Positions 1-64,000 of a stretch of DNA of 64,000 nucleotides are shown here, piece after piece. The stretch comes from Caldilineaceae bacterium (lineage in GTDB: Bacteria; Chloroflexota; Anaerolineae; Caldilineales; Caldilineaceae): NCBI GenBank assembly GCA_026645575.1, contig JAPKMW010000035.1:1-64000 (forward strand). The letters are read 5' to 3'. The position numbers and the translations under genes were made by a program. Numbering within the stretch: position 1 is the first letter of the stretch; each line of letters begins with the position of its first letter. Below the pieces are notes generated by a model, which worked only from the letters and a program-made list of their open reading frames with translations, had not been told where the DNA came from and searched no databases.

Positions 1-157
1 CAAAATCGTCCGGGGCAAGATTCCCCTCTTAAATCTTGCTCCTTTCCCTGTCTAATTCCCTTATCCTGTCACGAATGATCGGGCCTATATCCCCCGGCTG
101 CGGGCTGAGCTCGCCTGGCTCTATCTGCTGGAAGGTGAACTGACGACCGCCCGTACC

Positions 158-988
158 TTGGTCGAAGAACAGATTGAAACGACACTACCGGCACAGCGGA
201 TGGCGTTGCAGGTGGTTTTAGCCATATTACAGATGATGGATGGCGAGTGGGAGTCCGCCGCTACGCTGCTGGCCGAAGCGCAGAGCTTTTATGAGCAGAT
301 GGCAGATGGGTTGGCAGTCTGCGCCTTGCGCCTCTATCGCGCCTATAACGGCCTTCACCAAACTGAGACAACGTCGGCTCTCCGGCATCTGGCGCTGGCC
401 TTGGGGTGGCTGGACGCGCAAAAGTTGACCACCTTTCCCCATTGGTGGCATGCCAAAATTCTGGCCGAAGTTTGCACCCATGCCTTACTCACTAATCTCT
501 ATCCAGCCCTGGTCGAGAAGATCCTGGTGCAGCATCTGGGGAAGGCAAGTCTACCCTTTTTGAAATTGCTCGATACGACCGCTGACATTGAGTTGCGCCG
601 CCAAGCGTTACGGCTTCAGCAGATGATCTCCGGCAGCACTGATCCGGTGGCGCACCTGCCGGCCGGCCCCAGTAAACGGTTGCTCGAAGCATTGTTGGCC
701 CAAGGCCATCTACGCGCCGAAGCCTATCACGAGTTGGAAACGGAATTGATGACCGCCGCCAATCGCCTGACCCCCAATCCCACCATTATTGCCGTATTTG
801 GTCTCTATTTACAAGGTTGGACGCGGGCAGACATTGCCACAGAACTGCAATGCTCCACGGAAAATGTGCGCAATTATATTACGATCATCTATAACCACTT
901 CGGCCTCCCCGCCTATCGCTTCCATAAGCGCGAAGCCCGCCGCCAAAAGCTGATCGAAGTGGCGCAGACGCGCGGATTTATTTATTGA
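158..988 (+). CDS. LuxR-type regulator, C-terminal part (probably 5'-truncated)
   Basis: The last ~75 residues form a helix-turn-helix of LuxR/NarL type: VFGLYLQGWTRADIATELQC followed by STENVRNYITIIYNHFGL, then an Arg/Lys-rich tail ending RGFIY. The preceding ~190 residues are Ala/Leu-rich helical text like the TPR part of MalT-family regulators. The only in-frame start codon after the stop at 53-55 is TTG at 158, without a clear ribosome binding site, yet coding-like text (RLRAELAWLYLLEGELTTAR) is open in frame from about 70. The gene is therefore probably the surviving 3' end of a larger STAND/LuxR regulator whose front is lost or lies out of frame before the window. The C/T-rich stretch at 1-70 is not coding-like and resembles intergenic sequence near 4010. 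DNA binding is well supported; its target is unknown. Confidence 0.6.
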   Translation: MVEEQIETTLPAQRMALQVVLAILQMMDGEWESAATLLAEAQSFYEQMADGLAVCALRLYRAYNGLHQTETTSALRHLALALGWLDAQKLTTFPHWWHAKILAEVCTHALLTNLYPALVEKILVQHLGKASLPFLKLLDTTADIELRRQALRLQQMISGSTDPVAHLPAGPSKRLLEALLAQGHLRAEAYHELETELMTAANRLTPNPTIIAVFGLYLQGWTRADIATELQCSTENVRNYITIIYNHFGLPAYRFHKREARRQKLIEVAQTRGFIY

Positions 989-997
989 GGTTGGGTG

Positions 998-1047
998 GTT
1001 AGTTAGTTGATTGCGACAAAGCTCAACCAACCAACCAACTAACTAAC
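998..1047. repeat. GGTT/AACC simple repeat with inverted arms between convergent genes
   Basis: GTTAGTTAGTTG (998-1009) is repeated in inverse as CAACTAACTAAC (1036-1047) around an AACC-rich loop. It fills the gap between the convergent regulator and rfbB and could act as a bidirectional terminator, although no T-tract follows. The same GGTT-type simple repeats recur at 59565 and at the right window edge. Confidence 0.45.
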
Positions 1048-1051
1048 GCTT

Positions 1052-2083
<1,032 letters not shown>

Positions 2084-2104
2084 GAAGACTCCTTGTGATT
2101 GATG

Positions 2105-2282
2105 ATGGCTATTGGCTATTCGGTATGGGGCTATAGTAACCGTCAAGAAATAACTTCATGCTCTGGGCGAGTCACGGACTCGCCCTAACCCCCAGCGAGT
2201 CACGGACTCGCCCAGAGCAAAGCTACAAGGTATTTTTTGATGATGATTTAGTTACTACCCCATCCTGAATAGCCAATAGCCA
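2105..2282. repeat. 178-bp imperfect palindrome carrying two GCGAGTCACGGACTCGC cores
   Basis: The outer arms (2105-2140 and 2250-2282) are near-perfect inverse copies reading GGCTATTGGCTATTC. The middle (2159-2219) is bounded by TGCTCTGGG and CCCAGAGCA and holds two same-orientation copies of a 17-bp hairpin, GCGAGTC-ACG-GACTCGC, at 2167-2183 and 2195-2211. The whole gap between rfbB and the upstream gene can fold into one structure. It looks like a MITE- or REP-type element; no transposase is nearby. Confidence 0.75.
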
Positions 2283-2287
2283 CAAAA

Positions 2288-3058
2288 TTACAACCGTCGC
2301 CGCCGTTCCATCCGCCGGCGTTCACGGCTGCGACGTAGGCGGCGCAAGCGGTGGGGCTGGCGGTGGGCCGGCAAAGGAAAGTCGAGCGACAGAGTGAGTG
2401 TCGGTAGTTGGCCCAAGGCCGGAGTCAGGCGGGCGTCAAGGCCCGGCGCGCGGCGCTGATCCCACCATTGGCGCCAGCGAGCGCGCTCTTCCTGGCCGCC
2501 ATTGATCGCCAGAAAGCTGACATCGGCTAACAAGCGACGGCGGGTCTGCGTGATGACACTCAGCGCCTGTTGCCACTGCTCAACCAGTGTCGGCTGCACA
2601 GTGTTGACAAACGCCTGATAGGTATCAACGTCCTGATTGCGGACCTCATACGCCGGTACAAAGGTTTCCGACCAGTAGGCCAGGAGTTGTTGAAAGCTCG
2701 GCAGCAGCAGATCGGCGTAAAAAGTCAGATGCACCGTCGTTACCCGCTCACTGAGCCGCAGCAGGCAGGCGGCCTGAGCATTGCTCAGATCAAAGTAGGC
2801 GGGGCCATCAAAGTGCACCCATTCCCCATAGGCAGCGTTTAAACGACGGATGCGATCAACCACCTCGCTTAACGCATGGACCGCCGAGTCCACTTCACTC
2901 CCGTTTCGGTTGCCGCCATTCACCCGGTACATGGGCGCCAGTTGAGTTGGCGTCTCCCACAGTGGGCAGCGCATAAAGTGCGTTGGCGTCATGGTGCGCA
3001 ACGCCGCGGCAAAGGCTGGCGTCGATGAAAGTAGCTGCGTTGCGCTGAACGTTGTCAT
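2288..3058 (-). CDS. Unknown protein with Arg-rich tail, in the rfb block
   Basis: No family recognised. The start at 3058 is set by GAGG six bases upstream, and only 7 bases separate it from the rfbA stop, so the two genes are co-transcribed and perhaps translationally coupled. The protein has 256 residues. The body has no signal peptide or membrane segment and contains Trp- and Gln-rich helical text such as RARWRQWWDQRR. The last ~25 residues are strikingly basic, about half arginine, which suggests binding to nucleic acid, an acidic polymer or the membrane. The position between rfbA and rfbB suggests a role in deoxysugar or polysaccharide production, but that is inference only. Confidence 0.75.
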   Translation of the reverse strand: MTTFSATQLLSSTPAFAAALRTMTPTHFMRCPLWETPTQLAPMYRVNGGNRNGSEVDSAVHALSEVVDRIRRLNAAYGEWVHFDGPAYFDLSNAQAACLLRLSERVTTVHLTFYADLLLPSFQQLLAYWSETFVPAYEVRNQDVDTYQAFVNTVQPTLVEQWQQALSVITQTRRRLLADVSFLAINGGQEERARWRQWWDQRRAPGLDARLTPALGQLPTLTLSLDFPLPAHRQPHRLRRLRRSRERRRMERRRRL

Positions 3059-3065
3059 TATCGCC

Positions 3066-3947
3066 TCAGGCAGCGTCATCCCAATCAGCCAGCCGGATCA
3101 GGTATTGACCATAGGCGTTGTTCTGCATGGCTGTCCCTAGGCTGCGCAACTGTTCCCGCCCGATGTAGCCCAAGCGATAGGCGATCTCCTCCGGGCAAGA
3201 GATCATCATGCCCTGGCGCTCTTGCAGCGCCTGGACAAAGGTCGAAGCTTGCAGGAGCGATTCATGGGTGCCCGCATCAAGCCAGGCCACGCCGCGACCT
3301 AACGGTTCCACCGTCAACTCGCCCTGTTCCAGATAGTGCATGTTGACATCCGTGATCTCCAACTCGCCACGCGCCGAAGGCTTTAAGTTTTCGGCAATCT
3401 CCACCACATGGTGATCATAGAAATAAATGCCCGGCACGGCATAACTGGAGCGGGGCTGTTTGGGCTTCTCCTCAATGCGCAACGCCTTGCCGCTGGCTTT
3501 GTCAAACTCCACCACGCCATAGCGCTCCGGGTCGCGCACGGCATAGGCAAAGATGCGAGCGCCATTGGTCAACTGTGCGGCATTTTGCAGTTGTTGGGGC
3601 AAGCCATGACCATAAAAGATATTATCACCCAGGATCAACGCCACCGGCTCATTGCGAATAAAGGTTTTGCCGATGCGAAAGGCATCCGCAATGCCGCGTG
3701 GCTTGTCCTGTGTCATGTAGGTGAAGTTCAGTCCCCATTGGCTACCATCATGAAAGAGTTCACAGAAGGAGGCCAACGCCTGGGGCGTACTGATCACCAG
3801 AATTTCGCGAATGCCCGCCAGCATCAACATCGAAAGCGGGTAATAGATCATCGGCTTGTCATAAACCGGCAACAACTGCTTGCTGACGCTAATGGTAAGC
3901 GGATGCAACCGTGTCCCGGCGCCGCCGGCCAGAATAATCCCCTTCAT
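3066..3947 (-). CDS. rfbA: Glucose-1-phosphate thymidylyltransferase RfbA
   Basis: Nucleotidyltransferase that makes dTDP-glucose from dTTP and glucose-1-phosphate, the first step of the dTDP-rhamnose route. The N-terminus carries the signature [11 protein letters not shown] followed by [16 protein letters not shown]; further in are [10 protein letters not shown] and the EEKP/FYD region. The 293 residues match the usual length, and an ATG preceded by a purine-rich GAGAGAAACGT marks the start. It lies between the CpsD-like ATPase gene (78-bp gap holding a palindrome) and the unknown Arg-rich gene (7-bp gap), with rfbB further downstream. Confidence 0.96.
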
Positions 3948-3968
3948 ACGTTTCTCTCTTTTCTCTGT

Positions 3969-4036
3969 GGGGGAAGACAGGAAGACTGGGCAGTCGGCGA
4001 AGTCCCTGTTTCCCTGTCTTCCTGTCTACCTACCCC
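3969..4036. repeat. Palindrome in the gap between cpsD-like gene and rfbA
   Basis: GACAGGAAGAC at 3976-3986 pairs perfectly with GTCTTCCTGTC at 4016-4026, extended outward by GGGG/CCCC. The right arm overlaps the stop codon of the upstream ATPase gene, so the hairpin forms in the transcript between two co-directional genes and might attenuate or protect it. Confidence 0.6.
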
Positions 4037-4676
4037 CGTACCCAGTCATCGCCACCTCTTTGTCCACATTGAGAAGTACGGCGCCAACGATGCGGGCATG
4101 TACTTTTTCCAGAATGGCGCGAGCGCGTTGGGCCTGTTCGCGTTTGGTGCTGCCGGCATTGAGCAGGAGCAACACCCCATCAACCTGACTTCCCCAGAGC
4201 GCGGCATCGGTGACGGCCAGCACGGGCGGGGCGTCACACAGTACATAGTCGGCCCGTTCGCGCAGGGCGGTGAGTGCTGTCGCCAGCCGTTTGCTACTGA
4301 GCAGTGCTGCCGGGCTGCTAGGAGTTGGGCCAGCCGGCAGCACGGCAAGACCGTCAACGGCTGTCTTCTGGATGGCCGGTTCGCCGCCATTGGCCAGCCA
4401 GCCGGTCAACCCGGCGCTGTTGCTCACGCTAAAAATTTCATGTTGCATGGGCCGGCGCAGGTCGCCATCGATCACCAGCACCCGGTCGCCGGCCTGCGCC
4501 ATCACCACCGCCAGATTGGCCAGGGCAATGCTTTTTTCGGTCTGTTGATCGACACTTGTCACCAAGATGGTGCGCAACGATTGCTCTAACCCGGCAAATT
4601 CAACATTGGTGCGCAAACTTTGATAGGCTTCCGCCGCTGCACTTTGTGGCTCGATCAAGGTGACAAGGTTGGGCAT
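4026..4676 (-). CDS. CpsD/CapB-like tyrosine-kinase-type ATPase with degenerate Walker A
   Basis: Member of the bacterial tyrosine kinase (BY-kinase) ATPase family that works with Wzz-type proteins to control polysaccharide chain export. Visible motifs are the N-terminal EAYQSLRTNVEF typical of the family, Walker A' VLVIDGDLRRP (about residue 83) and Walker B YVLCDAPPVLAVTDA. The Walker A region reads SVDQQTEKSIALANLA where the family usually has a GEGKST-type loop, so the glycine before lysine is replaced by glutamate although K-S remains. The C-terminus ends MTGYGGR with one tyrosine and lacks the usual tyrosine cluster. It may therefore be regulatory rather than an active autokinase. The Wzz-like partner is encoded upstream at 7.4-8.1 kb. 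Confidence 0.85.
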   Translation of the reverse strand: MPNLVTLIEPQSAAAEAYQSLRTNVEFAGLEQSLRTILVTSVDQQTEKSIALANLAVVMAQAGDRVLVIDGDLRRPMQHEIFSVSNSAGLTGWLANGGEPAIQKTAVDGLAVLPAGPTPSSPAALLSSKRLATALTALRERADYVLCDAPPVLAVTDAALWGSQVDGVLLLLNAGSTKREQAQRARAILEKVHARIVGAVLLNVDKEVAMTGYGGR

Positions 4677-4740
4677 ACAGGTTTCCTAAGCTTTCTACAA
4701 CATTCCTCCCGCGCCTACGACACAAGGATGAACATTACTT

Positions 4741-4769
4741 ATCGTATATGGACTTTATGAATTAATCAA
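4741..4769 (-). promoter_or_regulatory. Probable sigma-70 promoter for the cpsD-like/rfb genes
   Basis: On the minus strand TTGATT (4764-4769) is followed after 17 bases by TACGAT (4741-4746), about 65 bases before the cpsD-like start codon. Each hexamer matches consensus at four of six positions, in an AT-rich stretch. Confidence 0.45.
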
Positions 4770-4870
4770 TCCCGCAAAGTTTTCAATTTCATTACAAAAT
4801 TATAGACAAGTGGGGGACAGACGTGGATTTGGGTTTAAACGGATTTTGGCCTTCACAATTCGGAGTGAGC

Positions 4871-4967
4871 GTCTAAACATAAGTTCCTTTTCGCCCTTTG
4901 CGAGTCCGTGGCTTGCCCTGGTTAGTGCGAGTCACGGACTCGCAAAGAGCAAAAGTTGTTTCTAGAC
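4871..4967. repeat. 97-bp imperfect palindrome with GCGAGTC cores
   Basis: Outer arms GTCTAAAC and its near-inverse TTTCTAGAC enclose two 17-bp cores: a decayed copy in inverse orientation at 4900-4916 and an intact GCGAGTCACGGACTCGC at 4927-4943. It sits between the DUF2079 gene and the promoter of the cpsD-like gene. The stretch 4680-4870 otherwise holds only the promoter and AT-rich DNA. Confidence 0.7.
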
Positions 4968-5009
4968 GATTACGAAGCGTGTTCACCCCTTTTGCTTGCT
5001 GCCACTTTA

Positions 5010-7385
5010 TCATTGCAGCGCGAAAGCGGCAATGACGATTGTATCGCCGGCAGCCGTCGCTTCGCCGACGACGGGGAGACGTGCGCCGGTTTGCCAGTTG
5101 TAGACGCCGACCAAGAGTTGGTATGTACCGGCGGGTAGATCAGGCGGCAAGACCAGCGTCTGTGTATCTTGGATCGCTTCACCGACCTGCCAACTGGTCA
5201 TGGGCCGGAGGCCGATAGCATCGCGCGGTTGCCAGTCAAGCTGCGCTACTTTGTTGCCGGCGCTGTCAAAGAGTTGGGCAAAGAGCGCGTAGTCAAAGGG
5301 CGGCGTAGCCTGACCGTTCCGCCAATAGAGTGTGAAAGTCAACGGATCACCGGCACGTCCCGGCGGTTGGGCCAGTGACACCCCGTCCAGGTAGAGCAAC
5401 TCATTGTCAATGATAACATTCAACGGTTGCTCTGGCGGCGCTGTTGTGGGCGGAATGGGCGTCCACGCATCATTTTGCCAGCGGTAGCCGCCGAGCCGTA
5501 GAACGGTCTGCTGCTCAAACTGGGGCAGTGGCGCTGTTGAATTTGGTGTCAACCGCAAGCGTTGACCGGTCGTCCAGCCATCCTCACCTCCATAAATACC
5601 AACAAACAGCGCCACCTGATCGACTTCGACGCGCCAGGGCAAACTTTGCACCAAGACGGTCTCGCCGGGTTGCCACATGGTGGTAGGATACCACAAAGTG
5701 GCGACAGGTTGGTAAAATTGGTTCTCATGAAGGAGCGTGCCATCTGCCGCGTGATAGGCCAGGTAGAAACGGTAGGTGGTGGTCAACGGTTGCGATGCCC
5801 GCCAGTAGAGTTGGGTCACGATTTCCCCGTGCGGGTTGGTGGTGATGGCATAGTCCACCAGTTGTAGATTTTCACCAAAGGTGGCGATGGATGTTGCCAG
5901 CGCCGGATGCTGTGGCTGGCGGAAGGCCGTGTAAAATTCGGCGGGCGGTTGGGTGTTGGTCATTCCTTTGCGGAGGAGCAGATAGCCATCCGTCGCGGCG
6001 GCGATGCCAAAGCCGTTTTGTAACAGTTCCTGCACACTGCGGTAAAGGTCATTTGGATGTTGCGGCCAGGCTGGCCCTGTCACATCCAGAAAAATCGTAT
6101 CAGCATCGTCCACCCGTGGGAAGATATAGACCGTCTCCCGCCCAGCCACATGGGGATCGAGCTTATCCTGGGCCGACACTTTGGCCTCCGGCGGAATCTG
6201 GGCAATGATGGCCGCCGCGGCGCGATGGTGGTCGGTAATGACAAAGCGTTGGTGATTGCCGCCGCCGGGTAGATAGCCATGCTGATGTTGAGTGTAGCCG
6301 GCGCCGAGCAAGACGAACGCCGCCAAAACCCAAGCTGCCGCTGTTGCCAGTTGTGGCTGGCGATGCGCCAACCGCTTGTAGATGCGCCCTGTCCCCATCA
6401 CACTCGCCAACATGACAAAAGGGACAAACGGCGCGATATAGATTAAGGTGTAGACTTCGTGCATCGGTGGGAAGTCGGCCAACAGGTTGATCGCCAATGA
6501 GGGCAGCGCCAGGAGCAACACTTCCGGCGCCAGCAAGGCCGTCAAGCCGACCGGTTGCAACGCTTTCCAGAGATAGCCTAGTGCGTCCGCTTGTTGGAGT
6601 TGCGCCAACACCAAGCCCGGTTGGGTCAGCAGGGCCATCACTTTTTGAATTGGCGTAGCGCCTAGGTACTCATAACGACTCCAGTGGATATTGCCGTCGG
6701 CAAAGAATTGTTGAATTACCAACACCGCCGTCAGTGACCAACCGAGCGCCAGCACCATTGTCACCAGCCCCAAGCGGTAGCGCCGCAGCCAGAGGAAGGC
6801 ATAGAAGCCGATCATGAAGAGGAGCAGCCCCATCTCTTCTTTGCAACTGGCGGCCAGCACGGCACAGACGGCATACCACCCCGTGCGACCAGCTATGAGA
6901 AAATAGAAGGCAGCCATCAAAAAGGTCGGCGCCAGCGTCACCGGGTGGAATTCTAGCCAGTTGGCCGCTTGGATCGAGGGGTTGAGCAGAAAGGCGACGG
7001 CAAAACCCAAAGCGATCCACTCATTGTGCAGTTTCAACTTCGCCAGGGCAAAGAGCGGCAGCGCGCCTAACGCCACCACCACCGCTTGCAAAATCAACAA
7101 CGTTTCCGGGCCATCATGCAGCCAGTAGAGCGCGGCAATGGGCAGCAAAATGGGTTCAACGTGAAGGCTCAACCGGTTGATAATGCCTGGTTGGTTGGTC
7201 ATGTGAAAGAAATTGCCCTGCGCCGTATTCCAGACCGTTTGCTGTAGATTGCCCATGTCGAGGGCGCGCGCTTCAAAGGCGGCATAGCGGGTCAGGGTCA
7301 GATCACTAAAGAGGAGGGCGTAGGTCACGACGGCGAGGGCCAGCAGCCATTGCGGTCGTGACCAGCGTGATGGTGCGAAAGTCAC
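5010..7385 (-). CDS. DUF2079 membrane protein with C-terminal beta domains
   Basis: The first ~450 residues are a multi-spanning membrane protein of the DUF2079 family (glycosyltransferase-like topology). The family hallmarks FEARALDMGNLQQTVWN and SLHVEPILLPIAALY, then ASCKEEMGLLLFM, are visible. The remaining ~340 residues are soluble beta-rich text with three related modules built around phrases such as TQLYWRAS, FTLYWRNGQ and LVGVYNWQTGARL, probably extracytoplasmic Ig-like domains. The start is GTG at 7385, 13 bases after the Wzz-like gene stop, so the two form an operon. A role in polysaccharide or glycolipid assembly follows from family and context; the substrate is unknown. Confidence 0.85.
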   Translation of the reverse strand: MTFAPSRWSRPQWLLALAVVTYALLFSDLTLTRYAAFEARALDMGNLQQTVWNTAQGNFFHMTNQPGIINRLSLHVEPILLPIAALYWLHDGPETLLILQAVVVALGALPLFALAKLKLHNEWIALGFAVAFLLNPSIQAANWLEFHPVTLAPTFLMAAFYFLIAGRTGWYAVCAVLAASCKEEMGLLLFMIGFYAFLWLRRYRLGLVTMVLALGWSLTAVLVIQQFFADGNIHWSRYEYLGATPIQKVMALLTQPGLVLAQLQQADALGYLWKALQPVGLTALLAPEVLLLALPSLAINLLADFPPMHEVYTLIYIAPFVPFVMLASVMGTGRIYKRLAHRQPQLATAAAWVLAAFVLLGAGYTQHQHGYLPGGGNHQRFVITDHHRAAAAIIAQIPPEAKVSAQDKLDPHVAGRETVYIFPRVDDADTIFLDVTGPAWPQHPNDLYRSVQELLQNGFGIAAATDGYLLLRKGMTNTQPPAEFYTAFRQPQHPALATSIATFGENLQLVDYAITTNPHGEIVTQLYWRASQPLTTTYRFYLAYHAADGTLLHENQFYQPVATLWYPTTMWQPGETVLVQSLPWRVEVDQVALFVGIYGGEDGWTTGQRLRLTPNSTAPLPQFEQQTVLRLGGYRWQNDAWTPIPPTTAPPEQPLNVIIDNELLYLDGVSLAQPPGRAGDPLTFTLYWRNGQATPPFDYALFAQLFDSAGNKVAQLDWQPRDAIGLRPMTSWQVGEAIQDTQTLVLPPDLPAGTYQLLVGVYNWQTGARLPVVGEATAAGDTIVIAAFALQ

Positions 7386-7398
7386 AGGCTGTGTACAG

Positions 7399-8118
7399 TT
7401 ACGCAGTCTTGGGGGCGCCGAGACGGGCCGGTTGTGCGGATGAAGCAGGGGTTTCGCGCCGGTGGCCGGTCAACGGAATGGTCGCCAGCACGGGGAGGCC
7501 CAAGGCCCGTTCCGCCGCCGCCGGGGTGCGCAGGAGGTCGGCTTCCATCCACGCTAACAGCAGCACGAGGCCAATGCCCAGGAGTAAGCCCAGGACGGCG
7601 CCGGCAATAGCGTTGATGGTCGGCTTGGGTTGGATCAGGTCATAGGTGATGTTACTGCTGCGCACCTTCACTTCGATGCGGTTGTCTTTGTCTTGCTGGG
7701 CGTAGTAGGCGGTGCGTTCCTGCTCGAAAAGTTGGGCCAGCGTCAACGCCATCTGCTTGGCGACTTCACCGTCGCCATTGCGCGCTTCGATCTTAATGGC
7801 AAAGTTATCAGCCTCCGGCGCTACCGCCACATTGGCGAGAAAGTCATTGGGGTCTTGATCCAGTTTGGCAACCGCAATCGCTTCCTGGGCCTTTTCATAG
7901 GTGCGCAGGTTGAGGGCAAAGTTGCGCAACAGATCCTTGGCCGTGTTGCCCAGCCCCCAGTCCGGTCGCGCCGGCACCGTGCTGACATAGGCTGTCGCCC
8001 GGTAGAGATCACTTTGTAGATAACTGATGCCATAGGCGGCCACAGCAGCCAGCAGCGTTGTCGCCACCACCAGCCAACCCCAACGGCGGATCAGCCGAAT
8101 ATATTCTTGAGTGGTCAT
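7399..8118 (-). CDS. Wzz-like polysaccharide chain-length/co-polymerase protein
   Basis: Inner-membrane protein of the Wzz/LPS chain-length determinant family. It has an N-terminal membrane helix (WGWLVVATTLLAAVAAYGISY, about residues 13-33), a ~140-residue extracytoplasmic loop, and a second helix (about residues 168-190, INAIAGAVLGLLLGIGLVLL) followed by a short cytoplasmic tail. Such proteins set chain length together with a CpsD-type ATPase, which is encoded two genes downstream. The ATG at 8118 is preceded by AAGGAAAACGAA. An extended -10 on the minus strand (TGGTACAAT, 8160-8165) lies about 42 bases before the start; no good -35 accompanies it. The tail is too short to include a fused kinase domain. 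Confidence 0.85.
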   Translation of the reverse strand: MTTQEYIRLIRRWGWLVVATTLLAAVAAYGISYLQSDLYRATAYVSTVPARPDWGLGNTAKDLLRNFALNLRTYEKAQEAIAVAKLDQDPNDFLANVAVAPEADNFAIKIEARNGDGEVAKQMALTLAQLFEQERTAYYAQQDKDNRIEVKVRSSNITYDLIQPKPTINAIAGAVLGLLLGIGLVLLLAWMEADLLRTPAAAERALGLPVLATIPLTGHRRETPASSAQPARLGAPKTA

Positions 8119-8293
8119 TTCGTTTTCCTTGTTGCCTCGACTCTTGCAAAGCTGCGTCCATTGTACCAGAAGAATCTGTAAAACGCATAGTTTGTAAAGT
8201 GATAGGCAACGGCGGGCGTGAATTGCCTTTCCCGAAGGGTTGGCGCGGGTGTATCGCGCTATTGGGGCAACTGCCGAACGGCAAGCATTAGCG

Positions 8294-8442
8294 AACTGCG
8301 GTTAAAAGCGTCGCTGGATGAAAGAGCATTGCCCCTATGCCGTTTTGCATGAACCGATGCAGGTGCGTGGCACTGGTCAGGAGTAGATAGTCGATCCTGC
8401 CGCCGATTGACCAGTGCCGCGCACCTGTACCAGACCGCAGTT
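8294..8442. repeat. Palindromic element upstream of the Wzz-like gene
   Basis: Inner arms of 20 bases (8360-8379 and 8408-8427) pair with one G-T wobble around CAGGTGCG and its inverse, with a 28-base loop. Outer arms AACTGCGGT and ACCGCAGTT (8294-8302, 8434-8442) frame the whole. The right arm overlaps the stop codon of the toroid gene. The stretch 8119-8293 otherwise holds only the putative -10 of the Wzz-like gene. Confidence 0.7.
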
Positions 8443-9307
8443 ACACGGCTAAACATCCATTGGCTTGTAGCCGCCGCAAGGTAGAGAGCGTTATCCAACC
8501 CCGCCATTCCACTTCACAACCGGGGCTAAGGGGGGGCCAAGGGATCGTCCACCCACCATCGGCTTGCTGTTCGGCCAGCATCACGTCGAGATGGGCTTGG
8601 ATCTGCTCTTCCCGAAAATAGTTGCGCAACGGGTGGTCTGGCGTCGGCGCCCAGTCGAGTGGTTTGCGCACATAGCCAGTCGCCTGCGCATCCGCCATAA
8701 GACCAGCGGCACGCATGGCGCCCACCAACCGGTCGAGTTCTTGGGTGGCCCGTCGGCGATCCGGTGCATGGTAGAGAAAGGTCAAGACGGCGCCAATTTC
8801 GTGCATTTCGGTTGCTTGCATGTCAGTAATCTTGGCCCAGCAATAGGCCGTAGCCGGCGCCAGCCATTCATGGTGCACCCCATGCTTATGCAACAACCCA
8901 GCAATCGCCGCCGTCGGGTTGAGCGAGGCCGGCGGATTCACCTCCGTTTGCCACCAGGGCGCGCGCGGGTAGCGCAGGGCAGAGGGCAACAGCCACGGCA
9001 CACCGCCTTCCGCCGTTGTAATGGTCAGCAGATAATCACAAATGCGTTGCACCACGGCGGTTTCCCAGCCGATCTCGTCGAGAAATTCCAGAGCATGTTG
9101 GGTCGGCACGGGTTGACTATCGGGGCAACGAATATCCGGCTCCAACGCGTTGCCAAAGCCGCCATCGGCATTTTGATAGGCTATCAGGGCCGCCAACACA
9201 TCCGCACGTGATCCGCCCTTAAAATGATAGGCGAAGAGTTGTCGCTCCAACAGGCGTGCATTCTGCCAAAGAAATTGTTCGGCGCGGGCCAAAACAGTAT
9301 CACTCAT
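8441..9307 (-). CDS. Alpha/alpha-toroid protein of prenyltransferase/terpene-cyclase fold, function unknown
   Basis: 288 residues with the repeated QW-like motif of the squalene-cyclase/prenyltransferase toroid: YQNADGGFGNALEPDIRC near residue 43 and EQQADGGWTIPWPPLSPG near residue 250. No DDXD or DXDD catalytic motif of classical cyclases was seen, so enzymatic activity is uncertain. There is no signal peptide. The start is well fixed by AGGAGG seven bases before the ATG. It lies downstream of the ABC importer genes on the same strand, with a 219-bp gap containing palindromes, so it may have its own promoter. I do not recognise a specific role. Confidence 0.75.
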   Translation of the reverse strand: MSDTVLARAEQFLWQNARLLERQLFAYHFKGGSRADVLAALIAYQNADGGFGNALEPDIRCPDSQPVPTQHALEFLDEIGWETAVVQRICDYLLTITTAEGGVPWLLPSALRYPRAPWWQTEVNPPASLNPTAAIAGLLHKHGVHHEWLAPATAYCWAKITDMQATEMHEIGAVLTFLYHAPDRRRATQELDRLVGAMRAAGLMADAQATGYVRKPLDWAPTPDHPLRNYFREEQIQAHLDVMLAEQQADGGWTIPWPPLSPGCEVEWRGWITLSTLRRLQANGCLAV

Positions 9308-9346
9308 GGTTTGTCCTCCTGTCAGCTATCGTCTGGTTTTGCCAGG

Positions 9347-9400
9347 TTGTCAATTGACAAGACCACTCTAGCATGACCTTCCTGACACCATGATGTCAGG
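9347..9400. promoter_or_regulatory. Operator-like palindromes upstream of the toroid gene
   Basis: TTGTCAATTGACAA (9347-9360) is a perfect 14-bp palindrome, and CCTGACA-CCATGA-TGTCAGG (9381-9400) a second hairpin. The minus-strand TTGACA within the first, followed after 17 bases by GATAGC, could be a promoter for the toroid gene, so the palindrome would overlap the -35. Confidence 0.4.
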
Positions 9401-9464
9401 AGTGTTTTGTCAAATGTGCGTGTTTGACCCAACCCGCAAGTCTTATGGTTGTACTTTCCTACCT

Positions 9465-9499
9465 CTATCATCGCGAATTCTTATGATTCGCGATGATAG
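9465..9499. terminator. Perfect 14-bp hairpin after the ABC permease gene
   Basis: CTATCATCGCGAAT and ATTCGCGATGATAG pair perfectly around a 7-base loop, 28 bases past the permease stop codon on the minus strand. No U-tract follows, so it may be an RNA-stabilising hairpin rather than a classical terminator. Confidence 0.45.
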
Positions 9500-9526
9500 G
9501 GCTGGGGCAAGTCGTCGCGATTAAAG

Positions 9527-10429
9527 TTAATCACGTAGTTGCGGATCTAACGCATCGCGCAGTCCATCGCCCAGCAGATTAAAACCAAGCACCGTTAACA
9601 TAATCGCCATGCCGGGGAAGAAGACCAGATGGGGCGACTGGCGCAAGAAGGGGATGCCGTCGCTGATCATCGCTCCCCACTCCGGTTGTGGTGGCTGGAC
9701 GCCCAGCCCCAGGAAGCCAAGCGCCGCAGCAAAGAGGATCGCCCCGCCGACGCCCAGCGTCATCTGCACGATAATCGGTGAGAGGCTGTTGGGCAGAATG
9801 TGTAGGAACATGATGCGGGCATCACTGACGCCGATCATACGGGCAGCATCAACGTAATCCCGTTCCCGTAATGAAAGTACCATCGACCGCACCACACGCG
9901 CATAGCCTGGCACACCGACAATGGCGACGGCCAGAATCGTGTTGATCACCCCTGGCCCACGCACTGCAACAATGGCGATTGCCAGCAATATCGAAGGGAA
10001 AGCCAGCAAAATGTCCATAACGCGCATAATGATCGTATCCAGCGCCTTGCCAAAGTAGCCAGCGACCAACCCCAATACGGTGCCGGTGACGCTGGTGAAG
10101 AAGACAACGACAAAGCCAATGGTCAGCGAAATACGCGTGCCATGAATCACCCGCCGGAAGACATCGCGACCCAAGCGGTCGGTGCCAAAGGGATGGTCAA
10201 AGGAAGGGGCAAAGCGCGACTCAGCCAAATTAGAATCGATGGTCGGGTCATAGGGATTGACGACCGGCGCCAAAACGCCGATCAACAAGGTAATCCCGAT
10301 AATCAACAAACCAACCCGGCCGTTCCAGCTACGAAAGAGACGCCGACGGGCATCGCGCAGCAGGCTACGTGGCGCCCGTTCGGCCAGACCGCCAGGCAAG
10401 ATTGATTGCGCAGAAGCAGTTGCACTCAT
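9527..10429 (-). CDS. ABC peptide/nickel-type importer permease, DppC/OppC family
   Basis: Inner-membrane permease of a family-5 binding-protein-dependent importer. After an N-terminal cytosolic segment come a membrane helix (VGLLIIGITLLIGVLAPVV) and the DppC-typical HPFGTDRLGRDVFRRVIHGT. The EAA loop that docks the ATPase is near the middle, in LRERDYVDAARMIGVSDARI, with HILPNSLSPIIVQ following. The 300 residues are full length. It is the third gene of a set with the binding protein and DppB-type permease, 218 bp downstream of the latter with a perfect hairpin in between. No ATPase genes (DppD/DppF) are nearby, so the importer must use an ATPase encoded elsewhere. Confidence 0.93.
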   Translation of the reverse strand: MSATASAQSILPGGLAERAPRSLLRDARRRLFRSWNGRVGLLIIGITLLIGVLAPVVNPYDPTIDSNLAESRFAPSFDHPFGTDRLGRDVFRRVIHGTRISLTIGFVVVFFTSVTGTVLGLVAGYFGKALDTIIMRVMDILLAFPSILLAIAIVAVRGPGVINTILAVAIVGVPGYARVVRSMVLSLRERDYVDAARMIGVSDARIMFLHILPNSLSPIIVQMTLGVGGAILFAAALGFLGLGVQPPQPEWGAMISDGIPFLRQSPHLVFFPGMAIMLTVLGFNLLGDGLRDALDPQLRD

Positions 10430-10502
10430 AAAAGGTTGCTCATCTATTTGCTGAACAATTGGGCATGGCGCTAGGTGCTTTCAGAAAACCTTAGAGACCC
10501 GA

Positions 10503-10563
10503 TCTGTCATTCTGAAAGAATCTCTAGTGTATTGTGGCCTAGAGATTCTTTCAGAATGGCAGA
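10503..10563. repeat. Hairpin with perfect 20-bp stem between the two permease genes
   Basis: CATTCTGAAAGAATCTCTAG (10508-10527) pairs perfectly with its inverse at 10539-10558 around an 11-base loop, and the flanks TCTG/CAGA extend the stem with one mismatch. It lies inside a co-directional operon gap of 218 bp and may lower expression of the downstream permease or be a dispersed palindromic repeat. Confidence 0.8.
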
Positions 10564-10647
10564 CTAGCCCCCTGTTTTCCGATGAAACTCCAGTTTGCTA
10601 CCATTGGTAGCAAAAACGCACCGAATTTCTCTCTGCCCTTTATGCAC

Positions 10648-11655
10648 TTAATCACTATAGCGAATTCGCGGATCGAGGTAAGCATATGAAATATCGACCA
10701 GCAAATTGACCACCACATAAATGGTGGCGCTGACCAACACAGCCCCTTGCACAATCGGGTAGTCGCGGCTGAGGATGGCGCGGTAGGTCCATAAACCCAT
10801 ACCCGGCCAGGAGAAGATTGTCTCCGTGAGCAGAGCGCCGCCCAACAAGCCACCCAGTTGCAAGCCAACCACCGTGACAATGGGCAGCAACGCATTTTTC
10901 AACGCATGGCGCGTGATTACCACCCGCCGTCGTAAGCCTTTGGCATCCGCTGTGCGCACATAATCTTGCCGCATCACTTCCAACATGCTGGCGCGGGTCA
11001 AGCGGGCAAGAATCGGCATCACCACTGTACTCAGCACAAAGCTGGGGAGGATGAGATGCCAGACGGCATTGAGAAAGAGGCGGATGTCACCCATAAGCAG
11101 CGTATCAATCAGCATAAAGCCCGTCTGTCGCGTCACCTGTAAATCGGCATCCAGCCGCGCGCTGGGCGGAAAAATCTGCCGATTGACAGCCAAGGCATAA
11201 ATCAAAATGAGGGCTAACCAGTAGATCGGCATCGAGACGCCCAGCAACGCACCGCCGGTGGCAATCAGATCAATCCAGGAGTTGCGCCGTAGGGCTGAGA
11301 TAATCCCGATCCCAATCCCAACGATCAGACCGATAATCATGCCCACGACGATCATTTCTACCGTCGCGCTCAGACGATATTTCAGTTCATCCATCACGGC
11401 GGTGCGGTTGATAATCGATGTCCCCAGGTCGCCGCGCAGCACACGCCCCATCCACTCCAAGTATTGGACATAGACGGGACGGTTAAAGCCCATCTCTTCG
11501 CGTACCCGTTCAATCTCTTCAGGCCGTGCGCGTTCCCCCAGCATCACGATCACTGGGTCGCCGGGAATGAGCCGAATCAAGGCAAAGACCACAATCGAAA
11601 CGCCCAACAGCACTGGAATCAACGAGAGTAGGCGGCGTGCAATAAACTGTGTCAA
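10648..11655 (-). CDS. ABC peptide/nickel-type importer permease, DppB/OppB family
   Basis: First permease of the importer. The N-terminus FIARRLLSLIPVLLGVSIVVF is typical of DppB, followed by the RLIPGDPV motif and the EAA loop in the second half (VRTADAKGLRRRVVITRHAL with NALLPIVTVVG). About six membrane helices are visible over 335 residues. The start is TTG at 11655, with AAGGGG twelve bases upstream; no ATG lies nearby. It follows the substrate-binding protein gene across a 99-bp gap that holds a palindrome. Confidence 0.93.
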   Translation of the reverse strand: MTQFIARRLLSLIPVLLGVSIVVFALIRLIPGDPVIVMLGERARPEEIERVREEMGFNRPVYVQYLEWMGRVLRGDLGTSIINRTAVMDELKYRLSATVEMIVVGMIIGLIVGIGIGIISALRRNSWIDLIATGGALLGVSMPIYWLALILIYALAVNRQIFPPSARLDADLQVTRQTGFMLIDTLLMGDIRLFLNAVWHLILPSFVLSTVVMPILARLTRASMLEVMRQDYVRTADAKGLRRRVVITRHALKNALLPIVTVVGLQLGGLLGGALLTETIFSWPGMGLWTYRAILSRDYPIVQGAVLVSATIYVVVNLLVDISYAYLDPRIRYSD

Positions 11656-11672
11656 ACTTCTAACCCCTTATA

Positions 11673-11750
11673 GAGTTACGAATTACGAGTTACGAGTTAC
11701 GAATTGCGCCAAACCATGCCCGTAACTCGTAATTCGTAACTCGTAATTTG
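11673..11750. repeat. TTACGA-type inverted repeat between binding protein and permease genes
   Basis: Short direct repeats of GTTACGAATTACGA on the left pair with TCGTAATTCGTAAC on the right around a 15-base centre. It fills nearly the whole gap between two genes of the same operon. This would allow an attenuating hairpin that keeps permease synthesis below that of the abundant binding protein. Confidence 0.65.
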
Positions 11751-11754
11751 TGTC

Positions 11755-13401
11755 TTATTGGCCTTCTTGCACCCAGAGATGCTCATACCAATCGCGGAAG
11801 ACGACCGGTTCATAGCCTTGCACTTCCTTACGGAAGACGGTGGGCGTGGTCGCCCAGACGACGGGGATGCGCGCCACGTCGGCGTGGACAAGCTCTTCGG
11901 CCTTCTTGTAGATCTCCTCGCGCTTGGCTGGATCGGCTTCGGTGCGGCCATCGATCAACAGTTGGGAGAGTTCGTCATTGTTATAACAATCTTCTTCCTT
12001 GGGTTCACCAATCGGATGGGCGAAGTGGTAGCCGATGTAGTTGTCCGGGTCACCGTTGTCGGAACCCCAGCCCAACATCCACATGGGGAATTTACCCAGG
12101 TTGCGATCTTCCAGATAGGCGCCCCAATCTTCCGTCTGCAAATTCACGCGGATGCCAACTTTTGCCAGGTCGGCGGCAATCGCTTCGCCAATCGCCTTAG
12201 AATCGGGGAAGTAGCCGCGAATGACCGGGATGTACCAGAAATCGGTCTCAAAGCCATCGGGCAGACCGGCAGCGGCCAGCAGTTCCTTGGCCTTGTCGGG
12301 GTTATATTCAAAGGGTTGAATATCAGGGTTGTGTCCCGGAATCGCCGGTGGTTGGAAGGACCCGGCCAGTTGCCCATATTCGCCGTAGAAGGCGGGAATT
12401 AAGGCGGCCCAGTTTACAGCATGGGCAATCGCCTGGCGCACTTCCAGTTTGTCAAAAGGCTCGGTGCATTGCTGGAAGGCAATATAGCCAGTACTAGTGG
12501 AAGGTCGAAGATAGAGGGAAATATTCGGATCCTCGGCCGCCACGGGCAAGTCAGTCTGCGCTAGATCCGCCTGGTGGACGGTGCCGGCCAGCAATTCGGC
12601 AAAGCGAGCTGAGTTATCAGGAATTGAGCGGAAGATAATGCGATCCAACTTGGGCGCGCCGCCCCACCATTCTTCGTTGCGTTCGACGGTAATGCGGTCA
12701 TCCGGCACCCATTCGACAAATTTAAAGCGCCCGGTGCCGACTGCCGTACCGGCCGGCGTGCCATATTTGTCGCCCTGCTCCTGTACAGCGGTGGGGCTGT
12801 TCATGCCAAAAACAAAGCTCATCGCCAATTTGGCCAGCAACACGCCACTCGGCGCCGCCAGTTTCAATTGCACTGTGTATTCGTCAACGACCGTCACTTC
12901 TTCAATCGCCAGATCGGTGCCGAATTCAATGTCATAGTACTCGAAGGTGCGGCCAAAGCGCCATTCGTTGTCAGGATTGCGCCAGCGATCCATATTCCAC
13001 TTGACCGCTTCGGCGTTAAAGGGGGTGTCGTCATGGAACTTCACGCCCTGGCGCAGGTGAAAGGTCCAGGTCTGGCTATCTTCGGTTTCCCACGATTCGG
13101 CCAACCACGGAATCGGCTTGGTGGAGGTGCCTTCCAAGGCGACCAGACCATCGACAATGGTGTTGATGACACGGGCCGATTCGCCATCGGTCTGTGTTCC
13201 GCTGTCTAGCCCGACGGAATCACCGCCGCGCCCAACAATCAACGTGCCGCCGCTGTCACTGGGGGCTGCTGCGGCATCGCCACCTGTCGGCGCTGCTGCT
13301 GTATCCCCACCACCGCTTGGCGCCGCCGCAGGGGCCGGACAGGCAGTGAAGAGCAGACTGGCAATGATCAAAATGGTTGTAATCAGCCAACTTTTACGCA
13401 T
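11755..13401 (-). CDS. ABC importer substrate-binding lipoprotein, family 5
   Basis: Extracytoplasmic solute-binding protein of the DppA/OppA family, 548 residues. The signal peptide ends in a lipobox (SLLFTAC, Cys about residue 20), so it is lipid-anchored. An Ala/Pro/Gly-rich linker follows, then the family-5 fold: TWTFHLRQGVKFHDDTPFNAEAV near residue 115, and LRPSTSTGYIAFQQCTEPFD with VRQAIAHAVNW in the middle. The ATG has AAAGGAGC upstream. Nearest relatives are peptide, nickel or glycoside binders; the ligand cannot be told from sequence. It is followed by both permeases, and carbamate kinase is divergently encoded on the other side. Confidence 0.93.
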   Translation of the reverse strand: MRKSWLITTILIIASLLFTACPAPAAAPSGGGDTAAAPTGGDAAAAPSDSGGTLIVGRGGDSVGLDSGTQTDGESARVINTIVDGLVALEGTSTKPIPWLAESWETEDSQTWTFHLRQGVKFHDDTPFNAEAVKWNMDRWRNPDNEWRFGRTFEYYDIEFGTDLAIEEVTVVDEYTVQLKLAAPSGVLLAKLAMSFVFGMNSPTAVQEQGDKYGTPAGTAVGTGRFKFVEWVPDDRITVERNEEWWGGAPKLDRIIFRSIPDNSARFAELLAGTVHQADLAQTDLPVAAEDPNISLYLRPSTSTGYIAFQQCTEPFDKLEVRQAIAHAVNWAALIPAFYGEYGQLAGSFQPPAIPGHNPDIQPFEYNPDKAKELLAAAGLPDGFETDFWYIPVIRGYFPDSKAIGEAIAADLAKVGIRVNLQTEDWGAYLEDRNLGKFPMWMLGWGSDNGDPDNYIGYHFAHPIGEPKEEDCYNNDELSQLLIDGRTEADPAKREEIYKKAEELVHADVARIPVVWATTPTVFRKEVQGYEPVVFRDWYEHLWVQEGQ

Positions 13402-13606
13402 AAATTGCTCCTTTGCTACTTCTTCGTAGAACTGTTGTCATTGCTGTCCTTGCGCCTTGCCAGCGTGGGAGGAGCGTCGGGTAGGGTCAAGTCTTTAGTA
13501 ATGACGAATGGAAGGTTCATTCCGATTATGGCAGAGGAAAGCCATTTGTGCAAGTGGCGGCTACAGCAAAGGGCGTATTCGTCAATAGATCGGCAAAAGC
13601 TCCATC

Positions 13607-13635
13607 TTGACAGCCCCCTTGGGGCGTGATAGTCT
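13607..13635 (+). promoter_or_regulatory. Probable promoter of carbamate kinase
   Basis: A consensus TTGACA (13607-13612) lies 17 bases before TAGTCT (13630-13635), about 60 bases upstream of the start codon. The -35 is perfect and the -10 weak, which could mean activator dependence. The rest of the 295-bp divergent gap shows no other feature I can support. Confidence 0.45.
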
Positions 13636-13696
13636 GGCTAGACTTTCCCGCAGCAGGGATAGACAACAAAGCGGTTGTTCAAACTTGGGGGTTCTT

Positions 13697-14647
13697 ATGA
13701 CAAAACGCGCCTTAGTCGCCATCGGCGGCAACGCCATCATTGCTGACAGCCGGCAGCCGGACATTCCCCATCAGTGGGATGCCATCCGGCAAACGTGCAA
13801 GCACCTGGTGGATATGATCGAAGCCGGCTGGCAGATCATCGTCACCCACGGCAATGGGCCACAGGCCGGCTTTATCCTACGGCGCAGCGAGTTGGCAGCC
13901 CACGAGGTTTTCCCCCTCCCCTTAGACATTATCGTCGCCGACACCCAAGGCGGCATTGGCTATATGCTCCAACAAGCGCTCCACAATGAACTCTATAGCC
14001 GCAACCTACGCCGCTCGGTCGTTGCCATCATCACGCAAACGCTGGTTGATGCCCAAGATCCCGCCTTTCAAAACCCCTCCAAGCCGATTGGCGCTTTTTT
14101 AACCGAAGCACAGGCGCGCGGCTTTGAAGCGCAAGGCTGGCAGGTGATCGAAGATGCCGGGCGCGGCTGGCGCCGGGTCGTCGCCTCACCCCAACCGCTG
14201 GCGATTTTGGAAGCGCCGGTCATCACCACGCTGCTGGAGGCCAACCATGTAGTGATTGCCGCTGGCGGCGGCGGCATTCCGGTGGTGCAAAATTCCAAAG
14301 GCGAATTACGCGAAGTGAAGGGGGTCTACGCCGTTGTCGATAAAGATCGCGCCAGTAGCCTCTTAGCGCAACAATTGGCAGTTGATCTCTTTTTAATCTC
14401 CACCGGCGTCGAATGTGTTGCGCTCCACTTTAACACACCCCAGCAACGCAACCTGACCCGCGTCACCGCTGGCGAACTCGCCGGTTATCTGGCAGAGGGC
14501 CACTTTGGCGCCGGCAGCATGGCGCCAAAGATTGAAGCCGTGCTGGCCTTTGTGCAGAAAAGCGGCAAACCATCCCTCATCACCGACCCGGATCATATGA
14601 TCAATGCGTTGGCGGGTGAGACAGGAACGTGGGTGTTGCCGGACTAG
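13697..14647 (+). CDS. arcC: Carbamate kinase
   Basis: Amino-acid-kinase fold enzyme that makes ATP from carbamoyl phosphate and ADP in arginine, agmatine or purine-derived catabolism. Seen are the N-terminal LVAIGGNAI, the HGNGPQAG loop (THGNGPQAGFILRRSE), VAAGGGGIPVV-like text (VVIAAGGGGIPVV) and VDKDRASSLLA, followed by the GSMAPKIEA motif near the C-terminus. The start at 13697 gives 316 residues, the normal size; a longer open frame upstream overlaps the promoter. Neighbouring genes include no arginine deiminase or ornithine carbamoyltransferase, so the pathway source of carbamoyl phosphate is unknown. Confidence 0.95.
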   Translation: MTKRALVAIGGNAIIADSRQPDIPHQWDAIRQTCKHLVDMIEAGWQIIVTHGNGPQAGFILRRSELAAHEVFPLPLDIIVADTQGGIGYMLQQALHNELYSRNLRRSVVAIITQTLVDAQDPAFQNPSKPIGAFLTEAQARGFEAQGWQVIEDAGRGWRRVVASPQPLAILEAPVITTLLEANHVVIAAGGGGIPVVQNSKGELREVKGVYAVVDKDRASSLLAQQLAVDLFLISTGVECVALHFNTPQQRNLTRVTAGELAGYLAEGHFGAGSMAPKIEAVLAFVQKSGKPSLITDPDHMINALAGETGTWVLPD

Positions 14648-14678
14648 TGATCTAACTCCAGACTAACCACATATCATA

Positions 14679-14721
14679 ATCAAAACATCCGAACAGATGC
14701 CTTCTGTTCGGATGTTTTGAT
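14679..14721. terminator. Bidirectional rho-independent terminator
   Basis: A 19-bp stem (ATCAAAACATCCGAACAGA with its inverse) and 5-base loop lies between the convergent carbamate kinase and giant-protein genes. The A-rich left edge and T-rich right edge provide a short U-run in each direction. Confidence 0.85.
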
Positions 14722-14740
14722 CAGCGAAACCCTGACATCT

Positions 14741-17700
14741 CTACTCCCGCACTGGACAACTATGGCGTTGGCAGTAGTTTACCCTATCAACTGGTCTATG
14801 TTGCTTAAAGCCAGTGCGTTGGATCAACGGCAGGTAGAGTGCCGGCCCTAAGGTCGGCGTTGGTGTTGGCGTCAGGGTTGGCACGTCCGTCAACGTTGAG
14901 ACAAAGAGCGCAAAGATGGTCAGGTGAGTAATCTGGACGATCAGCCGGTTGTTGACCGTATCCCGCTCGATAATCGTAATGCCGTCACTGCGCCATTGTC
15001 CTGTGGTTTCGTCTAAGTAGGCGAAGGTTAGCTTCAATTCCTCCAACCCCGCAACCTGCGAATCGGTATATTCCAGCGCCAGCGTGACCGGCTGTGCAAA
15101 CTGGAAGTGCGCCAGTGGGACATCACCCTGGTAGGCGACAAGATGGAAAGCGTGATTGACAAATTGCAAGCTGACCGGCGCTTCATTCACGGTCGGCGCC
15201 GCCGTAAAGCGCAGCGTCACCGGTTGTGTTACCGCGCCTATTGGCGCCGTCAGCACGACCCTTCCGCCCACGGTTAATTCGTACACAACCGTTGCCGACT
15301 GATCCGGCTGTACCAGAACCGCAACGCCATTATCTAACGCCGTCGGGCTAGGGGTGATGGTGGCTGTGGCAGTCGGTTCCAATACCGGCAGGGTTGCGGT
15401 CGCCGTCGCGGTGGCGAGCAGGAGCGCGGTTGGCGTTAGCATTGCCGTTGCTGTTTCGGTAAGCGGAGTCGCGCCGGTAGCCGTTGGCGTAGCGGTCTCC
15501 ATTGGCGTGAGTGTCTCCGTCGGCGTCAGTGTATTTGCCCCGGTCGGGCTAGCGGTCACGGTGGCCGTTGGCGTCTCGATTGGCGTGGGTGTGTCTGTCA
15601 CAACGGGCACAGTCGGCACAGTTGGTACAGTTGGCACAGTTGGTACGCCGGTTACAGTTGGCGTCAGGCTTGGTGTCATCGTGACGGTCGCCATGGTGGT
15701 GGCAGTTGGTGTTATCGTAGCACTTGGCGTTGACGTTGGCGTCTCTGTTGGCAAAGCCGTATGGGTTGCTATTAGTGTAGGCGTTGCCGTTGCCGCATTG
15801 GTTGGCGTCGGTAGAAGCGTGTTGGTGGGTAACAACGGATTTGTCGGCGTTGTCGTGGCTGTCGCGCTGGGCAGCATCGTATTGGTTGGCAGCGGTGTCG
15901 CCGTATTGCTTGCCGTAGAGGTGACCGTTGCCGTATCGGTTGGCGTTGCTGTCGGCGGCTCTGTGTTGGTCGCGGTAAGCGTGGTCGTCGGCGTATTCCG
16001 CGGCGGCAGGGTCGCTGTGACCGATGGGGTTGGCGTTACCACTACCGTTGGTGTAGGCGTCGCGATCAACGTTGTTGTGGTCGTCGGCGTATCCGTTGCT
16101 ATGGGCGTCAAGGTTGCTGTGCTAGTCGGCGTCACAACCATCGTCCCCGTTGCCGTGGACGTATGGGTTGCCAGCGGTGTTGTCAAGGTCGTTGCCGTGG
16201 CTGTTGCCATTGGCGTATGGGTTGCCGTGACCGTCGCTGTTGCCATAGTCGTGGGCGTCGGCGTCACGGCATTTGTTGGTGTTGATGTGCCAGTATCAAC
16301 CACTGGCGCGGTTGGTGTTACCGTTGGTGTGTCGGCAGCGGTGGCTGTTGCCGTCGCACCAGGTATGGTTGTACTGGTTATTGTGACCGTCGCCGATGGC
16401 GTGGCCGTTGTGGCTGCTGTGGCCGTTGCTGTCATCGTTGGCGCCCCCCCAGTGGTCGGTGTTGGCGTGGCGGTGGCCATGGCGGTTGGTGTATCACCTG
16501 GCGTTTGGGTATCGGTGGCGGTTGGCGTTACCGTTACTGTCGGCGTAGCAACCACGGTTGTGGTCGGCGTAGCTGTTTGGCCGGCCAGCGGGGTGTCAGT
16601 CGGCGTTAGCGTTGCTGTTGCGGTCGGCGTGGCGCCCGGCAGCGGGGTATTGGTCATGGTCGGCGTGGATGTGTCACCCGGTAAAACGGTAGCAGTCACT
16701 GTCGGTGTATCATTCGCCACCGGCGTGTTGGTTGGCGTCGGGGTGCTGGTGGCGGTTGCGACGGCGACCGCCACGCTGGTGTGCGTCGGCGTTGCCGTGG
16801 CAGGTGCAACCGGCGTCTCGGTGCTAGTTGCTGTCGCCGTGGGCGTTGGCGTGGGGGTGCTGGTCGGCGTAACACTGGTCGTTGCTGTCGGTGTTAGCGT
16901 TGCTGTCGGTGTGGGCGTCGGCGTTTCATGGCTACAGCCATAACTGCGATAGAGGCGGGTGATCCCCTGCCAGTTGTTATTCACCAAGCCCCGGCCACTG
17001 AGCAGCAGATCGGGCGCGCCATCTTGATCAAAATCGCCCCACGTGGCAGCGCCCGACGCTATTCCCGGCAGCCCCAAGGACAGGAGTTGGAAGGTGGGGA
17101 CGCCGTTGACGCTACCAGCAGTGCGGTAGAGATTGGCCAGCGGATTGGCGCCTGTGCCGCCGCTGGTGAAGGCATCTAGATCGCCGTCGCTGTCATAGTC
17201 CACCCAGGCCACTGAACCACTACTGGCGCCGGCCAGACTGGCGCTTTGACTGAAGTTGCCATCGCCCCCGTTCCGATAAAGCAAGGTCACAGCCTGACCA
17301 GCCCCATTGCTGCCATTGACCAGCAGATCGAGGAAGCCATCGCCATCATAGTCGCCCCAGGCCAGCGCGCTGCCATGCAACCCCGGCAACCCGGCGTTGG
17401 CGGCGACAAAGGCGCCATTGCCCGTGTTGCGATAGAGAACCGTGAGGTAGTTCACCGGGCCGGCGACGCCGGTGAGCGCCAGATCCAACAGACCATCGTT
17501 GTCATAGTCGCCCCAGGCCAGGTCGCCGTCGGTGACAGCCGGGAAGGGCGTGTCAACCGCGGTAAAGCGGGGTTGGCCGTCGCTACTGTCGTCGTTACGG
17601 TAGAGACGCAGTACCGTGGCGGAAGAAATCTCCGGGTCGCGACTGTAACCGGTGAGCAGTAGATCGAGATCGCCATCGTTGTCATAGTCAGCCCAGGCCA

Positions 17701-20700
17701 CGGCGCTTGCCGAGACATTCACCAAGGCGGCGTTGGCGTCGGTAAAGTTGCCACCCTCGTTGCGGTAGAGCCGCGTTGCCGGCGCCGAACTGCCCGTGTC
17801 GCCGGTGAGCAACAGATCGGGGTCGCCGTCGCCGTCATAGTCGCCCCAGGCGGCAGCGCCGCTATGCACTTGCACCAGCGTGACACTGTTGTTTTCCTGG
17901 AAACTCCCAGCCTGGCTGGTATAAAGCCGGGTCAAGGCTTGCCCGTTGTCCTGTCCACTCAACAAGAGATCAAGGTCGCCATCCAGGTCATAGTCGGCCC
18001 AGGCCAGCACGCTCCCTTGTAGCGGGGGAAAACTGACCGGCTGCTCCGGCAACGTGGGGTCACAGCCCGCCACGCGGTTGCCAACGGTAAAGCGCAGTTG
18101 GTAGGGGGCCAGCGCGCCGTAACCAGGACTACGCAAGGTGCGATTCAAGCTGACTGCCACCTGTTCCCCCCAGCGGAAGGGGTGGGTGGGGGTAAAGAGC
18201 AAGGTGCGTTCAAAGCGGTCATAGCCGATGGTCCCGGTGTAGAGACCGCCCAGCGCGCCATAGACTTGCACCGTGCGGCTGGTGACTGTGGCGCTGTCAA
18301 TGGGATAGCTTATGGTAAAGGCCAGCGTGCTGGTCGGCGCGACGCCCACCGCCTGGGCCGCCGGCTGGTGTTGCGCCACGGTCAAGAGATTGAGAACGCT
18401 AAAGCTTTCCGTCAGCCGACTGGCCGCTGTGACGCTGAGATTCCCCGCCGCCAACAGCGCCGTCTTGGTATAAAGCCCCGTGTTAACCGGCGCCGTCCAG
18501 GTCAGGGTGATCGGCTCCTGTGCGCCCACCGGCAGCGTTGGATAGGTCGCCTGCACCTGGTTGTCGATCACCTGACAGGAACCGGCGGCGGTTGTCTGAC
18601 AGGTGAGGTCAAAGCTCGCCAGTGGCAACTGATCGGTGATCACCACGCTCTGCGCCGGTTGCGGCCCGCGGTTTTGCACCAGCAGGCGATATTGAACCGG
18701 GTCGCCGGCCAGCATAGAACCGCCCTGGCTAGCGGTGGTGAGCGCCACCGCCGCGCAACCAGCGTTGCGGTAAAGATTTGTGATGGCGGTCCAGGAGTTG
18801 TTGACCAGCGCCGTCCCCGTTACAATCAGGTCTAAGGCGCCGTCGCCGTCATAGTCGCCCCAAGCGCTGCCGCCGCGTTCCGAGCCGCCCAGATCCAGCG
18901 CCAGACGGGTAAAGCCTGGCGTCGCCCCGCCAACCCCGTCATTACGATAGAGAACCGTTTGCTTATACAGATAGCGGTCGGCGCTTAACGCCAGATCGAG
19001 ATCGCCATCGTTGTCATAGTCGCCCCAGGCCACGCTGCCTTGATCGCTGGCCGCCAACGTCGCGCTGGGGCTAAAGAGACCATTGCCCTCATTGCGGTAG
19101 AGATAGGTCGCCGAGTTGAGCTGATCCAGTGCGCCATTGAGCGCCAGGTCGAGATCGCCGTCGTTGTCATAGTCACCCCAGGCCGCCGCGCTCAACGAGA
19201 GGGCGGCAAAGGGGGTGTTGACAATGGTGAGGATCGGGTTGTCGTTGACCACACCATCATTTCGATACAGCCGAGTCAGGCCGGCGCCCCCAGTCAGGAG
19301 CAAATCAAGGTCACCATCATTATCATAGTCGCCCCAGGCGAGATCGCCGTTGGTGGCGCTGGGCAGCGGTTGCGGCCTCAGGACAAAGAGCGGGACACCG
19401 TCGGGCGTGCTGTCATTGCGGTAGAGACGGGTGGTGTCGCCGCCCACGCCAGGATCGTAGGAGTGGCCGCTGAGGACCAGATCGAGATCGCCATCGTTGT
19501 CATAGTCGCCCCACGCCACAGCGCTGTTGGCGACATTGGTGAGACCAGCGTTGGTGTTGCTAAAGGTGTGATCACCGTTATTACGGTAAAGCCCCGTGAA
19601 GCCCACACCACCGCCACTGTCGCCAGTGAGCAGCAGATCGAGATCGCCGTCATTGTCATAGTCAGCCCAGGCGGCGTCGCCAGCGCTCAGGCCGGGGAAA
19701 GCAACGGCGCTGTTCGGTTGGAAAGTGCCGCCCTCATTGTCAAAGAGTTGCGTCATTCGCTGGCCGTTGTTGTTGCCCATCGTCAACAGATCGAGATCAC
19801 CATCGCCGTCATAGTCGCCCCAGATGGCCGTACTGTCGCTAAGACCAGGGAAGGGCGCGGTAACAGCGTTAAAGCCAACCGCACAACGGGCGGCCTGCGG
19901 TCTACCCACGGTAAATTGCCACTGGATTGGCGCCAGCGGATCATTGGTGACGCTGCGCACCGCGTCTGTCGCGCTGACCCGCACCACCTCGCCCTGTTGG
20001 AAGGGGCGATCTGGGGTAAAGGTCAGCCGTCGCAGCGCGCCGCTATAGGTAAACGCTCCGCTGTGGTGACCGCTCAGATCGCCGTGGACGGCAAAGGTGC
20101 GACTGGTCACGCTGCTGCTCTCCAGTTCATAGGGGAAAGCCACGACAATGGCGGCATTGGTCGCCACATTCTGGGCCTGGGCCAACGGTGCCACCAGGCT
20201 CAGGGACATGGCGCGCACCACCTGACTCCGGCTTTCGGCGCTGTTGTTGGCGGGCGTCAGATCATCCGCCTGCTGCACGGCGGCCAACGCCACCAGATCG
20301 CCAGTCCAGTTGGGTGCGGTCAAGCCCAGCGTGATCTGCGTCGTTGCGCCCACGTCCAGCCACGGGTAGCGCACTGTCACCTGTTCCCCATCTAGACGGC
20401 AGTCGCCATCCAACGCAACCTGACAGCGTTCGCCGCGCGTATCAGTCGGCAGCGTCACATAGAGTTCCACATCGGTGGCGGGATGTGGGCCATGATTGGT
20501 CAGCGCCACCGTGTAAGTCAGCGGGCTATTGGCAAGCGCTGGATTGATCGTCGGCCACAAGCCTACGGCCAGATCGCTGACTGGCTGGACGGTGGTCGGG
20601 AAAGGCCCACTTTCGTTGTTAAATGGCTCGCGCTCATTGGTTGCCGTCGCTACCGCCGTTATGCTGATGACGCCGGGCATGGCAGGCGCCATCAGGGTCA

Positions 20701-23700
20701 GAGTGATTGGTTCAGCAACGCGCACAGCCAGCGCTGCATACCGCGCTACCGCCTGTCCGCCCGTCACTTGACAGGACGCGCCAGCGGCAACCTGACAGCC
20801 GCCAACCGTCACCGTTGACGGCAGCGTCATGGTCACAGCAACCTGGCGAGCAAGTTGTGGCCCATCGTTGAATACGGTTAGGTGATAGGCCACCGGCGTG
20901 TTGATCCGCACCGCCGCCGGGCCGCTCAGGTCGATTAGGCTCAAGTCGGCAGCGGTGGTGACGGTGACATTGGTCGTCGCTTGATTGTTGGCCGCGTTGT
21001 TATCGTTGGCTGCGTCAATCTGGGCCGCCGCATTCAGCGCGCCCAACTGATCCGGCGCTGCCAGCGTCAATGTCACAGAGGTGGTGGCTAGCGGCGCCAA
21101 TGTGGTGTAGGTGGTCGTGATCACACCGCCGTCAACCGAGCAGGTTGTCGCGCCCGGCGCTGTACAAACGACACCCGTCACCGCCGTTGGCAGTGTTGTC
21201 ACCAGGCGCACCCCATCCGCCGCCAACGTCCCCAGGTTTTCCACTTGTAGGCGATAGGCCAGCAGGTCATCGGTAGCCGCTTGGGTCGGCGTCACCTGGA
21301 GGCTGACGGTGAGATCGGCTGCGCGCAATGTTGTGCTGATGCTCGCAGTGTTGTTAAAGGCGTCGTTATCGTTAGCCGCCGTTACCGTCGTTGTCGCCGT
21401 GATCACGCCTAGCGTATTCGGCGTGAAAGCATTGAGCGTTATGGTAGCCGGTGCGGTGACGCCAAGCATAGTGTAGAGGGTCGTGGCTTGCCCACCATTG
21501 ATTTGACAGAGGCCGCCATCCGCTTGACAGCCGGTGAGGGTCACGGTCGGCGGCAACGTCGTGGTGACGCGCACTTGGCGCGCCAGGTGTGGGCCGCTAT
21601 TGGTGATCACCACCGTGTAAGTCAGCGGCGCATTGACCGCCGCCCAGGTTGGCGCGGCAAAGGTCGCCAGGGCCGCTTCGGCCTCTGTGCGAATCGTTGT
21701 CACCGTGGCCACGGTGTTGTTATTGGGATTCAAGTCGTTGGCTGCGCTGACACGCGTTGTCGCCGTGAAAACGCCCAGATGATCCGGCGCCGGCAGCGTG
21801 AGGGTCATCTGCCCGGTCGCCAACCCAGCCAGTGCGCCAAAGGTGGCGGTGATCACACGCCCCGCTTGTTGACAGAGCGCACCGGCGGAAACCGCACATT
21901 GCAAGCCCGTTGCGTCGCCACCCAGGGTATGGACAACCTGCACCTCTTGCGCCGCGCCCAGCCCCAAGTTGGTAAGCGCAACCGTATAAGTGAGCGGCTC
22001 ACCAGCCGTCAACCAGGTGGGCGTCACTTGTGCGCTGACGGCAAGATCGGCGGTGTTGAGCAGCGTCACAGTGGTAATTCCATTGTTGGCGCTGTTGCGT
22101 TCGTTGTCGGCGCTCAGGTGAAGTTGGTTGGTCAACGTCCCCAGGCGCGTCGGCGTGTTCACGGTGATGGTCATCATGGTCGTCGCATTGGCCGCCAACA
22201 TCGCCAAGGTGAGGGTTGGTTTGCCACTCACCACCTGGCACGTTGCCGGCGTTGCCGCCTGACAACTTACCGCGCTAACGTCGCCGGGCAGGGTGTCCAC
22301 CGCTTGCACATTGTAGGCCGTTTGCGGACCGGTGTTGTGAATGGTCACAGTGTAGGTCAAACCGGCGGCGGGTTGGGCCGGGTTGGGCCGGGCGGTCACG
22401 GTTGCGGCTAGATCGGCGCAGCCGCGATGGCGATAGAGCAAGCTGTGGCTGCCCGCGCTGTCGCCAGCCACCAACAAGTCCAGGGCGTGGTCGCCATCAT
22501 AGTCGGCCCAGGCGGCGACGCCATTGCTAAAGCCCGGTTGCCCGCTGGTCGCTAGTTGGAAGAGGGTAGTCGCGCCGGCGCTGTCGTTGCGATAGAGATA
22601 GCCCGTGTTGCTGGCGTTGCTGCGATAGCCGACATTGAGCAGATCGAGGTCGCCATCGTTGTCATAGTCGCCCCAGGCCACCATGCCGCCGTAGGTGTCC
22701 ATCAGGCGCGCCGCCTCGCTAAAAAGACCATTTTGATTGCGGTAGATGTAGGCGCGCTTGGGCAAGGGCGAGGTGTTGCTCGCCAGTTCACCGTTGAGCG
22801 CCAGATCGAGATCGCCATCGTTGTCATAGTCGCCCCAGGCCACGCCGCCATCAGACAGGCCGGGGAGCGCGGCGCCGATGTCGGTAAAGCGCCAGAGACC
22901 ATTGCTGCCCACGCCCTCATTGCGGTAGAGGGTGGTCAGATATTGGCGCGGGCTAAAGGTGCGCATCCCGGCCACGACCAGATCGAGGTCGCCGTCGTTG
23001 TCATAGTCGCCCCAGGCCAGCGCGCCATAACTCACCGCCGTCAAGGTGGTGTTCAACAAAGTAAAGGTGCGGCTGTCAGTCGGCGAACGATCCTGGCGGT
23101 AGATGCGGGTGAGGAAACCGCTGTCACTGCTGCCACTGAGCGCCAGGTCGAGATCGCCATCATTATCAAAATCACCCCAAAGGCCATCGCTGTTGTTGAT
23201 GCCCGGCAAACCGGCATTGAGATCGGTAAAGATCCACTCGCCCGTCGCAGCAGGGCCATCGTTGCGATAGATGCGCGCGATCTTGCTGCTGCTTGTCTCA
23301 CCGACCAAGAGCAGATCGGCGTCACCATCCTGGTCATAGTCGCCCCAGTCCGCCGCGCCATAGCCAATGTCCGCCAACCCCGTCACCGGCTGCAAGTGGA
23401 AAGCGTCACCCTGGTTAGCGTAGAGATAGGTGTGATATTGGAAGCTGCTATCGCGCCCAAGCAGCAACAGGTCAAGGTCGCCATCGCGGTCATAATCCCC
23501 CCAGGCCGCATCGCCCTGATCCAAGGCGGGCAGGCGGACGCCACTATCAGTCAGCGAGGGTGTACAGCCGCCGGTGACGCCGCCAATGGTGAACTGCCAT
23601 TGGCGCGGCGCCGGCGCACCAACGCCCACGCCGGCCAAACCGCCAGTGACAACGGCTTGTACAGTGTCCCCCCACAGGAAGGGTCGATCCGGGGTGAAGC

Positions 23701-26700
23701 GCAACTGGCGTTGGGCGGCGTCATAGGCAAATTGCCCAAGGTAGCGGCCCCCTAGCGTACTCTGAATCGTCACTGTGCGGCTGTTGACCGTGGTCAGATC
23801 CAGGTCATGATTCAGGGTGATGGCAACGGTGGTCGTTGGCGGCACGGTCAAGGTTTGGTGCGCTGGCGTCACCGCTGTGACCGTAATCAAGTTGCTGACC
23901 GTGAAGGCGCGGCTAAGTGTGTTGGGCGTTCCCTGGTGATTCAACGTGGTCGTGACGCTGGCGCTATAGGTGTAGACACCGGTCACGGCGGGTGTCGTAA
24001 AGGTCAAGGTCAGCGCTTCCTGTTGTTGGACAGCCAGTTGGGAGTAGGTCGTCGTTACCACCTGATCGGCCACGCTACAGAGGCCGCTATTCGACCCTTG
24101 ACAACCAACCGCCGTCACGCTACCAGGCAATGTCACCTTAACAGTAACGCTGGTCGCCGGCTGCGGGCCATGGTTCACCAGCGCCAGTGTATGGGTCAGC
24201 CGTTCGGCGGCGGCCAGCGCGGCAGGCAAAGGCTGTGGCGTCAAGGCGAGGCTGGCGCAGCCATGATTTTGATAGACGCGGGTAATGGTGCTGCCGTTGC
24301 TGTAACCGCTGACCAGCAGATCCAGCGCGCCATCGTTATTGAAGTCACCCCACGCGCCATCGCCGTTATCCAGCAGGGGCAAGGATAGATTCAACAAGGA
24401 GAAAACGGGCAAATTCCCGCTCATCCCATCATTGCGGTAAAGGCGCACAGCATTGTTGCTGCCGGCGCTAAAGAGATCCAAGTCGCCATCATTGTCCAGA
24501 TCCCCCCAGCCAACCGCGCCATACGCGACGCCGGTCAGGCTGGTCGCCAGCGCGAAGCTGCCATCACCATCATTGCGGTAGATCTGGGTGTAGCGGGTGG
24601 ATGGGCTGTAGGTGGCGCCATTGACCAACAGATCGAGATCACCGTCGTTGTCCATGTCACCCCAGGCCAGATCACTGGCCGCCAACCCAGTCATGCTGTT
24701 GCTCAGTTGGGTGAACTGCGGCTGCCCAGCGCTTACGCCGTCATTGCGGTAGAGCGCCGTTGTCAGGGTCAACCCATAGCCGCCGGCCAGCGCCAGGTCG
24801 AGATCGCCATCATTGTCCAGATCACCCCACGCCAGCGCGCCATCACTGACCGCAGCCAGCGCGGTACTTATGGCGGTAAAGGTGCTGTCGCCATTGTTAC
24901 GATAGAGGGTCGTCGTTGGCGCTGATGAACTAATACCACTGATGACCAGATCGAGGTCGCCATCGTTGTCATAGTCGCCCCAAGCCGCGGCGCTGTTGGT
25001 GGCGTTGGTCAACCCGGCGTTGAGCGCCTGGAAGCTACCACCGCCATCGTTGCGATAGAGTTGGGTCAGGGGTCCGCTGTCGGCCTGGCCGCTCAAGAGC
25101 AGATCGAGGTCGCCGTCGTTGTCATAGTCAGCCCACGCCACGGCGCCCCGCTCAATCCCGGGGAACGTTGTGGTGCTGTTCTGCTGCAACTGATCATTGA
25201 CATTGTCATAGAGATAGGTAACGCGTGTGCTGCCTTCGACACCGGCCATGACCAGATCGAGATCGCCGTCCTTGTCATGATCACCCCAGGCCACATCGCT
25301 CCAGGTCAACCCCGGCAGCCCGGCGTTGCTATCGCTAAAGCCGATGGTGCAACTGGTCGCGCTGACCTGGCCCACGGTGAATTGCCACTGCTGGGGCGCA
25401 ATCGGATCATTGTGTATACTGCGGAGACCAGCGCTGGCTGTCACCCGCACGACATCGCCCCAGGCGAAAGGTTGGGTTGGCGTCAGCGTTAGTTGGCGCG
25501 TAAGGCTGTCATAGCTCACCGGCCCCCAACTTTGCCCTTGCTGGCTGCTCTGAACGACTAGCGTGCGCGTCGTCACGGTGCCGAGATCCAGATCATAGTT
25601 GAAGCCAATCTGAAGCGTTGTCGTCGGCGCAATGTTGCGGCTTTGGGGCAGTGGCTGAACGATATTGATGGGCAAGACCAGGAAGACCTGCGGCGCAATG
25701 GTCGCCTGGTTATTGCTCTGGTTGTAATCGTCAGCATGGGTTGCCGTTGCGGTCAGCGTAAAGACATTGGTGGCGACCGGCGTGGTCATCACCAGCGTCA
25801 CCGTGGTGACCGTGCTGGCCGGCAAGGTGGCATAGGTCACTGTCACCTGTTGTCCATCTACCAGACAGGCGCCGCCCTGATTGGCGGTACACAACACACC
25901 CGTGGCGCTCGCCGGCAGGGTCGCCGTGAGGACGCTCTGGCTGGCCGGTTGCGGCCCCTGGTTGGTCAACCGCAGGGTATAGGTGAGCGGTGCGCCGGCC
26001 AACACCAAGCTTGGTTTTGCCGCCACGGTCAGGGCCAGATCCGCCGACGGCAGCACAGTGGTTGTCATCACACGGCTGTTGTTGGCGCCGGTGGTATCAT
26101 TGGCCGCCGACAGGGCGACGTTGGTTGTGATCAGACCCGGCGTAGTCGGCGCCTGCACGCGCAGGGTGACAGTCTGGGTTGCACCAACGCCCAAGGTGCT
26201 ATAGGTCGCCGTTGTCTGCCGGCCATTGATCGTACAGGTGGCCGGGGCCATGACTTGACAGGCCGTTGCCGTCATCGTCGGCGGCAGGCTGGTGACAATT
26301 TGAACATTGTGCGCGATCTGCGGCCCGCTGTTGCTCACGGCAAGGGTATAGGTCATGGGCGCTGCCGCTGGTAGCCAGGCCAGCGCATTGACCACAGCCA
26401 GCCCCACATCCGCCGCCGTCTGCACCGTCGCCAGTGTGGTGACGCGGTCGTTGGTTGGATTCACATCATTGGTGGCGGCCAGGCGCGCCTCATTGCTCAG
26501 GCTGCCCAGCAGATCGGGCGCCACCACTTGCACAGTCACGGTGGCGGTGCTCTGGCCAGCCAAGGCGCCATAGGTCGTTGTCACCACGCTGCCGGCGCTT
26601 TGACAACTGCCGGCGCCGTCCGCCTGGCAGCCAAGAATGGTCACGCCGCTGGGCAAGGTGTTGGTCACTTGCAAGTTTTGCGCCGGTGATGCGCCCAGAT

Positions 26701-29700
26701 TTTGCAACGTCACGGTATAAGTCAAGACCCCACCGGTGGCAACCAGCGTCGGCGTCACCGCCTGGCGCACGAGGACATCGGCGGCATTGAGCGGCGTGTT
26801 GCTTTCGACCAGATTGTTGGTTGGGCTGCTGTCATTGTCGGCGCTCACCTGGGCGCGATTGGTGAGCAGGGCCGTATGCAATGGCGCTTGCAGCCCAATT
26901 GTCAAGGTGACACCCCTGTTGGGGGCTAGCGTGACGTAGGTGGCGCGTACCAGGCCATTGCTGATGGTGCAGCTTGTCAGCGCACTGCTGCGACAGGTGA
27001 CGTTGGTGACACCTGTTGGCAAGGTATCAGTCACGCGCACATTGGCTGCAATTTGCGGGCCACGGTTGTACAAGGCCAGCGTATAGGTCAAGGGAGCCCC
27101 CGGCGCGCCAAGGGTCGGCATGTTCTGCATGGTCAGCCCGACTTCGGCACAACCGCTATTGCGGTAGAGGTATGTAACCGCTTGGGCGCCGCTCTGGTAG
27201 CCGCTCATCACAAAATCCAACGCCCCATCGTTGTCATAGTCGCCCCAGGCGCCCTCGCCTCGGGAAACGCCGGGTAGGCCCAGGTTGGTCAACTGGAGCG
27301 TGGGCAGCCCGCCCGTGACGCCGTCGTTGCGGTAAAGCATGGTTTGCCCGCCGGCGCCCGCACTGCCCATGCTAAAGAAGTCCAGGTCGCCGTCATTGTC
27401 GTAGTCGCCCCAGCCGACGCTGCCGTCAGCCAGCCTTGGTAAGGCCGCAACAGGCGTAAAGCTCTGGTCGCCATTGTTGCGATAGATCTGGGTGGTATGC
27501 GGATTCGACCCAAGATAGCCGTTGACGAGCAGATCCAGGTCGCCATCGTTGTCAACGTCGCCCCAGGCCAGCGCGCTGTTGTAGACACCAGTTAACCCGG
27601 CGGCGAGCGCGGTAAAACGCGCCGTATCAATAGGCTGGTCGATAGCACGGAAGGCGTCATTCCCGGCATTGTGATAAATCGTTGTCGTCGGCGTCCCTTT
27701 GTCGCTGCCGGTCAGGGCCAGGTCGAGTGCGCCGTCGTTGTCATAGTCGCCCCAGGCCAGGTCGCCGCCAACCAGGCCCGTCAGTGTACCGACCAGGCGG
27801 AAGGTGCGCGCGCTGGTAGGAGTGGCGGCGTCATTGCGATAGATGCGGGTGGCGATGAAGGTAGCCCCCAGGTCATACGAATACCCAGTCGTCACCAAAT
27901 CGAGGTCGCCATCGTTGTCATAGTCGCCCCAGGCCACGGCGCCGCCGAAAACATTGGTCAGACCGGCGTTGCTGTCACGCCAGACGAGACCGGCGCCCTC
28001 ATTGCGGTAGATCCGGGTCAAGCCCTGGGTGTCCCCCTGTCTGCCGCTGAGGAGCAGATCAAGATCGCCATCGTTGTCATAGTCGCCCCAAGCCACGGCG
28101 CCGCTGTAGACTCCGGGCAGCCCGGCGTTCGTGCGCAGTTGGAAGCTGCCCGCCATGTTGGCATAGAGCCGGGTGACAGCCTGACCATTGCTCTGGCCCA
28201 GCAACACCAGATCCAGGTCGCCGTCGCCGTCCATATCGCCCCAGTCGAGCGCGGCATTATTTAAGCCCGGCAACCCGATGTTACGGTTGGTAAAGGTGGG
28301 GGTGCAACCGCCCGTGGCACCGCCAATGGTAAAGCGCCATTGCAACGGTAGGAGGGGATCGTTGCTGATGCTGCGTACACCGATGCCGGCGCTCACCGCC
28401 ACTTCATCGCCCCAAGCAAAGGGTTGCGTCGGCGTAAAGGTGAGACGGCGGGCGATGGCGTCATAGCCCCACTGGCCCGCACGTTGACCGCTCAGGCTGC
28501 TTTGCACCGCCACGGTCTGGCTGTTAACCGTGGTGGAGTTTAGATCATAGCCTACCGTCAAGGCCAGGGTAGCGGTGGGGGGTATGTTTTGACTCATCGG
28601 CAGCGGCGCTTGCACCTGGCGATCCATAAAGCGCAACACTGTCGCCGCTCCTTGGGCGGCGTTGTTGGTTGGATCGCCCTCATTCGTCGCCGTCGCCACC
28701 ACCCGGCTGGTCACATCAAAGGTGGCCAGATCACTGTCCGCCACGAGCGTCCAGGTGATCGCCGCGCCGGGGAAGAGCAGCGTGCGTTCCGCTGTCAAAT
28801 ACGCCGCCGTGACGCTCACCGGGTCACTGCTCTGAAGCGGTAGACGGGGGGTCAAGCTGACCGGCAGCGTCTGCGTAATCCGAACATTTTGCGCTACGAG
28901 CGGGCCACGATTGAGAACGGTGATCTGATAGGTGATCGGCTCACCGGCCACGATGCGGTCATTGCTCTGCCACTGACTCACCGCCAGGTTAGCCAGCGCC
29001 GCGAGGGGCGAATCATAGGCGCCAATGTCGAGACCATTGCCCTGGGGGCGCAGCGCGCCGAGCAAGTCGTCCACCACGCCGACATCGTGGGCCAGGTTGA
29101 GTGCATAACTGGTCGCATTGAGCCGATAATCATCGTTCCACGGATCCAGGAAAGCCGGCGTGTTGACCAGGCTGTGGCTGCCACCAGCGACTGTGCCACT
29201 GATATTGACGCCATTGTCATCAAAGAGATTGTAGTTCTGGTAGCCGGTGGCGGTTCCTGTCACCACCAGACCGACAGCGTGGTTAGCTAGAATCGTGTTG
29301 GTGATGCCCAGGTTGCCGCGTTCGATCTGCACGGCCCGGTTGGGCGAACGCACGGGGTTGGCGACAGTGCTATACAGCAACGCTAGATCAGTCGTGCCGG
29401 TGAGATAGATCTGCGCGCCCAGGCTGTTGGTCACGGCGTTGCGGGCAAAGAGGCTGTTGACGATTTGGCTTGACGCGCCAGTCGTCCCGGCCTGGTAGAA
29501 TGCTGAGCCGGTTTGGGCAGCCCCGTTGCCCAGGAATTTACTGCGCTCGATCTGCACGCCATCGGTGGCATAGAGAGCGCCCCCCTGCTGCGCCTGGTTA
29601 TTCAGCAATTGCACATTCTGCCCCACGAGCAAGCCCTGGGCGGCAACAGCGCCGCCATTACCAGTGGCGCGGTTGTTGGTAAAGATGCTGTCGCTGAGGG

Positions 29701-32700
29701 TCAGCGTTCCCGTCATGGCCAGCGCACCGCCACTTTGACTGCTTTGATTGCCCTGGAACTGGACACCACTCAAGTCGGCAGTAGCGCGTAGATTGGCTGC
29801 GCCCCCGTCCAGGGTTGCCCAGTTGTTGATAAAGCTGCCGGTTGTCAGGGTAAGCGTCCCGGTGACAGCGAGGGCGCCGCCCTGTTGAGCGCTCTGGTTG
29901 CCCTGGAACTGCACGTTGGTCATGGTGGCTGTGCCGATCTGCGCCGCGCCGCCGTTGCCCTGGGCCTGATTGTTGAGCAATTGCGTACCGCTCATCACCA
30001 GGCGACCGCTGACCGCCAAGGCGCCGCCGTTACTGGTGCTGCTATTGTTTTCAAAGCGGTTGGCGGTTAACCAACCGTCGCCGGCAAGGTGGAGCGCGCC
30101 ACCGGCGCCAGTGGCCTGGTTGCCCTGGAACTGATTCGCCGTTATGTAGACCGTCCCATTGCTATAGAGGGCGCCACCGGCGCCGCTGGCTTGGTTGTTC
30201 TGCCATTGGTTGGCGCTACTCTGAACCGGGCCGGCGCTAAAGAGTGCGCCACCCCGGTTGCCGGCGCGATTGTTGCGCAGGTTGACCCGTTGCAACGTTA
30301 CCGCCGCCCCGGCGTAGAGCGCGCCGCCGTCGCCGGCCGTCATGCCGCCCTGAATGGTTAGATCGGTGAGGGTGAAGGGGACGCTGGCCGAGATGACGCG
30401 ACCCAAACCCCAGGCATCAAGCGTAGTCGGCTGGGTGGCGGGGTTGGCAACACTCCAGTTGGTCGAAGCATAGCCACCGGCTAGAGTCAGCGGTTTGGTG
30501 AGGCGCACCAGTTGTTGCGTGCCGGCTTCGGTCGTCGCTTCGGCGCAGACCCCAGCTATTTTGATTGTGCTACCGGGCGCAGCGGCGGCCACGGCGTCGC
30601 GTATCGCCTTGGCACCCACGCTGCTGTAGACAGCGACACCATCACTGGTAGCGTAACAGCGATTTTGCACGGATGTATCGGCGCAGCGGCCAAAGGTGTC
30701 ACAAGCGTTCAACGGTCGATTCGCCAGGGCGGTAGGGCAACTGGCGGTCAATTCGTATAAGGGCCGAGTGTCGGCCAGGGTGGCGTTGCTCAAGGCGAGA
30801 TACCAGGGCGAGTCATAGCCGCCCCGTGTGCTGATAGCTTCATAGCCACAGCCGGTGACAAATTTCTCTTCCTTCAGACTAAAATCAATCGCACGCGCCC
30901 GGTAAGGGGTCAGGCTTTCCACCTTGACCCGCGGCGCCAGGGTGTCGATCAGGCCGCGCCAAACTACCTGGCGACTGCTGACATTGCCCAACGCGTCGAT
31001 GGCCCGTGTTTCGATGGCAAAGAGACCCTCGACACCGATGGGTGTCGTCGCCGACCAGGTGACGCGCGGCTGGCTGTTGCCGGTGGTAACGGTTTGCCAG
31101 CCTTGCAGATATAGCCCGCGCACCTCTTCCGCCGCCAGGGCGTGCCCATAGAGGCGCAGTTCATCGATCTGCCCCTGGAAGCCGCCGCTCTGCTCACCGA
31201 TGCGCACCTGGCTGGTGGGGTAGGGAACATGCGCCACAAAGCTGCTGTCACTATGCACCAACTGACCGTTGCGGTAGATGCGGTAAAACGCACCGTCAAA
31301 GGTGGCGACAATCAAGTTCCAGGCATTGGGGGTCAAGATCGCCGGGGTGACGCCGCTACGCCACTGGCTGCCGTTGCCAAAGCCATAGCGGATCTTGTTG
31401 CCGTCGCTGACCCAGAGGCTGGGGTAACGTTCGGCGGCGGTGACGGTAATCGGCGCGCCGATCACCAACTGTTCCCCGCTGACGCCACCTTGTGGATAGA
31501 GCCAGATCGCCTGGCTGAATTGACCGCGGCGCAACGCCAAGGCCGGGTGCGGCGTAATCGCCACCCAGTCATTGACGCCGTCGAGGCGCAGCGCTTGACT
31601 GCCGACAATGCCGGTGACAGCTTTGTTGGTGGCTTGGTCACTGCTCAAGGTCGCGGTCTGTTGCCAGCCGGAGCGATCCGCCAACGGGCTGTTGTTGACC
31701 AGCCATTCTTCCTCAAAATCCAGATGGAGGAAGGGCTGGGCGGCGTGGAGCAGTTGGGCCGCTTCTGCCGCTGTCAGAGCGCGATCATAGAGGCTAACCT
31801 CATCAAGCAGGCCGGGCAGTAGATCGGTAGCGGCGTTGCCGTTCCACCCGTGGCCGATGGTCAACCCGTCGCCCGCTTGTGGACGCCAGGCGGTGGTAAA
31901 GGTCGCCACTTGGGCGCCATCGACATAAAGAACGCCCTGCCCGTTGTCGGTCAAGGTGAGCAGGACAAAATGCCAACGGTCGGCGGCATAGCTGCCCGTG
32001 GCGGTGACGGCGCCATTACTGCTGTCCGCATAGTGGAAGCTATTGTTGCCGGTCTGGTAGCGTAACAAGCCATAGCGGCTGCCGTCGCTGCTGCTGAGGG
32101 CCAGCAACGTAGCGTCACGAGCGCCAACGCCGGCGGCGGGTCGCACCCAGGCGCTCAGGCTCAAGGCGCCGCTGGCGAAGGCGCCACCGATGTTGGCGAC
32201 GCGCAAGCCATCATCGACGCCGTCAAAGCGCAGGGCGTTGAGGGAGAAACCATCGGCCGCCACCGTGGGGCAAGCCGAGGTGCTACAGGTGATCGACCAG
32301 CCGTTGGTCGACAGATCGGTGGTCTGCGTAAGCGGCGCCCCGTTGACGGCGTACAGTCCATTCAACCCGCCATAGAGAACCAGCCCCGCTGGTGGCGTCT
32401 CATTGACGCTGGTCGAACCGGGCGCGCTAGGAAGATAGGCGATTTGTAGTTGGCTGACGCCCGCAGCGGCGGCGCTCAACGTGACCGTAGAACCAAAAGA
32501 GGCCGCCAAGGTGTCGCTGCTGACGCCGCTAAAGGTGAGCGGCGCGCTGATGGTGTTGGTGGTTGGGCTGGTGAAGCTCACCTGGGGCGGCTGGTTATCG
32601 ATGCGCAGCGTGCGCTGTAAGGTACGCCGATTGCCGACGCGGTCAGCGGTGCTCATGGTGACAGTGTAGATGCCGGTTAAGCGGCTGCTGACGGGATAGT

Positions 32701-35700
32701 CCACCCGCCAGGCGCCATCCGCCGCGACATCGGCTGTCGCTGATCCCAGACCAAGGGGGGCGCCGGTGGCGTCGGTTAAGGTAACTTGGAGTTGATCGAC
32801 GCCGCTGCCCGGTTGACCGGAGCGCAGATTGGGATCGACGACCGTGCCGGCCAGGGGCACCAACCATTGCTGATAGGTGGTGATACTCTGGGTGGCGGCG
32901 ATCAAGGCGCCGTTGGCAAGGTTGAGGGTAATGTTGGGCGACGTGGCGTCAACAAAAGTTTCAACCAGCGGCGACAGCGCGCTATAGCCCACCAAGTCGG
33001 TGACGCGGCTCTGCAAAGTGTAGCGCCCTTCGCCCGTTGGCGTAAAGGTGGGGCAATAGGCGGTAGCGCCCTCGGCATCTTGACAGCGGGGCGCCGGGGC
33101 GGCCACGCCGTTGACCAGCAATTCGACGCGATAGAGACCGGAGGTTGCATCGTCGGCATAAAGATCCAGAATGGTGCGCTGATTGGGGCGATAGGCCGTG
33201 GTGGAGCGAATGGTTGTCGTGGGCGCGTCACTATCGATGGTCAGGGCGAAACGGCTACGCTCCTCGACCCAACCGGATTGAAGATGGTAGAGATCGGCGA
33301 TCTCCAGCGGACTGAGCGCCTTGCGATAGATCGCCACCTCATCCAGATGGCCGCGGAAAAAGTTGGTGGGCGTACCGGCAGGCATTTCGGCGCCGATGGT
33401 CAGCGGGCGCGCCTCATTGGTTGGCTGTGGCTGCCAGCCATACGCTTGCGCCACCGGCTGCCCGTTGACAAAGAGCCGCGCCAGATAACCGTCATAGGTG
33501 GCGGCGACGTGGCTCCAACTGTTGGTGGGCAGCTTTTGTAGGGCCGTCAGTTCATAGCCGGTGGGTGCAGTAGCCGGGCCGCCGCGCCAGAACTGTAACT
33601 TGCCATCGGCCAGGCCAAACCAGTAGCCGGCGAGACCGGCAGCGGTGGCGTTGTTATCAGTCTTGCCCACAATGGTTCCCCAGCCCGAATCCAACTGCGG
33701 CTTGACCCAGGCGCTTATGGCAAAGGGTTCAGCGCCGCTAAAGGCCAGTTGGTTGGCGGTGGCAGCCTGGATGTAGGTAGTGCCGGTGAAATAGGCGGCT
33801 TGGCTGACCTGCCCTTTCTCGCCGGCGCGCGGACAGGCGGTGCAAGTGGGGCTATAAACGCCGGCACGATCCGTAAAGCTGGTGGCGCCGTTATCTTCAT
33901 CCAGGGTAACCCAGAGCGCCGGCGCCGAGGTACGGTAGAGTTCCTGTACTCTGTCGGTGCTCAAGGCAGTGCGATAGAGAATGAGTTCATCGAGGTCGCC
34001 GCTAAAACCCTGGCCCACCACCAAGGGGCGATCGGCAGCACGCTGGATACCGCCAGGCAAGCTGGTATCGGCGGCCACTTCGACGCCATTGACAAAGAGC
34101 TTTATCTGCTGGAAGCCGGGAACCGTGCTAATGGCGGCGGCCAGATGGGTCCACTGGTTGGGATTAGGAATGGCATTGTTCGGGATCGCGAGGGTACGCG
34201 TCACAACCTGACTTTGGCTGTCACGGAGCGAGAGCGTTAACCCGCTGGTGGTCAAGCGCAAGTGGCCGCCCCCTTGTGCCAGGTTGTTCCGTTCCAAGAG
34301 TGCGCCGCTGCCCTTGACCCAGGCGGCAATGGTCATCTGATCTTGGGCGGCTGTCCCCACCACAAAGGGCAAGGTGAGCGCCTGCCCGCCGCTAAAGCGC
34401 ACCGCGTTGCCCGCACGCCCCGGTACAGACGCGATGGGACAAAGGCTCCCGCTACAGCGGATCAGGCTGCCCGGCAGGGTGGCGTTGGCAAAATCAATGC
34501 TGCCCGGCGGCTCTTCCAGGCGCAACCGTAGCAGTTGATCCCATTCGCCGCTGGCCAGCCGCTGGATCTGGCTCCCATTCAAGACCAGCGGGAAGAGTTG
34601 CAACTCATCCAGGTCAATGGCGCTGAGACCAAGGGTCACATCGGCGGTGGTATTGGGGGGCAGTTGACCGCTGAACTGTTGTGTTCGACCAACTTCGCCG
34701 CCATTGCTATAGAGGATCAAGGTCTGACCATCGTAGGTGACGCTGACGTGGTTCCAGCGACCGGGGGCAAGCACACCGGGTGCGGTCTCGTAGCCAGTGG
34801 ATAGCCCCGCAAAGGTGGCGCGTAAGCGCCCGGTGGCGGGATCGTAGGCCAGGTTAGGCAGACGGTGATTGCCGCCGGGATTGTTGCTGTTATCTTGAAA
34901 GAAGCTCTGCCAACCACTGACCGTTGCCGTCGGCTTGAGCCAAAGGGCAAAGGTATAGCGGCCACTGCTGAGGTTCGGTAGGGCAACCGTGATCCCCAAA
35001 AGCGTGTCGGTGCGCAGACCAACGCCCCAAGGCGATGGCATGGGGGTGGGGCAGAAGAGGAAGAGCGTACAACTGCCTATGCTTTGACCGGTGACGCGAT
35101 TGAGATATTGGGGGATGGGATTCCACCAGGAGGTTGTCTCGTCAAAGGGTAGATCGACGACGGGTGTGGGCAGCCCACCTTGTAAACCCTGGCCGGCGAC
35201 AGCAACCGCTTCATTCGCCGTCAGGGCGCGATTAAAGAGCTTGACTTCATCCAGGTAGCCCCTGGTCAGGTTGTAGGCTTTATCCGAAACGTAACGCCGT
35301 TGGCCGCCCACGGTGAGGAGCCAGCCGGTGCGGGGCAACACGGCGTTAACGCTCGCTTGGGGAGTGCCATTGATATAGAGGGTGGCGCGACCGTTGGCCT
35401 CAATGCTCACCAGTAGATGCAGCCATTGTTCCGCCGCAAAGAGACCGGAATAGCTGTAGTTCGCCCCGCTATAGAGCGTGAAGTTTTGATGCGACGCGTG
35501 ATAACTGACACTCACCGATTCACCCCAGTTGGCCGGGTTGTGGGCGGCCAACTGAAAGCTGCCGGTTGTGTTGGGTCGGAGATAGAACCAGCCGCCGATG
35601 CTAAAGCCACTGCTGGTGGCTTTGACCAAGGCGCCGCTGAGATCCAGCGCGTCGTCAACGCCATCCAGGCTGACGCCACGACCGACTTTGCCGCCATCAA

Positions 35701-38700
35701 TCACTGTGGGGCATTGGGTGCCTTGACACTGGGCCGGCGTCGCCGGGGTGACGGCGCCGGCGTCGATCCAGGGATCGGCATAGTCAAACGAAAGATGGGT
35801 CATGGGCAACTGGGCGCCCTGGTCGGCGTAGGCGGCCAGGGGGTTGGCGACATAGCCCTGCGCCGCCTGACTCACGCGGTAGACACCGGAAGCGAGGCCC
35901 GCGCTGACGGTGATCGGCTGACTGCGGGCGATTTGGGCGTTGGGCGGCAGGAAAAAGGCGTCCGGGTTAGCGGGAGTGGTCAAGCCGCTATCGGCCTGGG
36001 TGGTCAACTGGCCGTAGATCACCCGATTGGTCAAGGCGTTGCTGACGTTGGCGTCATAGAAGAGCCGCTGGCCGGGGCGGGCATAGCCGGCAGTCGCCAG
36101 ATCAGCGGGCAAGGCCGGGTTGCGCAAGACGGCGCTGTAGTTCATGACTACACCGGACGAGGCCACCTGCGGGTGCCAACCCATGCGCCGCTCCTGGCTG
36201 TCGAGAAAGCCATCGCCGTCGGCGTCGGCAACGGTGGGATCGGAACGCACCCAGGTGCGCAGCGGCGTGGCGCCGGCATAGCCATAGACCAGCTCCCAGC
36301 CGGTCACCTCCTGCTGATCGGTCAAGCCATCATAGTCGGTATCGGCGCGGTTCACGTCGGTGCCCAGTCGTAGCTCCTGGGCATCGGTTAAGCCGTCGGC
36401 GTCGATGTCCTGCGCCGTGGGCGATGTGCCTTGCTCGTGTTCAAAGAGATCGCTCAGGCCGTCACCATCGGTGTCCCAGCGCAGGTCGTCGGGGTCGGAG
36501 CCGCCGGCGGCGCGATTGCGTAGACCGTCGCCGTCAGCATCGCGCAGGGTGGGGAAACGGAAGCGTTCCCGGTCGGCGACAGGACGGTTCGCCCAGAAAT
36601 CGTTGGCCCACTCGATGGCATAGAAGCCATTGCCCTGGTCAACCCGGCGGTAGAAGCCATCCAGGGTTGCCGGCAACACGTCAAAAATGGTATAGTCAGA
36701 GAGATTCATGTGATTCGAGCCACGCAACTCTTCGTCATCACAATCCAGGCCAAACCAACCACATTCTTCATAAAGCACCAGCACCCCTTCATTCAAATAG
36801 AGGGGATAAGGCACGTTGATACCGGGTTGGCTAAAGGTGAGGTCGCGGGTCGGGGAGAGCGCCGGCGCATGAAGACGCCCTGTATTGGCCTGGTAGCGCC
36901 ACTGGGAACGCATGGCGCCGGCGCGCAGCCCCCGGTGCAGATCCCGTTCATTGTCATCCAGGCTGTAGGCAAAGACCGAATCCCACATACCATCATCAAA
37001 ACCGCCATCGGGGCGAATGGCATTGTGGAGGGTCAGGCCAAAGCGCAGTGCATTCCCCGCGACCATGCCCTGCGCCGGGTTGGTCAATCCCACGTTGACA
37101 TTGTCGATCTTGAGGCGATCCTGATCAGCCAGGTCAACATAGGCATCAGTGCTGACAAAAAGGCCGGCCAACCACTGGGTAACGCCGCCGCAAAGCAGCC
37201 CGCTCGCGCCGATGGCGTCACAGATGAGCGTGGCAAAGGCGTCAAAGAGCAGCAACCCCACGGCAACGATCGCGCTGACCAATGGCCCCCCCATCAGCCC
37301 GACCAGGTAAAGAGCAACGCTCACCAGGGTGGTGGCAAGAGCCTGCCCCAACAGCGCCGGGTTATTCCAGTTGCCGGTCGTTATTGCCACCGCCAGATAG
37401 GCGCCCCAAGCTACGGTCAGGGCAAATATCTGGCCAGAGCTAAAGGCTTTAACACTACTTGTAAAAACTTTGAGATCGGCGATGGCTGCACGCATTTTGG
37501 TCAGATTCCAAATGCCCTTGTTCAGATAATTGGCCCGCTGGTAGAACATGCCCAACCGTACGGCAAAAGTTGTCCCCAGCGCCGCCGTGATACCGCTGGC
37601 AATGCTGCGCGAGATACGCTGGTCGCTGCCGGTATAGTGAACGGCGATGGTGGCGCCAATGACGACGGCGGCGCCAAAGCCGGCCGCACCGTAGCCTTTG
37701 ATCCCAGGCAGTACTATTTTGGGGAACTTATTTAACTGCCATAATGCCTTAAGTTCCTTCTTGTACGTTTTATAGTAGTGATCAATGGTTAAGGCAATTG
37801 ACATGATAAACGAAGTAGAATGGGGGTGGGTAGGCGCGCCAAACCCCGGCAGCGCATTGGGCAGGTTATTGATAGCCGCCAGGCCGCCAAAGCCCTGTTG
37901 CAACCCCAGGTAGAAGCCCAAGGCGACCTGTTTTCGCTCCTGCGCCTGCTGTTGGCTGGCAGCCGTAGTATCCGGTGGGACAAAGTAAGCCTCGCCGGCC
38001 AGCGCCGGTGTCAGCACGTTGTTCAAATAGTCGCTGATCGCATAGTTGCCCCAAGCGCCGTTCTGATAGCGATAGGGCGCCCAGTTGACCGTGGCCAAGG
38101 TTTTGGTTGGTGTGCTGCTGGTGAAGGTGAGCGTGGCCTGGCTGCCGGCAATGGTCGCCTCGGCCAGATTGCTGCTGCGTGAGCGCTTTTCCTGGGCAAA
38201 GAGCAAGGTCGGGCTGAGGGTGGTGGGAAAGGCGTTGAGGATGGTGCGCACCTCGCTCATCAACACATGGGCATATTCGTCGGCATGGTTGTATTGGAAG
38301 CGGCTAACCGCTGTGGCGCCCACGGGGACCTGCCAGCGGTCGGCATCGCTGGCGGTGGAGGCGCTATCCCAGCGGCGCGCGATCTCAGCCACGGTTAGGT
38401 CGCGTTGCCCATCATTGTTGCTGTCACCGCCCACGGCAAAGGTGTTGGCCAGACCATCCCCCAAGCGCCAGAGGTTGCCATCAACGCTACGGTTGCGGTC
38501 GCCCTGCACCACGGCCACCTCCAGCCCCAGTTGCTCCTCCACCGCCAGGCCGGTCAGGTACCAGTTGTCATCATAGGCATGGATCACCGTGGCCTGGTCG
38601 CGGCGGTTGGCGGGGTTATTGCAAAACGCTTCGCCTTCCTGGGCCGGGTCAACACAAACATCGGTGAGCATCTGCACCACCCAGAGCAGCCGCAGCTCTT

Positions 38701-40960
38701 GCGCGGCGCCCCAACTGCCGGTGCTGGGCCAGTAGAGCAAATGGCTGCTAAAGGCGACCCGCCCGCCGCCACTCTGGTCGGGCTGCATATAGACCGGCGC
38801 CAACACTTCCAGCGTATTTTCGTCGTAAATGCGCACGCTCATGTTATAGGCTTTGAGCGTGTCGGTCTGGATGGCGCGCACCCAGTCGGTGATGGGGGTG
38901 GAGGCAGTGATGATTGGTGCGTTGGCTTTGACCGGCAGATTGCCATAGCTACCCGCCTGTTTGGGAATGCGGATCGAGAGCATGGGGGCCAGCCGTACAT
39001 CGCCGTTGTCGGCCTGGGGATCGTCGGTGCGCAGATCGGGGTTGGCGGTATTCTTGAAGGTGGTGTTGAGCCGGCGCTGAATCTGTCCGCGTGTGTCGCC
39101 GCTGGGCCAGTCGAGAACATTCAGGGCGTAGGTCAGGTGGGCCGGATCGGTGGGACGCAGTTGCACATCGATGTAAGCCGGTTTGTTAGCCGCCAGCCCG
39201 TTGACCGCTAGTTTGAAAGGGTTGTCGCCATGAAAGGCTTGCGCGGCACTGCCCAGGGCGTGATCGGGCGAGAGATCAACGCCATCAGGAACCAGGTCGT
39301 TATCATTGTCCTCGTCAAAGAGATTGGGCAAGCTGTCGCCATCGGTGTTGCCACAGGCCGGACGAACCGTGTCGGTAATCAGGGTGCTGCGTTCGGGGCA
39401 ATCCATGCCGTCGGTGAGGCCATCGCCATTGGTGTCCGGGTTGCGCGGATCGCTGTACTGTCCGCCCATGCCGGCGCCAGTCACTTCGACAAAATCACTC
39501 AACAGGTCTTTGTCACTGTCCGCTTCGGTGGGGTCGGTGCCGAGGGCTAATACTTCCTGGCCGTCGGTGAGACCATCGTCATCGCTGTCACTGTCGGTCG
39601 GGCTGCTGCCATAGTCGGCTTCGGCGCTGTCACTCAGGCCGTCGCCGTCGCTGTCGAGGCTGGGGGCGGCGGCGCTCTGCTGGGCCGGGGCATTGTCGAC
39701 GACCGGCTGGGGAAGCGGTTGTGGCCTGCTGACCGCACTTTCTACTTGTGTAGTCTGGTCCGCCGACGCTTCTTTGTCGAGCGCACTGGTAAATTCAACC
39801 TCAGCCACGCTTGCCTGTTGGTCGGGGAGCGGTTGGCTACGTTCGGCCATGCGGTCAGCAAAGGCTTGCACCCGCTGCGTTTGCAGCAGCGGCGTCACCA
39901 CCATCGTTAGAATCACGGTCGCCACCACGCTGCCATGCACCCACGGCGCCTGGCGATAGCGCACAAGCAAAAGCGCCAACAGACTAAAGCCGAGCAACAA
40001 GGCGCTCATCACCCCTAGATCGCGCCAGCCTTGGGCATGGGTCGGCAGGCCAACCCAAGTTGCGCTGCGGATCAGCCAGTGCGTCGGGGCGGTCAACTGG
40101 CTGCGGTCAAAGCCGGCAAAGTCGGTTTTCAGGGTAACGCTCGTCTCATCCTGGTTGCCGGTGGCGGGCATGGTCATGCGCACCACCAGCCGGCGCGGCA
40201 GCCCATCGCTGTCGATCCAGACCTCGCCCCGCCCCATCATCGCCGCATAGGCTTCGTTCACGTTCAGTTGCACCCCCGGCGGCAATTCCCCCCGCCGCCG
40301 TAGCCCCTCTGCCAACGCGGCGCGCATCTGCTCGGCAAAAACAGGCGCATCGAGGTCGAAGGTGAAGTGCTGATACTGAGGGTTGGAGACTGGAGACTGG
40401 AGAGTAGAGACTGGAGACTGGAAACTGGAAACTAGGGACTCTGGACTACGGACTGCGGACGCTGGACGCTGGACTGGGCTGACGTTTTTGATGGCGCGTA
40501 AAAAGGCCAGGGGATCGCGCTGGGTGGCGGCAAAGTCGTTGTAGTCGGGGGCGGGTTGCCAGTCGCCGCCGGGTTGACGGGTGAAGGCGCGCTGTTGGTC
40601 AATGCGCACTTCGATGGCTTGGGCCGGGTCGAGGACGGAGCCGTCGCCCTGCCAGAGGGTTAAGTGCGCTTGTTGGTTGGGCAGGTCGCTCTTGCCTTCC
40701 AGGTAGAGCGTCGCTTGGCTGGGGCCGCGACCGACGTTGCGCAGGCTGGGCGTGGGGTTGGTGCTCTGGTCAATGGTGCTGGTAAAGCGGTAGACACCGA
40801 GTTGTTGGGTAAGCGTCCAGGCGTTTTGTAACGCAGCGGCGGGCGTGCCAGCGCTTTGCCCAGCGGCTGGGGCGGCCCACACGATGAGGCGCCCCCCTAC
40901 GACCAAAACCAACAGCGCTACCAACCACCAAAGCCGGGGGAGACGGGAAAGACGCACCAT
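14741..40960 (-). CDS. Giant multidomain surface protein (~8,740 residues): LolA-like, TSP3, LamG, beta-helix, DUF11, Big_5 and VCBS propellers
   Basis: Probable extracellular adhesin or sheath protein. The ATG at 40960 has AAAGGA seven bases upstream; the frame also allows GTG 48 bases earlier. Approximate domain order by residue: signal anchor 12-32; LolA/LppX-like 31-304; two membrane helices 315-360; TSP3 calcium repeats (DSDGDGLSD) 434-571; unassigned domain; hydrophobic cluster 1074-1257; second TSP3 array 1467-1590; six LamG domains with Ig-like spacers 1704-3280; beta-helix of POMP type (GGALYSNG repeats) 3467-3987. Then follow a DUF11 and five Big_5/seven-bladed-propeller units with interleaved DUF11 domains up to 8006, a Thr/Pro stalk 8011-8544, a beta domain 8548-8684, and a PT linker with YLPLI. 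No enzymatic motif was seen. The uninterrupted 26-kb frame argues that it is expressed. Confidence 0.93.
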   Translation of the reverse strand: MVRLSRLPRLWWLVALLVLVVGGRLIVWAAPAAGQSAGTPAAALQNAWTLTQQLGVYRFTSTIDQSTNPTPSLRNVGRGPSQATLYLEGKSDLPNQQAHLTLWQGDGSVLDPAQAIEVRIDQQRAFTRQPGGDWQPAPDYNDFAATQRDPLAFLRAIKNVSPVQRPASAVRSPESLVSSFQSPVSTLQSPVSNPQYQHFTFDLDAPVFAEQMRAALAEGLRRRGELPPGVQLNVNEAYAAMMGRGEVWIDSDGLPRRLVVRMTMPATGNQDETSVTLKTDFAGFDRSQLTAPTHWLIRSATWVGLPTHAQGWRDLGVMSALLLGFSLLALLLVRYRQAPWVHGSVVATVILTMVVTPLLQTQRVQAFADRMAERSQPLPDQQASVAEVEFTSALDKEASADQTTQVESAVSRPQPLPQPVVDNAPAQQSAAAPSLDSDGDGLSDSAEADYGSSPTDSDSDDDGLTDGQEVLALGTDPTEADSDKDLLSDFVEVTGAGMGGQYSDPRNPDTNGDGLTDGMDCPERSTLITDTVRPACGNTDGDSLPNLFDEDNDNDLVPDGVDLSPDHALGSAAQAFHGDNPFKLAVNGLAANKPAYIDVQLRPTDPAHLTYALNVLDWPSGDTRGQIQRRLNTTFKNTANPDLRTDDPQADNGDVRLAPMLSIRIPKQAGSYGNLPVKANAPIITASTPITDWVRAIQTDTLKAYNMSVRIYDENTLEVLAPVYMQPDQSGGGRVAFSSHLLYWPSTGSWGAAQELRLLWVVQMLTDVCVDPAQEGEAFCNNPANRRDQATVIHAYDDNWYLTGLAVEEQLGLEVAVVQGDRNRSVDGNLWRLGDGLANTFAVGGDSNNDGQRDLTVAEIARRWDSASTASDADRWQVPVGATAVSRFQYNHADEYAHVLMSEVRTILNAFPTTLSPTLLFAQEKRSRSSNLAEATIAGSQATLTFTSSTPTKTLATVNWAPYRYQNGAWGNYAISDYLNNVLTPALAGEAYFVPPDTTAASQQQAQERKQVALGFYLGLQQGFGGLAAINNLPNALPGFGAPTHPHSTSFIMSIALTIDHYYKTYKKELKALWQLNKFPKIVLPGIKGYGAAGFGAAVVIGATIAVHYTGSDQRISRSIASGITAALGTTFAVRLGMFYQRANYLNKGIWNLTKMRAAIADLKVFTSSVKAFSSGQIFALTVAWGAYLAVAITTGNWNNPALLGQALATTLVSVALYLVGLMGGPLVSAIVAVGLLLFDAFATLICDAIGASGLLCGGVTQWLAGLFVSTDAYVDLADQDRLKIDNVNVGLTNPAQGMVAGNALRFGLTLHNAIRPDGGFDDGMWDSVFAYSLDDNERDLHRGLRAGAMRSQWRYQANTGRLHAPALSPTRDLTFSQPGINVPYPLYLNEGVLVLYEECGWFGLDCDDEELRGSNHMNLSDYTIFDVLPATLDGFYRRVDQGNGFYAIEWANDFWANRPVADRERFRFPTLRDADGDGLRNRAAGGSDPDDLRWDTDGDGLSDLFEHEQGTSPTAQDIDADGLTDAQELRLGTDVNRADTDYDGLTDQQEVTGWELVYGYAGATPLRTWVRSDPTVADADGDGFLDSQERRMGWHPQVASSGVVMNYSAVLRNPALPADLATAGYARPGQRLFYDANVSNALTNRVIYGQLTTQADSGLTTPANPDAFFLPPNAQIARSQPITVSAGLASGVYRVSQAAQGYVANPLAAYADQGAQLPMTHLSFDYADPWIDAGAVTPATPAQCQGTQCPTVIDGGKVGRGVSLDGVDDALDLSGALVKATSSGFSIGGWFYLRPNTTGSFQLAAHNPANWGESVSVSYHASHQNFTLYSGANYSYSGLFAAEQWLHLLVSIEANGRATLYINGTPQASVNAVLPRTGWLLTVGGQRRYVSDKAYNLTRGYLDEVKLFNRALTANEAVAVAGQGLQGGLPTPVVDLPFDETTSWWNPIPQYLNRVTGQSIGSCTLFLFCPTPMPSPWGVGLRTDTLLGITVALPNLSSGRYTFALWLKPTATVSGWQSFFQDNSNNPGGNHRLPNLAYDPATGRLRATFAGLSTGYETAPGVLAPGRWNHVSVTYDGQTLILYSNGGEVGRTQQFSGQLPPNTTADVTLGLSAIDLDELQLFPLVLNGSQIQRLASGEWDQLLRLRLEEPPGSIDFANATLPGSLIRCSGSLCPIASVPGRAGNAVRFSGGQALTLPFVVGTAAQDQMTIAAWVKGSGALLERNNLAQGGGHLRLTTSGLTLSLRDSQSQVVTRTLAIPNNAIPNPNQWTHLAAAISTVPGFQQIKLFVNGVEVAADTSLPGGIQRAADRPLVVGQGFSGDLDELILYRTALSTDRVQELYRTSAPALWVTLDEDNGATSFTDRAGVYSPTCTACPRAGEKGQVSQAAYFTGTTYIQAATANQLAFSGAEPFAISAWVKPQLDSGWGTIVGKTDNNATAAGLAGYWFGLADGKLQFWRGGPATAPTGYELTALQKLPTNSWSHVAATYDGYLARLFVNGQPVAQAYGWQPQPTNEARPLTIGAEMPAGTPTNFFRGHLDEVAIYRKALSPLEIADLYHLQSGWVEERSRFALTIDSDAPTTTIRSTTAYRPNQRTILDLYADDATSGLYRVELLVNGVAAPAPRCQDAEGATAYCPTFTPTGEGRYTLQSRVTDLVGYSALSPLVETFVDATSPNITLNLANGALIAATQSITTYQQWLVPLAGTVVDPNLRSGQPGSGVDQLQVTLTDATGAPLGLGSATADVAADGAWRVDYPVSSRLTGIYTVTMSTADRVGNRRTLQRTLRIDNQPPQVSFTSPTTNTISAPLTFSGVSSDTLAASFGSTVTLSAAAAGVSQLQIAYLPSAPGSTSVNETPPAGLVLYGGLNGLYAVNGAPLTQTTDLSTNGWSITCSTSACPTVAADGFSLNALRFDGVDDGLRVANIGGAFASGALSLSAWVRPAAGVGARDATLLALSSSDGSRYGLLRYQTGNNSFHYADSSNGAVTATGSYAADRWHFVLLTLTDNGQGVLYVDGAQVATFTTAWRPQAGDGLTIGHGWNGNAATDLLPGLLDEVSLYDRALTAAEAAQLLHAAQPFLHLDFEEEWLVNNSPLADRSGWQQTATLSSDQATNKAVTGIVGSQALRLDGVNDWVAITPHPALALRRGQFSQAIWLYPQGGVSGEQLVIGAPITVTAAERYPSLWVSDGNKIRYGFGNGSQWRSGVTPAILTPNAWNLIVATFDGAFYRIYRNGQLVHSDSSFVAHVPYPTSQVRIGEQSGGFQGQIDELRLYGHALAAEEVRGLYLQGWQTVTTGNSQPRVTWSATTPIGVEGLFAIETRAIDALGNVSSRQVVWRGLIDTLAPRVKVESLTPYRARAIDFSLKEEKFVTGCGYEAISTRGGYDSPWYLALSNATLADTRPLYELTASCPTALANRPLNACDTFGRCADTSVQNRCYATSDGVAVYSSVGAKAIRDAVAAAAPGSTIKIAGVCAEATTEAGTQQLVRLTKPLTLAGGYASTNWSVANPATQPTTLDAWGLGRVISASVPFTLTDLTIQGGMTAGDGGALYAGAAVTLQRVNLRNNRAGNRGGALFSAGPVQSSANQWQNNQASGAGGALYSNGTVYITANQFQGNQATGAGGALHLAGDGWLTANRFENNSSTSNGGALAVSGRLVMSGTQLLNNQAQGNGGAAQIGTATMTNVQFQGNQSAQQGGALAVTGTLTLTTGSFINNWATLDGGAANLRATADLSGVQFQGNQSSQSGGALAMTGTLTLSDSIFTNNRATGNGGAVAAQGLLVGQNVQLLNNQAQQGGALYATDGVQIERSKFLGNGAAQTGSAFYQAGTTGASSQIVNSLFARNAVTNSLGAQIYLTGTTDLALLYSTVANPVRSPNRAVQIERGNLGITNTILANHAVGLVVTGTATGYQNYNLFDDNGVNISGTVAGGSHSLVNTPAFLDPWNDDYRLNATSYALNLAHDVGVVDDLLGALRPQGNGLDIGAYDSPLAALANLAVSQWQSNDRIVAGEPITYQITVLNRGPLVAQNVRITQTLPVSLTPRLPLQSSDPVSVTAAYLTAERTLLFPGAAITWTLVADSDLATFDVTSRVVATATNEGDPTNNAAQGAATVLRFMDRQVQAPLPMSQNIPPTATLALTVGYDLNSTTVNSQTVAVQSSLSGQRAGQWGYDAIARRLTFTPTQPFAWGDEVAVSAGIGVRSISNDPLLPLQWRFTIGGATGGCTPTFTNRNIGLPGLNNAALDWGDMDGDGDLDLVLLGQSNGQAVTRLYANMAGSFQLRTNAGLPGVYSGAVAWGDYDNDGDLDLLLSGRQGDTQGLTRIYRNEGAGLVWRDSNAGLTNVFGGAVAWGDYDNDGDLDLVTTGYSYDLGATFIATRIYRNDAATPTSARTFRLVGTLTGLVGGDLAWGDYDNDGALDLALTGSDKGTPTTTIYHNAGNDAFRAIDQPIDTARFTALAAGLTGVYNSALAWGDVDNDGDLDLLVNGYLGSNPHTTQIYRNNGDQSFTPVAALPRLADGSVGWGDYDNDGDLDFFSMGSAGAGGQTMLYRNDGVTGGLPTLQLTNLGLPGVSRGEGAWGDYDNDGALDFVMSGYQSGAQAVTYLYRNSGCAEVGLTMQNMPTLGAPGAPLTYTLALYNRGPQIAANVRVTDTLPTGVTNVTCRSSALTSCTISNGLVRATYVTLAPNRGVTLTIGLQAPLHTALLTNRAQVSADNDSSPTNNLVESNTPLNAADVLVRQAVTPTLVATGGVLTYTVTLQNLGASPAQNLQVTNTLPSGVTILGCQADGAGSCQSAGSVVTTTYGALAGQSTATVTVQVVAPDLLGSLSNEARLAATNDVNPTNDRVTTLATVQTAADVGLAVVNALAWLPAAAPMTYTLAVSNSGPQIAHNVQIVTSLPPTMTATACQVMAPATCTINGRQTTATYSTLGVGATQTVTLRVQAPTTPGLITTNVALSAANDTTGANNSRVMTTTVLPSADLALTVAAKPSLVLAGAPLTYTLRLTNQGPQPASQSVLTATLPASATGVLCTANQGGACLVDGQQVTVTYATLPASTVTTVTLVMTTPVATNVFTLTATATHADDYNQSNNQATIAPQVFLVLPINIVQPLPQSRNIAPTTTLQIGFNYDLDLGTVTTRTLVVQSSQQGQSWGPVSYDSLTRQLTLTPTQPFAWGDVVRVTASAGLRSIHNDPIAPQQWQFTVGQVSATSCTIGFSDSNAGLPGLTWSDVAWGDHDKDGDLDLVMAGVEGSTRVTYLYDNVNDQLQQNSTTTFPGIERGAVAWADYDNDGDLDLLLSGQADSGPLTQLYRNDGGGSFQALNAGLTNATNSAAAWGDYDNDGDLDLVISGISSSAPTTTLYRNNGDSTFTAISTALAAVSDGALAWGDLDNDGDLDLALAGGYGLTLTTALYRNDGVSAGQPQFTQLSNSMTGLAASDLAWGDMDNDGDLDLLVNGATYSPSTRYTQIYRNDGDGSFALATSLTGVAYGAVGWGDLDNDGDLDLFSAGSNNAVRLYRNDGMSGNLPVFSLLNLSLPLLDNGDGAWGDFNNDGALDLLVSGYSNGSTITRVYQNHGCASLALTPQPLPAALAAAERLTHTLALVNHGPQPATSVTVKVTLPGSVTAVGCQGSNSGLCSVADQVVTTTYSQLAVQQQEALTLTFTTPAVTGVYTYSASVTTTLNHQGTPNTLSRAFTVSNLITVTAVTPAHQTLTVPPTTTVAITLNHDLDLTTVNSRTVTIQSTLGGRYLGQFAYDAAQRQLRFTPDRPFLWGDTVQAVVTGGLAGVGVGAPAPRQWQFTIGGVTGGCTPSLTDSGVRLPALDQGDAAWGDYDRDGDLDLLLLGRDSSFQYHTYLYANQGDAFHLQPVTGLADIGYGAADWGDYDQDGDADLLLVGETSSSKIARIYRNDGPAATGEWIFTDLNAGLPGINNSDGLWGDFDNDGDLDLALSGSSDSGFLTRIYRQDRSPTDSRTFTLLNTTLTAVSYGALAWGDYDNDGDLDLVVAGMRTFSPRQYLTTLYRNEGVGSNGLWRFTDIGAALPGLSDGGVAWGDYDNDGDLDLALNGELASNTSPLPKRAYIYRNQNGLFSEAARLMDTYGGMVAWGDYDNDGDLDLLNVGYRSNASNTGYLYRNDSAGATTLFQLATSGQPGFSNGVAAWADYDGDHALDLLVAGDSAGSHSLLYRHRGCADLAATVTARPNPAQPAAGLTYTVTIHNTGPQTAYNVQAVDTLPGDVSAVSCQAATPATCQVVSGKPTLTLAMLAANATTMMTITVNTPTRLGTLTNQLHLSADNERNSANNGITTVTLLNTADLAVSAQVTPTWLTAGEPLTYTVALTNLGLGAAQEVQVVHTLGGDATGLQCAVSAGALCQQAGRVITATFGALAGLATGQMTLTLPAPDHLGVFTATTRVSAANDLNPNNNTVATVTTIRTEAEAALATFAAPTWAAVNAPLTYTVVITNSGPHLARQVRVTTTLPPTVTLTGCQADGGLCQINGGQATTLYTMLGVTAPATITLNAFTPNTLGVITATTTVTAANDNDAFNNTASISTTLRAADLTVSLQVTPTQAATDDLLAYRLQVENLGTLAADGVRLVTTLPTAVTGVVCTAPGATTCSVDGGVITTTYTTLAPLATTSVTLTLAAPDQLGALNAAAQIDAANDNNAANNQATTNVTVTTAADLSLIDLSGPAAVRINTPVAYHLTVFNDGPQLARQVAVTMTLPSTVTVGGCQVAAGASCQVTGGQAVARYAALAVRVAEPITLTLMAPAMPGVISITAVATATNEREPFNNESGPFPTTVQPVSDLAVGLWPTINPALANSPLTYTVALTNHGPHPATDVELYVTLPTDTRGERCQVALDGDCRLDGEQVTVRYPWLDVGATTQITLGLTAPNWTGDLVALAAVQQADDLTPANNSAESRSQVVRAMSLSLVAPLAQAQNVATNAAIVVAFPYELESSSVTSRTFAVHGDLSGHHSGAFTYSGALRRLTFTPDRPFQQGEVVRVSATDAVRSVTNDPLAPIQWQFTVGRPQAARCAVGFNAVTAPFPGLSDSTAIWGDYDGDGDLDLLTMGNNNGQRMTQLFDNEGGTFQPNSAVAFPGLSAGDAAWADYDNDGDLDLLLTGDSGGGVGFTGLYRNNGDHTFSNTNAGLTNVANSAVAWGDYDNDGDLDLVLSGHSYDPGVGGDTTRLYRNDSTPDGVPLFVLRPQPLPSATNGDLAWGDYDNDGDLDLLLTGGAGLTRLYRNDGVVNDNPILTIVNTPFAALSLSAAAWGDYDNDGDLDLALNGALDQLNSATYLYRNEGNGLFSPSATLAASDQGSVAWGDYDNDGDLDLALSADRYLYKQTVLYRNDGVGGATPGFTRLALDLGGSERGGSAWGDYDGDGALDLIVTGTALVNNSWTAITNLYRNAGCAAVALTTASQGGSMLAGDPVQYRLLVQNRGPQPAQSVVITDQLPLASFDLTCQTTAAGSCQVIDNQVQATYPTLPVGAQEPITLTWTAPVNTGLYTKTALLAAGNLSVTAASRLTESFSVLNLLTVAQHQPAAQAVGVAPTSTLAFTISYPIDSATVTSRTVQVYGALGGLYTGTIGYDRFERTLLFTPTHPFRWGEQVAVSLNRTLRSPGYGALAPYQLRFTVGNRVAGCDPTLPEQPVSFPPLQGSVLAWADYDLDGDLDLLLSGQDNGQALTRLYTSQAGSFQENNSVTLVQVHSGAAAWGDYDGDGDPDLLLTGDTGSSAPATRLYRNEGGNFTDANAALVNVSASAVAWADYDNDGDLDLLLTGYSRDPEISSATVLRLYRNDDSSDGQPRFTAVDTPFPAVTDGDLAWGDYDNDGLLDLALTGVAGPVNYLTVLYRNTGNGAFVAANAGLPGLHGSALAWGDYDGDGFLDLLVNGSNGAGQAVTLLYRNGGDGNFSQSASLAGASSGSVAWVDYDSDGDLDAFTSGGTGANPLANLYRTAGSVNGVPTFQLLSLGLPGIASGAATWGDFDQDGAPDLLLSGRGLVNNNWQGITRLYRSYGCSHETPTPTPTATLTPTATTSVTPTSTPTPTPTATATSTETPVAPATATPTHTSVAVAVATATSTPTPTNTPVANDTPTVTATVLPGDTSTPTMTNTPLPGATPTATATLTPTDTPLAGQTATPTTTVVATPTVTVTPTATDTQTPGDTPTAMATATPTPTTGGAPTMTATATAATTATPSATVTITSTTIPGATATATAADTPTVTPTAPVVDTGTSTPTNAVTPTPTTMATATVTATHTPMATATATTLTTPLATHTSTATGTMVVTPTSTATLTPIATDTPTTTTTLIATPTPTVVVTPTPSVTATLPPRNTPTTTLTATNTEPPTATPTDTATVTSTASNTATPLPTNTMLPSATATTTPTNPLLPTNTLLPTPTNAATATPTLIATHTALPTETPTSTPSATITPTATTMATVTMTPSLTPTVTGVPTVPTVPTVPTVPVVTDTPTPIETPTATVTASPTGANTLTPTETLTPMETATPTATGATPLTETATAMLTPTALLLATATATATLPVLEPTATATITPSPTALDNGVAVLVQPDQSATVVYELTVGGRVVLTAPIGAVTQPVTLRFTAAPTVNEAPVSLQFVNHAFHLVAYQGDVPLAHFQFAQPVTLALEYTDSQVAGLEELKLTFAYLDETTGQWRSDGITIIERDTVNNRLIVQITHLTIFALFVSTLTDVPTLTPTPTPTLGPALYLPLIQRTGFKQHRPVDRVNYCQRHSCPVRE
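15330..16930 (-). repeat. Thr/Pro/Ala-rich low-complexity stalk within the giant gene
   Basis: About 530 residues made almost only of T, P, A, V and S in short periods such as TPTPTATATST, coded by degenerate ACN/CCN repeats. It separates the last propeller from the C-terminal beta domain. By analogy with surface proteins elsewhere it should be an extended, possibly O-glycosylated spacer that carries the ectodomain beyond the envelope. The opposite strand reads open as a Val/Gly-rich frame, a by-product of the repeat. Confidence 0.9.
16945..28600 (-). repeat. Fivefold super-repeat: Big_5, seven-bladed VCBS propeller, DUF11
   Basis: Within the giant gene, propellers occupy about 27150-28300, 24260-25345, 22420-23555, 18750-19875 and 16945-18060. 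Each has exactly seven blades marked by a calcium loop of type WGDYDNDGDLDLL, 35 in all. Each is preceded by a ~100-residue SbsA/Big_5-like Ig domain (text such as LTFTPTQPFAWGD). DUF11 domains (LTYTVxLxNxGP) number 4, 1, 6, 1 and 0 after the successive propellers. Blade 7 is always the odd one, with DGALDLL-type text and a closing GC. This shows that whole units, not single blades, were duplicated. Confidence 0.9.
40384..40477 (-). repeat. GGAGACT minisatellite read in frame inside the giant gene
   Basis: A 94-bp run of about thirteen imperfect 7-8 base units (GGAGACT, GGAAACT, GGACGCT and similar on the plus strand) encodes a Ser/Pro/Gln-rich insert (SSFQSPVSTLQSPVSNPQ) in the LolA-like region. 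It looks like an intergenic-type simple repeat that entered the gene without breaking the frame. Confidence 0.8.
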
Positions 40961-41182
40961 AGTTCTATCCTTTATTTCATCAACCATGCGCGGCACAACA
41001 TAGGCCACGTCGAATAGTTTACCGTTTACTGCTAATAAGGATAGTTACAAATGTCGAGGCTTTGATCGGTGGAATGATAGAAGTAGGATTGCCTTGTGAC
41101 AGGACTGTAATTTGAACAGTGTTTGCGTAGCTCAGGAACAGGTTAAGATACTGTTTGACGAGAATCTACAGTTTTTCTAAAT

Positions 41183-41809
41183 TTATAGCTTGGCGCCACC
41201 AAAAAGCTGACTCACATTGACGACAAAGTCCGGTAATAAAGGGGATATAGCCTGCTGACCAGCGCTAAATTTGCCATGTTCGCGATAAGCAGGCGCGCCG
41301 GGGGTTGGCGGCAGCGTCAAGATTGTAATTGTCTGGTATTCTGGATCGACAATCCAATACTCAGAGATGCCGGCTTGCGCGTACTCCCTACGCTTTGTCT
41401 TGGTATCACGCTGGCGGTCATTGGGACTGACCACCTCAATCACCAAATCGGCACCAATCCAATATTGTTCGGTATGCTGGTCGTACCGTGGCGGCAAGAT
41501 GAGAATCAGATCCGGTTCCCGATATTTGCCAGGCCAGAGCTGAATTTTGACCGGCGCCAGCAGCACCTTACCCAACTGTCGTGCTTCGACAAAGCGATCC
41601 AAGAGACGGAAGAGGGCAAGGACTATCAATTGATGGTTGATCGATGGCATATCCAGCACCTCAAGGTGGCCGTTGGAGAATTCGACCAGTTGGTTCGTGT
41701 CGATGGCAAAATAATCTTCCTCATCCCATTGACCTTGGGTAGGAAAGAGACGCGCAAAGTCCCAAGCTGGTTCAGCGACAGCAGTTTCCTGTTCATGTAG
41801 TTTGATCAC
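41183..41809 (-). CDS. Uma2-family (DUF820) PD-(D/E)XK nuclease-like protein
   Basis: 208 residues of the Uma2 family, common in many copies in cyanobacteria and Chloroflexota. The restriction-endonuclease-like core is visible: YREPDLILILPP, then DLVIEVVSPNDRQRDTKTKR, then YAQAGISEYWIVDP, which gives the D...E-x-V plus K pattern of the fold. Start is GTG at 41809 with GAGGTGA upstream. Its biological role is unsettled, with mobile-element or defence associations proposed for the family. It is upstream of the giant gene on the same strand, 222 bp from that gene's start, in a gap that shows no recognisable promoter. Confidence 0.9.
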   Translation of the reverse strand: MIKLHEQETAVAEPAWDFARLFPTQGQWDEEDYFAIDTNQLVEFSNGHLEVLDMPSINHQLIVLALFRLLDRFVEARQLGKVLLAPVKIQLWPGKYREPDLILILPPRYDQHTEQYWIGADLVIEVVSPNDRQRDTKTKRREYAQAGISEYWIVDPEYQTITILTLPPTPGAPAYREHGKFSAGQQAISPLLPDFVVNVSQLFGGAKL

Positions 41810-41913
41810 TGCTCACCTCACAAATGTAAACAGACTGGGAACAAGCGTAAGCGCCTTTCTATATCAGGCAGTATACCGCATAACGATCCAGAACACGAAA
41901 GAGTAACCGAGCA

Positions 41914-42795
41914 TTACACGGGCATCGTCCGCCCGGTGTGGGCGCGCCCCACTTTGGCGATGGCTTCGTTATGGCCGCCAACGACGCGCACGCCGGCGTC
42001 GATCCGTTCCAGGGCATTCTCCGGCGTTACCCCTTCAAGGAAGGCGATGTTGTTGGCTTTGCAGGCGGCCATCACCCGTTCGCGCACGGCGATCATTTCC
42101 GGCGGCAGGGGGCGGGGCATCCGCCAGTAGCCCAGCGAGAGGCTCAGGTCGCCTGGCCCCATTTCGGCAAAGCCAATGCCGGGGACGCTGAGGATCTCTT
42201 CAATGTGGGGAATGGCTGCGGCGGATTCGATCTTCAGGCCGAGTAGCAATTCGCCATCGGCGTTGAGCGGCCAGGGATCGCAGCGGCGCAGGTACTCATC
42301 GCGCTCCAGCCCCCAGATCGGGACGGCGGAAGGTTCGGATCCGACGCCACGACGCCCTTCACCCAGCCCTTGATCGCGACCAATTTTGTTGATTGGGTAG
42401 CGACAGCCTTCGACAAAGGCGCGCACAGCGGCGGCGCTTTCGGCCTGACAGAGTAGGATGCCGTGGACGCCACGGGCCAGGATCTGGCGGAATTGCCAAC
42501 TGTTGTAGCGTACAATGTCGGCGTCCACCCCCTCGACTGGCGCTTCGACAATGACGGCGGGGGCGCGATGACCGCTGCGGGTCGGGCCGCCATCGACCAG
42601 GCCGCGCATGTAGGCTTCGAGGCCGGTCATATCAAAAGCGCCATGTTCCATGCCGACATTGATATAATCGGCCCAGGTGCCGGCGTCAATGCGGCCCTGT
42701 TCATAGGTAAGGACATGGCCGGTGTGGCCGCCGGTGTAGTAGATGGGTTGACCGCTCTCCAACAGTTCAATGGCGCGGTTGATGCGTTTTGGCAC
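41914..42795 (-). CDS. HpcH/HpaI aldolase family protein
   Basis: Class II pyruvate-dependent aldolase fold (2,4-dihydroxyhept-2-enedioate aldolase/citrate lyase-like TIM barrel). Seen are VIVEAPVEGVDADIVRYNS early, the metal-binding LGLKIESAAAIPHIEEIL strand and FAEMGPGDLSLSLGYW, then a C-terminal barrel strand with VVGGHNEA. At 293 residues it is slightly longer than typical HpcH. Start is GTG at 42795 with AAGGAG upstream. The substrate is unknown; family members cleave hydroxy-keto acids to pyruvate and an aldehyde. No catabolic operon partner is next to it. Confidence 0.88.
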   Translation of the reverse strand: MPKRINRAIELLESGQPIYYTGGHTGHVLTYEQGRIDAGTWADYINVGMEHGAFDMTGLEAYMRGLVDGGPTRSGHRAPAVIVEAPVEGVDADIVRYNSWQFRQILARGVHGILLCQAESAAAVRAFVEGCRYPINKIGRDQGLGEGRRGVGSEPSAVPIWGLERDEYLRRCDPWPLNADGELLLGLKIESAAAIPHIEEILSVPGIGFAEMGPGDLSLSLGYWRMPRPLPPEMIAVRERVMAACKANNIAFLEGVTPENALERIDAGVRVVGGHNEAIAKVGRAHTGRTMPV

Positions 42796-42909
42796 GAGCG
42801 TTTCTCCTTGGTTGCTAACAAATTGAGAACAAGAGGCAAGGGCGATAGAGCGAATGAAGCTATTCTATCACAGACCTAGGCAAGGGACAACCGGCTGGAA
42901 AGCGGCGCT

Positions 42910-43389
42910 TTACCCCTGCCCAAAGCGGCCGATCGCCACCGCGCCTAACGCCCGCATGAGATCGTTGACCTGCAAGATCACCGTTGTGCCACGAACGCCG
43001 GAGCCGATCGAAACTTCTTCTTGGGCAAGGACACTTTCATCGACCAGCACACGCAAAGGATGGGTGACACCAAAAGGCGAAACCGCGCCGATCGGGTAGC
43101 CGGTGACCGTCAGCACCTCTTCTTCGCTGGCGGTGGTCAGGCGCGATTGGCCGAGGAAACGCCGCAGGGCGCGCCAATCGATCTGGCTGGGGCCTGCCAT
43201 CAAGACCATGGCATATTCGCCTTCAGCTAACCGAAAGAGGATGCTCCGCACAATTTGTGCAGGTTGCTGCCCCCGTTCTTGCGCGGCTTGCGCCAAGGAA
43301 TGAACCGGCGCCGCATGTTGGAAGATGCGATGGGGGATCTGGATGGTAGACAGGTAGTGAGCGACAGGCGTTGTAGGCGTCATAGCCAT
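42910..43389 (-). CDS. ybaK: YbaK/EbsC-type aminoacyl-tRNA deacylase
   Basis: Small trans-editing enzyme that hydrolyses mischarged tRNA, in family terms Cys-tRNA(Pro) or similar. It contains the typical [29 protein letters not shown] and [11 protein letters not shown] segments, the last being the family glycine loop. It has 159 residues, the usual size. Two ATG codons lie at the start (MAMT); neither has a strong ribosome binding site. It is 114 bp upstream of the aldolase gene, probably independent of it. The exact amino-acid specificity cannot be read from the sequence. Confidence 0.88.
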
Positions 43390-43555
43390 TTATTGTACTC
43401 GATCTTTATCATTCTTCCTAAGCAATCTGCTGTAAAAATTGTAATGTTTTATGTATTTTTATAGACGGTCATTTACTAATTTTGTCCTTTACGCTCTTTA
43501 GGTGCGCCGCTATACTGCTGTAATCCCACGATTTTCGGCCGTAAAAGTAACGATT

Positions 43556-43572
43556 TTGTTCAATTTGAACAA
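43556..43572. promoter_or_regulatory. Perfect 17-bp palindrome, operator-like
   Basis: TTGTTCAA-T-TTGAACAA lies in the 529-bp gap between ybaK and the CBM48 gene, about 33 bases upstream of a promoter-like pair. Two direct copies of TTAAACAAT follow at 43579-43599. Together they suggest a regulator-binding region. Confidence 0.4.
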
Positions 43573-43604
43573 CAAACGTTAAACAATCATTAAACAATTG
43601 TATC

Positions 43605-43633
43605 TTGTCTTCCAATCCATTTTGTAGCATAAT
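43605..43633 (+). promoter_or_regulatory. Probable promoter of the CBM48 gene
   Basis: TTGTCT (43605-43610), 17-base spacer, CATAAT (43628-43633). The -10 matches at five positions. The start codon is 285 bases further, so the leader would be long; the short frames within it are not convincing genes. Confidence 0.45.
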
Positions 43634-43918
43634 GGGGCTGGGAAGCCAATTCTAAACCAACCCGGATAACCCAACGGGCTGCACCGATGATGATCAGTAG
43701 ACCGCAACACAAGCAACGTGAAATGAATTCACGCTGGACTGCGCAACAAAACGACGGCAGACTACTGAGTATAGTTGCACTTCTGTTTTGGTTATTAGAG
43801 CAATTCGCAACCCCTATTCCGCCCGGATTTCTTGGGTGTTGCAATGCGCAATTGTTTGTAGCGTCAACGGTTTTCTGGGGAATTTTGGAACAGGCTGTTA
43901 CGGCCAAGGAGCAATACA

Positions 43919-44374
43919 ATGATTCACAAACAACCGTCGCCCTTCCCGGGGCATGTTCGCATTACTTTTGAGCTACCCTCCTGTTTATGGGCGGATCGGA
44001 TCTATCTAATCGGTGATTTTAACCAATGGGACGAACGCTCAACACCGATGCGTCAAGAGCGTGATGGCGTTTGGCGCGCCCGTATTGATCTACCGGCCGG
44101 CAGCCGCTATCAGTTCCGCTACATGATTGATGGTCAGTGGAAAACCGATTATCACGCCGATGGCTTTGCCCAAGGCCACTATGGCGCGGACAATAGTGTG
44201 GTCTTTGCCGCCTTGCCAGTTCCTACGCTGGAAGAGAGCAGCGCGCTTGTCCAAGATTCCTTCCCCCCGCCGCCGCTAGCGCCTCCCACCGAATTTCGCG
44301 CGAAACTGCCGGCCTATGATGTGCGTGAAAACAACCGCATCCGTACCCCGGTAAAACATCTGACAGCCGCCTAG
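43919..44374 (+). CDS. Stand-alone CBM48/glycogen-binding-domain protein
   Basis: About 85 residues form an E-set/CBM48 module of the kind found at the front of glycogen-branching enzymes, isoamylases and AMPK-beta. The hallmark is YLIGDFNQWDERSTPM, then GVWRARIDLPAG and YQFRYMIDGQWKTDYHADGF. There is no catalytic domain; the remaining ~60 residues are Pro-rich and probably disordered. The ATG has AAGGAG eight bases upstream. It likely binds glycogen or another alpha-glucan as a targeting or regulatory subunit, but no glycogen enzyme gene is nearby. The gap 43390-43918 holds the palindrome and promoter listed separately. Confidence 0.88.
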   Translation: MIHKQPSPFPGHVRITFELPSCLWADRIYLIGDFNQWDERSTPMRQERDGVWRARIDLPAGSRYQFRYMIDGQWKTDYHADGFAQGHYGADNSVVFAALPVPTLEESSALVQDSFPPPPLAPPTEFRAKLPAYDVRENNRIRTPVKHLTAA

Positions 44375-44411
44375 ATTGTACTGACCAACCCATTGTGTTC
44401 ATTACCAATAA

Positions 44412-44576
44412 ACTCACACCTATTTACAAACGCTGGAAGCAACCAACCAATTCGCTGGCGTCGTCTTGATTACCCAAGGCGACGCCAGACTTTTTGCTGG
44501 CGCCTACGGTTATGCTAATTGCGGCTGGCAAGTGAAGAATACCAATACACTACCACATCTTCAGCTAATCAATTGA
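44412..44576 (+). pseudogene. Remnant of a serine hydrolase (class C beta-lactamase family), N-terminal piece
   Basis: An open stretch without a start codon reads FAGVVLITQGDARLFAGAYG followed by YANCGWQVKN, which matches the beginning of beta-lactamase/penicillin-binding-type serine hydrolases, where the serine of the SxxK motif would follow about 20 residues later. Here a TGA at 44574 ends the frame before SxxK, and no continuation was found in other frames. It is decayed and non-functional. Confidence 0.65.
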
Positions 44577-44651
44577 TCATGACACTGCCGCATGTGTAGC
44601 ACTAAATTCTTCACGTTGATTTGTGACCAGCTTTTGGCTACAATCGACCAT

Positions 44652-45169
44652 ATGCTCATCAAACTGTTTGGTGGATTACAAATCATTCATAACGAACCGC
44701 CACTCACCATCGCCCGTCCTATAAATTTAAGCTCACCTATATCAAGCTGGTGGCGTTGCTGACCTGCACTGAAGAGAGCTTGTTCACCGCTTGCCGACAG
44801 TTGCACCACGGCTATGCTCCCCTGGCCCAAAGCTCCCTAGCCACCGACCAGATTGCCATCTTGCTGACCCTCAGCGCCTATGGCGCCTGGCGACAACAGT
44901 GGTGTGCAACGGCGGTTCAACTGACGGCAGCGGCCACCCGTCACTGCCGCAACTGGATACCTATCTGCCGCGCGCCTATCAGCAACTCCATAATTAATGC
45001 CAACCCGCCCTCCGCACCCCATTGGCCCCCGCCACCTTTACCACGGCTTGGCAGACTCGACAGGCGTTGCCGGTCGAACAAACGATTACCCTTGCTCACC
45101 AATGCTGTTCTTCTATCAACAATGACCGCCTGTGGGCGCAATGTCCGCCCGCCAGCAGTGCGATCCTAA
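44652..45169 (+). pseudogene. Remnant of a large BTAD/STAND transcriptional regulator
   Basis: An ATG at 44652 opens with MLIKLFGGLQIIHNEPPL, the typical start of AfsR/SARP-like BTAD regulators, but stops after 36 codons at 44760. About 45 codons of helical text then appear in another frame, and a third frame reads QLDTYLPRAYQQLHN, TAA, then LRTPLAPATFTTAWQTRQAL. This is the familiar last segment of AfsR/STAND-type regulators (a LraaLGeaaFaaAWaeGral pattern). The beginning and end of one gene thus survive with a large internal deletion, a frameshift and a nonsense codon. An intact regulator of related kind is at 59.7-62.9 kb. Confidence 0.6.
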
Positions 45170-45202
45170 CGACTGTTCAAAGGTAATAGTGTGGCACGGC
45201 AA

Positions 45203-45233
45203 TTGACAACATGACAAGAAGGGCTGGTATAAT
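45203..45233 (+). promoter_or_regulatory. Promoter of the PrsW operon
   Basis: Consensus TTGACA (45203-45208) and consensus TATAAT (45228-45233) with a 19-base spacer, 64 bases before the start codon. The spacer is longer than optimal, which could make it dependent on a DNA-twisting activator. Confidence 0.6.
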
Positions 45234-45296
45234 GACGGTGAACTGAGCAATCCAGCAAGCACAGCTTTCCAACGACTTCCGTGCAGGGGAGAAGAG

Positions 45297-46397
45297 ATGA
45301 TTCCGGCCATGCTCGTCGCTGTCTTGATTCCGCTGGCGTTTTTGGTTTTGGTGCGCCGGTTGGATCTCTATGCGTCAGGGAACTTTCCGACAGTCTTGCT
45401 CTGTATGGGTGGGGGGATTGCTGCGTTTCTGGCGGCTTCGTTGATCAACAGCGCCCTGTTGCCCCTCTTTGGCTATGCGTTAATTGTCAGGTTGGTAGCG
45501 CCCATTGTGGAAGAGCTGCTCAAGTCGCTCCTGCTGATCTACTTTGTCCGCCAGCCCGATTTCACCTACTTTGTCGATGGCGCCATCTACGGCTTTGCCG
45601 CCGGCGTCGCCTTTGCCGTGGTGGAAAACCTGCTTTACCTGAGCAACCTGCCACCGACCGCCACTTCTATGGATGGGATGGCGCTGGCCGTGAGCCGCGC
45701 CTTTTCGACCTCTTTGATGCACGGCAGCGCCAGTGCGCTGGTCGGGGTGGCGTTGGGGCGTTTCCGTTTTGGCCGGGGACGCACTCGCTTTGCCGCGCTG
45801 CTCCTGGGTTGGGGCGCGGCGATGGCGCTCCATCTCGCCTTTAACAATCTCATCAGCAGCGATCTGGGGTTGCTGACATTGGTACTGGCAGTGGCGTTGG
45901 GGTTAGGTGGGCTGGCCCTTAATATTTTGTTGATTCGCTGGGGCTTGCAGGAGGAGCGCGGTTGGTTGCAAGAGACCCTGACGCAACAGGTGGGCGTTTC
46001 GCGCGGAGAGGCAGCGGTTGTGCAGGAGTTGGCGCAACTAAACCGCTTGTTGGCGCCGGTGGCCGAGCGCTTTGGCGCCGAGAAGCGACAACAGGTGGAG
46101 ATCTTTTTGCGCCGTCAAGCCCAACTGGGGTTAAAGCGCAAGGTGGAAGCGCTGACGCCCGACCCCCACCTGCGCGCCGACATGGCTGCCGATGTGGCGG
46201 CGCTGCGCCAACAGGTGGATGAATTGCGCCGCACCATCGGCGTCTACTGTATGTCTTATGTCCGTTCGATTCTACCCCCAACCAGCGAACCGCTCTGGGA
46301 TCGGCTCAATACTGCATTGGCGGAACCGCCGCGCCCAGCTCAGTCCAGTCTCTGGCGGACACTCGATCAGAAAATGAATGAACCGCGTAAGGAGTAA
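45297..46397 (+). CDS. PrsW-family intramembrane protease with cytosolic C-terminal extension
   Basis: Membrane metalloprotease-like protein of the PrsW/CPBP clan; PrsW in Bacillus cleaves the anti-sigma factor RsiW. About eight membrane helices cover the first ~215 residues. The conserved motifs are APIVEELLKSLLL (paired glutamates), FAVVENLLYL (glutamate) and the histidines in STSLMHGSAS and MALHLAFNNL, so all expected active-site residues are present. The last ~145 residues are soluble and charged, with coiled-coil-like text (VAALRQQVDELRRTIGVY), an extension not found in the minimal family. The ATG has GGGGAGAAGAG upstream. It heads a three-gene operon; the following genes lie 5 and 2 bases apart. 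Confidence 0.88.
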   Translation: MIPAMLVAVLIPLAFLVLVRRLDLYASGNFPTVLLCMGGGIAAFLAASLINSALLPLFGYALIVRLVAPIVEELLKSLLLIYFVRQPDFTYFVDGAIYGFAAGVAFAVVENLLYLSNLPPTATSMDGMALAVSRAFSTSLMHGSASALVGVALGRFRFGRGRTRFAALLLGWGAAMALHLAFNNLISSDLGLLTLVLAVALGLGGLALNILLIRWGLQEERGWLQETLTQQVGVSRGEAAVVQELAQLNRLLAPVAERFGAEKRQQVEIFLRRQAQLGLKRKVEALTPDPHLRADMAADVAALRQQVDELRRTIGVYCMSYVRSILPPTSEPLWDRLNTALAEPPRPAQSSLWRTLDQKMNEPRKE

Positions 46398-46402
46398 AGG
46401 CT

Positions 46403-46753
46403 ATGGCCCAAGGGTTATTTGGTCGTCTACAGCAGGAGTTAGAGGCGCGCGAACAGGCAACCGGTCTCACCATGTCCGATGTGCTGCAATTGCCGGCGGC
46501 AGAACGTCAGTTGGTCAACTGGCTGATCCGCACCGGTGATGTCAGCAAGGGCGCCGTCGCAACTTACCTGGGACAGGTGGAACAGGCGCAAAGTTTGTTA
46601 GCCGACCTCGTGGCCAAAGGCTTTCTCCGTGAGTATGAAAGTGGCGGTGAGTTGCACTATCAGGTGCGGCTGGCGCCGCGCCGCCAACGGGAGCTGCCGG
46701 ATAATATTTGGCAAGCTTTGACCAGTAAGCTTGGCAAGAACACAGGGGCCTAA
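46403..46753 (+). CDS. Small winged-helix-like protein in the PrsW operon
   Basis: 116 residues. The middle reads like a winged helix: LQLPAAERQLVNWLIRTGDV (helix 1), SKGAVATYLGQVEQAQSLLADLVAKGFL (helices 2-3), then a short wing and YQVRLAPRR. The pattern of two-residue-spaced hydrophobics and VAKGFLREYE resembles MarR/ArsR-type DNA-binding domains, though I cannot name a family. The start follows the PrsW stop by 5 bases, with GGAG/AAAGG just upstream. By context it may act in the same signalling route as the protease. Direct DNA binding is inference. Confidence 0.75.
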   Translation: MAQGLFGRLQQELEAREQATGLTMSDVLQLPAAERQLVNWLIRTGDVSKGAVATYLGQVEQAQSLLADLVAKGFLREYESGGELHYQVRLAPRRQRELPDNIWQALTSKLGKNTGA

Positions 46754-46755
46754 CC

Positions 46756-46971
46756 ATGCAATGCTTTCACTGTGACCAACCGGCGCGCGGCGTCTGCCGC
46801 TTTTGTGGCCGCGCCCTCTGCAAAGAACACATGCAAAACCGGATGCCCTACATCATCACCATCTACGTTGGTGAACAGAACACGCCCAAAGCCATCGTCG
46901 TCGGCGACGCCCTCTGGTGTAATGTCTGTAAACCCCAACCCGAACCGATTGAAATGCCGGAGCTTTATTAG
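46756..46971 (+). CDS. Small treble-clef/B-box-like zinc-binding protein
   Basis: 71 residues. The first 30 contain CFHCDQPARGVCRFCGRALC followed by KEHM, that is CxxC-x7-CxxC-x4-C-x2-H, a likely zinc-binding B-box or ZZ-like knuckle, and a further CNVC sits near residue 57. The C-terminus is PIEMPELY. It begins two bases after the winged-helix gene stop, so it is the last gene of the PrsW operon. Metal binding and protein-protein contact are the likely activities; the partner is unknown. Confidence 0.8.
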   Translation: MQCFHCDQPARGVCRFCGRALCKEHMQNRMPYIITIYVGEQNTPKAIVVGDALWCNVCKPQPEPIEMPELY

Positions 46972-47063
46972 TGTAAGCTAGTGGCCCAGTGAGACAGTCG
47001 GTCAGTAAACTACTAAGCGGTCAGTAACTTATGCGTTTCGATGAGAGAGGTAGAACAGCGGGA

Positions 47064-48653
47064 TTAGGCGGTTACTGCTGGTTTTGTCGCACGGATATAA
47101 ATTAATCGGCGGTCAAAGACCAACTTCCCACTATGGCGGCGCACCTTGAGCCCAGCTGCGTCGGTTTCGAGACCGGCTTCCATCATCTCGCGCACAACGC
47201 TGCGGGTGGCAGGGTTGGACTGGAGATCGGTCAGCCACTCTTCCAGATCTTGTTCATAGACAGCCACGGTTTCAGCTTCAATCGTTAAACGGGCATTTGT
47301 CACCAGTTTGCGATACTGTTCGGCGCTCAAGGCGGCGACATGGCTGGGGTTGCGGCGCGCTTCAATCGTGTTTTGGGTGGCCCGCTTGACCGGATCATCG
47401 GCGCCAAGCAGTTCGGCCAGAATGAGGATGCCCCCGGGCTTGAGCAGCCGCACAAACTCTTGGATAAGCTGCTCCGGCTTATGGCTATGATTCAGCACCA
47501 GCCGGCAGACAATAGCGTCAAAACTTTCGCCGCGGAAGGGCATCTGTTGTGCCGCCGCCAGGCGGAAGTTGACCCGATTAGCCGCCGGGGAAGCGCTGCT
47601 GAGACGCAAATACTCGGCCATTTCCAACATGGCCGGGCTAATATCCACCCCCACCACTTCGCTTGCCCCTTCTTCGGCCAGTAGCAAGGCGAGGCGTCCC
47701 GTGCCGGTACCCACGTCCAGAGTGCGCAGATTTTTAGGTAAGTTGGCAAATTTCAACAGGTGACGGATGCGCTGTTCGCGCGTCTGGTCATAGAGATCGA
47801 CATCCGCTGTCAACACCCGATTATAGACATTCAACACCTGAACCAAATCTTCATCCTTGGCGCTGGCGACGGTGACATCGGTCGGCTGCGGGGTCGCCGG
47901 CGGTTGGGCCAGCGTTGGCGCCGGATTGTGTTCCAGGCGGTTGGTATAAACTATACACCATTCACCACCATGCCAATTTACTTCTGAGATGCTTGTGTGA
48001 TTGATCGAAAAAGCGATATGGCCGGCCTGGCAAAAGTGCAGCAACAGGGTGGAAATGGCGTTGCCGTCCAACACCAGGGCGACGCTCTTGCCCCAATGTT
48101 CATGGGTGAGCTTTTGTACGGTATCGATCAAGCTTTGCCGAAAGGGTTCGTATTGGGCTGGGTCGGGAAATTGTTCCTGATAGTGAAGGGGAGAGAAGAG
48201 GTAATGTTGTTCATTGGTGGCTTTGGTGGCGCCGGCGCCAACGCGCGCATGATAGGGCAGATCGCGGCTCACGACCACTGGCTTCCCCAACACCTGGCCC
48301 AATCGCTGTGCCGTCAAACGGCTACGCAATTGGGGCGCGCTGACTAAGATATCGACCTTCTCATGGGTTGCCATCCAGGTCGCCAACAGGTTGGTCTGTT
48401 CCCAACCGTGGGCCGTTAAGCCGCTATCCTCCGTGCTTAATTCTGAATAACGGCTCTGCAAACCTTCGGCTTGACAGATCAAGAGCAGGCGGATCTCTGG
48501 CGTCTTGCCATTCGCAGGTAACGGATGCGGCGATGGGGCAATGAACAATGGATTGGTTGCGCTCACAGTTGACTGATCACTCTCGTGGGTATTGACGACT
48601 CTTCCTCCACAGACAGGGCGTAGATAGCAAGCAGCAGATGGTGTCGTTCCCAT
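47064..48653 (-). CDS. Fusion of a degenerate histidine-phosphatase domain with a SAM methyltransferase
   Basis: 529 residues. The N-terminal half (about 50-245) aligns by pattern with phosphoglycerate-mutase-like phosphatases: GLTAHGWEQTNLLATWM, VSAPQLRSRLTAQRLGQ and LVLDGNAISTLLLHF. However, the catalytic RHG is replaced (LLICQAEGLQSRYSE where LVRHGE is expected) and the second histidine region has lost its GH. The C-terminal half (about 290-520) is a class I methyltransferase: LRTLDVGTGTGRLALLLAEE (motif I), VVGVDIS, and FRGESFDAIVCRLVLNH (motif IV). It probably methylates a small molecule, with the front domain as a ligand sensor; the substrate is unknown. The start at 48653 has TGAGAA upstream; later starts are possible. 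Confidence 0.8.
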   Translation of the reverse strand: MGTTPSAACYLRPVCGGRVVNTHESDQSTVSATNPLFIAPSPHPLPANGKTPEIRLLLICQAEGLQSRYSELSTEDSGLTAHGWEQTNLLATWMATHEKVDILVSAPQLRSRLTAQRLGQVLGKPVVVSRDLPYHARVGAGATKATNEQHYLFSPLHYQEQFPDPAQYEPFRQSLIDTVQKLTHEHWGKSVALVLDGNAISTLLLHFCQAGHIAFSINHTSISEVNWHGGEWCIVYTNRLEHNPAPTLAQPPATPQPTDVTVASAKDEDLVQVLNVYNRVLTADVDLYDQTREQRIRHLLKFANLPKNLRTLDVGTGTGRLALLLAEEGASEVVGVDISPAMLEMAEYLRLSSASPAANRVNFRLAAAQQMPFRGESFDAIVCRLVLNHSHKPEQLIQEFVRLLKPGGILILAELLGADDPVKRATQNTIEARRNPSHVAALSAEQYRKLVTNARLTIEAETVAVYEQDLEEWLTDLQSNPATRSVVREMMEAGLETDAAGLKVRRHSGKLVFDRRLIYIRATKPAVTA

Positions 48654-48778
48654 TCGTTCTCATTGATCAACAGGCATTGTGTAGGATAGCATTGCCACCG
48701 TTGATCATACGCCCCAATTGAAGGTGATGATACCAAATTGCTTACCCATTACCAAATTGTTATTTGCGCAATTTTAAG

Positions 48779-48874
48779 ATCGATTGCACAACTTGTGTGC
48801 GTTGCACGCTTTAGCGAATGGTATGGCATAGCGAAAATCTGTAACCCGTGCAACGCACGCAAGTTCGACAGATC
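48779..48874. repeat. Palindromic element upstream of the EF-G2 promoter
   Basis: GTGCGTTGCACG (48797-48808) pairs perfectly with CGTGCAACGCAC (48847-48858), and flanking AACTTG/CAAGTT and outer CGAT/ATCG extend the arms with few mismatches. It lies in the divergent gap between the methyltransferase fusion and EF-G2. Confidence 0.7.
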
Positions 48875-48894
48875 GCCTATGCGATTTACGCGCA

Positions 48895-48923
48895 TTGACA
48901 CGGATGCGCTTTTTCTGTACAAT
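48895..48923 (+). promoter_or_regulatory. Strong promoter of the EF-G2 gene
   Basis: TTGACA (48895-48900), exact 17-base spacer, TACAAT (48918-48923). Eleven of twelve consensus positions match, which fits a well-expressed housekeeping gene. Confidence 0.75.
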
Positions 48924-49233
48924 CATTGGTAGCTATCGCAGGGACCGCAACCAGAACACTTTGCCACTGTTGCTGGCTCCACACGGTCTATCTGCTATTG
49001 CTTTGTGCTGACCTGCACAGCCCGTGCTACTTTTCAACGCTGTTCAGGTCGCCACAACAACTCTAGACCCTGGCTCGACCATAGTGGCGGGGCAATCCCG
49101 CACGATGACCAGACCAAGCAAGTAAACAGAGAGTTAAGTGAATTACCTGGCAAAATGTCATTGACCGGCCCGTTCCCGCAACCCGCTGGCGAGCTAAAAA
49201 CTTAATACCCGCACTGTTTGTGAAGGAGGACGC
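48924..49233 (+). other. Long leader of the EF-G2 gene
   Basis: About 300 bases lie between the promoter and the EF-G2 start codon, with no convincing gene. The final stretch carries AAGGAGGAC directly before the ATG. I see no known riboswitch or leader-peptide pattern; a secondary start near the TTGACC at 49162 is possible. Confidence 0.4.
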
Positions 49234-51300
49234 ATGGCGAAGTTTCGCACCGATCAGATACGCAATGTTGCCATTCTTGGACACGGTGGTTCCGGCAAGA
49301 CTTCTTTGACCGAAGCCTTGTTACTGAAGATGGGAATCACTTCGCGCATGGGTCGTGTCGAAGATGGCTCAACCGTTTCCGATTGGGACCCAGAAGAACA
49401 ACGCCGGGGGATTTCAATCAACCAGTCCATTATCCCAATCGAGGTCGATGGGCTAAAGATTAACTTGATTGATGTGCCCGGTTATCAGGATTTTGTCGGC
49501 GAAGTACTCAGCGCGCTGCATGTGGCTGAAGCGGCGTTGTTGGTGCTGGATGCTGTGGCCGGCGTTGAGGTCGGCACTGAGTTGGCGTGGGAGTATCTCA
49601 ACGAACGCAAAAAGCCGCGTATCATCTTTGTCAACAAGATGGATCGCGAAAATGCCAACTTCCAGCGCACGGTTGAGGATCTGCGCCAGACTTTCGCTGA
49701 CGTGCGTTTTATCCCCATGCAACTCCCCATTGGCTCCGCCGAAAATTTTCAAGGCGTTATCAGTTTTGTCACCATGAAAGCCTATCTGGGTAAGGAGGGT
49801 AAAGAAGCGCCCATCCCGGAGTCGATGCGCGATGAGGTGGAAGCGGTGCGGCTGGCAATGGTGGAAGCCGCCGCGGAAGCGGATGACGAATTAATTATGA
49901 AGTATTTGGATGGCGAGGAGTTGACCCCGGAAGAGGTGCGCGCCGGTCTGCGCAAGGGCGTCCTCGAAGGCAAGATTGCCCCCATCTATTGCGGCGCCGC
50001 CACCAAAGCGATCGGTATGGATCGCCTGTTGCAAGCGCTGGGGCGCTATGTACCGATCCCCAGCGCCCATCCCATCACTGCCACCAAGGGGGACGATGCG
50101 ATCGAATTAGCCAGCGACCCCGATGGTGCGCCGGTCGCCGTTGTCTTCAAGACCATTATTGACCGCTTTGTCGGGCGTATGAACTATATTCGGGTCTACT
50201 CCGGCACGGTGACGAAAGATAGTCAACTGATCAATACGCGTACCGGGCAGAGTTTGCGCATTGCCAACCTCAATAGCGCGCGCGGCAAAGAGTTGCAAGG
50301 CGTCAGCGAGCTGGTTGCTGGTGATATTGGCATCATCACCAAGCTCGAACATGTATTGACGGGCGACACGCTTTCCAATGATGCGACGATTCGGGTGACG
50401 CCACCGGTTTACCCGCAAGCGCTCTTCTCTGTCGCCATTGCACCCGCCACGCAAGCCGACAGCGCCAAATTAGGCACATCGCTCCACGCTTTGACCGAAG
50501 AAGATCCTACGCTGAAGATCGAAAATGTCACCGCCACCAAACAGACATTGCTCCAGGGCATGGGAGACACCCACGTCGATGTCGCAATCCGTCGGTTGGA
50601 GACCAAGTTTGGCGTCAAGGTCGAAACCCATGATCCCAAAGTGCCTTATATGGAGACGGTGAGCGCCACGGCTTCGGCCCAATATCGCCACAAGAAGCAG
50701 ACAGGCGGCGCCGGTCAATTTGCCGAAGTTCATATGCGCGTCGAACCCTTCCAAGGCGGCGACTTTGAGTACAAGAGCGAGGTCTTTGGCGGCGCCATTA
50801 GCGGCGTCTACCTGCCTTCAATTGAAAAGGGGGTGCGCCAGGTCATGTCCACCGGCGTGTTGGCCGGCTTTCCGGTCACTGGCATCCGGGCCGTGGTCTT
50901 TGACGGCAAGGAACACCCGGTTGACTCCAAGGATATTGCCTTCCAGACGGCTGGTCGCGAAGTCTTCAAACTGGCCGTCCAACAAGCTAAACCTGTCCTA
51001 CTGGAGCCAATCTACCGGGTCGATGTCACCGTTCCTGAGGAATATATGGGCGATGTTATGGGTGATTTCAACACTCGCCGTGGCCGCGTCCAGGGGATGG
51101 AACAGAAGGGTAATCGCACCATCATTCATGCCATCGTCCCCCTGGCCGAGATCCTGCGCTACAGCACCGATCTCCGCTCTATGACCCAAGGCCGTGGCTT
51201 CTACGCCATTGAATTCGACCACTACGACCCCGTGCCAGGCAACCTGGCCGCCGATGTGATCGCCCAGTTCAAACAGGAAGAGCAGGAGCATCATCACTAA
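49234..51300 (+). CDS. fusA: Elongation factor G, second type (EF-G2/FusA2-like)
   Basis: Translational GTPase of 688 residues with all five EF-G domains. The G1 loop is GHGGSGKTSL (residues 16-25) rather than the AHIDAGKTT of canonical EF-G; G3 is DVPGYQDF instead of DTPGH; G4 is NKMD. Switch I reads EEQRRGISINQS. Domain IV contains YRHKKQTGGAGQFAEV, and the C-terminal domain is complete with GDFNTRRGRVQGM. These features place it in the EF-G2/EF-G-like group, which in other bacteria acts beside a canonical EF-G and may work in translocation with slow GTPase or in stress. The ATG has AAGGAGGAC seven bases upstream, and no str operon genes (rpsL, rpsG, tuf) are adjacent. Confidence 0.92.
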   Translation: MAKFRTDQIRNVAILGHGGSGKTSLTEALLLKMGITSRMGRVEDGSTVSDWDPEEQRRGISINQSIIPIEVDGLKINLIDVPGYQDFVGEVLSALHVAEAALLVLDAVAGVEVGTELAWEYLNERKKPRIIFVNKMDRENANFQRTVEDLRQTFADVRFIPMQLPIGSAENFQGVISFVTMKAYLGKEGKEAPIPESMRDEVEAVRLAMVEAAAEADDELIMKYLDGEELTPEEVRAGLRKGVLEGKIAPIYCGAATKAIGMDRLLQALGRYVPIPSAHPITATKGDDAIELASDPDGAPVAVVFKTIIDRFVGRMNYIRVYSGTVTKDSQLINTRTGQSLRIANLNSARGKELQGVSELVAGDIGIITKLEHVLTGDTLSNDATIRVTPPVYPQALFSVAIAPATQADSAKLGTSLHALTEEDPTLKIENVTATKQTLLQGMGDTHVDVAIRRLETKFGVKVETHDPKVPYMETVSATASAQYRHKKQTGGAGQFAEVHMRVEPFQGGDFEYKSEVFGGAISGVYLPSIEKGVRQVMSTGVLAGFPVTGIRAVVFDGKEHPVDSKDIAFQTAGREVFKLAVQQAKPVLLEPIYRVDVTVPEEYMGDVMGDFNTRRGRVQGMEQKGNRTIIHAIVPLAEILRYSTDLRSMTQGRGFYAIEFDHYDPVPGNLAADVIAQFKQEEQEHHH

Positions 51301-51356
51301 TAAGTTAATGGAGAATGGATAACAATTAATGATTATCCATTCTCCATTAACTTATT
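51299..51356. terminator. Perfect 24-bp hairpin spanning both stop codons
   Basis: AATAAGTTAATGGAGAATGG... (51299-51322) pairs perfectly with its inverse at 51333-51356 around a 10-base loop. The stop codons of EF-G2 and of the convergent M48 protease gene both lie inside the stem. It can serve as a bidirectional terminator, though it is longer than needed and its loop resembles the element at 52224. Confidence 0.75.
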
Positions 51357-52191
51357 TCTCTAGATTGTCCGGCACGCCATTGGGGAAGAGTTCGGCAACG
51401 GCCTCTTCGATGCGGGCAATGCGGTTTTCCGGGTTGGGGTGGGTGCTGAAAAATTCCGGCTGTTCAGCGCCGTCGCGCGCCGAGGCTAAAATTTTCATGA
51501 CGTCGATCATGGCGCGCGGGTCATAGCCGGCTTCGCTCATAAAGCGCACCCCTAGCCGATCTGATTGCAACTCATCGTCACGCCCATACTTCATATTCAC
51601 CATGTTCCCGATCATGGCGGCCATTTGCGCCGTGCGGGCGTCACCGGAAGCGACCACCACCGCGCCGGTCAATCCTTCCGTCAACTCCTGTTTGGCAATG
51701 CGTTGGGCGCCATGCCGGGCGACCACGTGGCCGATTTCATGGCCTAACACGCCGGCCAACTGCCCTTCCGTTGTCATCTGCTGATAGAGCGCGGCGGTAA
51801 TAAAAATTTGCCCGCCGGGCAGCGCAAAGGCGTTGAGCGTCTCCGGGTCGCGTAAGAGATGAAAGTCAAATTGCCATTCCGTCTCTTTGGCCGCGCTGTT
51901 TTGCACAATGCGATGGCCCACTTCATCAATATAAGCCTGTAATGCCGGATCGGGATACTCGCCGCCAAATTGTTGCATCATCTCTGGCAGCGCCTGCAAG
52001 CCCAGCGCGATTTCCTGGCGGGGAGTGATGCTGATATGCTGATTTTCACCGGTAACGGGGTTGAAGACGCTGGACGAAAAATAGGAAAAGAGGGCAATCG
52101 CCACCATCACCAGGGCGATCAACAGACGGCCACCGCCGCCGCTTCGGCCACCGGGGGCAGGACGGTAGTGCATTGGACGTCGCGAAACCAT
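51352..52191 (-). CDS. M48-family membrane-anchored zinc metalloprotease
   Basis: 279 residues. After a basic N-terminus rich in Arg and Gly comes one membrane helix (LLIALVMVAIALFSYFSSSVF, about residues 24-44), so the catalytic part faces outside. The zinc site is HEIGHVVARHG (HExxH) near residue 151, and the third ligand is probably the Glu of DDELQSDRLG. Close upstream is LNAFALPGGQIFITAALYQQM, diagnostic of the Loi/BepA/YggG-type M48 group that degrades misfolded envelope proteins. AGGAGG precedes the ATG. The 84-bp gap to the following membrane-protein gene holds a palindrome. Confidence 0.92.
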   Translation of the reverse strand: MVSRRPMHYRPAPGGRSGGGGRLLIALVMVAIALFSYFSSSVFNPVTGENQHISITPRQEIALGLQALPEMMQQFGGEYPDPALQAYIDEVGHRIVQNSAAKETEWQFDFHLLRDPETLNAFALPGGQIFITAALYQQMTTEGQLAGVLGHEIGHVVARHGAQRIAKQELTEGLTGAVVVASGDARTAQMAAMIGNMVNMKYGRDDELQSDRLGVRFMSEAGYDPRAMIDVMKILASARDGAEQPEFFSTHPNPENRIARIEEAVAELFPNGVPDNLEK

Positions 52192-52223
52192 AACTAATTC
52201 CTCCTACACTGTATTAGGCGCAA

Positions 52224-52274
52224 CAATAATTAATGAAAAACAAGTAATGATTAATTATTATCCATTAATTATTG
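52224..52274. repeat. AT-rich palindrome at the 3' end of the membrane-protein gene
   Basis: CAATAATTAATG (52224-52235) pairs perfectly with CATTAATTATTG (52263-52274). It begins two bases past the membrane-protein stop codon on the minus strand and precedes the protease ribosome binding site. The interior ATGATTAATTATTATCCAT is related to the loop of the 51299 hairpin. Confidence 0.65.
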
Positions 52275-52275
52275 A

Positions 52276-52770
52276 TTAGGCTTCGGCTGGGACAAACGTT
52301 TCGACTTCAAGCGCTTCGTAGATGCCGCCGGCTAATGCCCCAAAGAGTAGATGCGCGGCAACAAAGACCCAACTGCGCATGGCAAAAAACCAGGGAAAGA
52401 AAAAGGTCAGCGTATAAAAGTTGATGCTGTAGAGCGCCAGCCCCAGTAGCGCGCCGGCGATGATGCCGGCAATGAGGCCACCGCGATGGATAATATAGGC
52501 AATCAACAGTGAATAGGCGACAGCCAGGGCAAAGTGGGTAACAAGCGCAACCAGTAACGCCGCACCATCAAAGGTGGCCGGCGGCGCCAAAATGCCTTCA
52601 CCCATAACGATTGAGGCGAAGAGGCGCACCATCACCCAGGCATTGCCGCCGATGACCAAGGGGGTGACAAAGAGATTCACTAGCAGAAAAATGGTGCCGG
52701 CGATCAAGCCGGCCCAGAAGGCAGCGCGCCAATCGACCAACTGACGCAGCCGTGGTGACGAGGTTGTCAT
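52276..52770 (-). CDS. Small four-helix membrane protein, unknown
   Basis: 164 residues with four to five membrane segments (for instance AFWAGLIAGTIFLLVNLFV, then LLVALVTHFALAVAYSLLIA and GGLIAGIIAGALLGLALYSI). Glycines are frequent in the helices, and a histidine/arginine pair (YIIHRGG) sits at a membrane edge. No family name recognised. The ATG follows AAGGAG. It lies upstream of the M48 protease gene on the same strand, so the two may be co-expressed, but the palindrome in between could terminate transcription. Confidence 0.8.
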   Translation of the reverse strand: MTTSSPRLRQLVDWRAAFWAGLIAGTIFLLVNLFVTPLVIGGNAWVMVRLFASIVMGEGILAPPATFDGAALLVALVTHFALAVAYSLLIAYIIHRGGLIAGIIAGALLGLALYSINFYTLTFFFPWFFAMRSWVFVAAHLLFGALAGGIYEALEVETFVPAEA

Positions 52771-52871
52771 ATCAACAACTCCTTTAGAAGCAACGGAAGA
52801 GATAAAGAGATTGAGAGATTAAAGAGATTGTACTATGCCACCCCGCTAACACCCCCGGTGTGCATCTGGTT

Positions 52872-52938
52872 TGTCCCGTAGGGACATCTGAGTTTAGGCA
52901 ATTTTCTCCTCCCTAAACTCAGGTCTCCCTACGGGACA
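52872..52938. repeat. Long palindrome between a membrane-protein gene and a dehydrogenase gene
   Basis: TGTCCCGTAGGGA and CTGAGTTTAGG on the left pair with CCTAAACTCAG and TCCCTACGGGACA on the right, interrupted by one 3-base internal bulge on each side and a 12-base loop. The 226-bp gap between 52770 and 52997 holds nothing else I can support. Confidence 0.8.
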
Positions 52939-52996
52939 GGTCAACCCTTAGGCACTCTGTTGATGGAACAGTAACCCGGTACGGCGAAGCTCATTG

Positions 52997-53962
52997 CTAC
53001 GCTTTGGCGTTGACGCGTCCCGGCCAGATCTTGTTGACAATGGAGGGCGGGCGTTCGCCGTTGCAAATTTGGATCACCTGATCAGCGACACCGTGCATCA
53101 TGGCGTAGATGCCGCGATCCGTACTGGACGCAATGTGAGGCGTGACCACCACATTCTTCATCTTCAGCAGCGGGTTGTCCGGCATAGGCGGCTCTGGGTC
53201 AAAAACATCCAGACCGGCGGCGGCAAAATGGCCTTCCTGCAAGAGGCGAATGAGCGCCGCTTCGTCGATCACCGGGCCGCGGCTGGCATTGATCAGGTAG
53301 GAGCCACGCGGCATCAGGCGCATCTCCCGCTCCCCGACGTAATGGCGCGTCTCCGGCATCAACGGCACATGCACCGTCAAAAAGTCGGATTGGCGCAGCA
53401 AGCCATCCCGATCATCGGTCAAGCGCACCCGTTCCGGCGTTGGCTGGTCGAGCTTGATGTAGGGATCGTAGACGGTCACATTCATGCGCAAACCCAGGGC
53501 GCAAATCTCGGCCACGCGGCGGCCAATGCGCCCATAGCCCAACACGCCCAGGTTGCGGTCGAGCAACTCGGTGCCGGTCATGTCGCTGCGTTGAATCGAC
53601 GTATCGCCACGCAGGGACATATCGCCCACCATTACCCGCTTGGCGACGGCCATCAAGAGTGCAACGGCATGTTCGGCGGTAGATTCGGTCGGCGCATCAG
53701 GGGTATGCACCACCAGGATATTGCGCGCTGTGGCGGCATCCAAATCAACATTATCCACGCCAATGCCCGGTTTGGCAATCACCTTCAGGTTGGGGCCGGC
53801 CTTGTCCATAAAGGCGGCGTCAAACTTACCGCCGCCGGCGATCACAATATCGGCGCCGATGGCCTGTTCCAACGTTGGGTCGATCACCACGTCGGCCACC
53901 TCACGGATACGGTCCGTGGCGCCCATGCGCAACTCAAACTGCATGACCACTTTCAGTTTCAT
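52997..53962 (-). CDS. D-2-hydroxyacid dehydrogenase (phosphoglycerate-dehydrogenase-like)
   Basis: NAD-dependent dehydrogenase of the D-isomer-specific 2-hydroxyacid family, 321 residues. The nucleotide-binding loop is LGYGRIGRRVAEI (GxGxxG), and the catalytic triad is visible as Arg in NASRGPVIDE, Glu in DVFDPEPP and His in VTPHIASST. The substrate-loop text KPGIGVDNVDLDAATARNI resembles SerA without the C-terminal ACT regulatory domain, so it could oxidise phosphoglycerate or another hydroxyacid such as glyoxylate-related compounds. The ATG start lacks a strong ribosome binding site. It faces away from the TfoX/dehydrogenase pair at 54.3 kb, which encodes a second enzyme of the same family. 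Confidence 0.92.
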   Translation of the reverse strand: MKLKVVMQFELRMGATDRIREVADVVIDPTLEQAIGADIVIAGGGKFDAAFMDKAGPNLKVIAKPGIGVDNVDLDAATARNILVVHTPDAPTESTAEHAVALLMAVAKRVMVGDMSLRGDTSIQRSDMTGTELLDRNLGVLGYGRIGRRVAEICALGLRMNVTVYDPYIKLDQPTPERVRLTDDRDGLLRQSDFLTVHVPLMPETRHYVGEREMRLMPRGSYLINASRGPVIDEAALIRLLQEGHFAAAGLDVFDPEPPMPDNPLLKMKNVVVTPHIASSTDRGIYAMMHGVADQVIQICNGERPPSIVNKIWPGRVNAKA

Positions 53963-54198
53963 CTGTTCTGATCTTTCTAACTAATATAGCATTTTTGGGT
54001 GAATTGCAAAAATCATGTAACCGCTAAGCACCTAGCCGGTTCATGACTGGCGGGCAGGGCGGCGCAGGCTTAGTCGTTACAAGACTGTGGTGGGATACAC
54101 TATATTGTTACCCATTCAGCCATAGATGTCAAAGCGTTTTGAACGGTTCGCAGAATAGTGTATACCTGTAGTATACTTAGACTCCAACTTGGTAAACT

Positions 54199-54257
54199 GC
54201 TCTGTGCGAGTCACGGACTCGCACAAGTCTTAGGCGAGTCACGGACTCGCACAGAGC
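54199..54257. repeat. Palindromic element with two GCGAGTCACGGACTCGC cores
   Basis: Bounded by GCTCTGTGCG and CGCACAGAGC, it contains two same-orientation cores at 54206-54222 and 54234-54250. It is the third copy of the family seen at 2159 and 4871. It lies 50 bases before the TfoX-like start, so it would be in that gene's leader. Confidence 0.85.
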
Positions 54258-54307
54258 GAGCAGGGCTATATCACGCTTGTATGCGACAAAGATTCAAACG
54301 CAAAACT

Positions 54308-54682
54308 ATGACAACGGATCGCGATTTTATCAACTATCTGCTGGAACTGCTGGCGCCGCTTGATGGCGTGAGCGCCAAACGTATGTTTGGCGGCTATGGT
54401 CTCTTTCGGGATGGGCTGATGTTTGGTCTGGTGGCCGATGATACGCTCTACTTCAAAGTGGACGAGCAAAGCGTGGCGCGCTTTACCGAACGAGCGCTAG
54501 AATCCTTTACTTACAGCAAAGCCGGCCAGCCCATGCAGATGTCCTACTACCGCGCCCCCGAAGAGACGATGGATAGCAGTGACGAGATGTGCGACTGGGC
54601 CAGGCTAGCCTCTGCCGCCGCCCGGCGCGCAGCGACGCGCCCCCCAAAAAATAAACGCCAACCGAAACGGAGCAGTGGATGA
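54308..54682 (+). CDS. TfoX/Sxy N-terminal-domain protein
   Basis: 124 residues of the TfoX N-terminal domain family. MFGGYGLFRDGLMFGLVADD followed by TLYFKVDEQS is the family hallmark. The C-terminal tail is Arg/Lys-rich (RRAATRPPKNKR). In gamma-proteobacteria TfoX/Sxy controls competence, but single-domain homologues are widespread with unknown function. I chose the ATG at 54308 because the family begins just there and the open frame upstream runs through the palindrome; no strong ribosome binding site is seen. Its stop overlaps the next start in ATGA (54679-54682), so the two genes are translationally coupled. Confidence 0.85.
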   Translation: MTTDRDFINYLLELLAPLDGVSAKRMFGGYGLFRDGLMFGLVADDTLYFKVDEQSVARFTERALESFTYSKAGQPMQMSYYRAPEETMDSSDEMCDWARLASAAARRAATRPPKNKRQPKRSSG

Positions 54683-55680
54683 GCCGGTTTACAGTTCTCA
54701 TTACCGATTATGCCTGGCCGACCCTCGCCATTGAACAAGCAATTCTCAGCAGTGTTGACGCACAACTGTTGGTCGCCCAGGGTGGCGATGAGGCGGAACT
54801 GGTGCAATTGGCGCCCCAGGCCGACGCGATCCTCACCTGCTGGAAACCGGTGACGCCCGCGGTGGTGGATGCCGCCGCCCGCTGTCGCCACATCAGCCGT
54901 TATGGTGTAGGGCTGGATAACATTGCCGTCGAACGGGCAACGGCCCAAGGCATTGTCGTCACCAACGTACCCGACTTTTGTGTCGAGGAAGTTTCCGATC
55001 ATGCCATGGCGCTGCTGCTGGCGTGCGCCCGTGGCGTGGTCGGCTTTAGCCGCGCCACCCAACAGGGCTGTTGGGATAACAAAGGGCAGGGCGCGCTTCC
55101 CCGGTTACGCGGTCAGACCTTGGGCTTGATCGGCTTTGGTAATAGCGCACAGGCGTTGTTGCCCAAAGCACGTGGTTTTGGGCTGCGCACCATCGCCTAC
55201 ACCCCGCGCCTTGCCATTGACGCCCTCGCCCCGCCTGACATTGCCACCCAGGATCTCGATTTCCTGCTCCAGGAAGCCGACTACATTTCGATTCATGCAC
55301 CATTGACCGAAGCCACGCGTCATCTTTTTAATGAACGGGCCTTCCGCTACATGAAACCGAGCGCCTACCTGATCAACACCTCTCGCGGGGCAATCATTGA
55401 TGAAACCGCGCTAATCAAGGCGCTTGACAATGGTTGGTTGGCCGGCGCCGCACTGGATGTTCTCAGCCAGGAACCGCCGCCGCCCGATCATCCCTTGCTC
55501 CACCGCAGTGATGTACTGGTCACGCCCCATGCGGCCTTCTATTCCAGCGCCGCCATTGCGGAACTGGCGCGCAAAGCTGCGCAACGGGTGGCCGAGACGC
55601 TACGGGGCGAGACGCCGTCCCATATTGTCAATCCGCAGGTGTTGGCAAAGGCGAATTGTCGCTTGCACCAGAAAAGCTAA
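54679..55680 (+). CDS. D-2-hydroxyacid dehydrogenase (CtBP-like), coupled to the TfoX-like gene
   Basis: 333 residues of the same dehydrogenase family as the gene at 53 kb, but clearly diverged. The catalytic Arg (NTSRGAIIDE), Glu (DVLSQEPPPPDHP) and His (VTPHAAFYS) are all present, and SRYGVGLDNIAVERATAQGI matches CtBP-type members. The nucleotide loop reads IGFGNSAQALLPKA, so the last glycine of GxGxxG is alanine, which may shift cofactor affinity. It starts at the ATGA overlap with the TfoX-like gene. After its stop follows a 29-bp perfect hairpin. The substrate is unknown. Confidence 0.9.
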   Translation: MSRFTVLITDYAWPTLAIEQAILSSVDAQLLVAQGGDEAELVQLAPQADAILTCWKPVTPAVVDAAARCRHISRYGVGLDNIAVERATAQGIVVTNVPDFCVEEVSDHAMALLLACARGVVGFSRATQQGCWDNKGQGALPRLRGQTLGLIGFGNSAQALLPKARGFGLRTIAYTPRLAIDALAPPDIATQDLDFLLQEADYISIHAPLTEATRHLFNERAFRYMKPSAYLINTSRGAIIDETALIKALDNGWLAGAALDVLSQEPPPPDHPLLHRSDVLVTPHAAFYSSAAIAELARKAAQRVAETLRGETPSHIVNPQVLAKANCRLHQKS

Positions 55681-55685
55681 CTTGC

Positions 55686-55750
55686 GTTTGCGCATAGCCG
55701 GTCCGTGACCGGCGTCCCCAACGCCGGTCACGGACCGGCTATGCGCAAAC
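55686..55750. repeat. Perfect 29-bp inverted repeat with GTCACGGAC core
   Basis: Arms at 55686-55714 and 55722-55750 are perfect inverse copies around a 7-base loop. Each contains the 17-mer GCCGGTCACGGACCGGC or its inverse (55723-55739 and 55697-55713). It follows the dehydrogenase stop by 5 bases and could terminate transcription, although no U-tract follows. It shares its core with the GCGAGTC family. Confidence 0.9.
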
Positions 55751-55783
55751 CTGACGGTCACAAAATACGAGAATCGAACCTTT

Positions 55784-56836
55784 ATGGCACAGCTTGATAT
55801 TGAACAACCGGCAGCACTGGTCGATTATTTACGCCAACAACAACGGATTGGGAAGGCAGAGACGCCACGCGTAACGGTGCTGGCTGGGGGTGTTTCTAAT
55901 CGCACCGTGTTGGTGGAGCGGGCGCATGGCGAAGCGTGGGTCTTGAAACAGGCGCTAACCAAATTGCGCGTTCCGGTCGATTGGTTTAGCGACCCGGAAC
56001 GGGTGCATCGCGAAGCGCTTGGGTTGCACTGGTTGTCAACCTTAACGCAACCAGGGGTGATTCCAGCGCTAATCTTCGAAGATCACACCCATCATCTACT
56101 GGCAATGGCCGCTGTGCCGCAACCCCATACAAACTGGAAAACGTTGCTGTTGGCCGGTCAGCTCCACCTGGCTCAGGTGACGCAATTTGCCACGTTGCTC
56201 GCCACCATCCATACCCAAGCGGCGCGTCGCCAAGCAGAATTAGCGCCGATCTTTGCCGATCGCACCTTTTTTGAATCGTTACGACTGGAGCCATATTATC
56301 AGTACACGGCGAGCCAGCTTCCGGCGGCCCAAATATTTTTGGAGCAACTGGTAGCCGCCACGCGGGAACGCACCTACACGCTCGTCCACGGCGACTATAG
56401 CCCGAAAAACACGCTCGTCTACCAAAATCGGTTGGTCTTGCTCGACTATGAGGTGATTCACTGGGGTGATCCGGCCTTTGATCTCGGCTTCTCGCTGACC
56501 CATCTTCTAAGCAAAGCGCATCATCTGGCGACGCAACGTCCTCAGTTTGCCCACGCCGCGCACCACTACTGGCAGACCTATCAGCAGGTGAGTCAACAGT
56601 TGACCAGTGGCAAAGCCGCCGTATGGCAGACAGCCATTGAAGATTATGCTGTGCGTCATACACTAGCGTGTTTGTTGGCGCGTGTGGCTGGTCGTTCACC
56701 GCTGGAATACCTTACGCCCACGGCGCGCACAGCGCAGGCGCAGGCCGTGTTGGCGCTTATACAGCAACCGCCAACCACGATGCCAGCGTTGATCGACGAT
56801 TTTATCAACCAGCTAACGCCGGTAGCATCATTCTAA
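55784..56836 (+). CDS. Aminoglycoside-phosphotransferase-family kinase (small-molecule kinase)
   Basis: 350-residue protein of the APH/choline-kinase fold. It shows VTVLAGGVSNRTVLVERAHG (nucleotide loop), VLKQAL with the conserved lysine, LVHGDYSPKNTLV (catalytic Brenner motif HGDxxxxN) and LLDYEVIHWGDPAFDLGF (metal-binding aspartate). The overall order is like methylthioribose or homoserine kinases, but the substrate cannot be read from the sequence. It overlaps the convergent histidine-kinase gene by 9 bases at the stop codons. The ATG has only a weak ribosome binding site. Confidence 0.88.
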   Translation: MAQLDIEQPAALVDYLRQQQRIGKAETPRVTVLAGGVSNRTVLVERAHGEAWVLKQALTKLRVPVDWFSDPERVHREALGLHWLSTLTQPGVIPALIFEDHTHHLLAMAAVPQPHTNWKTLLLAGQLHLAQVTQFATLLATIHTQAARRQAELAPIFADRTFFESLRLEPYYQYTASQLPAAQIFLEQLVAATRERTYTLVHGDYSPKNTLVYQNRLVLLDYEVIHWGDPAFDLGFSLTHLLSKAHHLATQRPQFAHAAHHYWQTYQQVSQQLTSGKAAVWQTAIEDYAVRHTLACLLARVAGRSPLEYLTPTARTAQAQAVLALIQQPPTTMPALIDDFINQLTPVASF

Positions 56837-57709
56837 CGCTGGGAAAAAGACGCGAAAGGTCGAGCCGACACCGGGGGTGCTAGTGACCTGCATAATGCCC
56901 TGGTAGGTGTGGACAATGCCAACGGTTGTGCTGAGGCCGACACCGGTGCCGGTGGCTTTGGTGGTGAAATATGGCTCAAAGATGTTGTTGAGCATGGCTT
57001 GATTCATGCCGATCCCCGTGTCACTTACCTGGAGCATAACATATGGCCCAGTGGGAAACTCCGGCTGCCCCAAGCGGGATGGGCCTTGGGCTTCCAAAAA
57101 ACGGTTGGTGGTGACAATGGTGATCAGGCCGGGTGGCGCCTGGATTGCCTCCACAGCATTCAAGATCAAATTCATCAGCACCTGTTGCAAGCGCAAACGG
57201 GGTACGGCAATCGCAAGTAAGTCAGCCGCTAACTGCTGCTCAAGTTCGGCTTTGGCAACGATCTTGGGTTCCAACAGATCGACCACCTCTTGCACCACCA
57301 CATTCGGCTCACAGAAAGCAACCTCATCCTGGCGCCGACTAAGGTTGAGCGCTAGTTGATTCGAGAGATCGGCGGCGCGCCGGGTGGCGCGCATGGCCCG
57401 TTCCAAATTCGGACGCAGCGCGCTATCGTTGGGTAGCTTCGAGAGGGCGATATTGGTGTGGCTGAGGATGATTGCCAACAAATTATTGAAATCATGAAGA
57501 ATGCCGCTGGCCTGCCAGTCGTCGCCATAGTCGCTGGGTTTGGCATAGGGCAGCCGCTCACCGGGTTTGGCATCGGGGTCGATGAGGGGCGGCGCGTTGA
57601 CAATCTGCGAAGAGCCGGGCCAAAGGGTAAGCGATGCAGGTTGCGGATGATAGCCATTTCTCTCCCCAGTCGATTCAGGGACGGTGGGGATGGATGATAA
57701 AGTGTGCAA
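56828..57709 (-). CDS. Soluble histidine kinase (NtrB-like core, no sensor or membrane domain)
   Basis: 293 residues. Its phosphoacceptor region is GILHDFNNLLAIILSHTNIA (H-box of the NtrB/hybrid type, His about residue 72). The ATP-binding domain has the N-box LMNLILNAVEAIQAPP, G1 VSDTGIGM, F-box IFEPYFTTK and G2 GTGVGLSTTVGIVH. The first ~65 residues are disordered-looking and hold no PAS, GAF or transmembrane segment, so the sensor must be a partner protein. The start appears to be TTG at 57709; no ATG or GTG exists before the H-box. No response regulator gene is adjacent. It overlaps the convergent APH-type gene at the 3' end. Confidence 0.88.
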   Translation of the reverse strand: MHTLSSIPTVPESTGERNGYHPQPASLTLWPGSSQIVNAPPLIDPDAKPGERLPYAKPSDYGDDWQASGILHDFNNLLAIILSHTNIALSKLPNDSALRPNLERAMRATRRAADLSNQLALNLSRRQDEVAFCEPNVVVQEVVDLLEPKIVAKAELEQQLAADLLAIAVPRLRLQQVLMNLILNAVEAIQAPPGLITIVTTNRFLEAQGPSRLGQPEFPTGPYVMLQVSDTGIGMNQAMLNNIFEPYFTTKATGTGVGLSTTVGIVHTYQGIMQVTSTPGVGSTFRVFFPALE

Positions 57710-57839
57710 AGTCTAAACTCGCAACTAGCAGAGCTAAAGAATAAAACGAACGACGGGCCGTAAAGCGTGATATGGCAAGCAATTCAACCAAGCGCTGATT
57801 CCAGAAAAATCTATCGCACTTCACGACACCCTAGACGCG

Positions 57840-57895
57840 TAAAAACCGACCACAACCGAGGATAAACCTGCACAAGATTGTGTAGCCGGTTTTTA
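57840..57895. terminator. Probable terminator of the small Nif11/Os1348-like gene
   Basis: TAAAAACCG (57840-57848) pairs with CGGTTTTTA (57887-57895), and an inner CACAA-GA-TTGTG hairpin sits between. On the minus strand it lies about 60 bases past the stop codon and ends in a U-rich run. Confidence 0.5.
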
Positions 57896-57955
57896 TTACA
57901 AGGATCACGCTGTTAAATAACAAACTATTGGGAAAGTCAGGGCAAAGAAGCGTTG

Positions 57956-58318
57956 TTATAGCGCAAAGATTGTTGTATTCTGCCGCTCATGGCTATACGC
58001 GCTCTCGGTCGACTTGTCCGTCTCCAGAGCGACGAGGAGTTGCAGAGCAAAATCACGCAACGACGTTGCGCGAATCGCGCAAATTCGTCTGACATCGCCT
58101 GCAGGCAAATTGAATGTTTGCCCCCGATAGCCGCCGGCTAGGGCCGCAAGCGGGTTACTGAGTAACAATCGACAAAAGCGACGATTGGCCACGGCTGCCG
58201 TCAACAGGCGGTTGATCTCAGCGTTGTTCGGGGTAGTTGTTGGCTCTCCTTCCGGGTGCAGGGGCTGTGCCACAACCTCATAATTCATTGACTGCGGGTA
58301 GCGAGTAGAGCTAGTCAT
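57956..58318 (-). CDS. Small Nif11/Os1348-like protein
   Basis: 120 residues. The central text INRLLTAAVANRRFCRLLLS with NPLAALAGGYRGQTFNL and IRATSLRDFALQLLVAL follows the pattern hxRhhxxAhxxxxFxxxLLxxPxxAhxxGY. This is shared by small Chloroflexota proteins related to the Nif11/Os1348 clan, some of which serve as RiPP precursor leaders. No core peptide with Gly-Gly cleavage site or Cys/Ser/Thr-rich end is visible here, so a RiPP role is only a possibility. No modification enzyme (radical SAM, YcaO, LanM) is encoded nearby. It is preceded by an ordinary leader and followed by a terminator-like hairpin. Confidence 0.6.
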   Translation of the reverse strand: MTSSTRYPQSMNYEVVAQPLHPEGEPTTTPNNAEINRLLTAAVANRRFCRLLLSNPLAALAGGYRGQTFNLPAGDVRRICAIRATSLRDFALQLLVALETDKSTESAYSHERQNTTIFAL

Positions 58319-58374
58319 AAGCGCTTCACACTTTCATTGATCGATACGAACGACTAAAAGTAAAATATCCAATG

Positions 58375-58414
58375 CTGTAGGGGGCATCCCCTTGCGGGCG
58401 CCCCGGCCCTACGG
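58375..58414. repeat. Imperfect palindrome of TGTAGGG-CCCTACGG type
   Basis: TGTAGGGGGC pairs imperfectly with GGCCCTACGG around GGGCGCCCC-like text. It fills part of the 142-bp gap between two minus-strand genes and may act as a terminator hairpin for DUF5317. Confidence 0.5.
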
Positions 58415-58460
58415 ATAGTTATTTCTTTGCGTGCGCCTTAGCCATTGCTTCGTCGCGTAG

Positions 58461-59048
58461 TTACCCTTGCCGGCGCATCTCTGCCGCTTGTCCGCCACCG
58501 GCAGCCCATAAAAACCAGCAGGCGCCGGCAGCCAGCAACAGATCGCCAAGACTATAAGCCACCCGATTGGGTAACCAACCGGCGAGAATAAAGCGGTCTG
58601 CTAACCAGGCGAAGCGTGTATCCGCTTCGGCCAAGACCCGATCTTTCGTGTGACCAAAGCGTTTGCCGGTTTGCCAGCGTTTATCCGGGGCATCGGGTGT
58701 CAAACGGCGGATCGTCTCCGGGCTAATGGGCATCAAGCCACCGTTGGCGGTAATGACGGTCAGGTTCAACAATAAGCCCAACGTTAATAGTTTGAAAGCC
58801 GGATGATGGCGATTCGCCAGCCCAAATACCGACAACAACAGTTGTGATGTCACCAGAGCGATAGCTGCGTCCCGATCCGAAAAGCGGGAGCGAGTGGCAG
58901 CCCCGAAAAAAGCCAACCACTGGGGTACAAAGGCGACGGCTGCTAGCCAGGGTAAATGCAAGTCTGGTATTATAAAATGTCGGCCACCATACCAGGCACG
59001 CACCCAACCGGCTAGCAGACCGAGAACAACCGCAATCAGTAAAATCAC
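58461..59048 (-). CDS. DUF5317 membrane protein
   Basis: 195 residues of the DUF5317 family. It has an N-terminal helix (LLIAVVLGLLAGWVRA), then WLAAVAFVPQWLAFFGA, TSQLLLSVFGLANRH, LLTLGLLLNLTVITANGGLM with the family phrase NGGLMPISPETI, and a C-terminal helix (SLGDLLLAAGACWFLWAA) preceded by DRFILAGWLPNRVAYSLGD, another family mark. The start is GTG at 59048 with GAG upstream. The family function is unknown. It lies 68 bases after a 39-codon peptide gene on the same strand, so the two may be an operon. Confidence 0.85.
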   Translation of the reverse strand: MILLIAVVLGLLAGWVRAWYGGRHFIIPDLHLPWLAAVAFVPQWLAFFGAATRSRFSDRDAAIALVTSQLLLSVFGLANRHHPAFKLLTLGLLLNLTVITANGGLMPISPETIRRLTPDAPDKRWQTGKRFGHTKDRVLAEADTRFAWLADRFILAGWLPNRVAYSLGDLLLAAGACWFLWAAGGGQAAEMRRQG

Positions 59049-59116
59049 TGATCAGCTCACTTGCAGAACTTGGTGCGGAAAGCAAGCAGGCCCATACGGT
59101 TCAACACAACAAGCGC

Positions 59117-59236
59117 TTACCGACCACCACCGGCTGCCGGAGCGCCAGCACCGAGAACAAAGAGAGCCAGTGCAACCAAGGCGACGATCAGACGGGTTTG
59201 CTTCTTGCTTTGCAGTGTGTTCAGATACTGTTTCAT
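59117..59236 (-). CDS. 39-residue membrane/secreted peptide upstream of DUF5317
   Basis: The frame starts at ATG (59234-59236) with AAAGGAG nine bases upstream and ends at TAA (59117-59119). It encodes a charged head (MKQYLNTLQSKKQTR, about 15 residues), a hydrophobic helix (LIVALVALALFVLGAG) and a short tail (APAAGGGR). The strong ribosome binding site, the signal-peptide-like design and the position before DUF5317 make it a real gene rather than noise. The ending in A-P-A-A-G-G could be a signal-peptidase site releasing a tiny peptide, or the product may stay as a one-helix membrane protein. I do not recognise the family; similar design is known for bacterial signalling peptides and small membrane regulators. 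Confidence 0.7.
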   Translation of the reverse strand: MKQYLNTLQSKKQTRLIVALVALALFVLGAGAPAAGGGR

Positions 59237-59564
59237 CGTAGGTCTCCTTTTGGGTTATCTATCCGTTCAACATCTATACTTGATGGCCGACAACATTTTG
59301 TTCAGGACGGCGTGCCAAATGTTGTGCTACACCGCCTTGTTCAGATGGGTGTGTTGCTCTCACACCGTTTGTTATGCCATCACTTCTTGCTTCGTGACTG
59401 ATGTCCCCATTGTCGCACGGGGCAGGCATCAGCGGGGGCATCAACCGACGCTCAAAGCAGGCTCAAAACAGGCTCATTGGCGGCTCATTTACAAAATACG
59501 AGAAATGGCGTAGGTGCATAGACGCCACTGACCGTATTGCGGAATGAGTTCTACGTCAATTGTA

Positions 59565-59672
59565 TTAGTTGAACCGTTGGTTGAGCCGTTAGTTGAACCG
59601 TTGGTTGAGCCGTTGGTTGAGCCGTTGGTTGAGCCGTTGGTTGAGCCGTTGGTTGAGCCGTTGGTTGAGCTT
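59565..59672. repeat. 12-bp tandem repeat, nine units (TTGGTTGAGCCG)
   Basis: Nine 12-bp units; units 1 and 3 read TTAGTTGAACCG, the last is TTGGTTGAGCTT. Twelve bases is a multiple of three, so one frame reads as a WLSR-type repeat, but no start or neighbour supports a gene. An inverse of the first unit (CGGCTCAACTAAT) lies at 59682-59696. It sits at the 3' end of the large regulator gene. Confidence 0.9.
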
Positions 59673-59698
59673 GTCGAAACCAGCGGCTCAACTAATCA

Positions 59699-62600
59699 TT
59701 ACCGCATCAAAGCTTGGTAAAGATCAGCCGTCTGCGGGGAAGGGGAGGCGTCAATTTCGGTCAACAGGGCTTGTTCACACTGCGCGTACTGACGGACAAT
59801 GGCGGCGCGATTCCCCAAGGCGGCATAGATCCGCATAGCCAGACGGTGGGCATCTTCCTGACAGGCGTCTTCCGTGAGAACGCGCTGTACACTCTCCAAG
59901 GCCGCGTTATAATCGGCTTGATCAAGTTGTAATTGGCCTAGCGTTAAAGCGCATTCGACAAAGAGTCGGCTCAAGCGTTCGCGTTCGCTCCAAGTCCAAC
60001 TAGCCTCAAGCTCCGGCAAATAGGGGCCACGGTAGAGGACAAGGGCCGCCTGACACGCGCTCATGCGTTCGGTTGGTGATACAGCTTGCTGTGCCTTTTC
60101 GACATACCGCAAGAATTGCTCAACATCATATTCATAGTCACTAGTGCGATTAAAGGTGTAAAAATCATTTTCAAAGCGAACTACATCTTCTTTAAGGGCG
60201 CTCCGCAGTCGGTAGATGGCATTCTTAAAGCGGGTTTTCAACTCCGAGGGGGAAGCATCGGGCCAGAAGAGCAGCCCAATTTCATCTTTGGAAAGACCGC
60301 GTGGGTGCGCTAGTAGACAGAGCAAGAGATCACGAGAAACCAACGTTTGCCAGTCACTATTGGTCAGGATTTTGTTGTTATAAGTTACTTCAGCGCGACC
60401 CAAGGCACGGATCACCAAGTGGGGCGCTTTGGTGAGTAACCCGGCTAACAACGGCGGCGCCTGTTGACGCAACCGCCGATTGATCTGGGGAATTAGTTCT
60501 TCAATCTTGCTTAACTCTACATTCAAGCCGAGAAGTCGTTCATCGAGGCCGGATAGGTGTTTGTCTTGCAGGTAACTTTGCGTTGCCCGTAGGGCAAAGA
60601 GGAGCGGATGACGGCTTTCCAGGGCAAAGGCCAGGTCAAGCGCACGTTGTAACTGTTCTTGCGCCGGCGCCTCTTGTTTGGACAGGTGATGGGCAAACGC
60701 AAGCAGCAAACGAGCGTTGGCTTCTTCAATGGGTTGGTCACTGGTCTGAAAATAGTCACAGGCATTTTGGAGCGCGGTAATGGCTTCTTTGGCCTTCCCC
60801 TGTAAGAGGTGGCAATAGCCATAGGTGAGTTGATACAGCCCCCACTCATTGCTTGCTTTTAAGTCAACAACCAAATGACCGGCGGCATCCAAGGCGGCAA
60901 AGACGCTGCTCCATTCCTTTTGTTGGGCGGCCACTTTGGCTTGGGCCAACGCTAAGGAAACCAGCAGCAGGCGTTCGCCCATCCGCTGCGCCACCCCAAG
61001 CGCCTCGCGGTAAAGTTCTTGCGCCACGTCCCACAACCCCAAATCGGCGCAGAGATCACCCATGCTGGTCAGGGCATAGGCGATAATGCGAGTGTAGCCG
61101 CTGCGTTTGGCGCATTGGTAGGCATCATCCAGCAGGGTGAGCGCATCTTCATATTTGCCAAGCAGGTGATGGAGGTAGCCAAGATTGTTGAGCGTACCGG
61201 CCTGTTCGGCAATATCGTTCACCTCACGCCAGATGGTGAGAACATCATGAAAAAGCGGCATCGCCTGGCGATAACGCCCTGTATTCAAGTAAACAATGGC
61301 TAAATCGGAATAGGTTAAGGCCAGATTTTGTGTTTGATCGAGCAGTCGATAGGTCGCGACGGCTTGTTCCAACCAGAAAGCTCCCTCTTCCGCTTTTCCC
61401 ATGTAGGAGAGCGTAAACCCTTTTGACCGTTGGGCCATTGCGGTTAGCGAAAGGGTGGCGCCAGCCTGTTGGTCAAAATGAGCAATCTGGGCGAAGGCGC
61501 TTTGGACATCATTCAAAGAAGCTTGATAATTGCCCAAAAATCGATGAACCACCGAACGGCGTGTAAGCGCATAGGTGAGATCAGCTTCCGCAGCCGGCGG
61601 CCACTGCGCAGCAATTGCTTCGTCGAGCAAAAGTAAACCGGCTTTGACATCACCCTGGCGCGCTTTCACAAACCCTTCCACCATAAGCAGGATCGGGTAA
61701 CTACGCACGGTTTCTACCGGCAGTTCTTTCAACCAGGTGGCTAACAAAGAAAAGCGCCCCGCTTCCAAGAGCGCCACCCCGGCTTGTTCAATCAGCGCAA
61801 TCACCCGGCGCGGCTCCCCCAACCGAGTCAACATGTAATGCGCTTTTTCCCACTCTTCACGCCCCTGGTATAGGTCAGCCAGGCGTTCTAGAATGGCGTG
61901 TTCCTCGGTTGGTCGTTCACGCGCGATACGCCGCTGTAAGAATTCTTGGAAAACGTAGTTATAGCGCAGAGAAGCGGCGTTGTCTCCTAAAGACAAAACA
62001 AAGAGGTTACGCCGCAGAACTTCATCGATCAGATCCTGCCAGTCGCCGGTAGCGGGCATCCAGTCATCAGCCAGGACAGCAGCGCACAGGTCAGCGTCGA
62101 ATTCTTCCAATAATGATGTGCGCAACAGAAATTCTTGGATGAAGGGCGGTTGTTGATTGAGTACCTGTTCCGCTAGGTAGTCATACAAATTGATGCCGGA
62201 CGCGCGCATGTGGCGCATCCGACCAGAAATATTACGCAATTTACTTTGTGCCGAGAGCAGCAGACCGATGATCCAACCGTCGGTTGCTTCAATCAGGGTC
62301 TTGGCTTCCGCCGCCGAGATGGTTTGGTTTAAGTTTTTGGCGCTTAACTCTTGTAGTTCATCGACAGCAAAGGCCAGATCTTCAAAGTCGAGACCGCCAA
62401 CGTAGCCGCGCGCCACCATCAGCGCCATATCCGGCAAACTCAACAAGCGACGCGAGGCAATGATCAAGTGACAATTTTCATCGACTTGTTGAATAAACTG
62501 GCTGATAAAGGTGTTGATCTCAGGATTTTCATCAATTAGGTAAAAATCATCTAAGACCAAGACAAAATGCTCGGTGACATGGTCATAAAGTTCGTTAACA

Positions 62601-62953
62601 ATGGTTGTCACTAACTGATCAAGCGTCCTCTGACCGACGGCCATGCTCTGCAACGCCGCCAGTGACGCTTGCCCAAAGGTGGGGAATTTTTGCTGAATCG
62701 CCGCCACGAAATGGCTACAGAAGCGGTAGGCATCGCGATCTAGCGCATCCAATGCGTACCAGCAGACCGGCCATTGCAATTGATGGGCAAAGTCTACCAA
62801 GAGAAAAGTTTTGCCATATCCGGCAGGTGCGATTAGAATAACCAGTCGGAAATCAAGCAGGTCTTCCAGTAGATTGATTAAACGCGGGCGCGACAAGAGA
62901 TCAGCGCGACGTCTGGGCAAAACAATTTTTGTGCGCGTAACCTGGTAACTCAT
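59699..62953 (-). CDS. MalT-like STAND transcriptional regulator with C-terminal BTAD domain
   Basis: Large ATP-dependent regulator of 1,084 residues. The N-terminal STAND ATPase has Walker A VILIAPAGYGKTFLLVDF (about residue 45) and Walker B HFVLVLDDFYLIDENPEINT, with the SRR sensor in LIIASRRLLSLPD. About residues 380-800 are TPR-like repeats. From about residue 845 an OmpR/PhoB-type winged helix (LLLCLLAHPRGLSKDEIGLL with FWPDASPSELKTRFKNAIYR) precedes a bacterial transcriptional activator domain. Inducer binding by the TPR part and DNA binding at the end are the family model. I set the start at 62953 (MSYQVTR) because GGAG lies nine bases upstream. The target genes are unknown; the divergent trmB is one candidate. 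Confidence 0.92.
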   Translation of the reverse strand: MSYQVTRTKIVLPRRRADLLSRPRLINLLEDLLDFRLVILIAPAGYGKTFLLVDFAHQLQWPVCWYALDALDRDAYRFCSHFVAAIQQKFPTFGQASLAALQSMAVGQRTLDQLVTTIVNELYDHVTEHFVLVLDDFYLIDENPEINTFISQFIQQVDENCHLIIASRRLLSLPDMALMVARGYVGGLDFEDLAFAVDELQELSAKNLNQTISAAEAKTLIEATDGWIIGLLLSAQSKLRNISGRMRHMRASGINLYDYLAEQVLNQQPPFIQEFLLRTSLLEEFDADLCAAVLADDWMPATGDWQDLIDEVLRRNLFVLSLGDNAASLRYNYVFQEFLQRRIARERPTEEHAILERLADLYQGREEWEKAHYMLTRLGEPRRVIALIEQAGVALLEAGRFSLLATWLKELPVETVRSYPILLMVEGFVKARQGDVKAGLLLLDEAIAAQWPPAAEADLTYALTRRSVVHRFLGNYQASLNDVQSAFAQIAHFDQQAGATLSLTAMAQRSKGFTLSYMGKAEEGAFWLEQAVATYRLLDQTQNLALTYSDLAIVYLNTGRYRQAMPLFHDVLTIWREVNDIAEQAGTLNNLGYLHHLLGKYEDALTLLDDAYQCAKRSGYTRIIAYALTSMGDLCADLGLWDVAQELYREALGVAQRMGERLLLVSLALAQAKVAAQQKEWSSVFAALDAAGHLVVDLKASNEWGLYQLTYGYCHLLQGKAKEAITALQNACDYFQTSDQPIEEANARLLLAFAHHLSKQEAPAQEQLQRALDLAFALESRHPLLFALRATQSYLQDKHLSGLDERLLGLNVELSKIEELIPQINRRLRQQAPPLLAGLLTKAPHLVIRALGRAEVTYNNKILTNSDWQTLVSRDLLLCLLAHPRGLSKDEIGLLFWPDASPSELKTRFKNAIYRLRSALKEDVVRFENDFYTFNRTSDYEYDVEQFLRYVEKAQQAVSPTERMSACQAALVLYRGPYLPELEASWTWSERERLSRLFVECALTLGQLQLDQADYNAALESVQRVLTEDACQEDAHRLAMRIYAALGNRAAIVRQYAQCEQALLTEIDASPSPQTADLYQALMR

Positions 62954-63047
62954 AAACAGATGCTCCACAAACGCGAACCATAGTGACCAACGCTAGTACA
63001 AGCAATGTTGGACAAGAAAGCCATTTCGATTACGGGACGCCAGCAAA

Positions 63048-63077
63048 TTATACAACTAAATTACGAGATTGTATAGA
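63048..63077 (+). promoter_or_regulatory. Possible promoter of the TrmB-like gene
   Basis: TTATAC (63048-63053), 18-base spacer, TATAGA (63072-63077). A TTG start at 63069 would overlap this -10, which supports a later translation start. A TATAAT-like element in the opposite direction near 63047 could serve the divergent regulator. Confidence 0.35.
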
Positions 63078-63146
63078 TCGTCACTGGATGATGATCGTCT
63101 TTGTGGATTGTTGAGCAACCCGATTCATGTAAGTTTTACTTATTTT

Positions 63147-63965
63147 ATGGATTCATCAAACACTTACCACCCTTCCCCCTTACAAGATTACCATACGACG
63201 ACCTTTTCCGCCGGCAAAATGGCCTTTGCCTGGGAAGAATGGACCGCTGAAGAACGCCAGAAAGCCTATGCCAACTGGGCGGCAGGTCGTGGCTTGATCG
63301 GCGGCGATCCCCGTCACCGGCCAGGCGCCTACGAGTTGCCATCATGGGGGGTGAATCAGCCCTTCTTTCGCACCCTGGCACTGGCAGACAGCCGTGGTGA
63401 CAATCAAGAACGGTTGACCGCCGCTTTGGCTACTGCTACGGCGCTCGAAATTGAGATCGGCTACGGGCGCGGGGATTTTTTGTTGGATCGGGCCTTGCAA
63501 CACCCTTCGCATCTCTTTGTCGGCTATGAAACCAAGACCAAAGCCACCCGTCTCTGTTTGGAAAGGATCGAGCGTTTTCACCTTCAGAATCTCTGGATCA
63601 GCGATGACGATTGCCGCTTCAGCCTGCCGCGCATGATTGCCGACGCGCAGGTCGCCATGTTCCACATTCTCTTTCCCGATCCCTGGTGGAAACCGCAACA
63701 CAAAGTGAAACGCCTCTTTTCGCCCCCCTTTGTCGATCTGCTGGCGAGCAAATTACAGTCGGGCGGACTGCTCCACTTCAAAAGCGATGTGCAGAAGTAC
63801 GGTGAAATGGTCTGCGCCTTGGTGGAAGCCCAAGGTAGCTTCTCCGCCCATGACCCAAGCCTGGCGGAACGGATCGGCCCCTTTGCCCCCACCCATCGCG
63901 AATATTGGTGTCAACAACATGGCCGGCCAGTCTATGCTTATTTTTTTGAGCGGTTGGGTAGGTAG
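63147..63965 (+). CDS. trmB: TrmB-like tRNA (guanine-N7)-methyltransferase
   Basis: SAM-dependent enzyme that methylates guanine 46 of tRNA. Motif I is [19 protein letters not shown], the family signature appears as [20 protein letters not shown], and [18 protein letters not shown] is also typical. The C-terminus FERLGR is short. At 272 residues from the ATG at 63147 it is a little longer than most TrmB proteins, with a ~90-residue front ([20 protein letters not shown]) that is not in the core family. Start choice is uncertain: ATG at 63216 is also possible, and neither has a strong ribosome binding site. It is divergent from the STAND regulator. Confidence 0.8.
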
Positions 63966-64000
63966 TTGGTTGGTTCGGTGGTTGGTTCGGTGGTTGAGCC
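63962..64000. repeat. GGTT-rich simple repeat at the window edge
   Basis: TTGGTTGGTTCGGTGGTTGG with further GGTTCGGTGGTTGAGCC units follows the TrmB-like stop codon and runs off the window. It resembles the 12-bp tandem repeat at 59565. Confidence 0.7.

Follow-up and report, generated by a model that had tools for sequence, protein, structure and literature searches.

The locus raises the question of whether the very long minus-strand frame in the window (the whole 64-kb stretch of Caldilineaceae DNA analyzed) encodes one protein and, if so, what such a protein might do. Based on the open reading frame and its translation, positions 40960–14741 are open for 8,739 residues followed by one stop (14741–40960, minus strand), and the ATG start is preceded by a ribosome-binding-like site, AAAGGA; the single unbroken frame of about 26 kb claimed by the sequence-only reading is exactly present, with a steady coding signal. 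In 30 simulated 64-kb sequences with the dinucleotide make-up of the window, the longest open frame had a mean of 291 and a maximum of 414 codons. GC3 amounted to 0.73–0.74 across the head, LamG, beta-helix and cassette regions, varied between 0.68 and 0.76 per 500-codon block up to residue 8000, and was lower in the stalk (0.61) and the C-terminus (0.64). The overall GC of the gene (0.62) was higher than that of 13 of the 14 measured neighbors (range 0.51–0.64), while its GC3 of 0.73 compared with 0.55–0.73 in these genes. An array of the heptanucleotide TGGAGAC (approximately seven copies; 40384–40433) lies in the part of the gene that encodes the LolA-like domain; gain or loss of one unit would shift the reading frame.

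Directly 3′ of the stop codon, a terminator-like hairpin of 21 pairs was detected (14677–14723, minus strand; MFE −33.7 kcal/mol, z −7.7); the consensus terminator scan reported none at this hairpin. It sits between two convergent genes; with one A-rich and one T-rich side, it could serve both strands. The giant gene is convergent with an amino-acid-kinase gene on the opposite strand; tRNA genes, and Rfam families at gathering score, were absent from the 64-kb window. Conserved gene neighbors had to be rejected, as none held a constant place beside the giant across genera (frames of ten stretches compared, window included). Besides the giant itself, few families were common across genera; two-component proteins were among them, and those encoded immediately beside the giant in Herpetosiphon and G583 proved to be of differing classes (LuxR-type versus OmpR-type response regulators). 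Glycosyltransferases were present upstream only in two Chloroflexus-like loci (L005 and G234) of the ten stretches. Motor or secretion genes were not recognized among the 20 further frames of the window that were compared with Pfam (34 other frames are present in the window); motor genes could lie elsewhere.

The conserved head (residues 1–1620) comprises, in order, a signal helix, a LolA/LprG-like domain, a TM hairpin, TSP3 repeats and a 400-residue domain, followed by a hydrophobic bundle, a beta domain and further TSP3 repeats (residues and window positions are given for each feature; all lie on the minus strand). The signal or first TM helix (residues 7–34; 40859–40942) is marked by a peak of the family-average hydropathy that 97% of the 31 rows of alignment A1 share, and is followed by the LolA/LprG-like domain (residues 36–288; 40097–40855), in which the half-barrel with helices of this fold class is present. 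The two peaks of the TM hairpin (residues 313–361; 39878–40024) were found in 97% and 94% of the 31 rows, with a positive loop between them (net charge +3.1 in the 31-row alignment). The first TSP3 block (residues 436–565; 39266–39655) was matched by Pfam TSP3_bac; with HMMs built iteratively on the copies in the window, six TSP3 matches were obtained between residues 436 and 1603, the second block (residues 1470–1603; 36152–36553) included. The conserved core domain between both blocks (residues 580–975; 38036–39223; row 1 of alignment A2) has no Pfam match; its pLDDT blocks were mostly 85–97 (a few 69–81), and no confident fold match was found for it with the large structure model. An insertion of about 100 residues within this domain distinguishes L004 and L007 from the other six aligned rows, which contain a short loop at this site. 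According to family-average hydropathy and loop charges, the hydrophobic bundle (residues 1089–1252; 37205–37696) would consist of four TM helices; it precedes a beta domain that is Ig-like at best (residues 1280–1441; 36638–37123).

The main hydropathy peaks and loop charges of the 31-row alignment fit a head with both ends outside. A weaker hydrophobic peak at residues 1118–1131 (65% of the 31 rows) would reverse this topology if it crossed the membrane, and the stretch 1060–1085, assigned outside, is slightly positive (+0.8). Neither the LolA-like nor the core nor the post-bundle domain was matched by a Pfam or NCBIfam family. LprG/LppX carriers gave no Pfam match in the window protein (E ≤ 0.001) and none among the best 25 of 27 Pfam families for 30 members of alignment A4 (E ≤ 0.1).

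For the remainder of the protein, the module order was derived from HMMs iterated on the window's own copies and the module identities from Pfam/NCBIfam, which matched TSP3, Laminin_G_3, PMP-type beta-helix, DUF11, FG-GAP_3 and Big_5; the TSP3, LamG, beta-helix, DUF11 and Big_5 modules named in the sequence-only reading were thereby recovered, and its Thr/Pro stalk was borne out by composition. Six LamG (Laminin_G_3) domains (residues 1786–3280; 31121–35605; Pfam and iterated HMM) precede a PMP-type beta-helix (residues 3542–3965; 29066–30337), which was identified by Chlam_PMP, POMP_repeat and a sub-threshold choice_anch_Q match, its extent being taken from the iterated HMM. Thereafter, DUF11 domains (iterated HMM) alternate with cassettes (iterated HMM and blade count): one DUF11 (residues 3998–4110; 28631–28969), cassette 1 composed of Big_5 and seven FG-GAP blades (residues 4118–4587; 27200–28609), four DUF11 (residues 4612–5092; 25685–27127), cassette 2 (residues 5102–5552; 24305–25657), one DUF11 (residues 5576–5690; 23891–24235), cassette 3 (residues 5698–6166; 22463–23869), six DUF11 (residues 6189–6915; 20216–22396), cassette 4 (residues 6924–7382; 18815–20191), one DUF11 (residues 7412–7524; 18389–18727) and cassette 5 (residues 7532–7989; 16994–18367). 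The DUF11 domains thus total 13, in groups of 1, 4, 1, 6 and 1. The Thr/Pro-rich stalk (residues about 8015–8540; 15341–16918; 40% Thr, 16% Pro) closes the series and is followed by an end region to which no module was assigned.

Each of the five FG-GAP blocks contained seven strong matches (35 in total, 34–68 bits; one extra match was weak, 4.8 bits); as judged from this blade count, the blocks are predicted to form seven-bladed propellers. At the protein level, the window cassettes are 45–54% identical to each other and 36–44% identical to those of the relative P0001; a single clade of the five window cassettes was neither rejected nor shown by the cassette tree (AU p 0.54). The window protein contains 40 D-x-D-x-(D/N)-G motifs and 62 cysteines, many of which are regularly paired in LamG and DUF11; RTX nonapeptide repeats were not found (no HemolysinCabind match at E ≤ 0.001). 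Two tail stretches exceeded the hydropathy mark of 1.6 (residues 6752–6770 and 8672–8691), which makes a membrane contact of the C-terminal part possible.

The relatives examined differ in the extent to which they follow this architecture. Residues 32–3390 of P0114 (3,407 aa) are colinear with residues 34–3426 of the window protein at 40% identity, where the correspondence stops; P0001 (6,197 aa) is colinear up to window residue 4716 and possesses three cassettes versus five in the window. The window protein has the colinear head (about 1,600 residues), directly followed by the LamG array, which comprises six domains in the window and two to eight in the head-bearing relatives examined. Beyond the extent of P0114, the window protein contains the beta-helix, the 13 DUF11 domains, the five cassettes, the Thr/Pro stalk and the sequence YLPLIQR near its end. 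As to whether domain counts vary, a check proposed with the sequence-only reading, the relatives examined differ strongly in their tail modules but not in their head. From the end of P0114 at window residue 3426 and the three cassettes of P0001, the head and LamG array appear to be the constant part, to which the distal three fifths, with its amplified cassettes, seems to have been added in the lineage of the window protein. Head-only proteins (approximately 1,760–1,860 aa) were rejected as minimal forms, since several have out-of-frame-looking tails or stops within the TSP3/LamG part. The signal helix, the conserved hydrophobic segments, the paired cysteines of the LamG and DUF11 modules, the Ca2+-type repeats and the colinear relatives on independent contigs give good support to the claim of one giant surface protein.

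Of the 201 proteins of 3,000 aa or more that were fetched, 156 carried the head core. In the core alignment searches, only few candidates per genome were scored and the match counts are lower bounds: at least 20 of 400 genomes matched in the phylum sample (in 17 of the 20, the matching frame measured 3,000 aa or more), at least 29 of 158 in the Herpetosiphon class and at least 61 of 298 in the class of the genome containing L006. The scan of named genomes yielded at least 46 loci; among those listed, the match was confined to TSP3-type or short stretches in 39, and seven (L001–L007) were head-bearing, namely Herpetosiphon giganteus DSM 589, an uncultured Chloroflexus, four Chloroflexota/Anaerolineae bins and one bin labeled Halieaceae that may be misbinned. 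The source labels of the relatives were mostly Chloroflexota, with single matches labeled Saprospiraceae, Halieaceae and Actinospongicola. The relative of H. giganteus DSM 589 (frame of 4,401 aa) was the sole core match in its genome among the candidates scored, and five genomes including this species had one match each, with frames of 4,379–4,419 aa; the frame of the uncultured Chloroflexus had 3,820 aa, and those of eight other genomes 3,826–3,864 aa. Several copies occurred in some genomes (four matches in G789), and the longest related frame seen had 9,247 aa (G671). Frames of 7,383–9,247 aa were located on G671:C204, G754:C521 and G777:C12; the tail of the G671 giant lacks the FG-GAP cassettes of the window. 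On G604:C18 (L124–L125), the head-bearing giant is directly preceded on the same strand by another giant frame (4,670 aa), which has beta-helix, LamG and seven FG-GAP matches and lacks the TSP3 head.

The order of G604 was searched for a close orthologue because the D-2-hydroxyacid dehydrogenase of the window is 61% identical to the G604/G598 copies (with a partial match also in G576). No close orthologue was found in this order, in which matches at E ≤ 1e-60 came from 10 of 46 genomes (best by E-value, 39% identity); the best database heads were P0113 (47%), P0001 (44%) and P0228 (a 994-aa piece, 50% over residues 473–1455).

The C-terminus of the window protein contains YLPLIQR (residues 8709–8715; 14816–14836, minus strand), followed by 24 residues; P0114 terminates in YLPLVTRGQ. 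Among the last 25 residues of the 156 core-bearing giants, some of which are partial records, a hydrophobic-LP-hydrophobic motif was present in 54, a TM-like stretch in 12 and neither in 90. Over all 201 C-termini, this motif was found in 64, compared with 33 of 4,020 random internal 25-mers. At the DNA level and regardless of reading frame, the pattern (Y/F)-L-P-h-h-x-(K/R/N/S/H/Q)-stop occurred 82 times versus 35 times in reversed form in eight Chloroflexota genomes (G001, G114, G196, G234, G583, G604, G624, G671); five of the 82 end in TGG, which the pattern admits, and a permuted pattern occurred 14 times versus 39 for its own reversal. The excess was large in G671 (25 versus 4) and G234 (14 versus 6); Herpetosiphon showed none (9 versus 10). 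This C-terminal motif, (Y/F)-L-P-h-h-x followed by a basic or polar residue, may act as a signal for sorting or anchoring. It does not correspond to an LPXTG sortase anchor, as the window protein has no hydrophobic stretch following YLPLIQR in its last 24 residues.

Taken by its modules, the giant is probably a Ca2+-stabilized, membrane-tethered adhesin-like protein with a fixed base and a lineage-specific reach. The signal helix, TM hairpin and four-helix bundle would keep the head on the outward-facing side of the membrane, with the LprG-like domain and the conserved 400-residue domain lying outside; TSP3, the six lectin-like LamG domains, the beta-helix, the DUF11 spacers and the five Ca2+-type seven-bladed propellers would form a long outward arm that binds glycans or proteins of neighboring cells or of the matrix. 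Lineages would retain the head and LamG base and change the reach by adding or amplifying tail cassettes. We infer export, topology, calcium binding and adhesion of the giant, an outward Ca2+-stabilized adhesive arm being most likely in view of the module content, the signal helix, the paired cysteines and the calcium-type motifs. LamG, FG-GAP and DUF11 modules occur also in enzymes and structural proteins. Of the three roles offered earlier (adhesin, sheath or gliding factor), that of an adhesin is the best supported, module content being its basis.

A structural sheath or cell-junction protein, whose giant arms link the cells of a filament or form an outer coat, is unlikely: relatives in the filamentous genera Herpetosiphon and Chloroflexus and the near-constant frame lengths within apparent genera (the sets of five and eight genomes above) would suit such a role, but the patchy occurrence in the Herpetosiphon class, the several copies in some genomes and the lectin-type modules argue against it. 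The head itself was not matched by any known adhesin family in Pfam/NCBIfam, and the constant part may in consequence have another job. It appears quite doubtful that the head, taken as LprG-like domain, new 400-residue domain and membrane bundle in one chain, represents a new surface-display base that extracts or senses envelope lipid and is coupled to a giant adhesive arm whose length changes through cassette duplication. Similarly, a lipid-handling machine, in which the LprG-like domain and the bundle would move lipid or lipoglycan outward and the tail would serve as tether or sensor, is very unlikely.

SprB of Flavobacteriia is a surface adhesin moved by a motor in gliding. By analogy, the giant might act as a gliding factor, a role that has little probability. 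In its favor, relatives occur in genera with gliders, Chloroflexus aggregans and Herpetosiphon aurantiacus being named as such in passages of PMC13104615, and myxococcal CglD was matched in the TSP3 region, far below its cutoff (46.6 of 400 bits). The lack of conserved synteny in the ten stretches and of a motor-like gene among the 20 further frames of the window compared with Pfam speaks against it. That the frame is an assembly artefact fusing several genes is hardly credible, since the cassettes, although repeats, are too divergent for easy assembly collapse, GC3 is steady along the gene, and the independent protein P0001 has the same module order up to window residue 4716.

Giant bacterial proteins are usually met singly; here, a large family shares one conserved, putatively membrane-anchored head, with tails that extend anywhere from slightly past the LamG array to several thousand residues further. 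This opens the question of how the reach of a surface protein is determined. As the sole-match relative belongs to the culture-collection strain H. giganteus DSM 589, roles in attachment, filament cohesion and gliding are testable; we know of no description of the gliding machinery of the Chloroflexota group containing Herpetosiphon.

A paper describing this Chloroflexota giant family was not found in the largely open-access literature covered, which included few subscription papers and bioRxiv preprints. According to passages of PMC11573180 and PMC12863079, bacterial surfaces are already known to carry giant repeat proteins. Giant1–5 of Apilactobacillus kunkeei likewise have 3,000–8,000 aa, a signal peptide, long repeats and a surface or secreted location; unlike the window giant, Giant1–3 combine alpha-helical repeats with a beta-solenoid N-domain, and DUF5776 is C-terminal in each of the five, LamG not being mentioned in the passages concerned (PMC12863079). 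The Omnitrophota/predator giants (West-Roberts et al. 2023, a preprint, as cited in passages of PMC12057145) are encoded by very long genes, have TM helices and were proposed to be surface weapons; they carry carbohydrate-degrading domains, whereas no glycan-degrading domain above the Pfam cutoff was detected in the window giant (only 3keto-disac_hyd at 22.3 bits versus a cutoff of 26.8, inside the LamG region).

The first domain of the head shares a common fold class with the mycobacterial lipid carriers LprG/LprF/LppX and with LolA/LolB/RseB, yet lacks a Pfam sequence match to them; LprG-type proteins are free lipoproteins, whereas here the domain would be the first of a membrane-anchored giant. 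Integrin-alpha propellers consist of seven FG-GAP blades per unit, and the units of the giant likewise have seven blades and D-x-D-x-D/N-G loops; Integrin_A_Ig_3 matches in the giant remained below the cutoff (20–21 of 23.6 bits). In contrast to integrin-alpha, the giant possesses five separate units per chain, each of them following a Big_5 domain.
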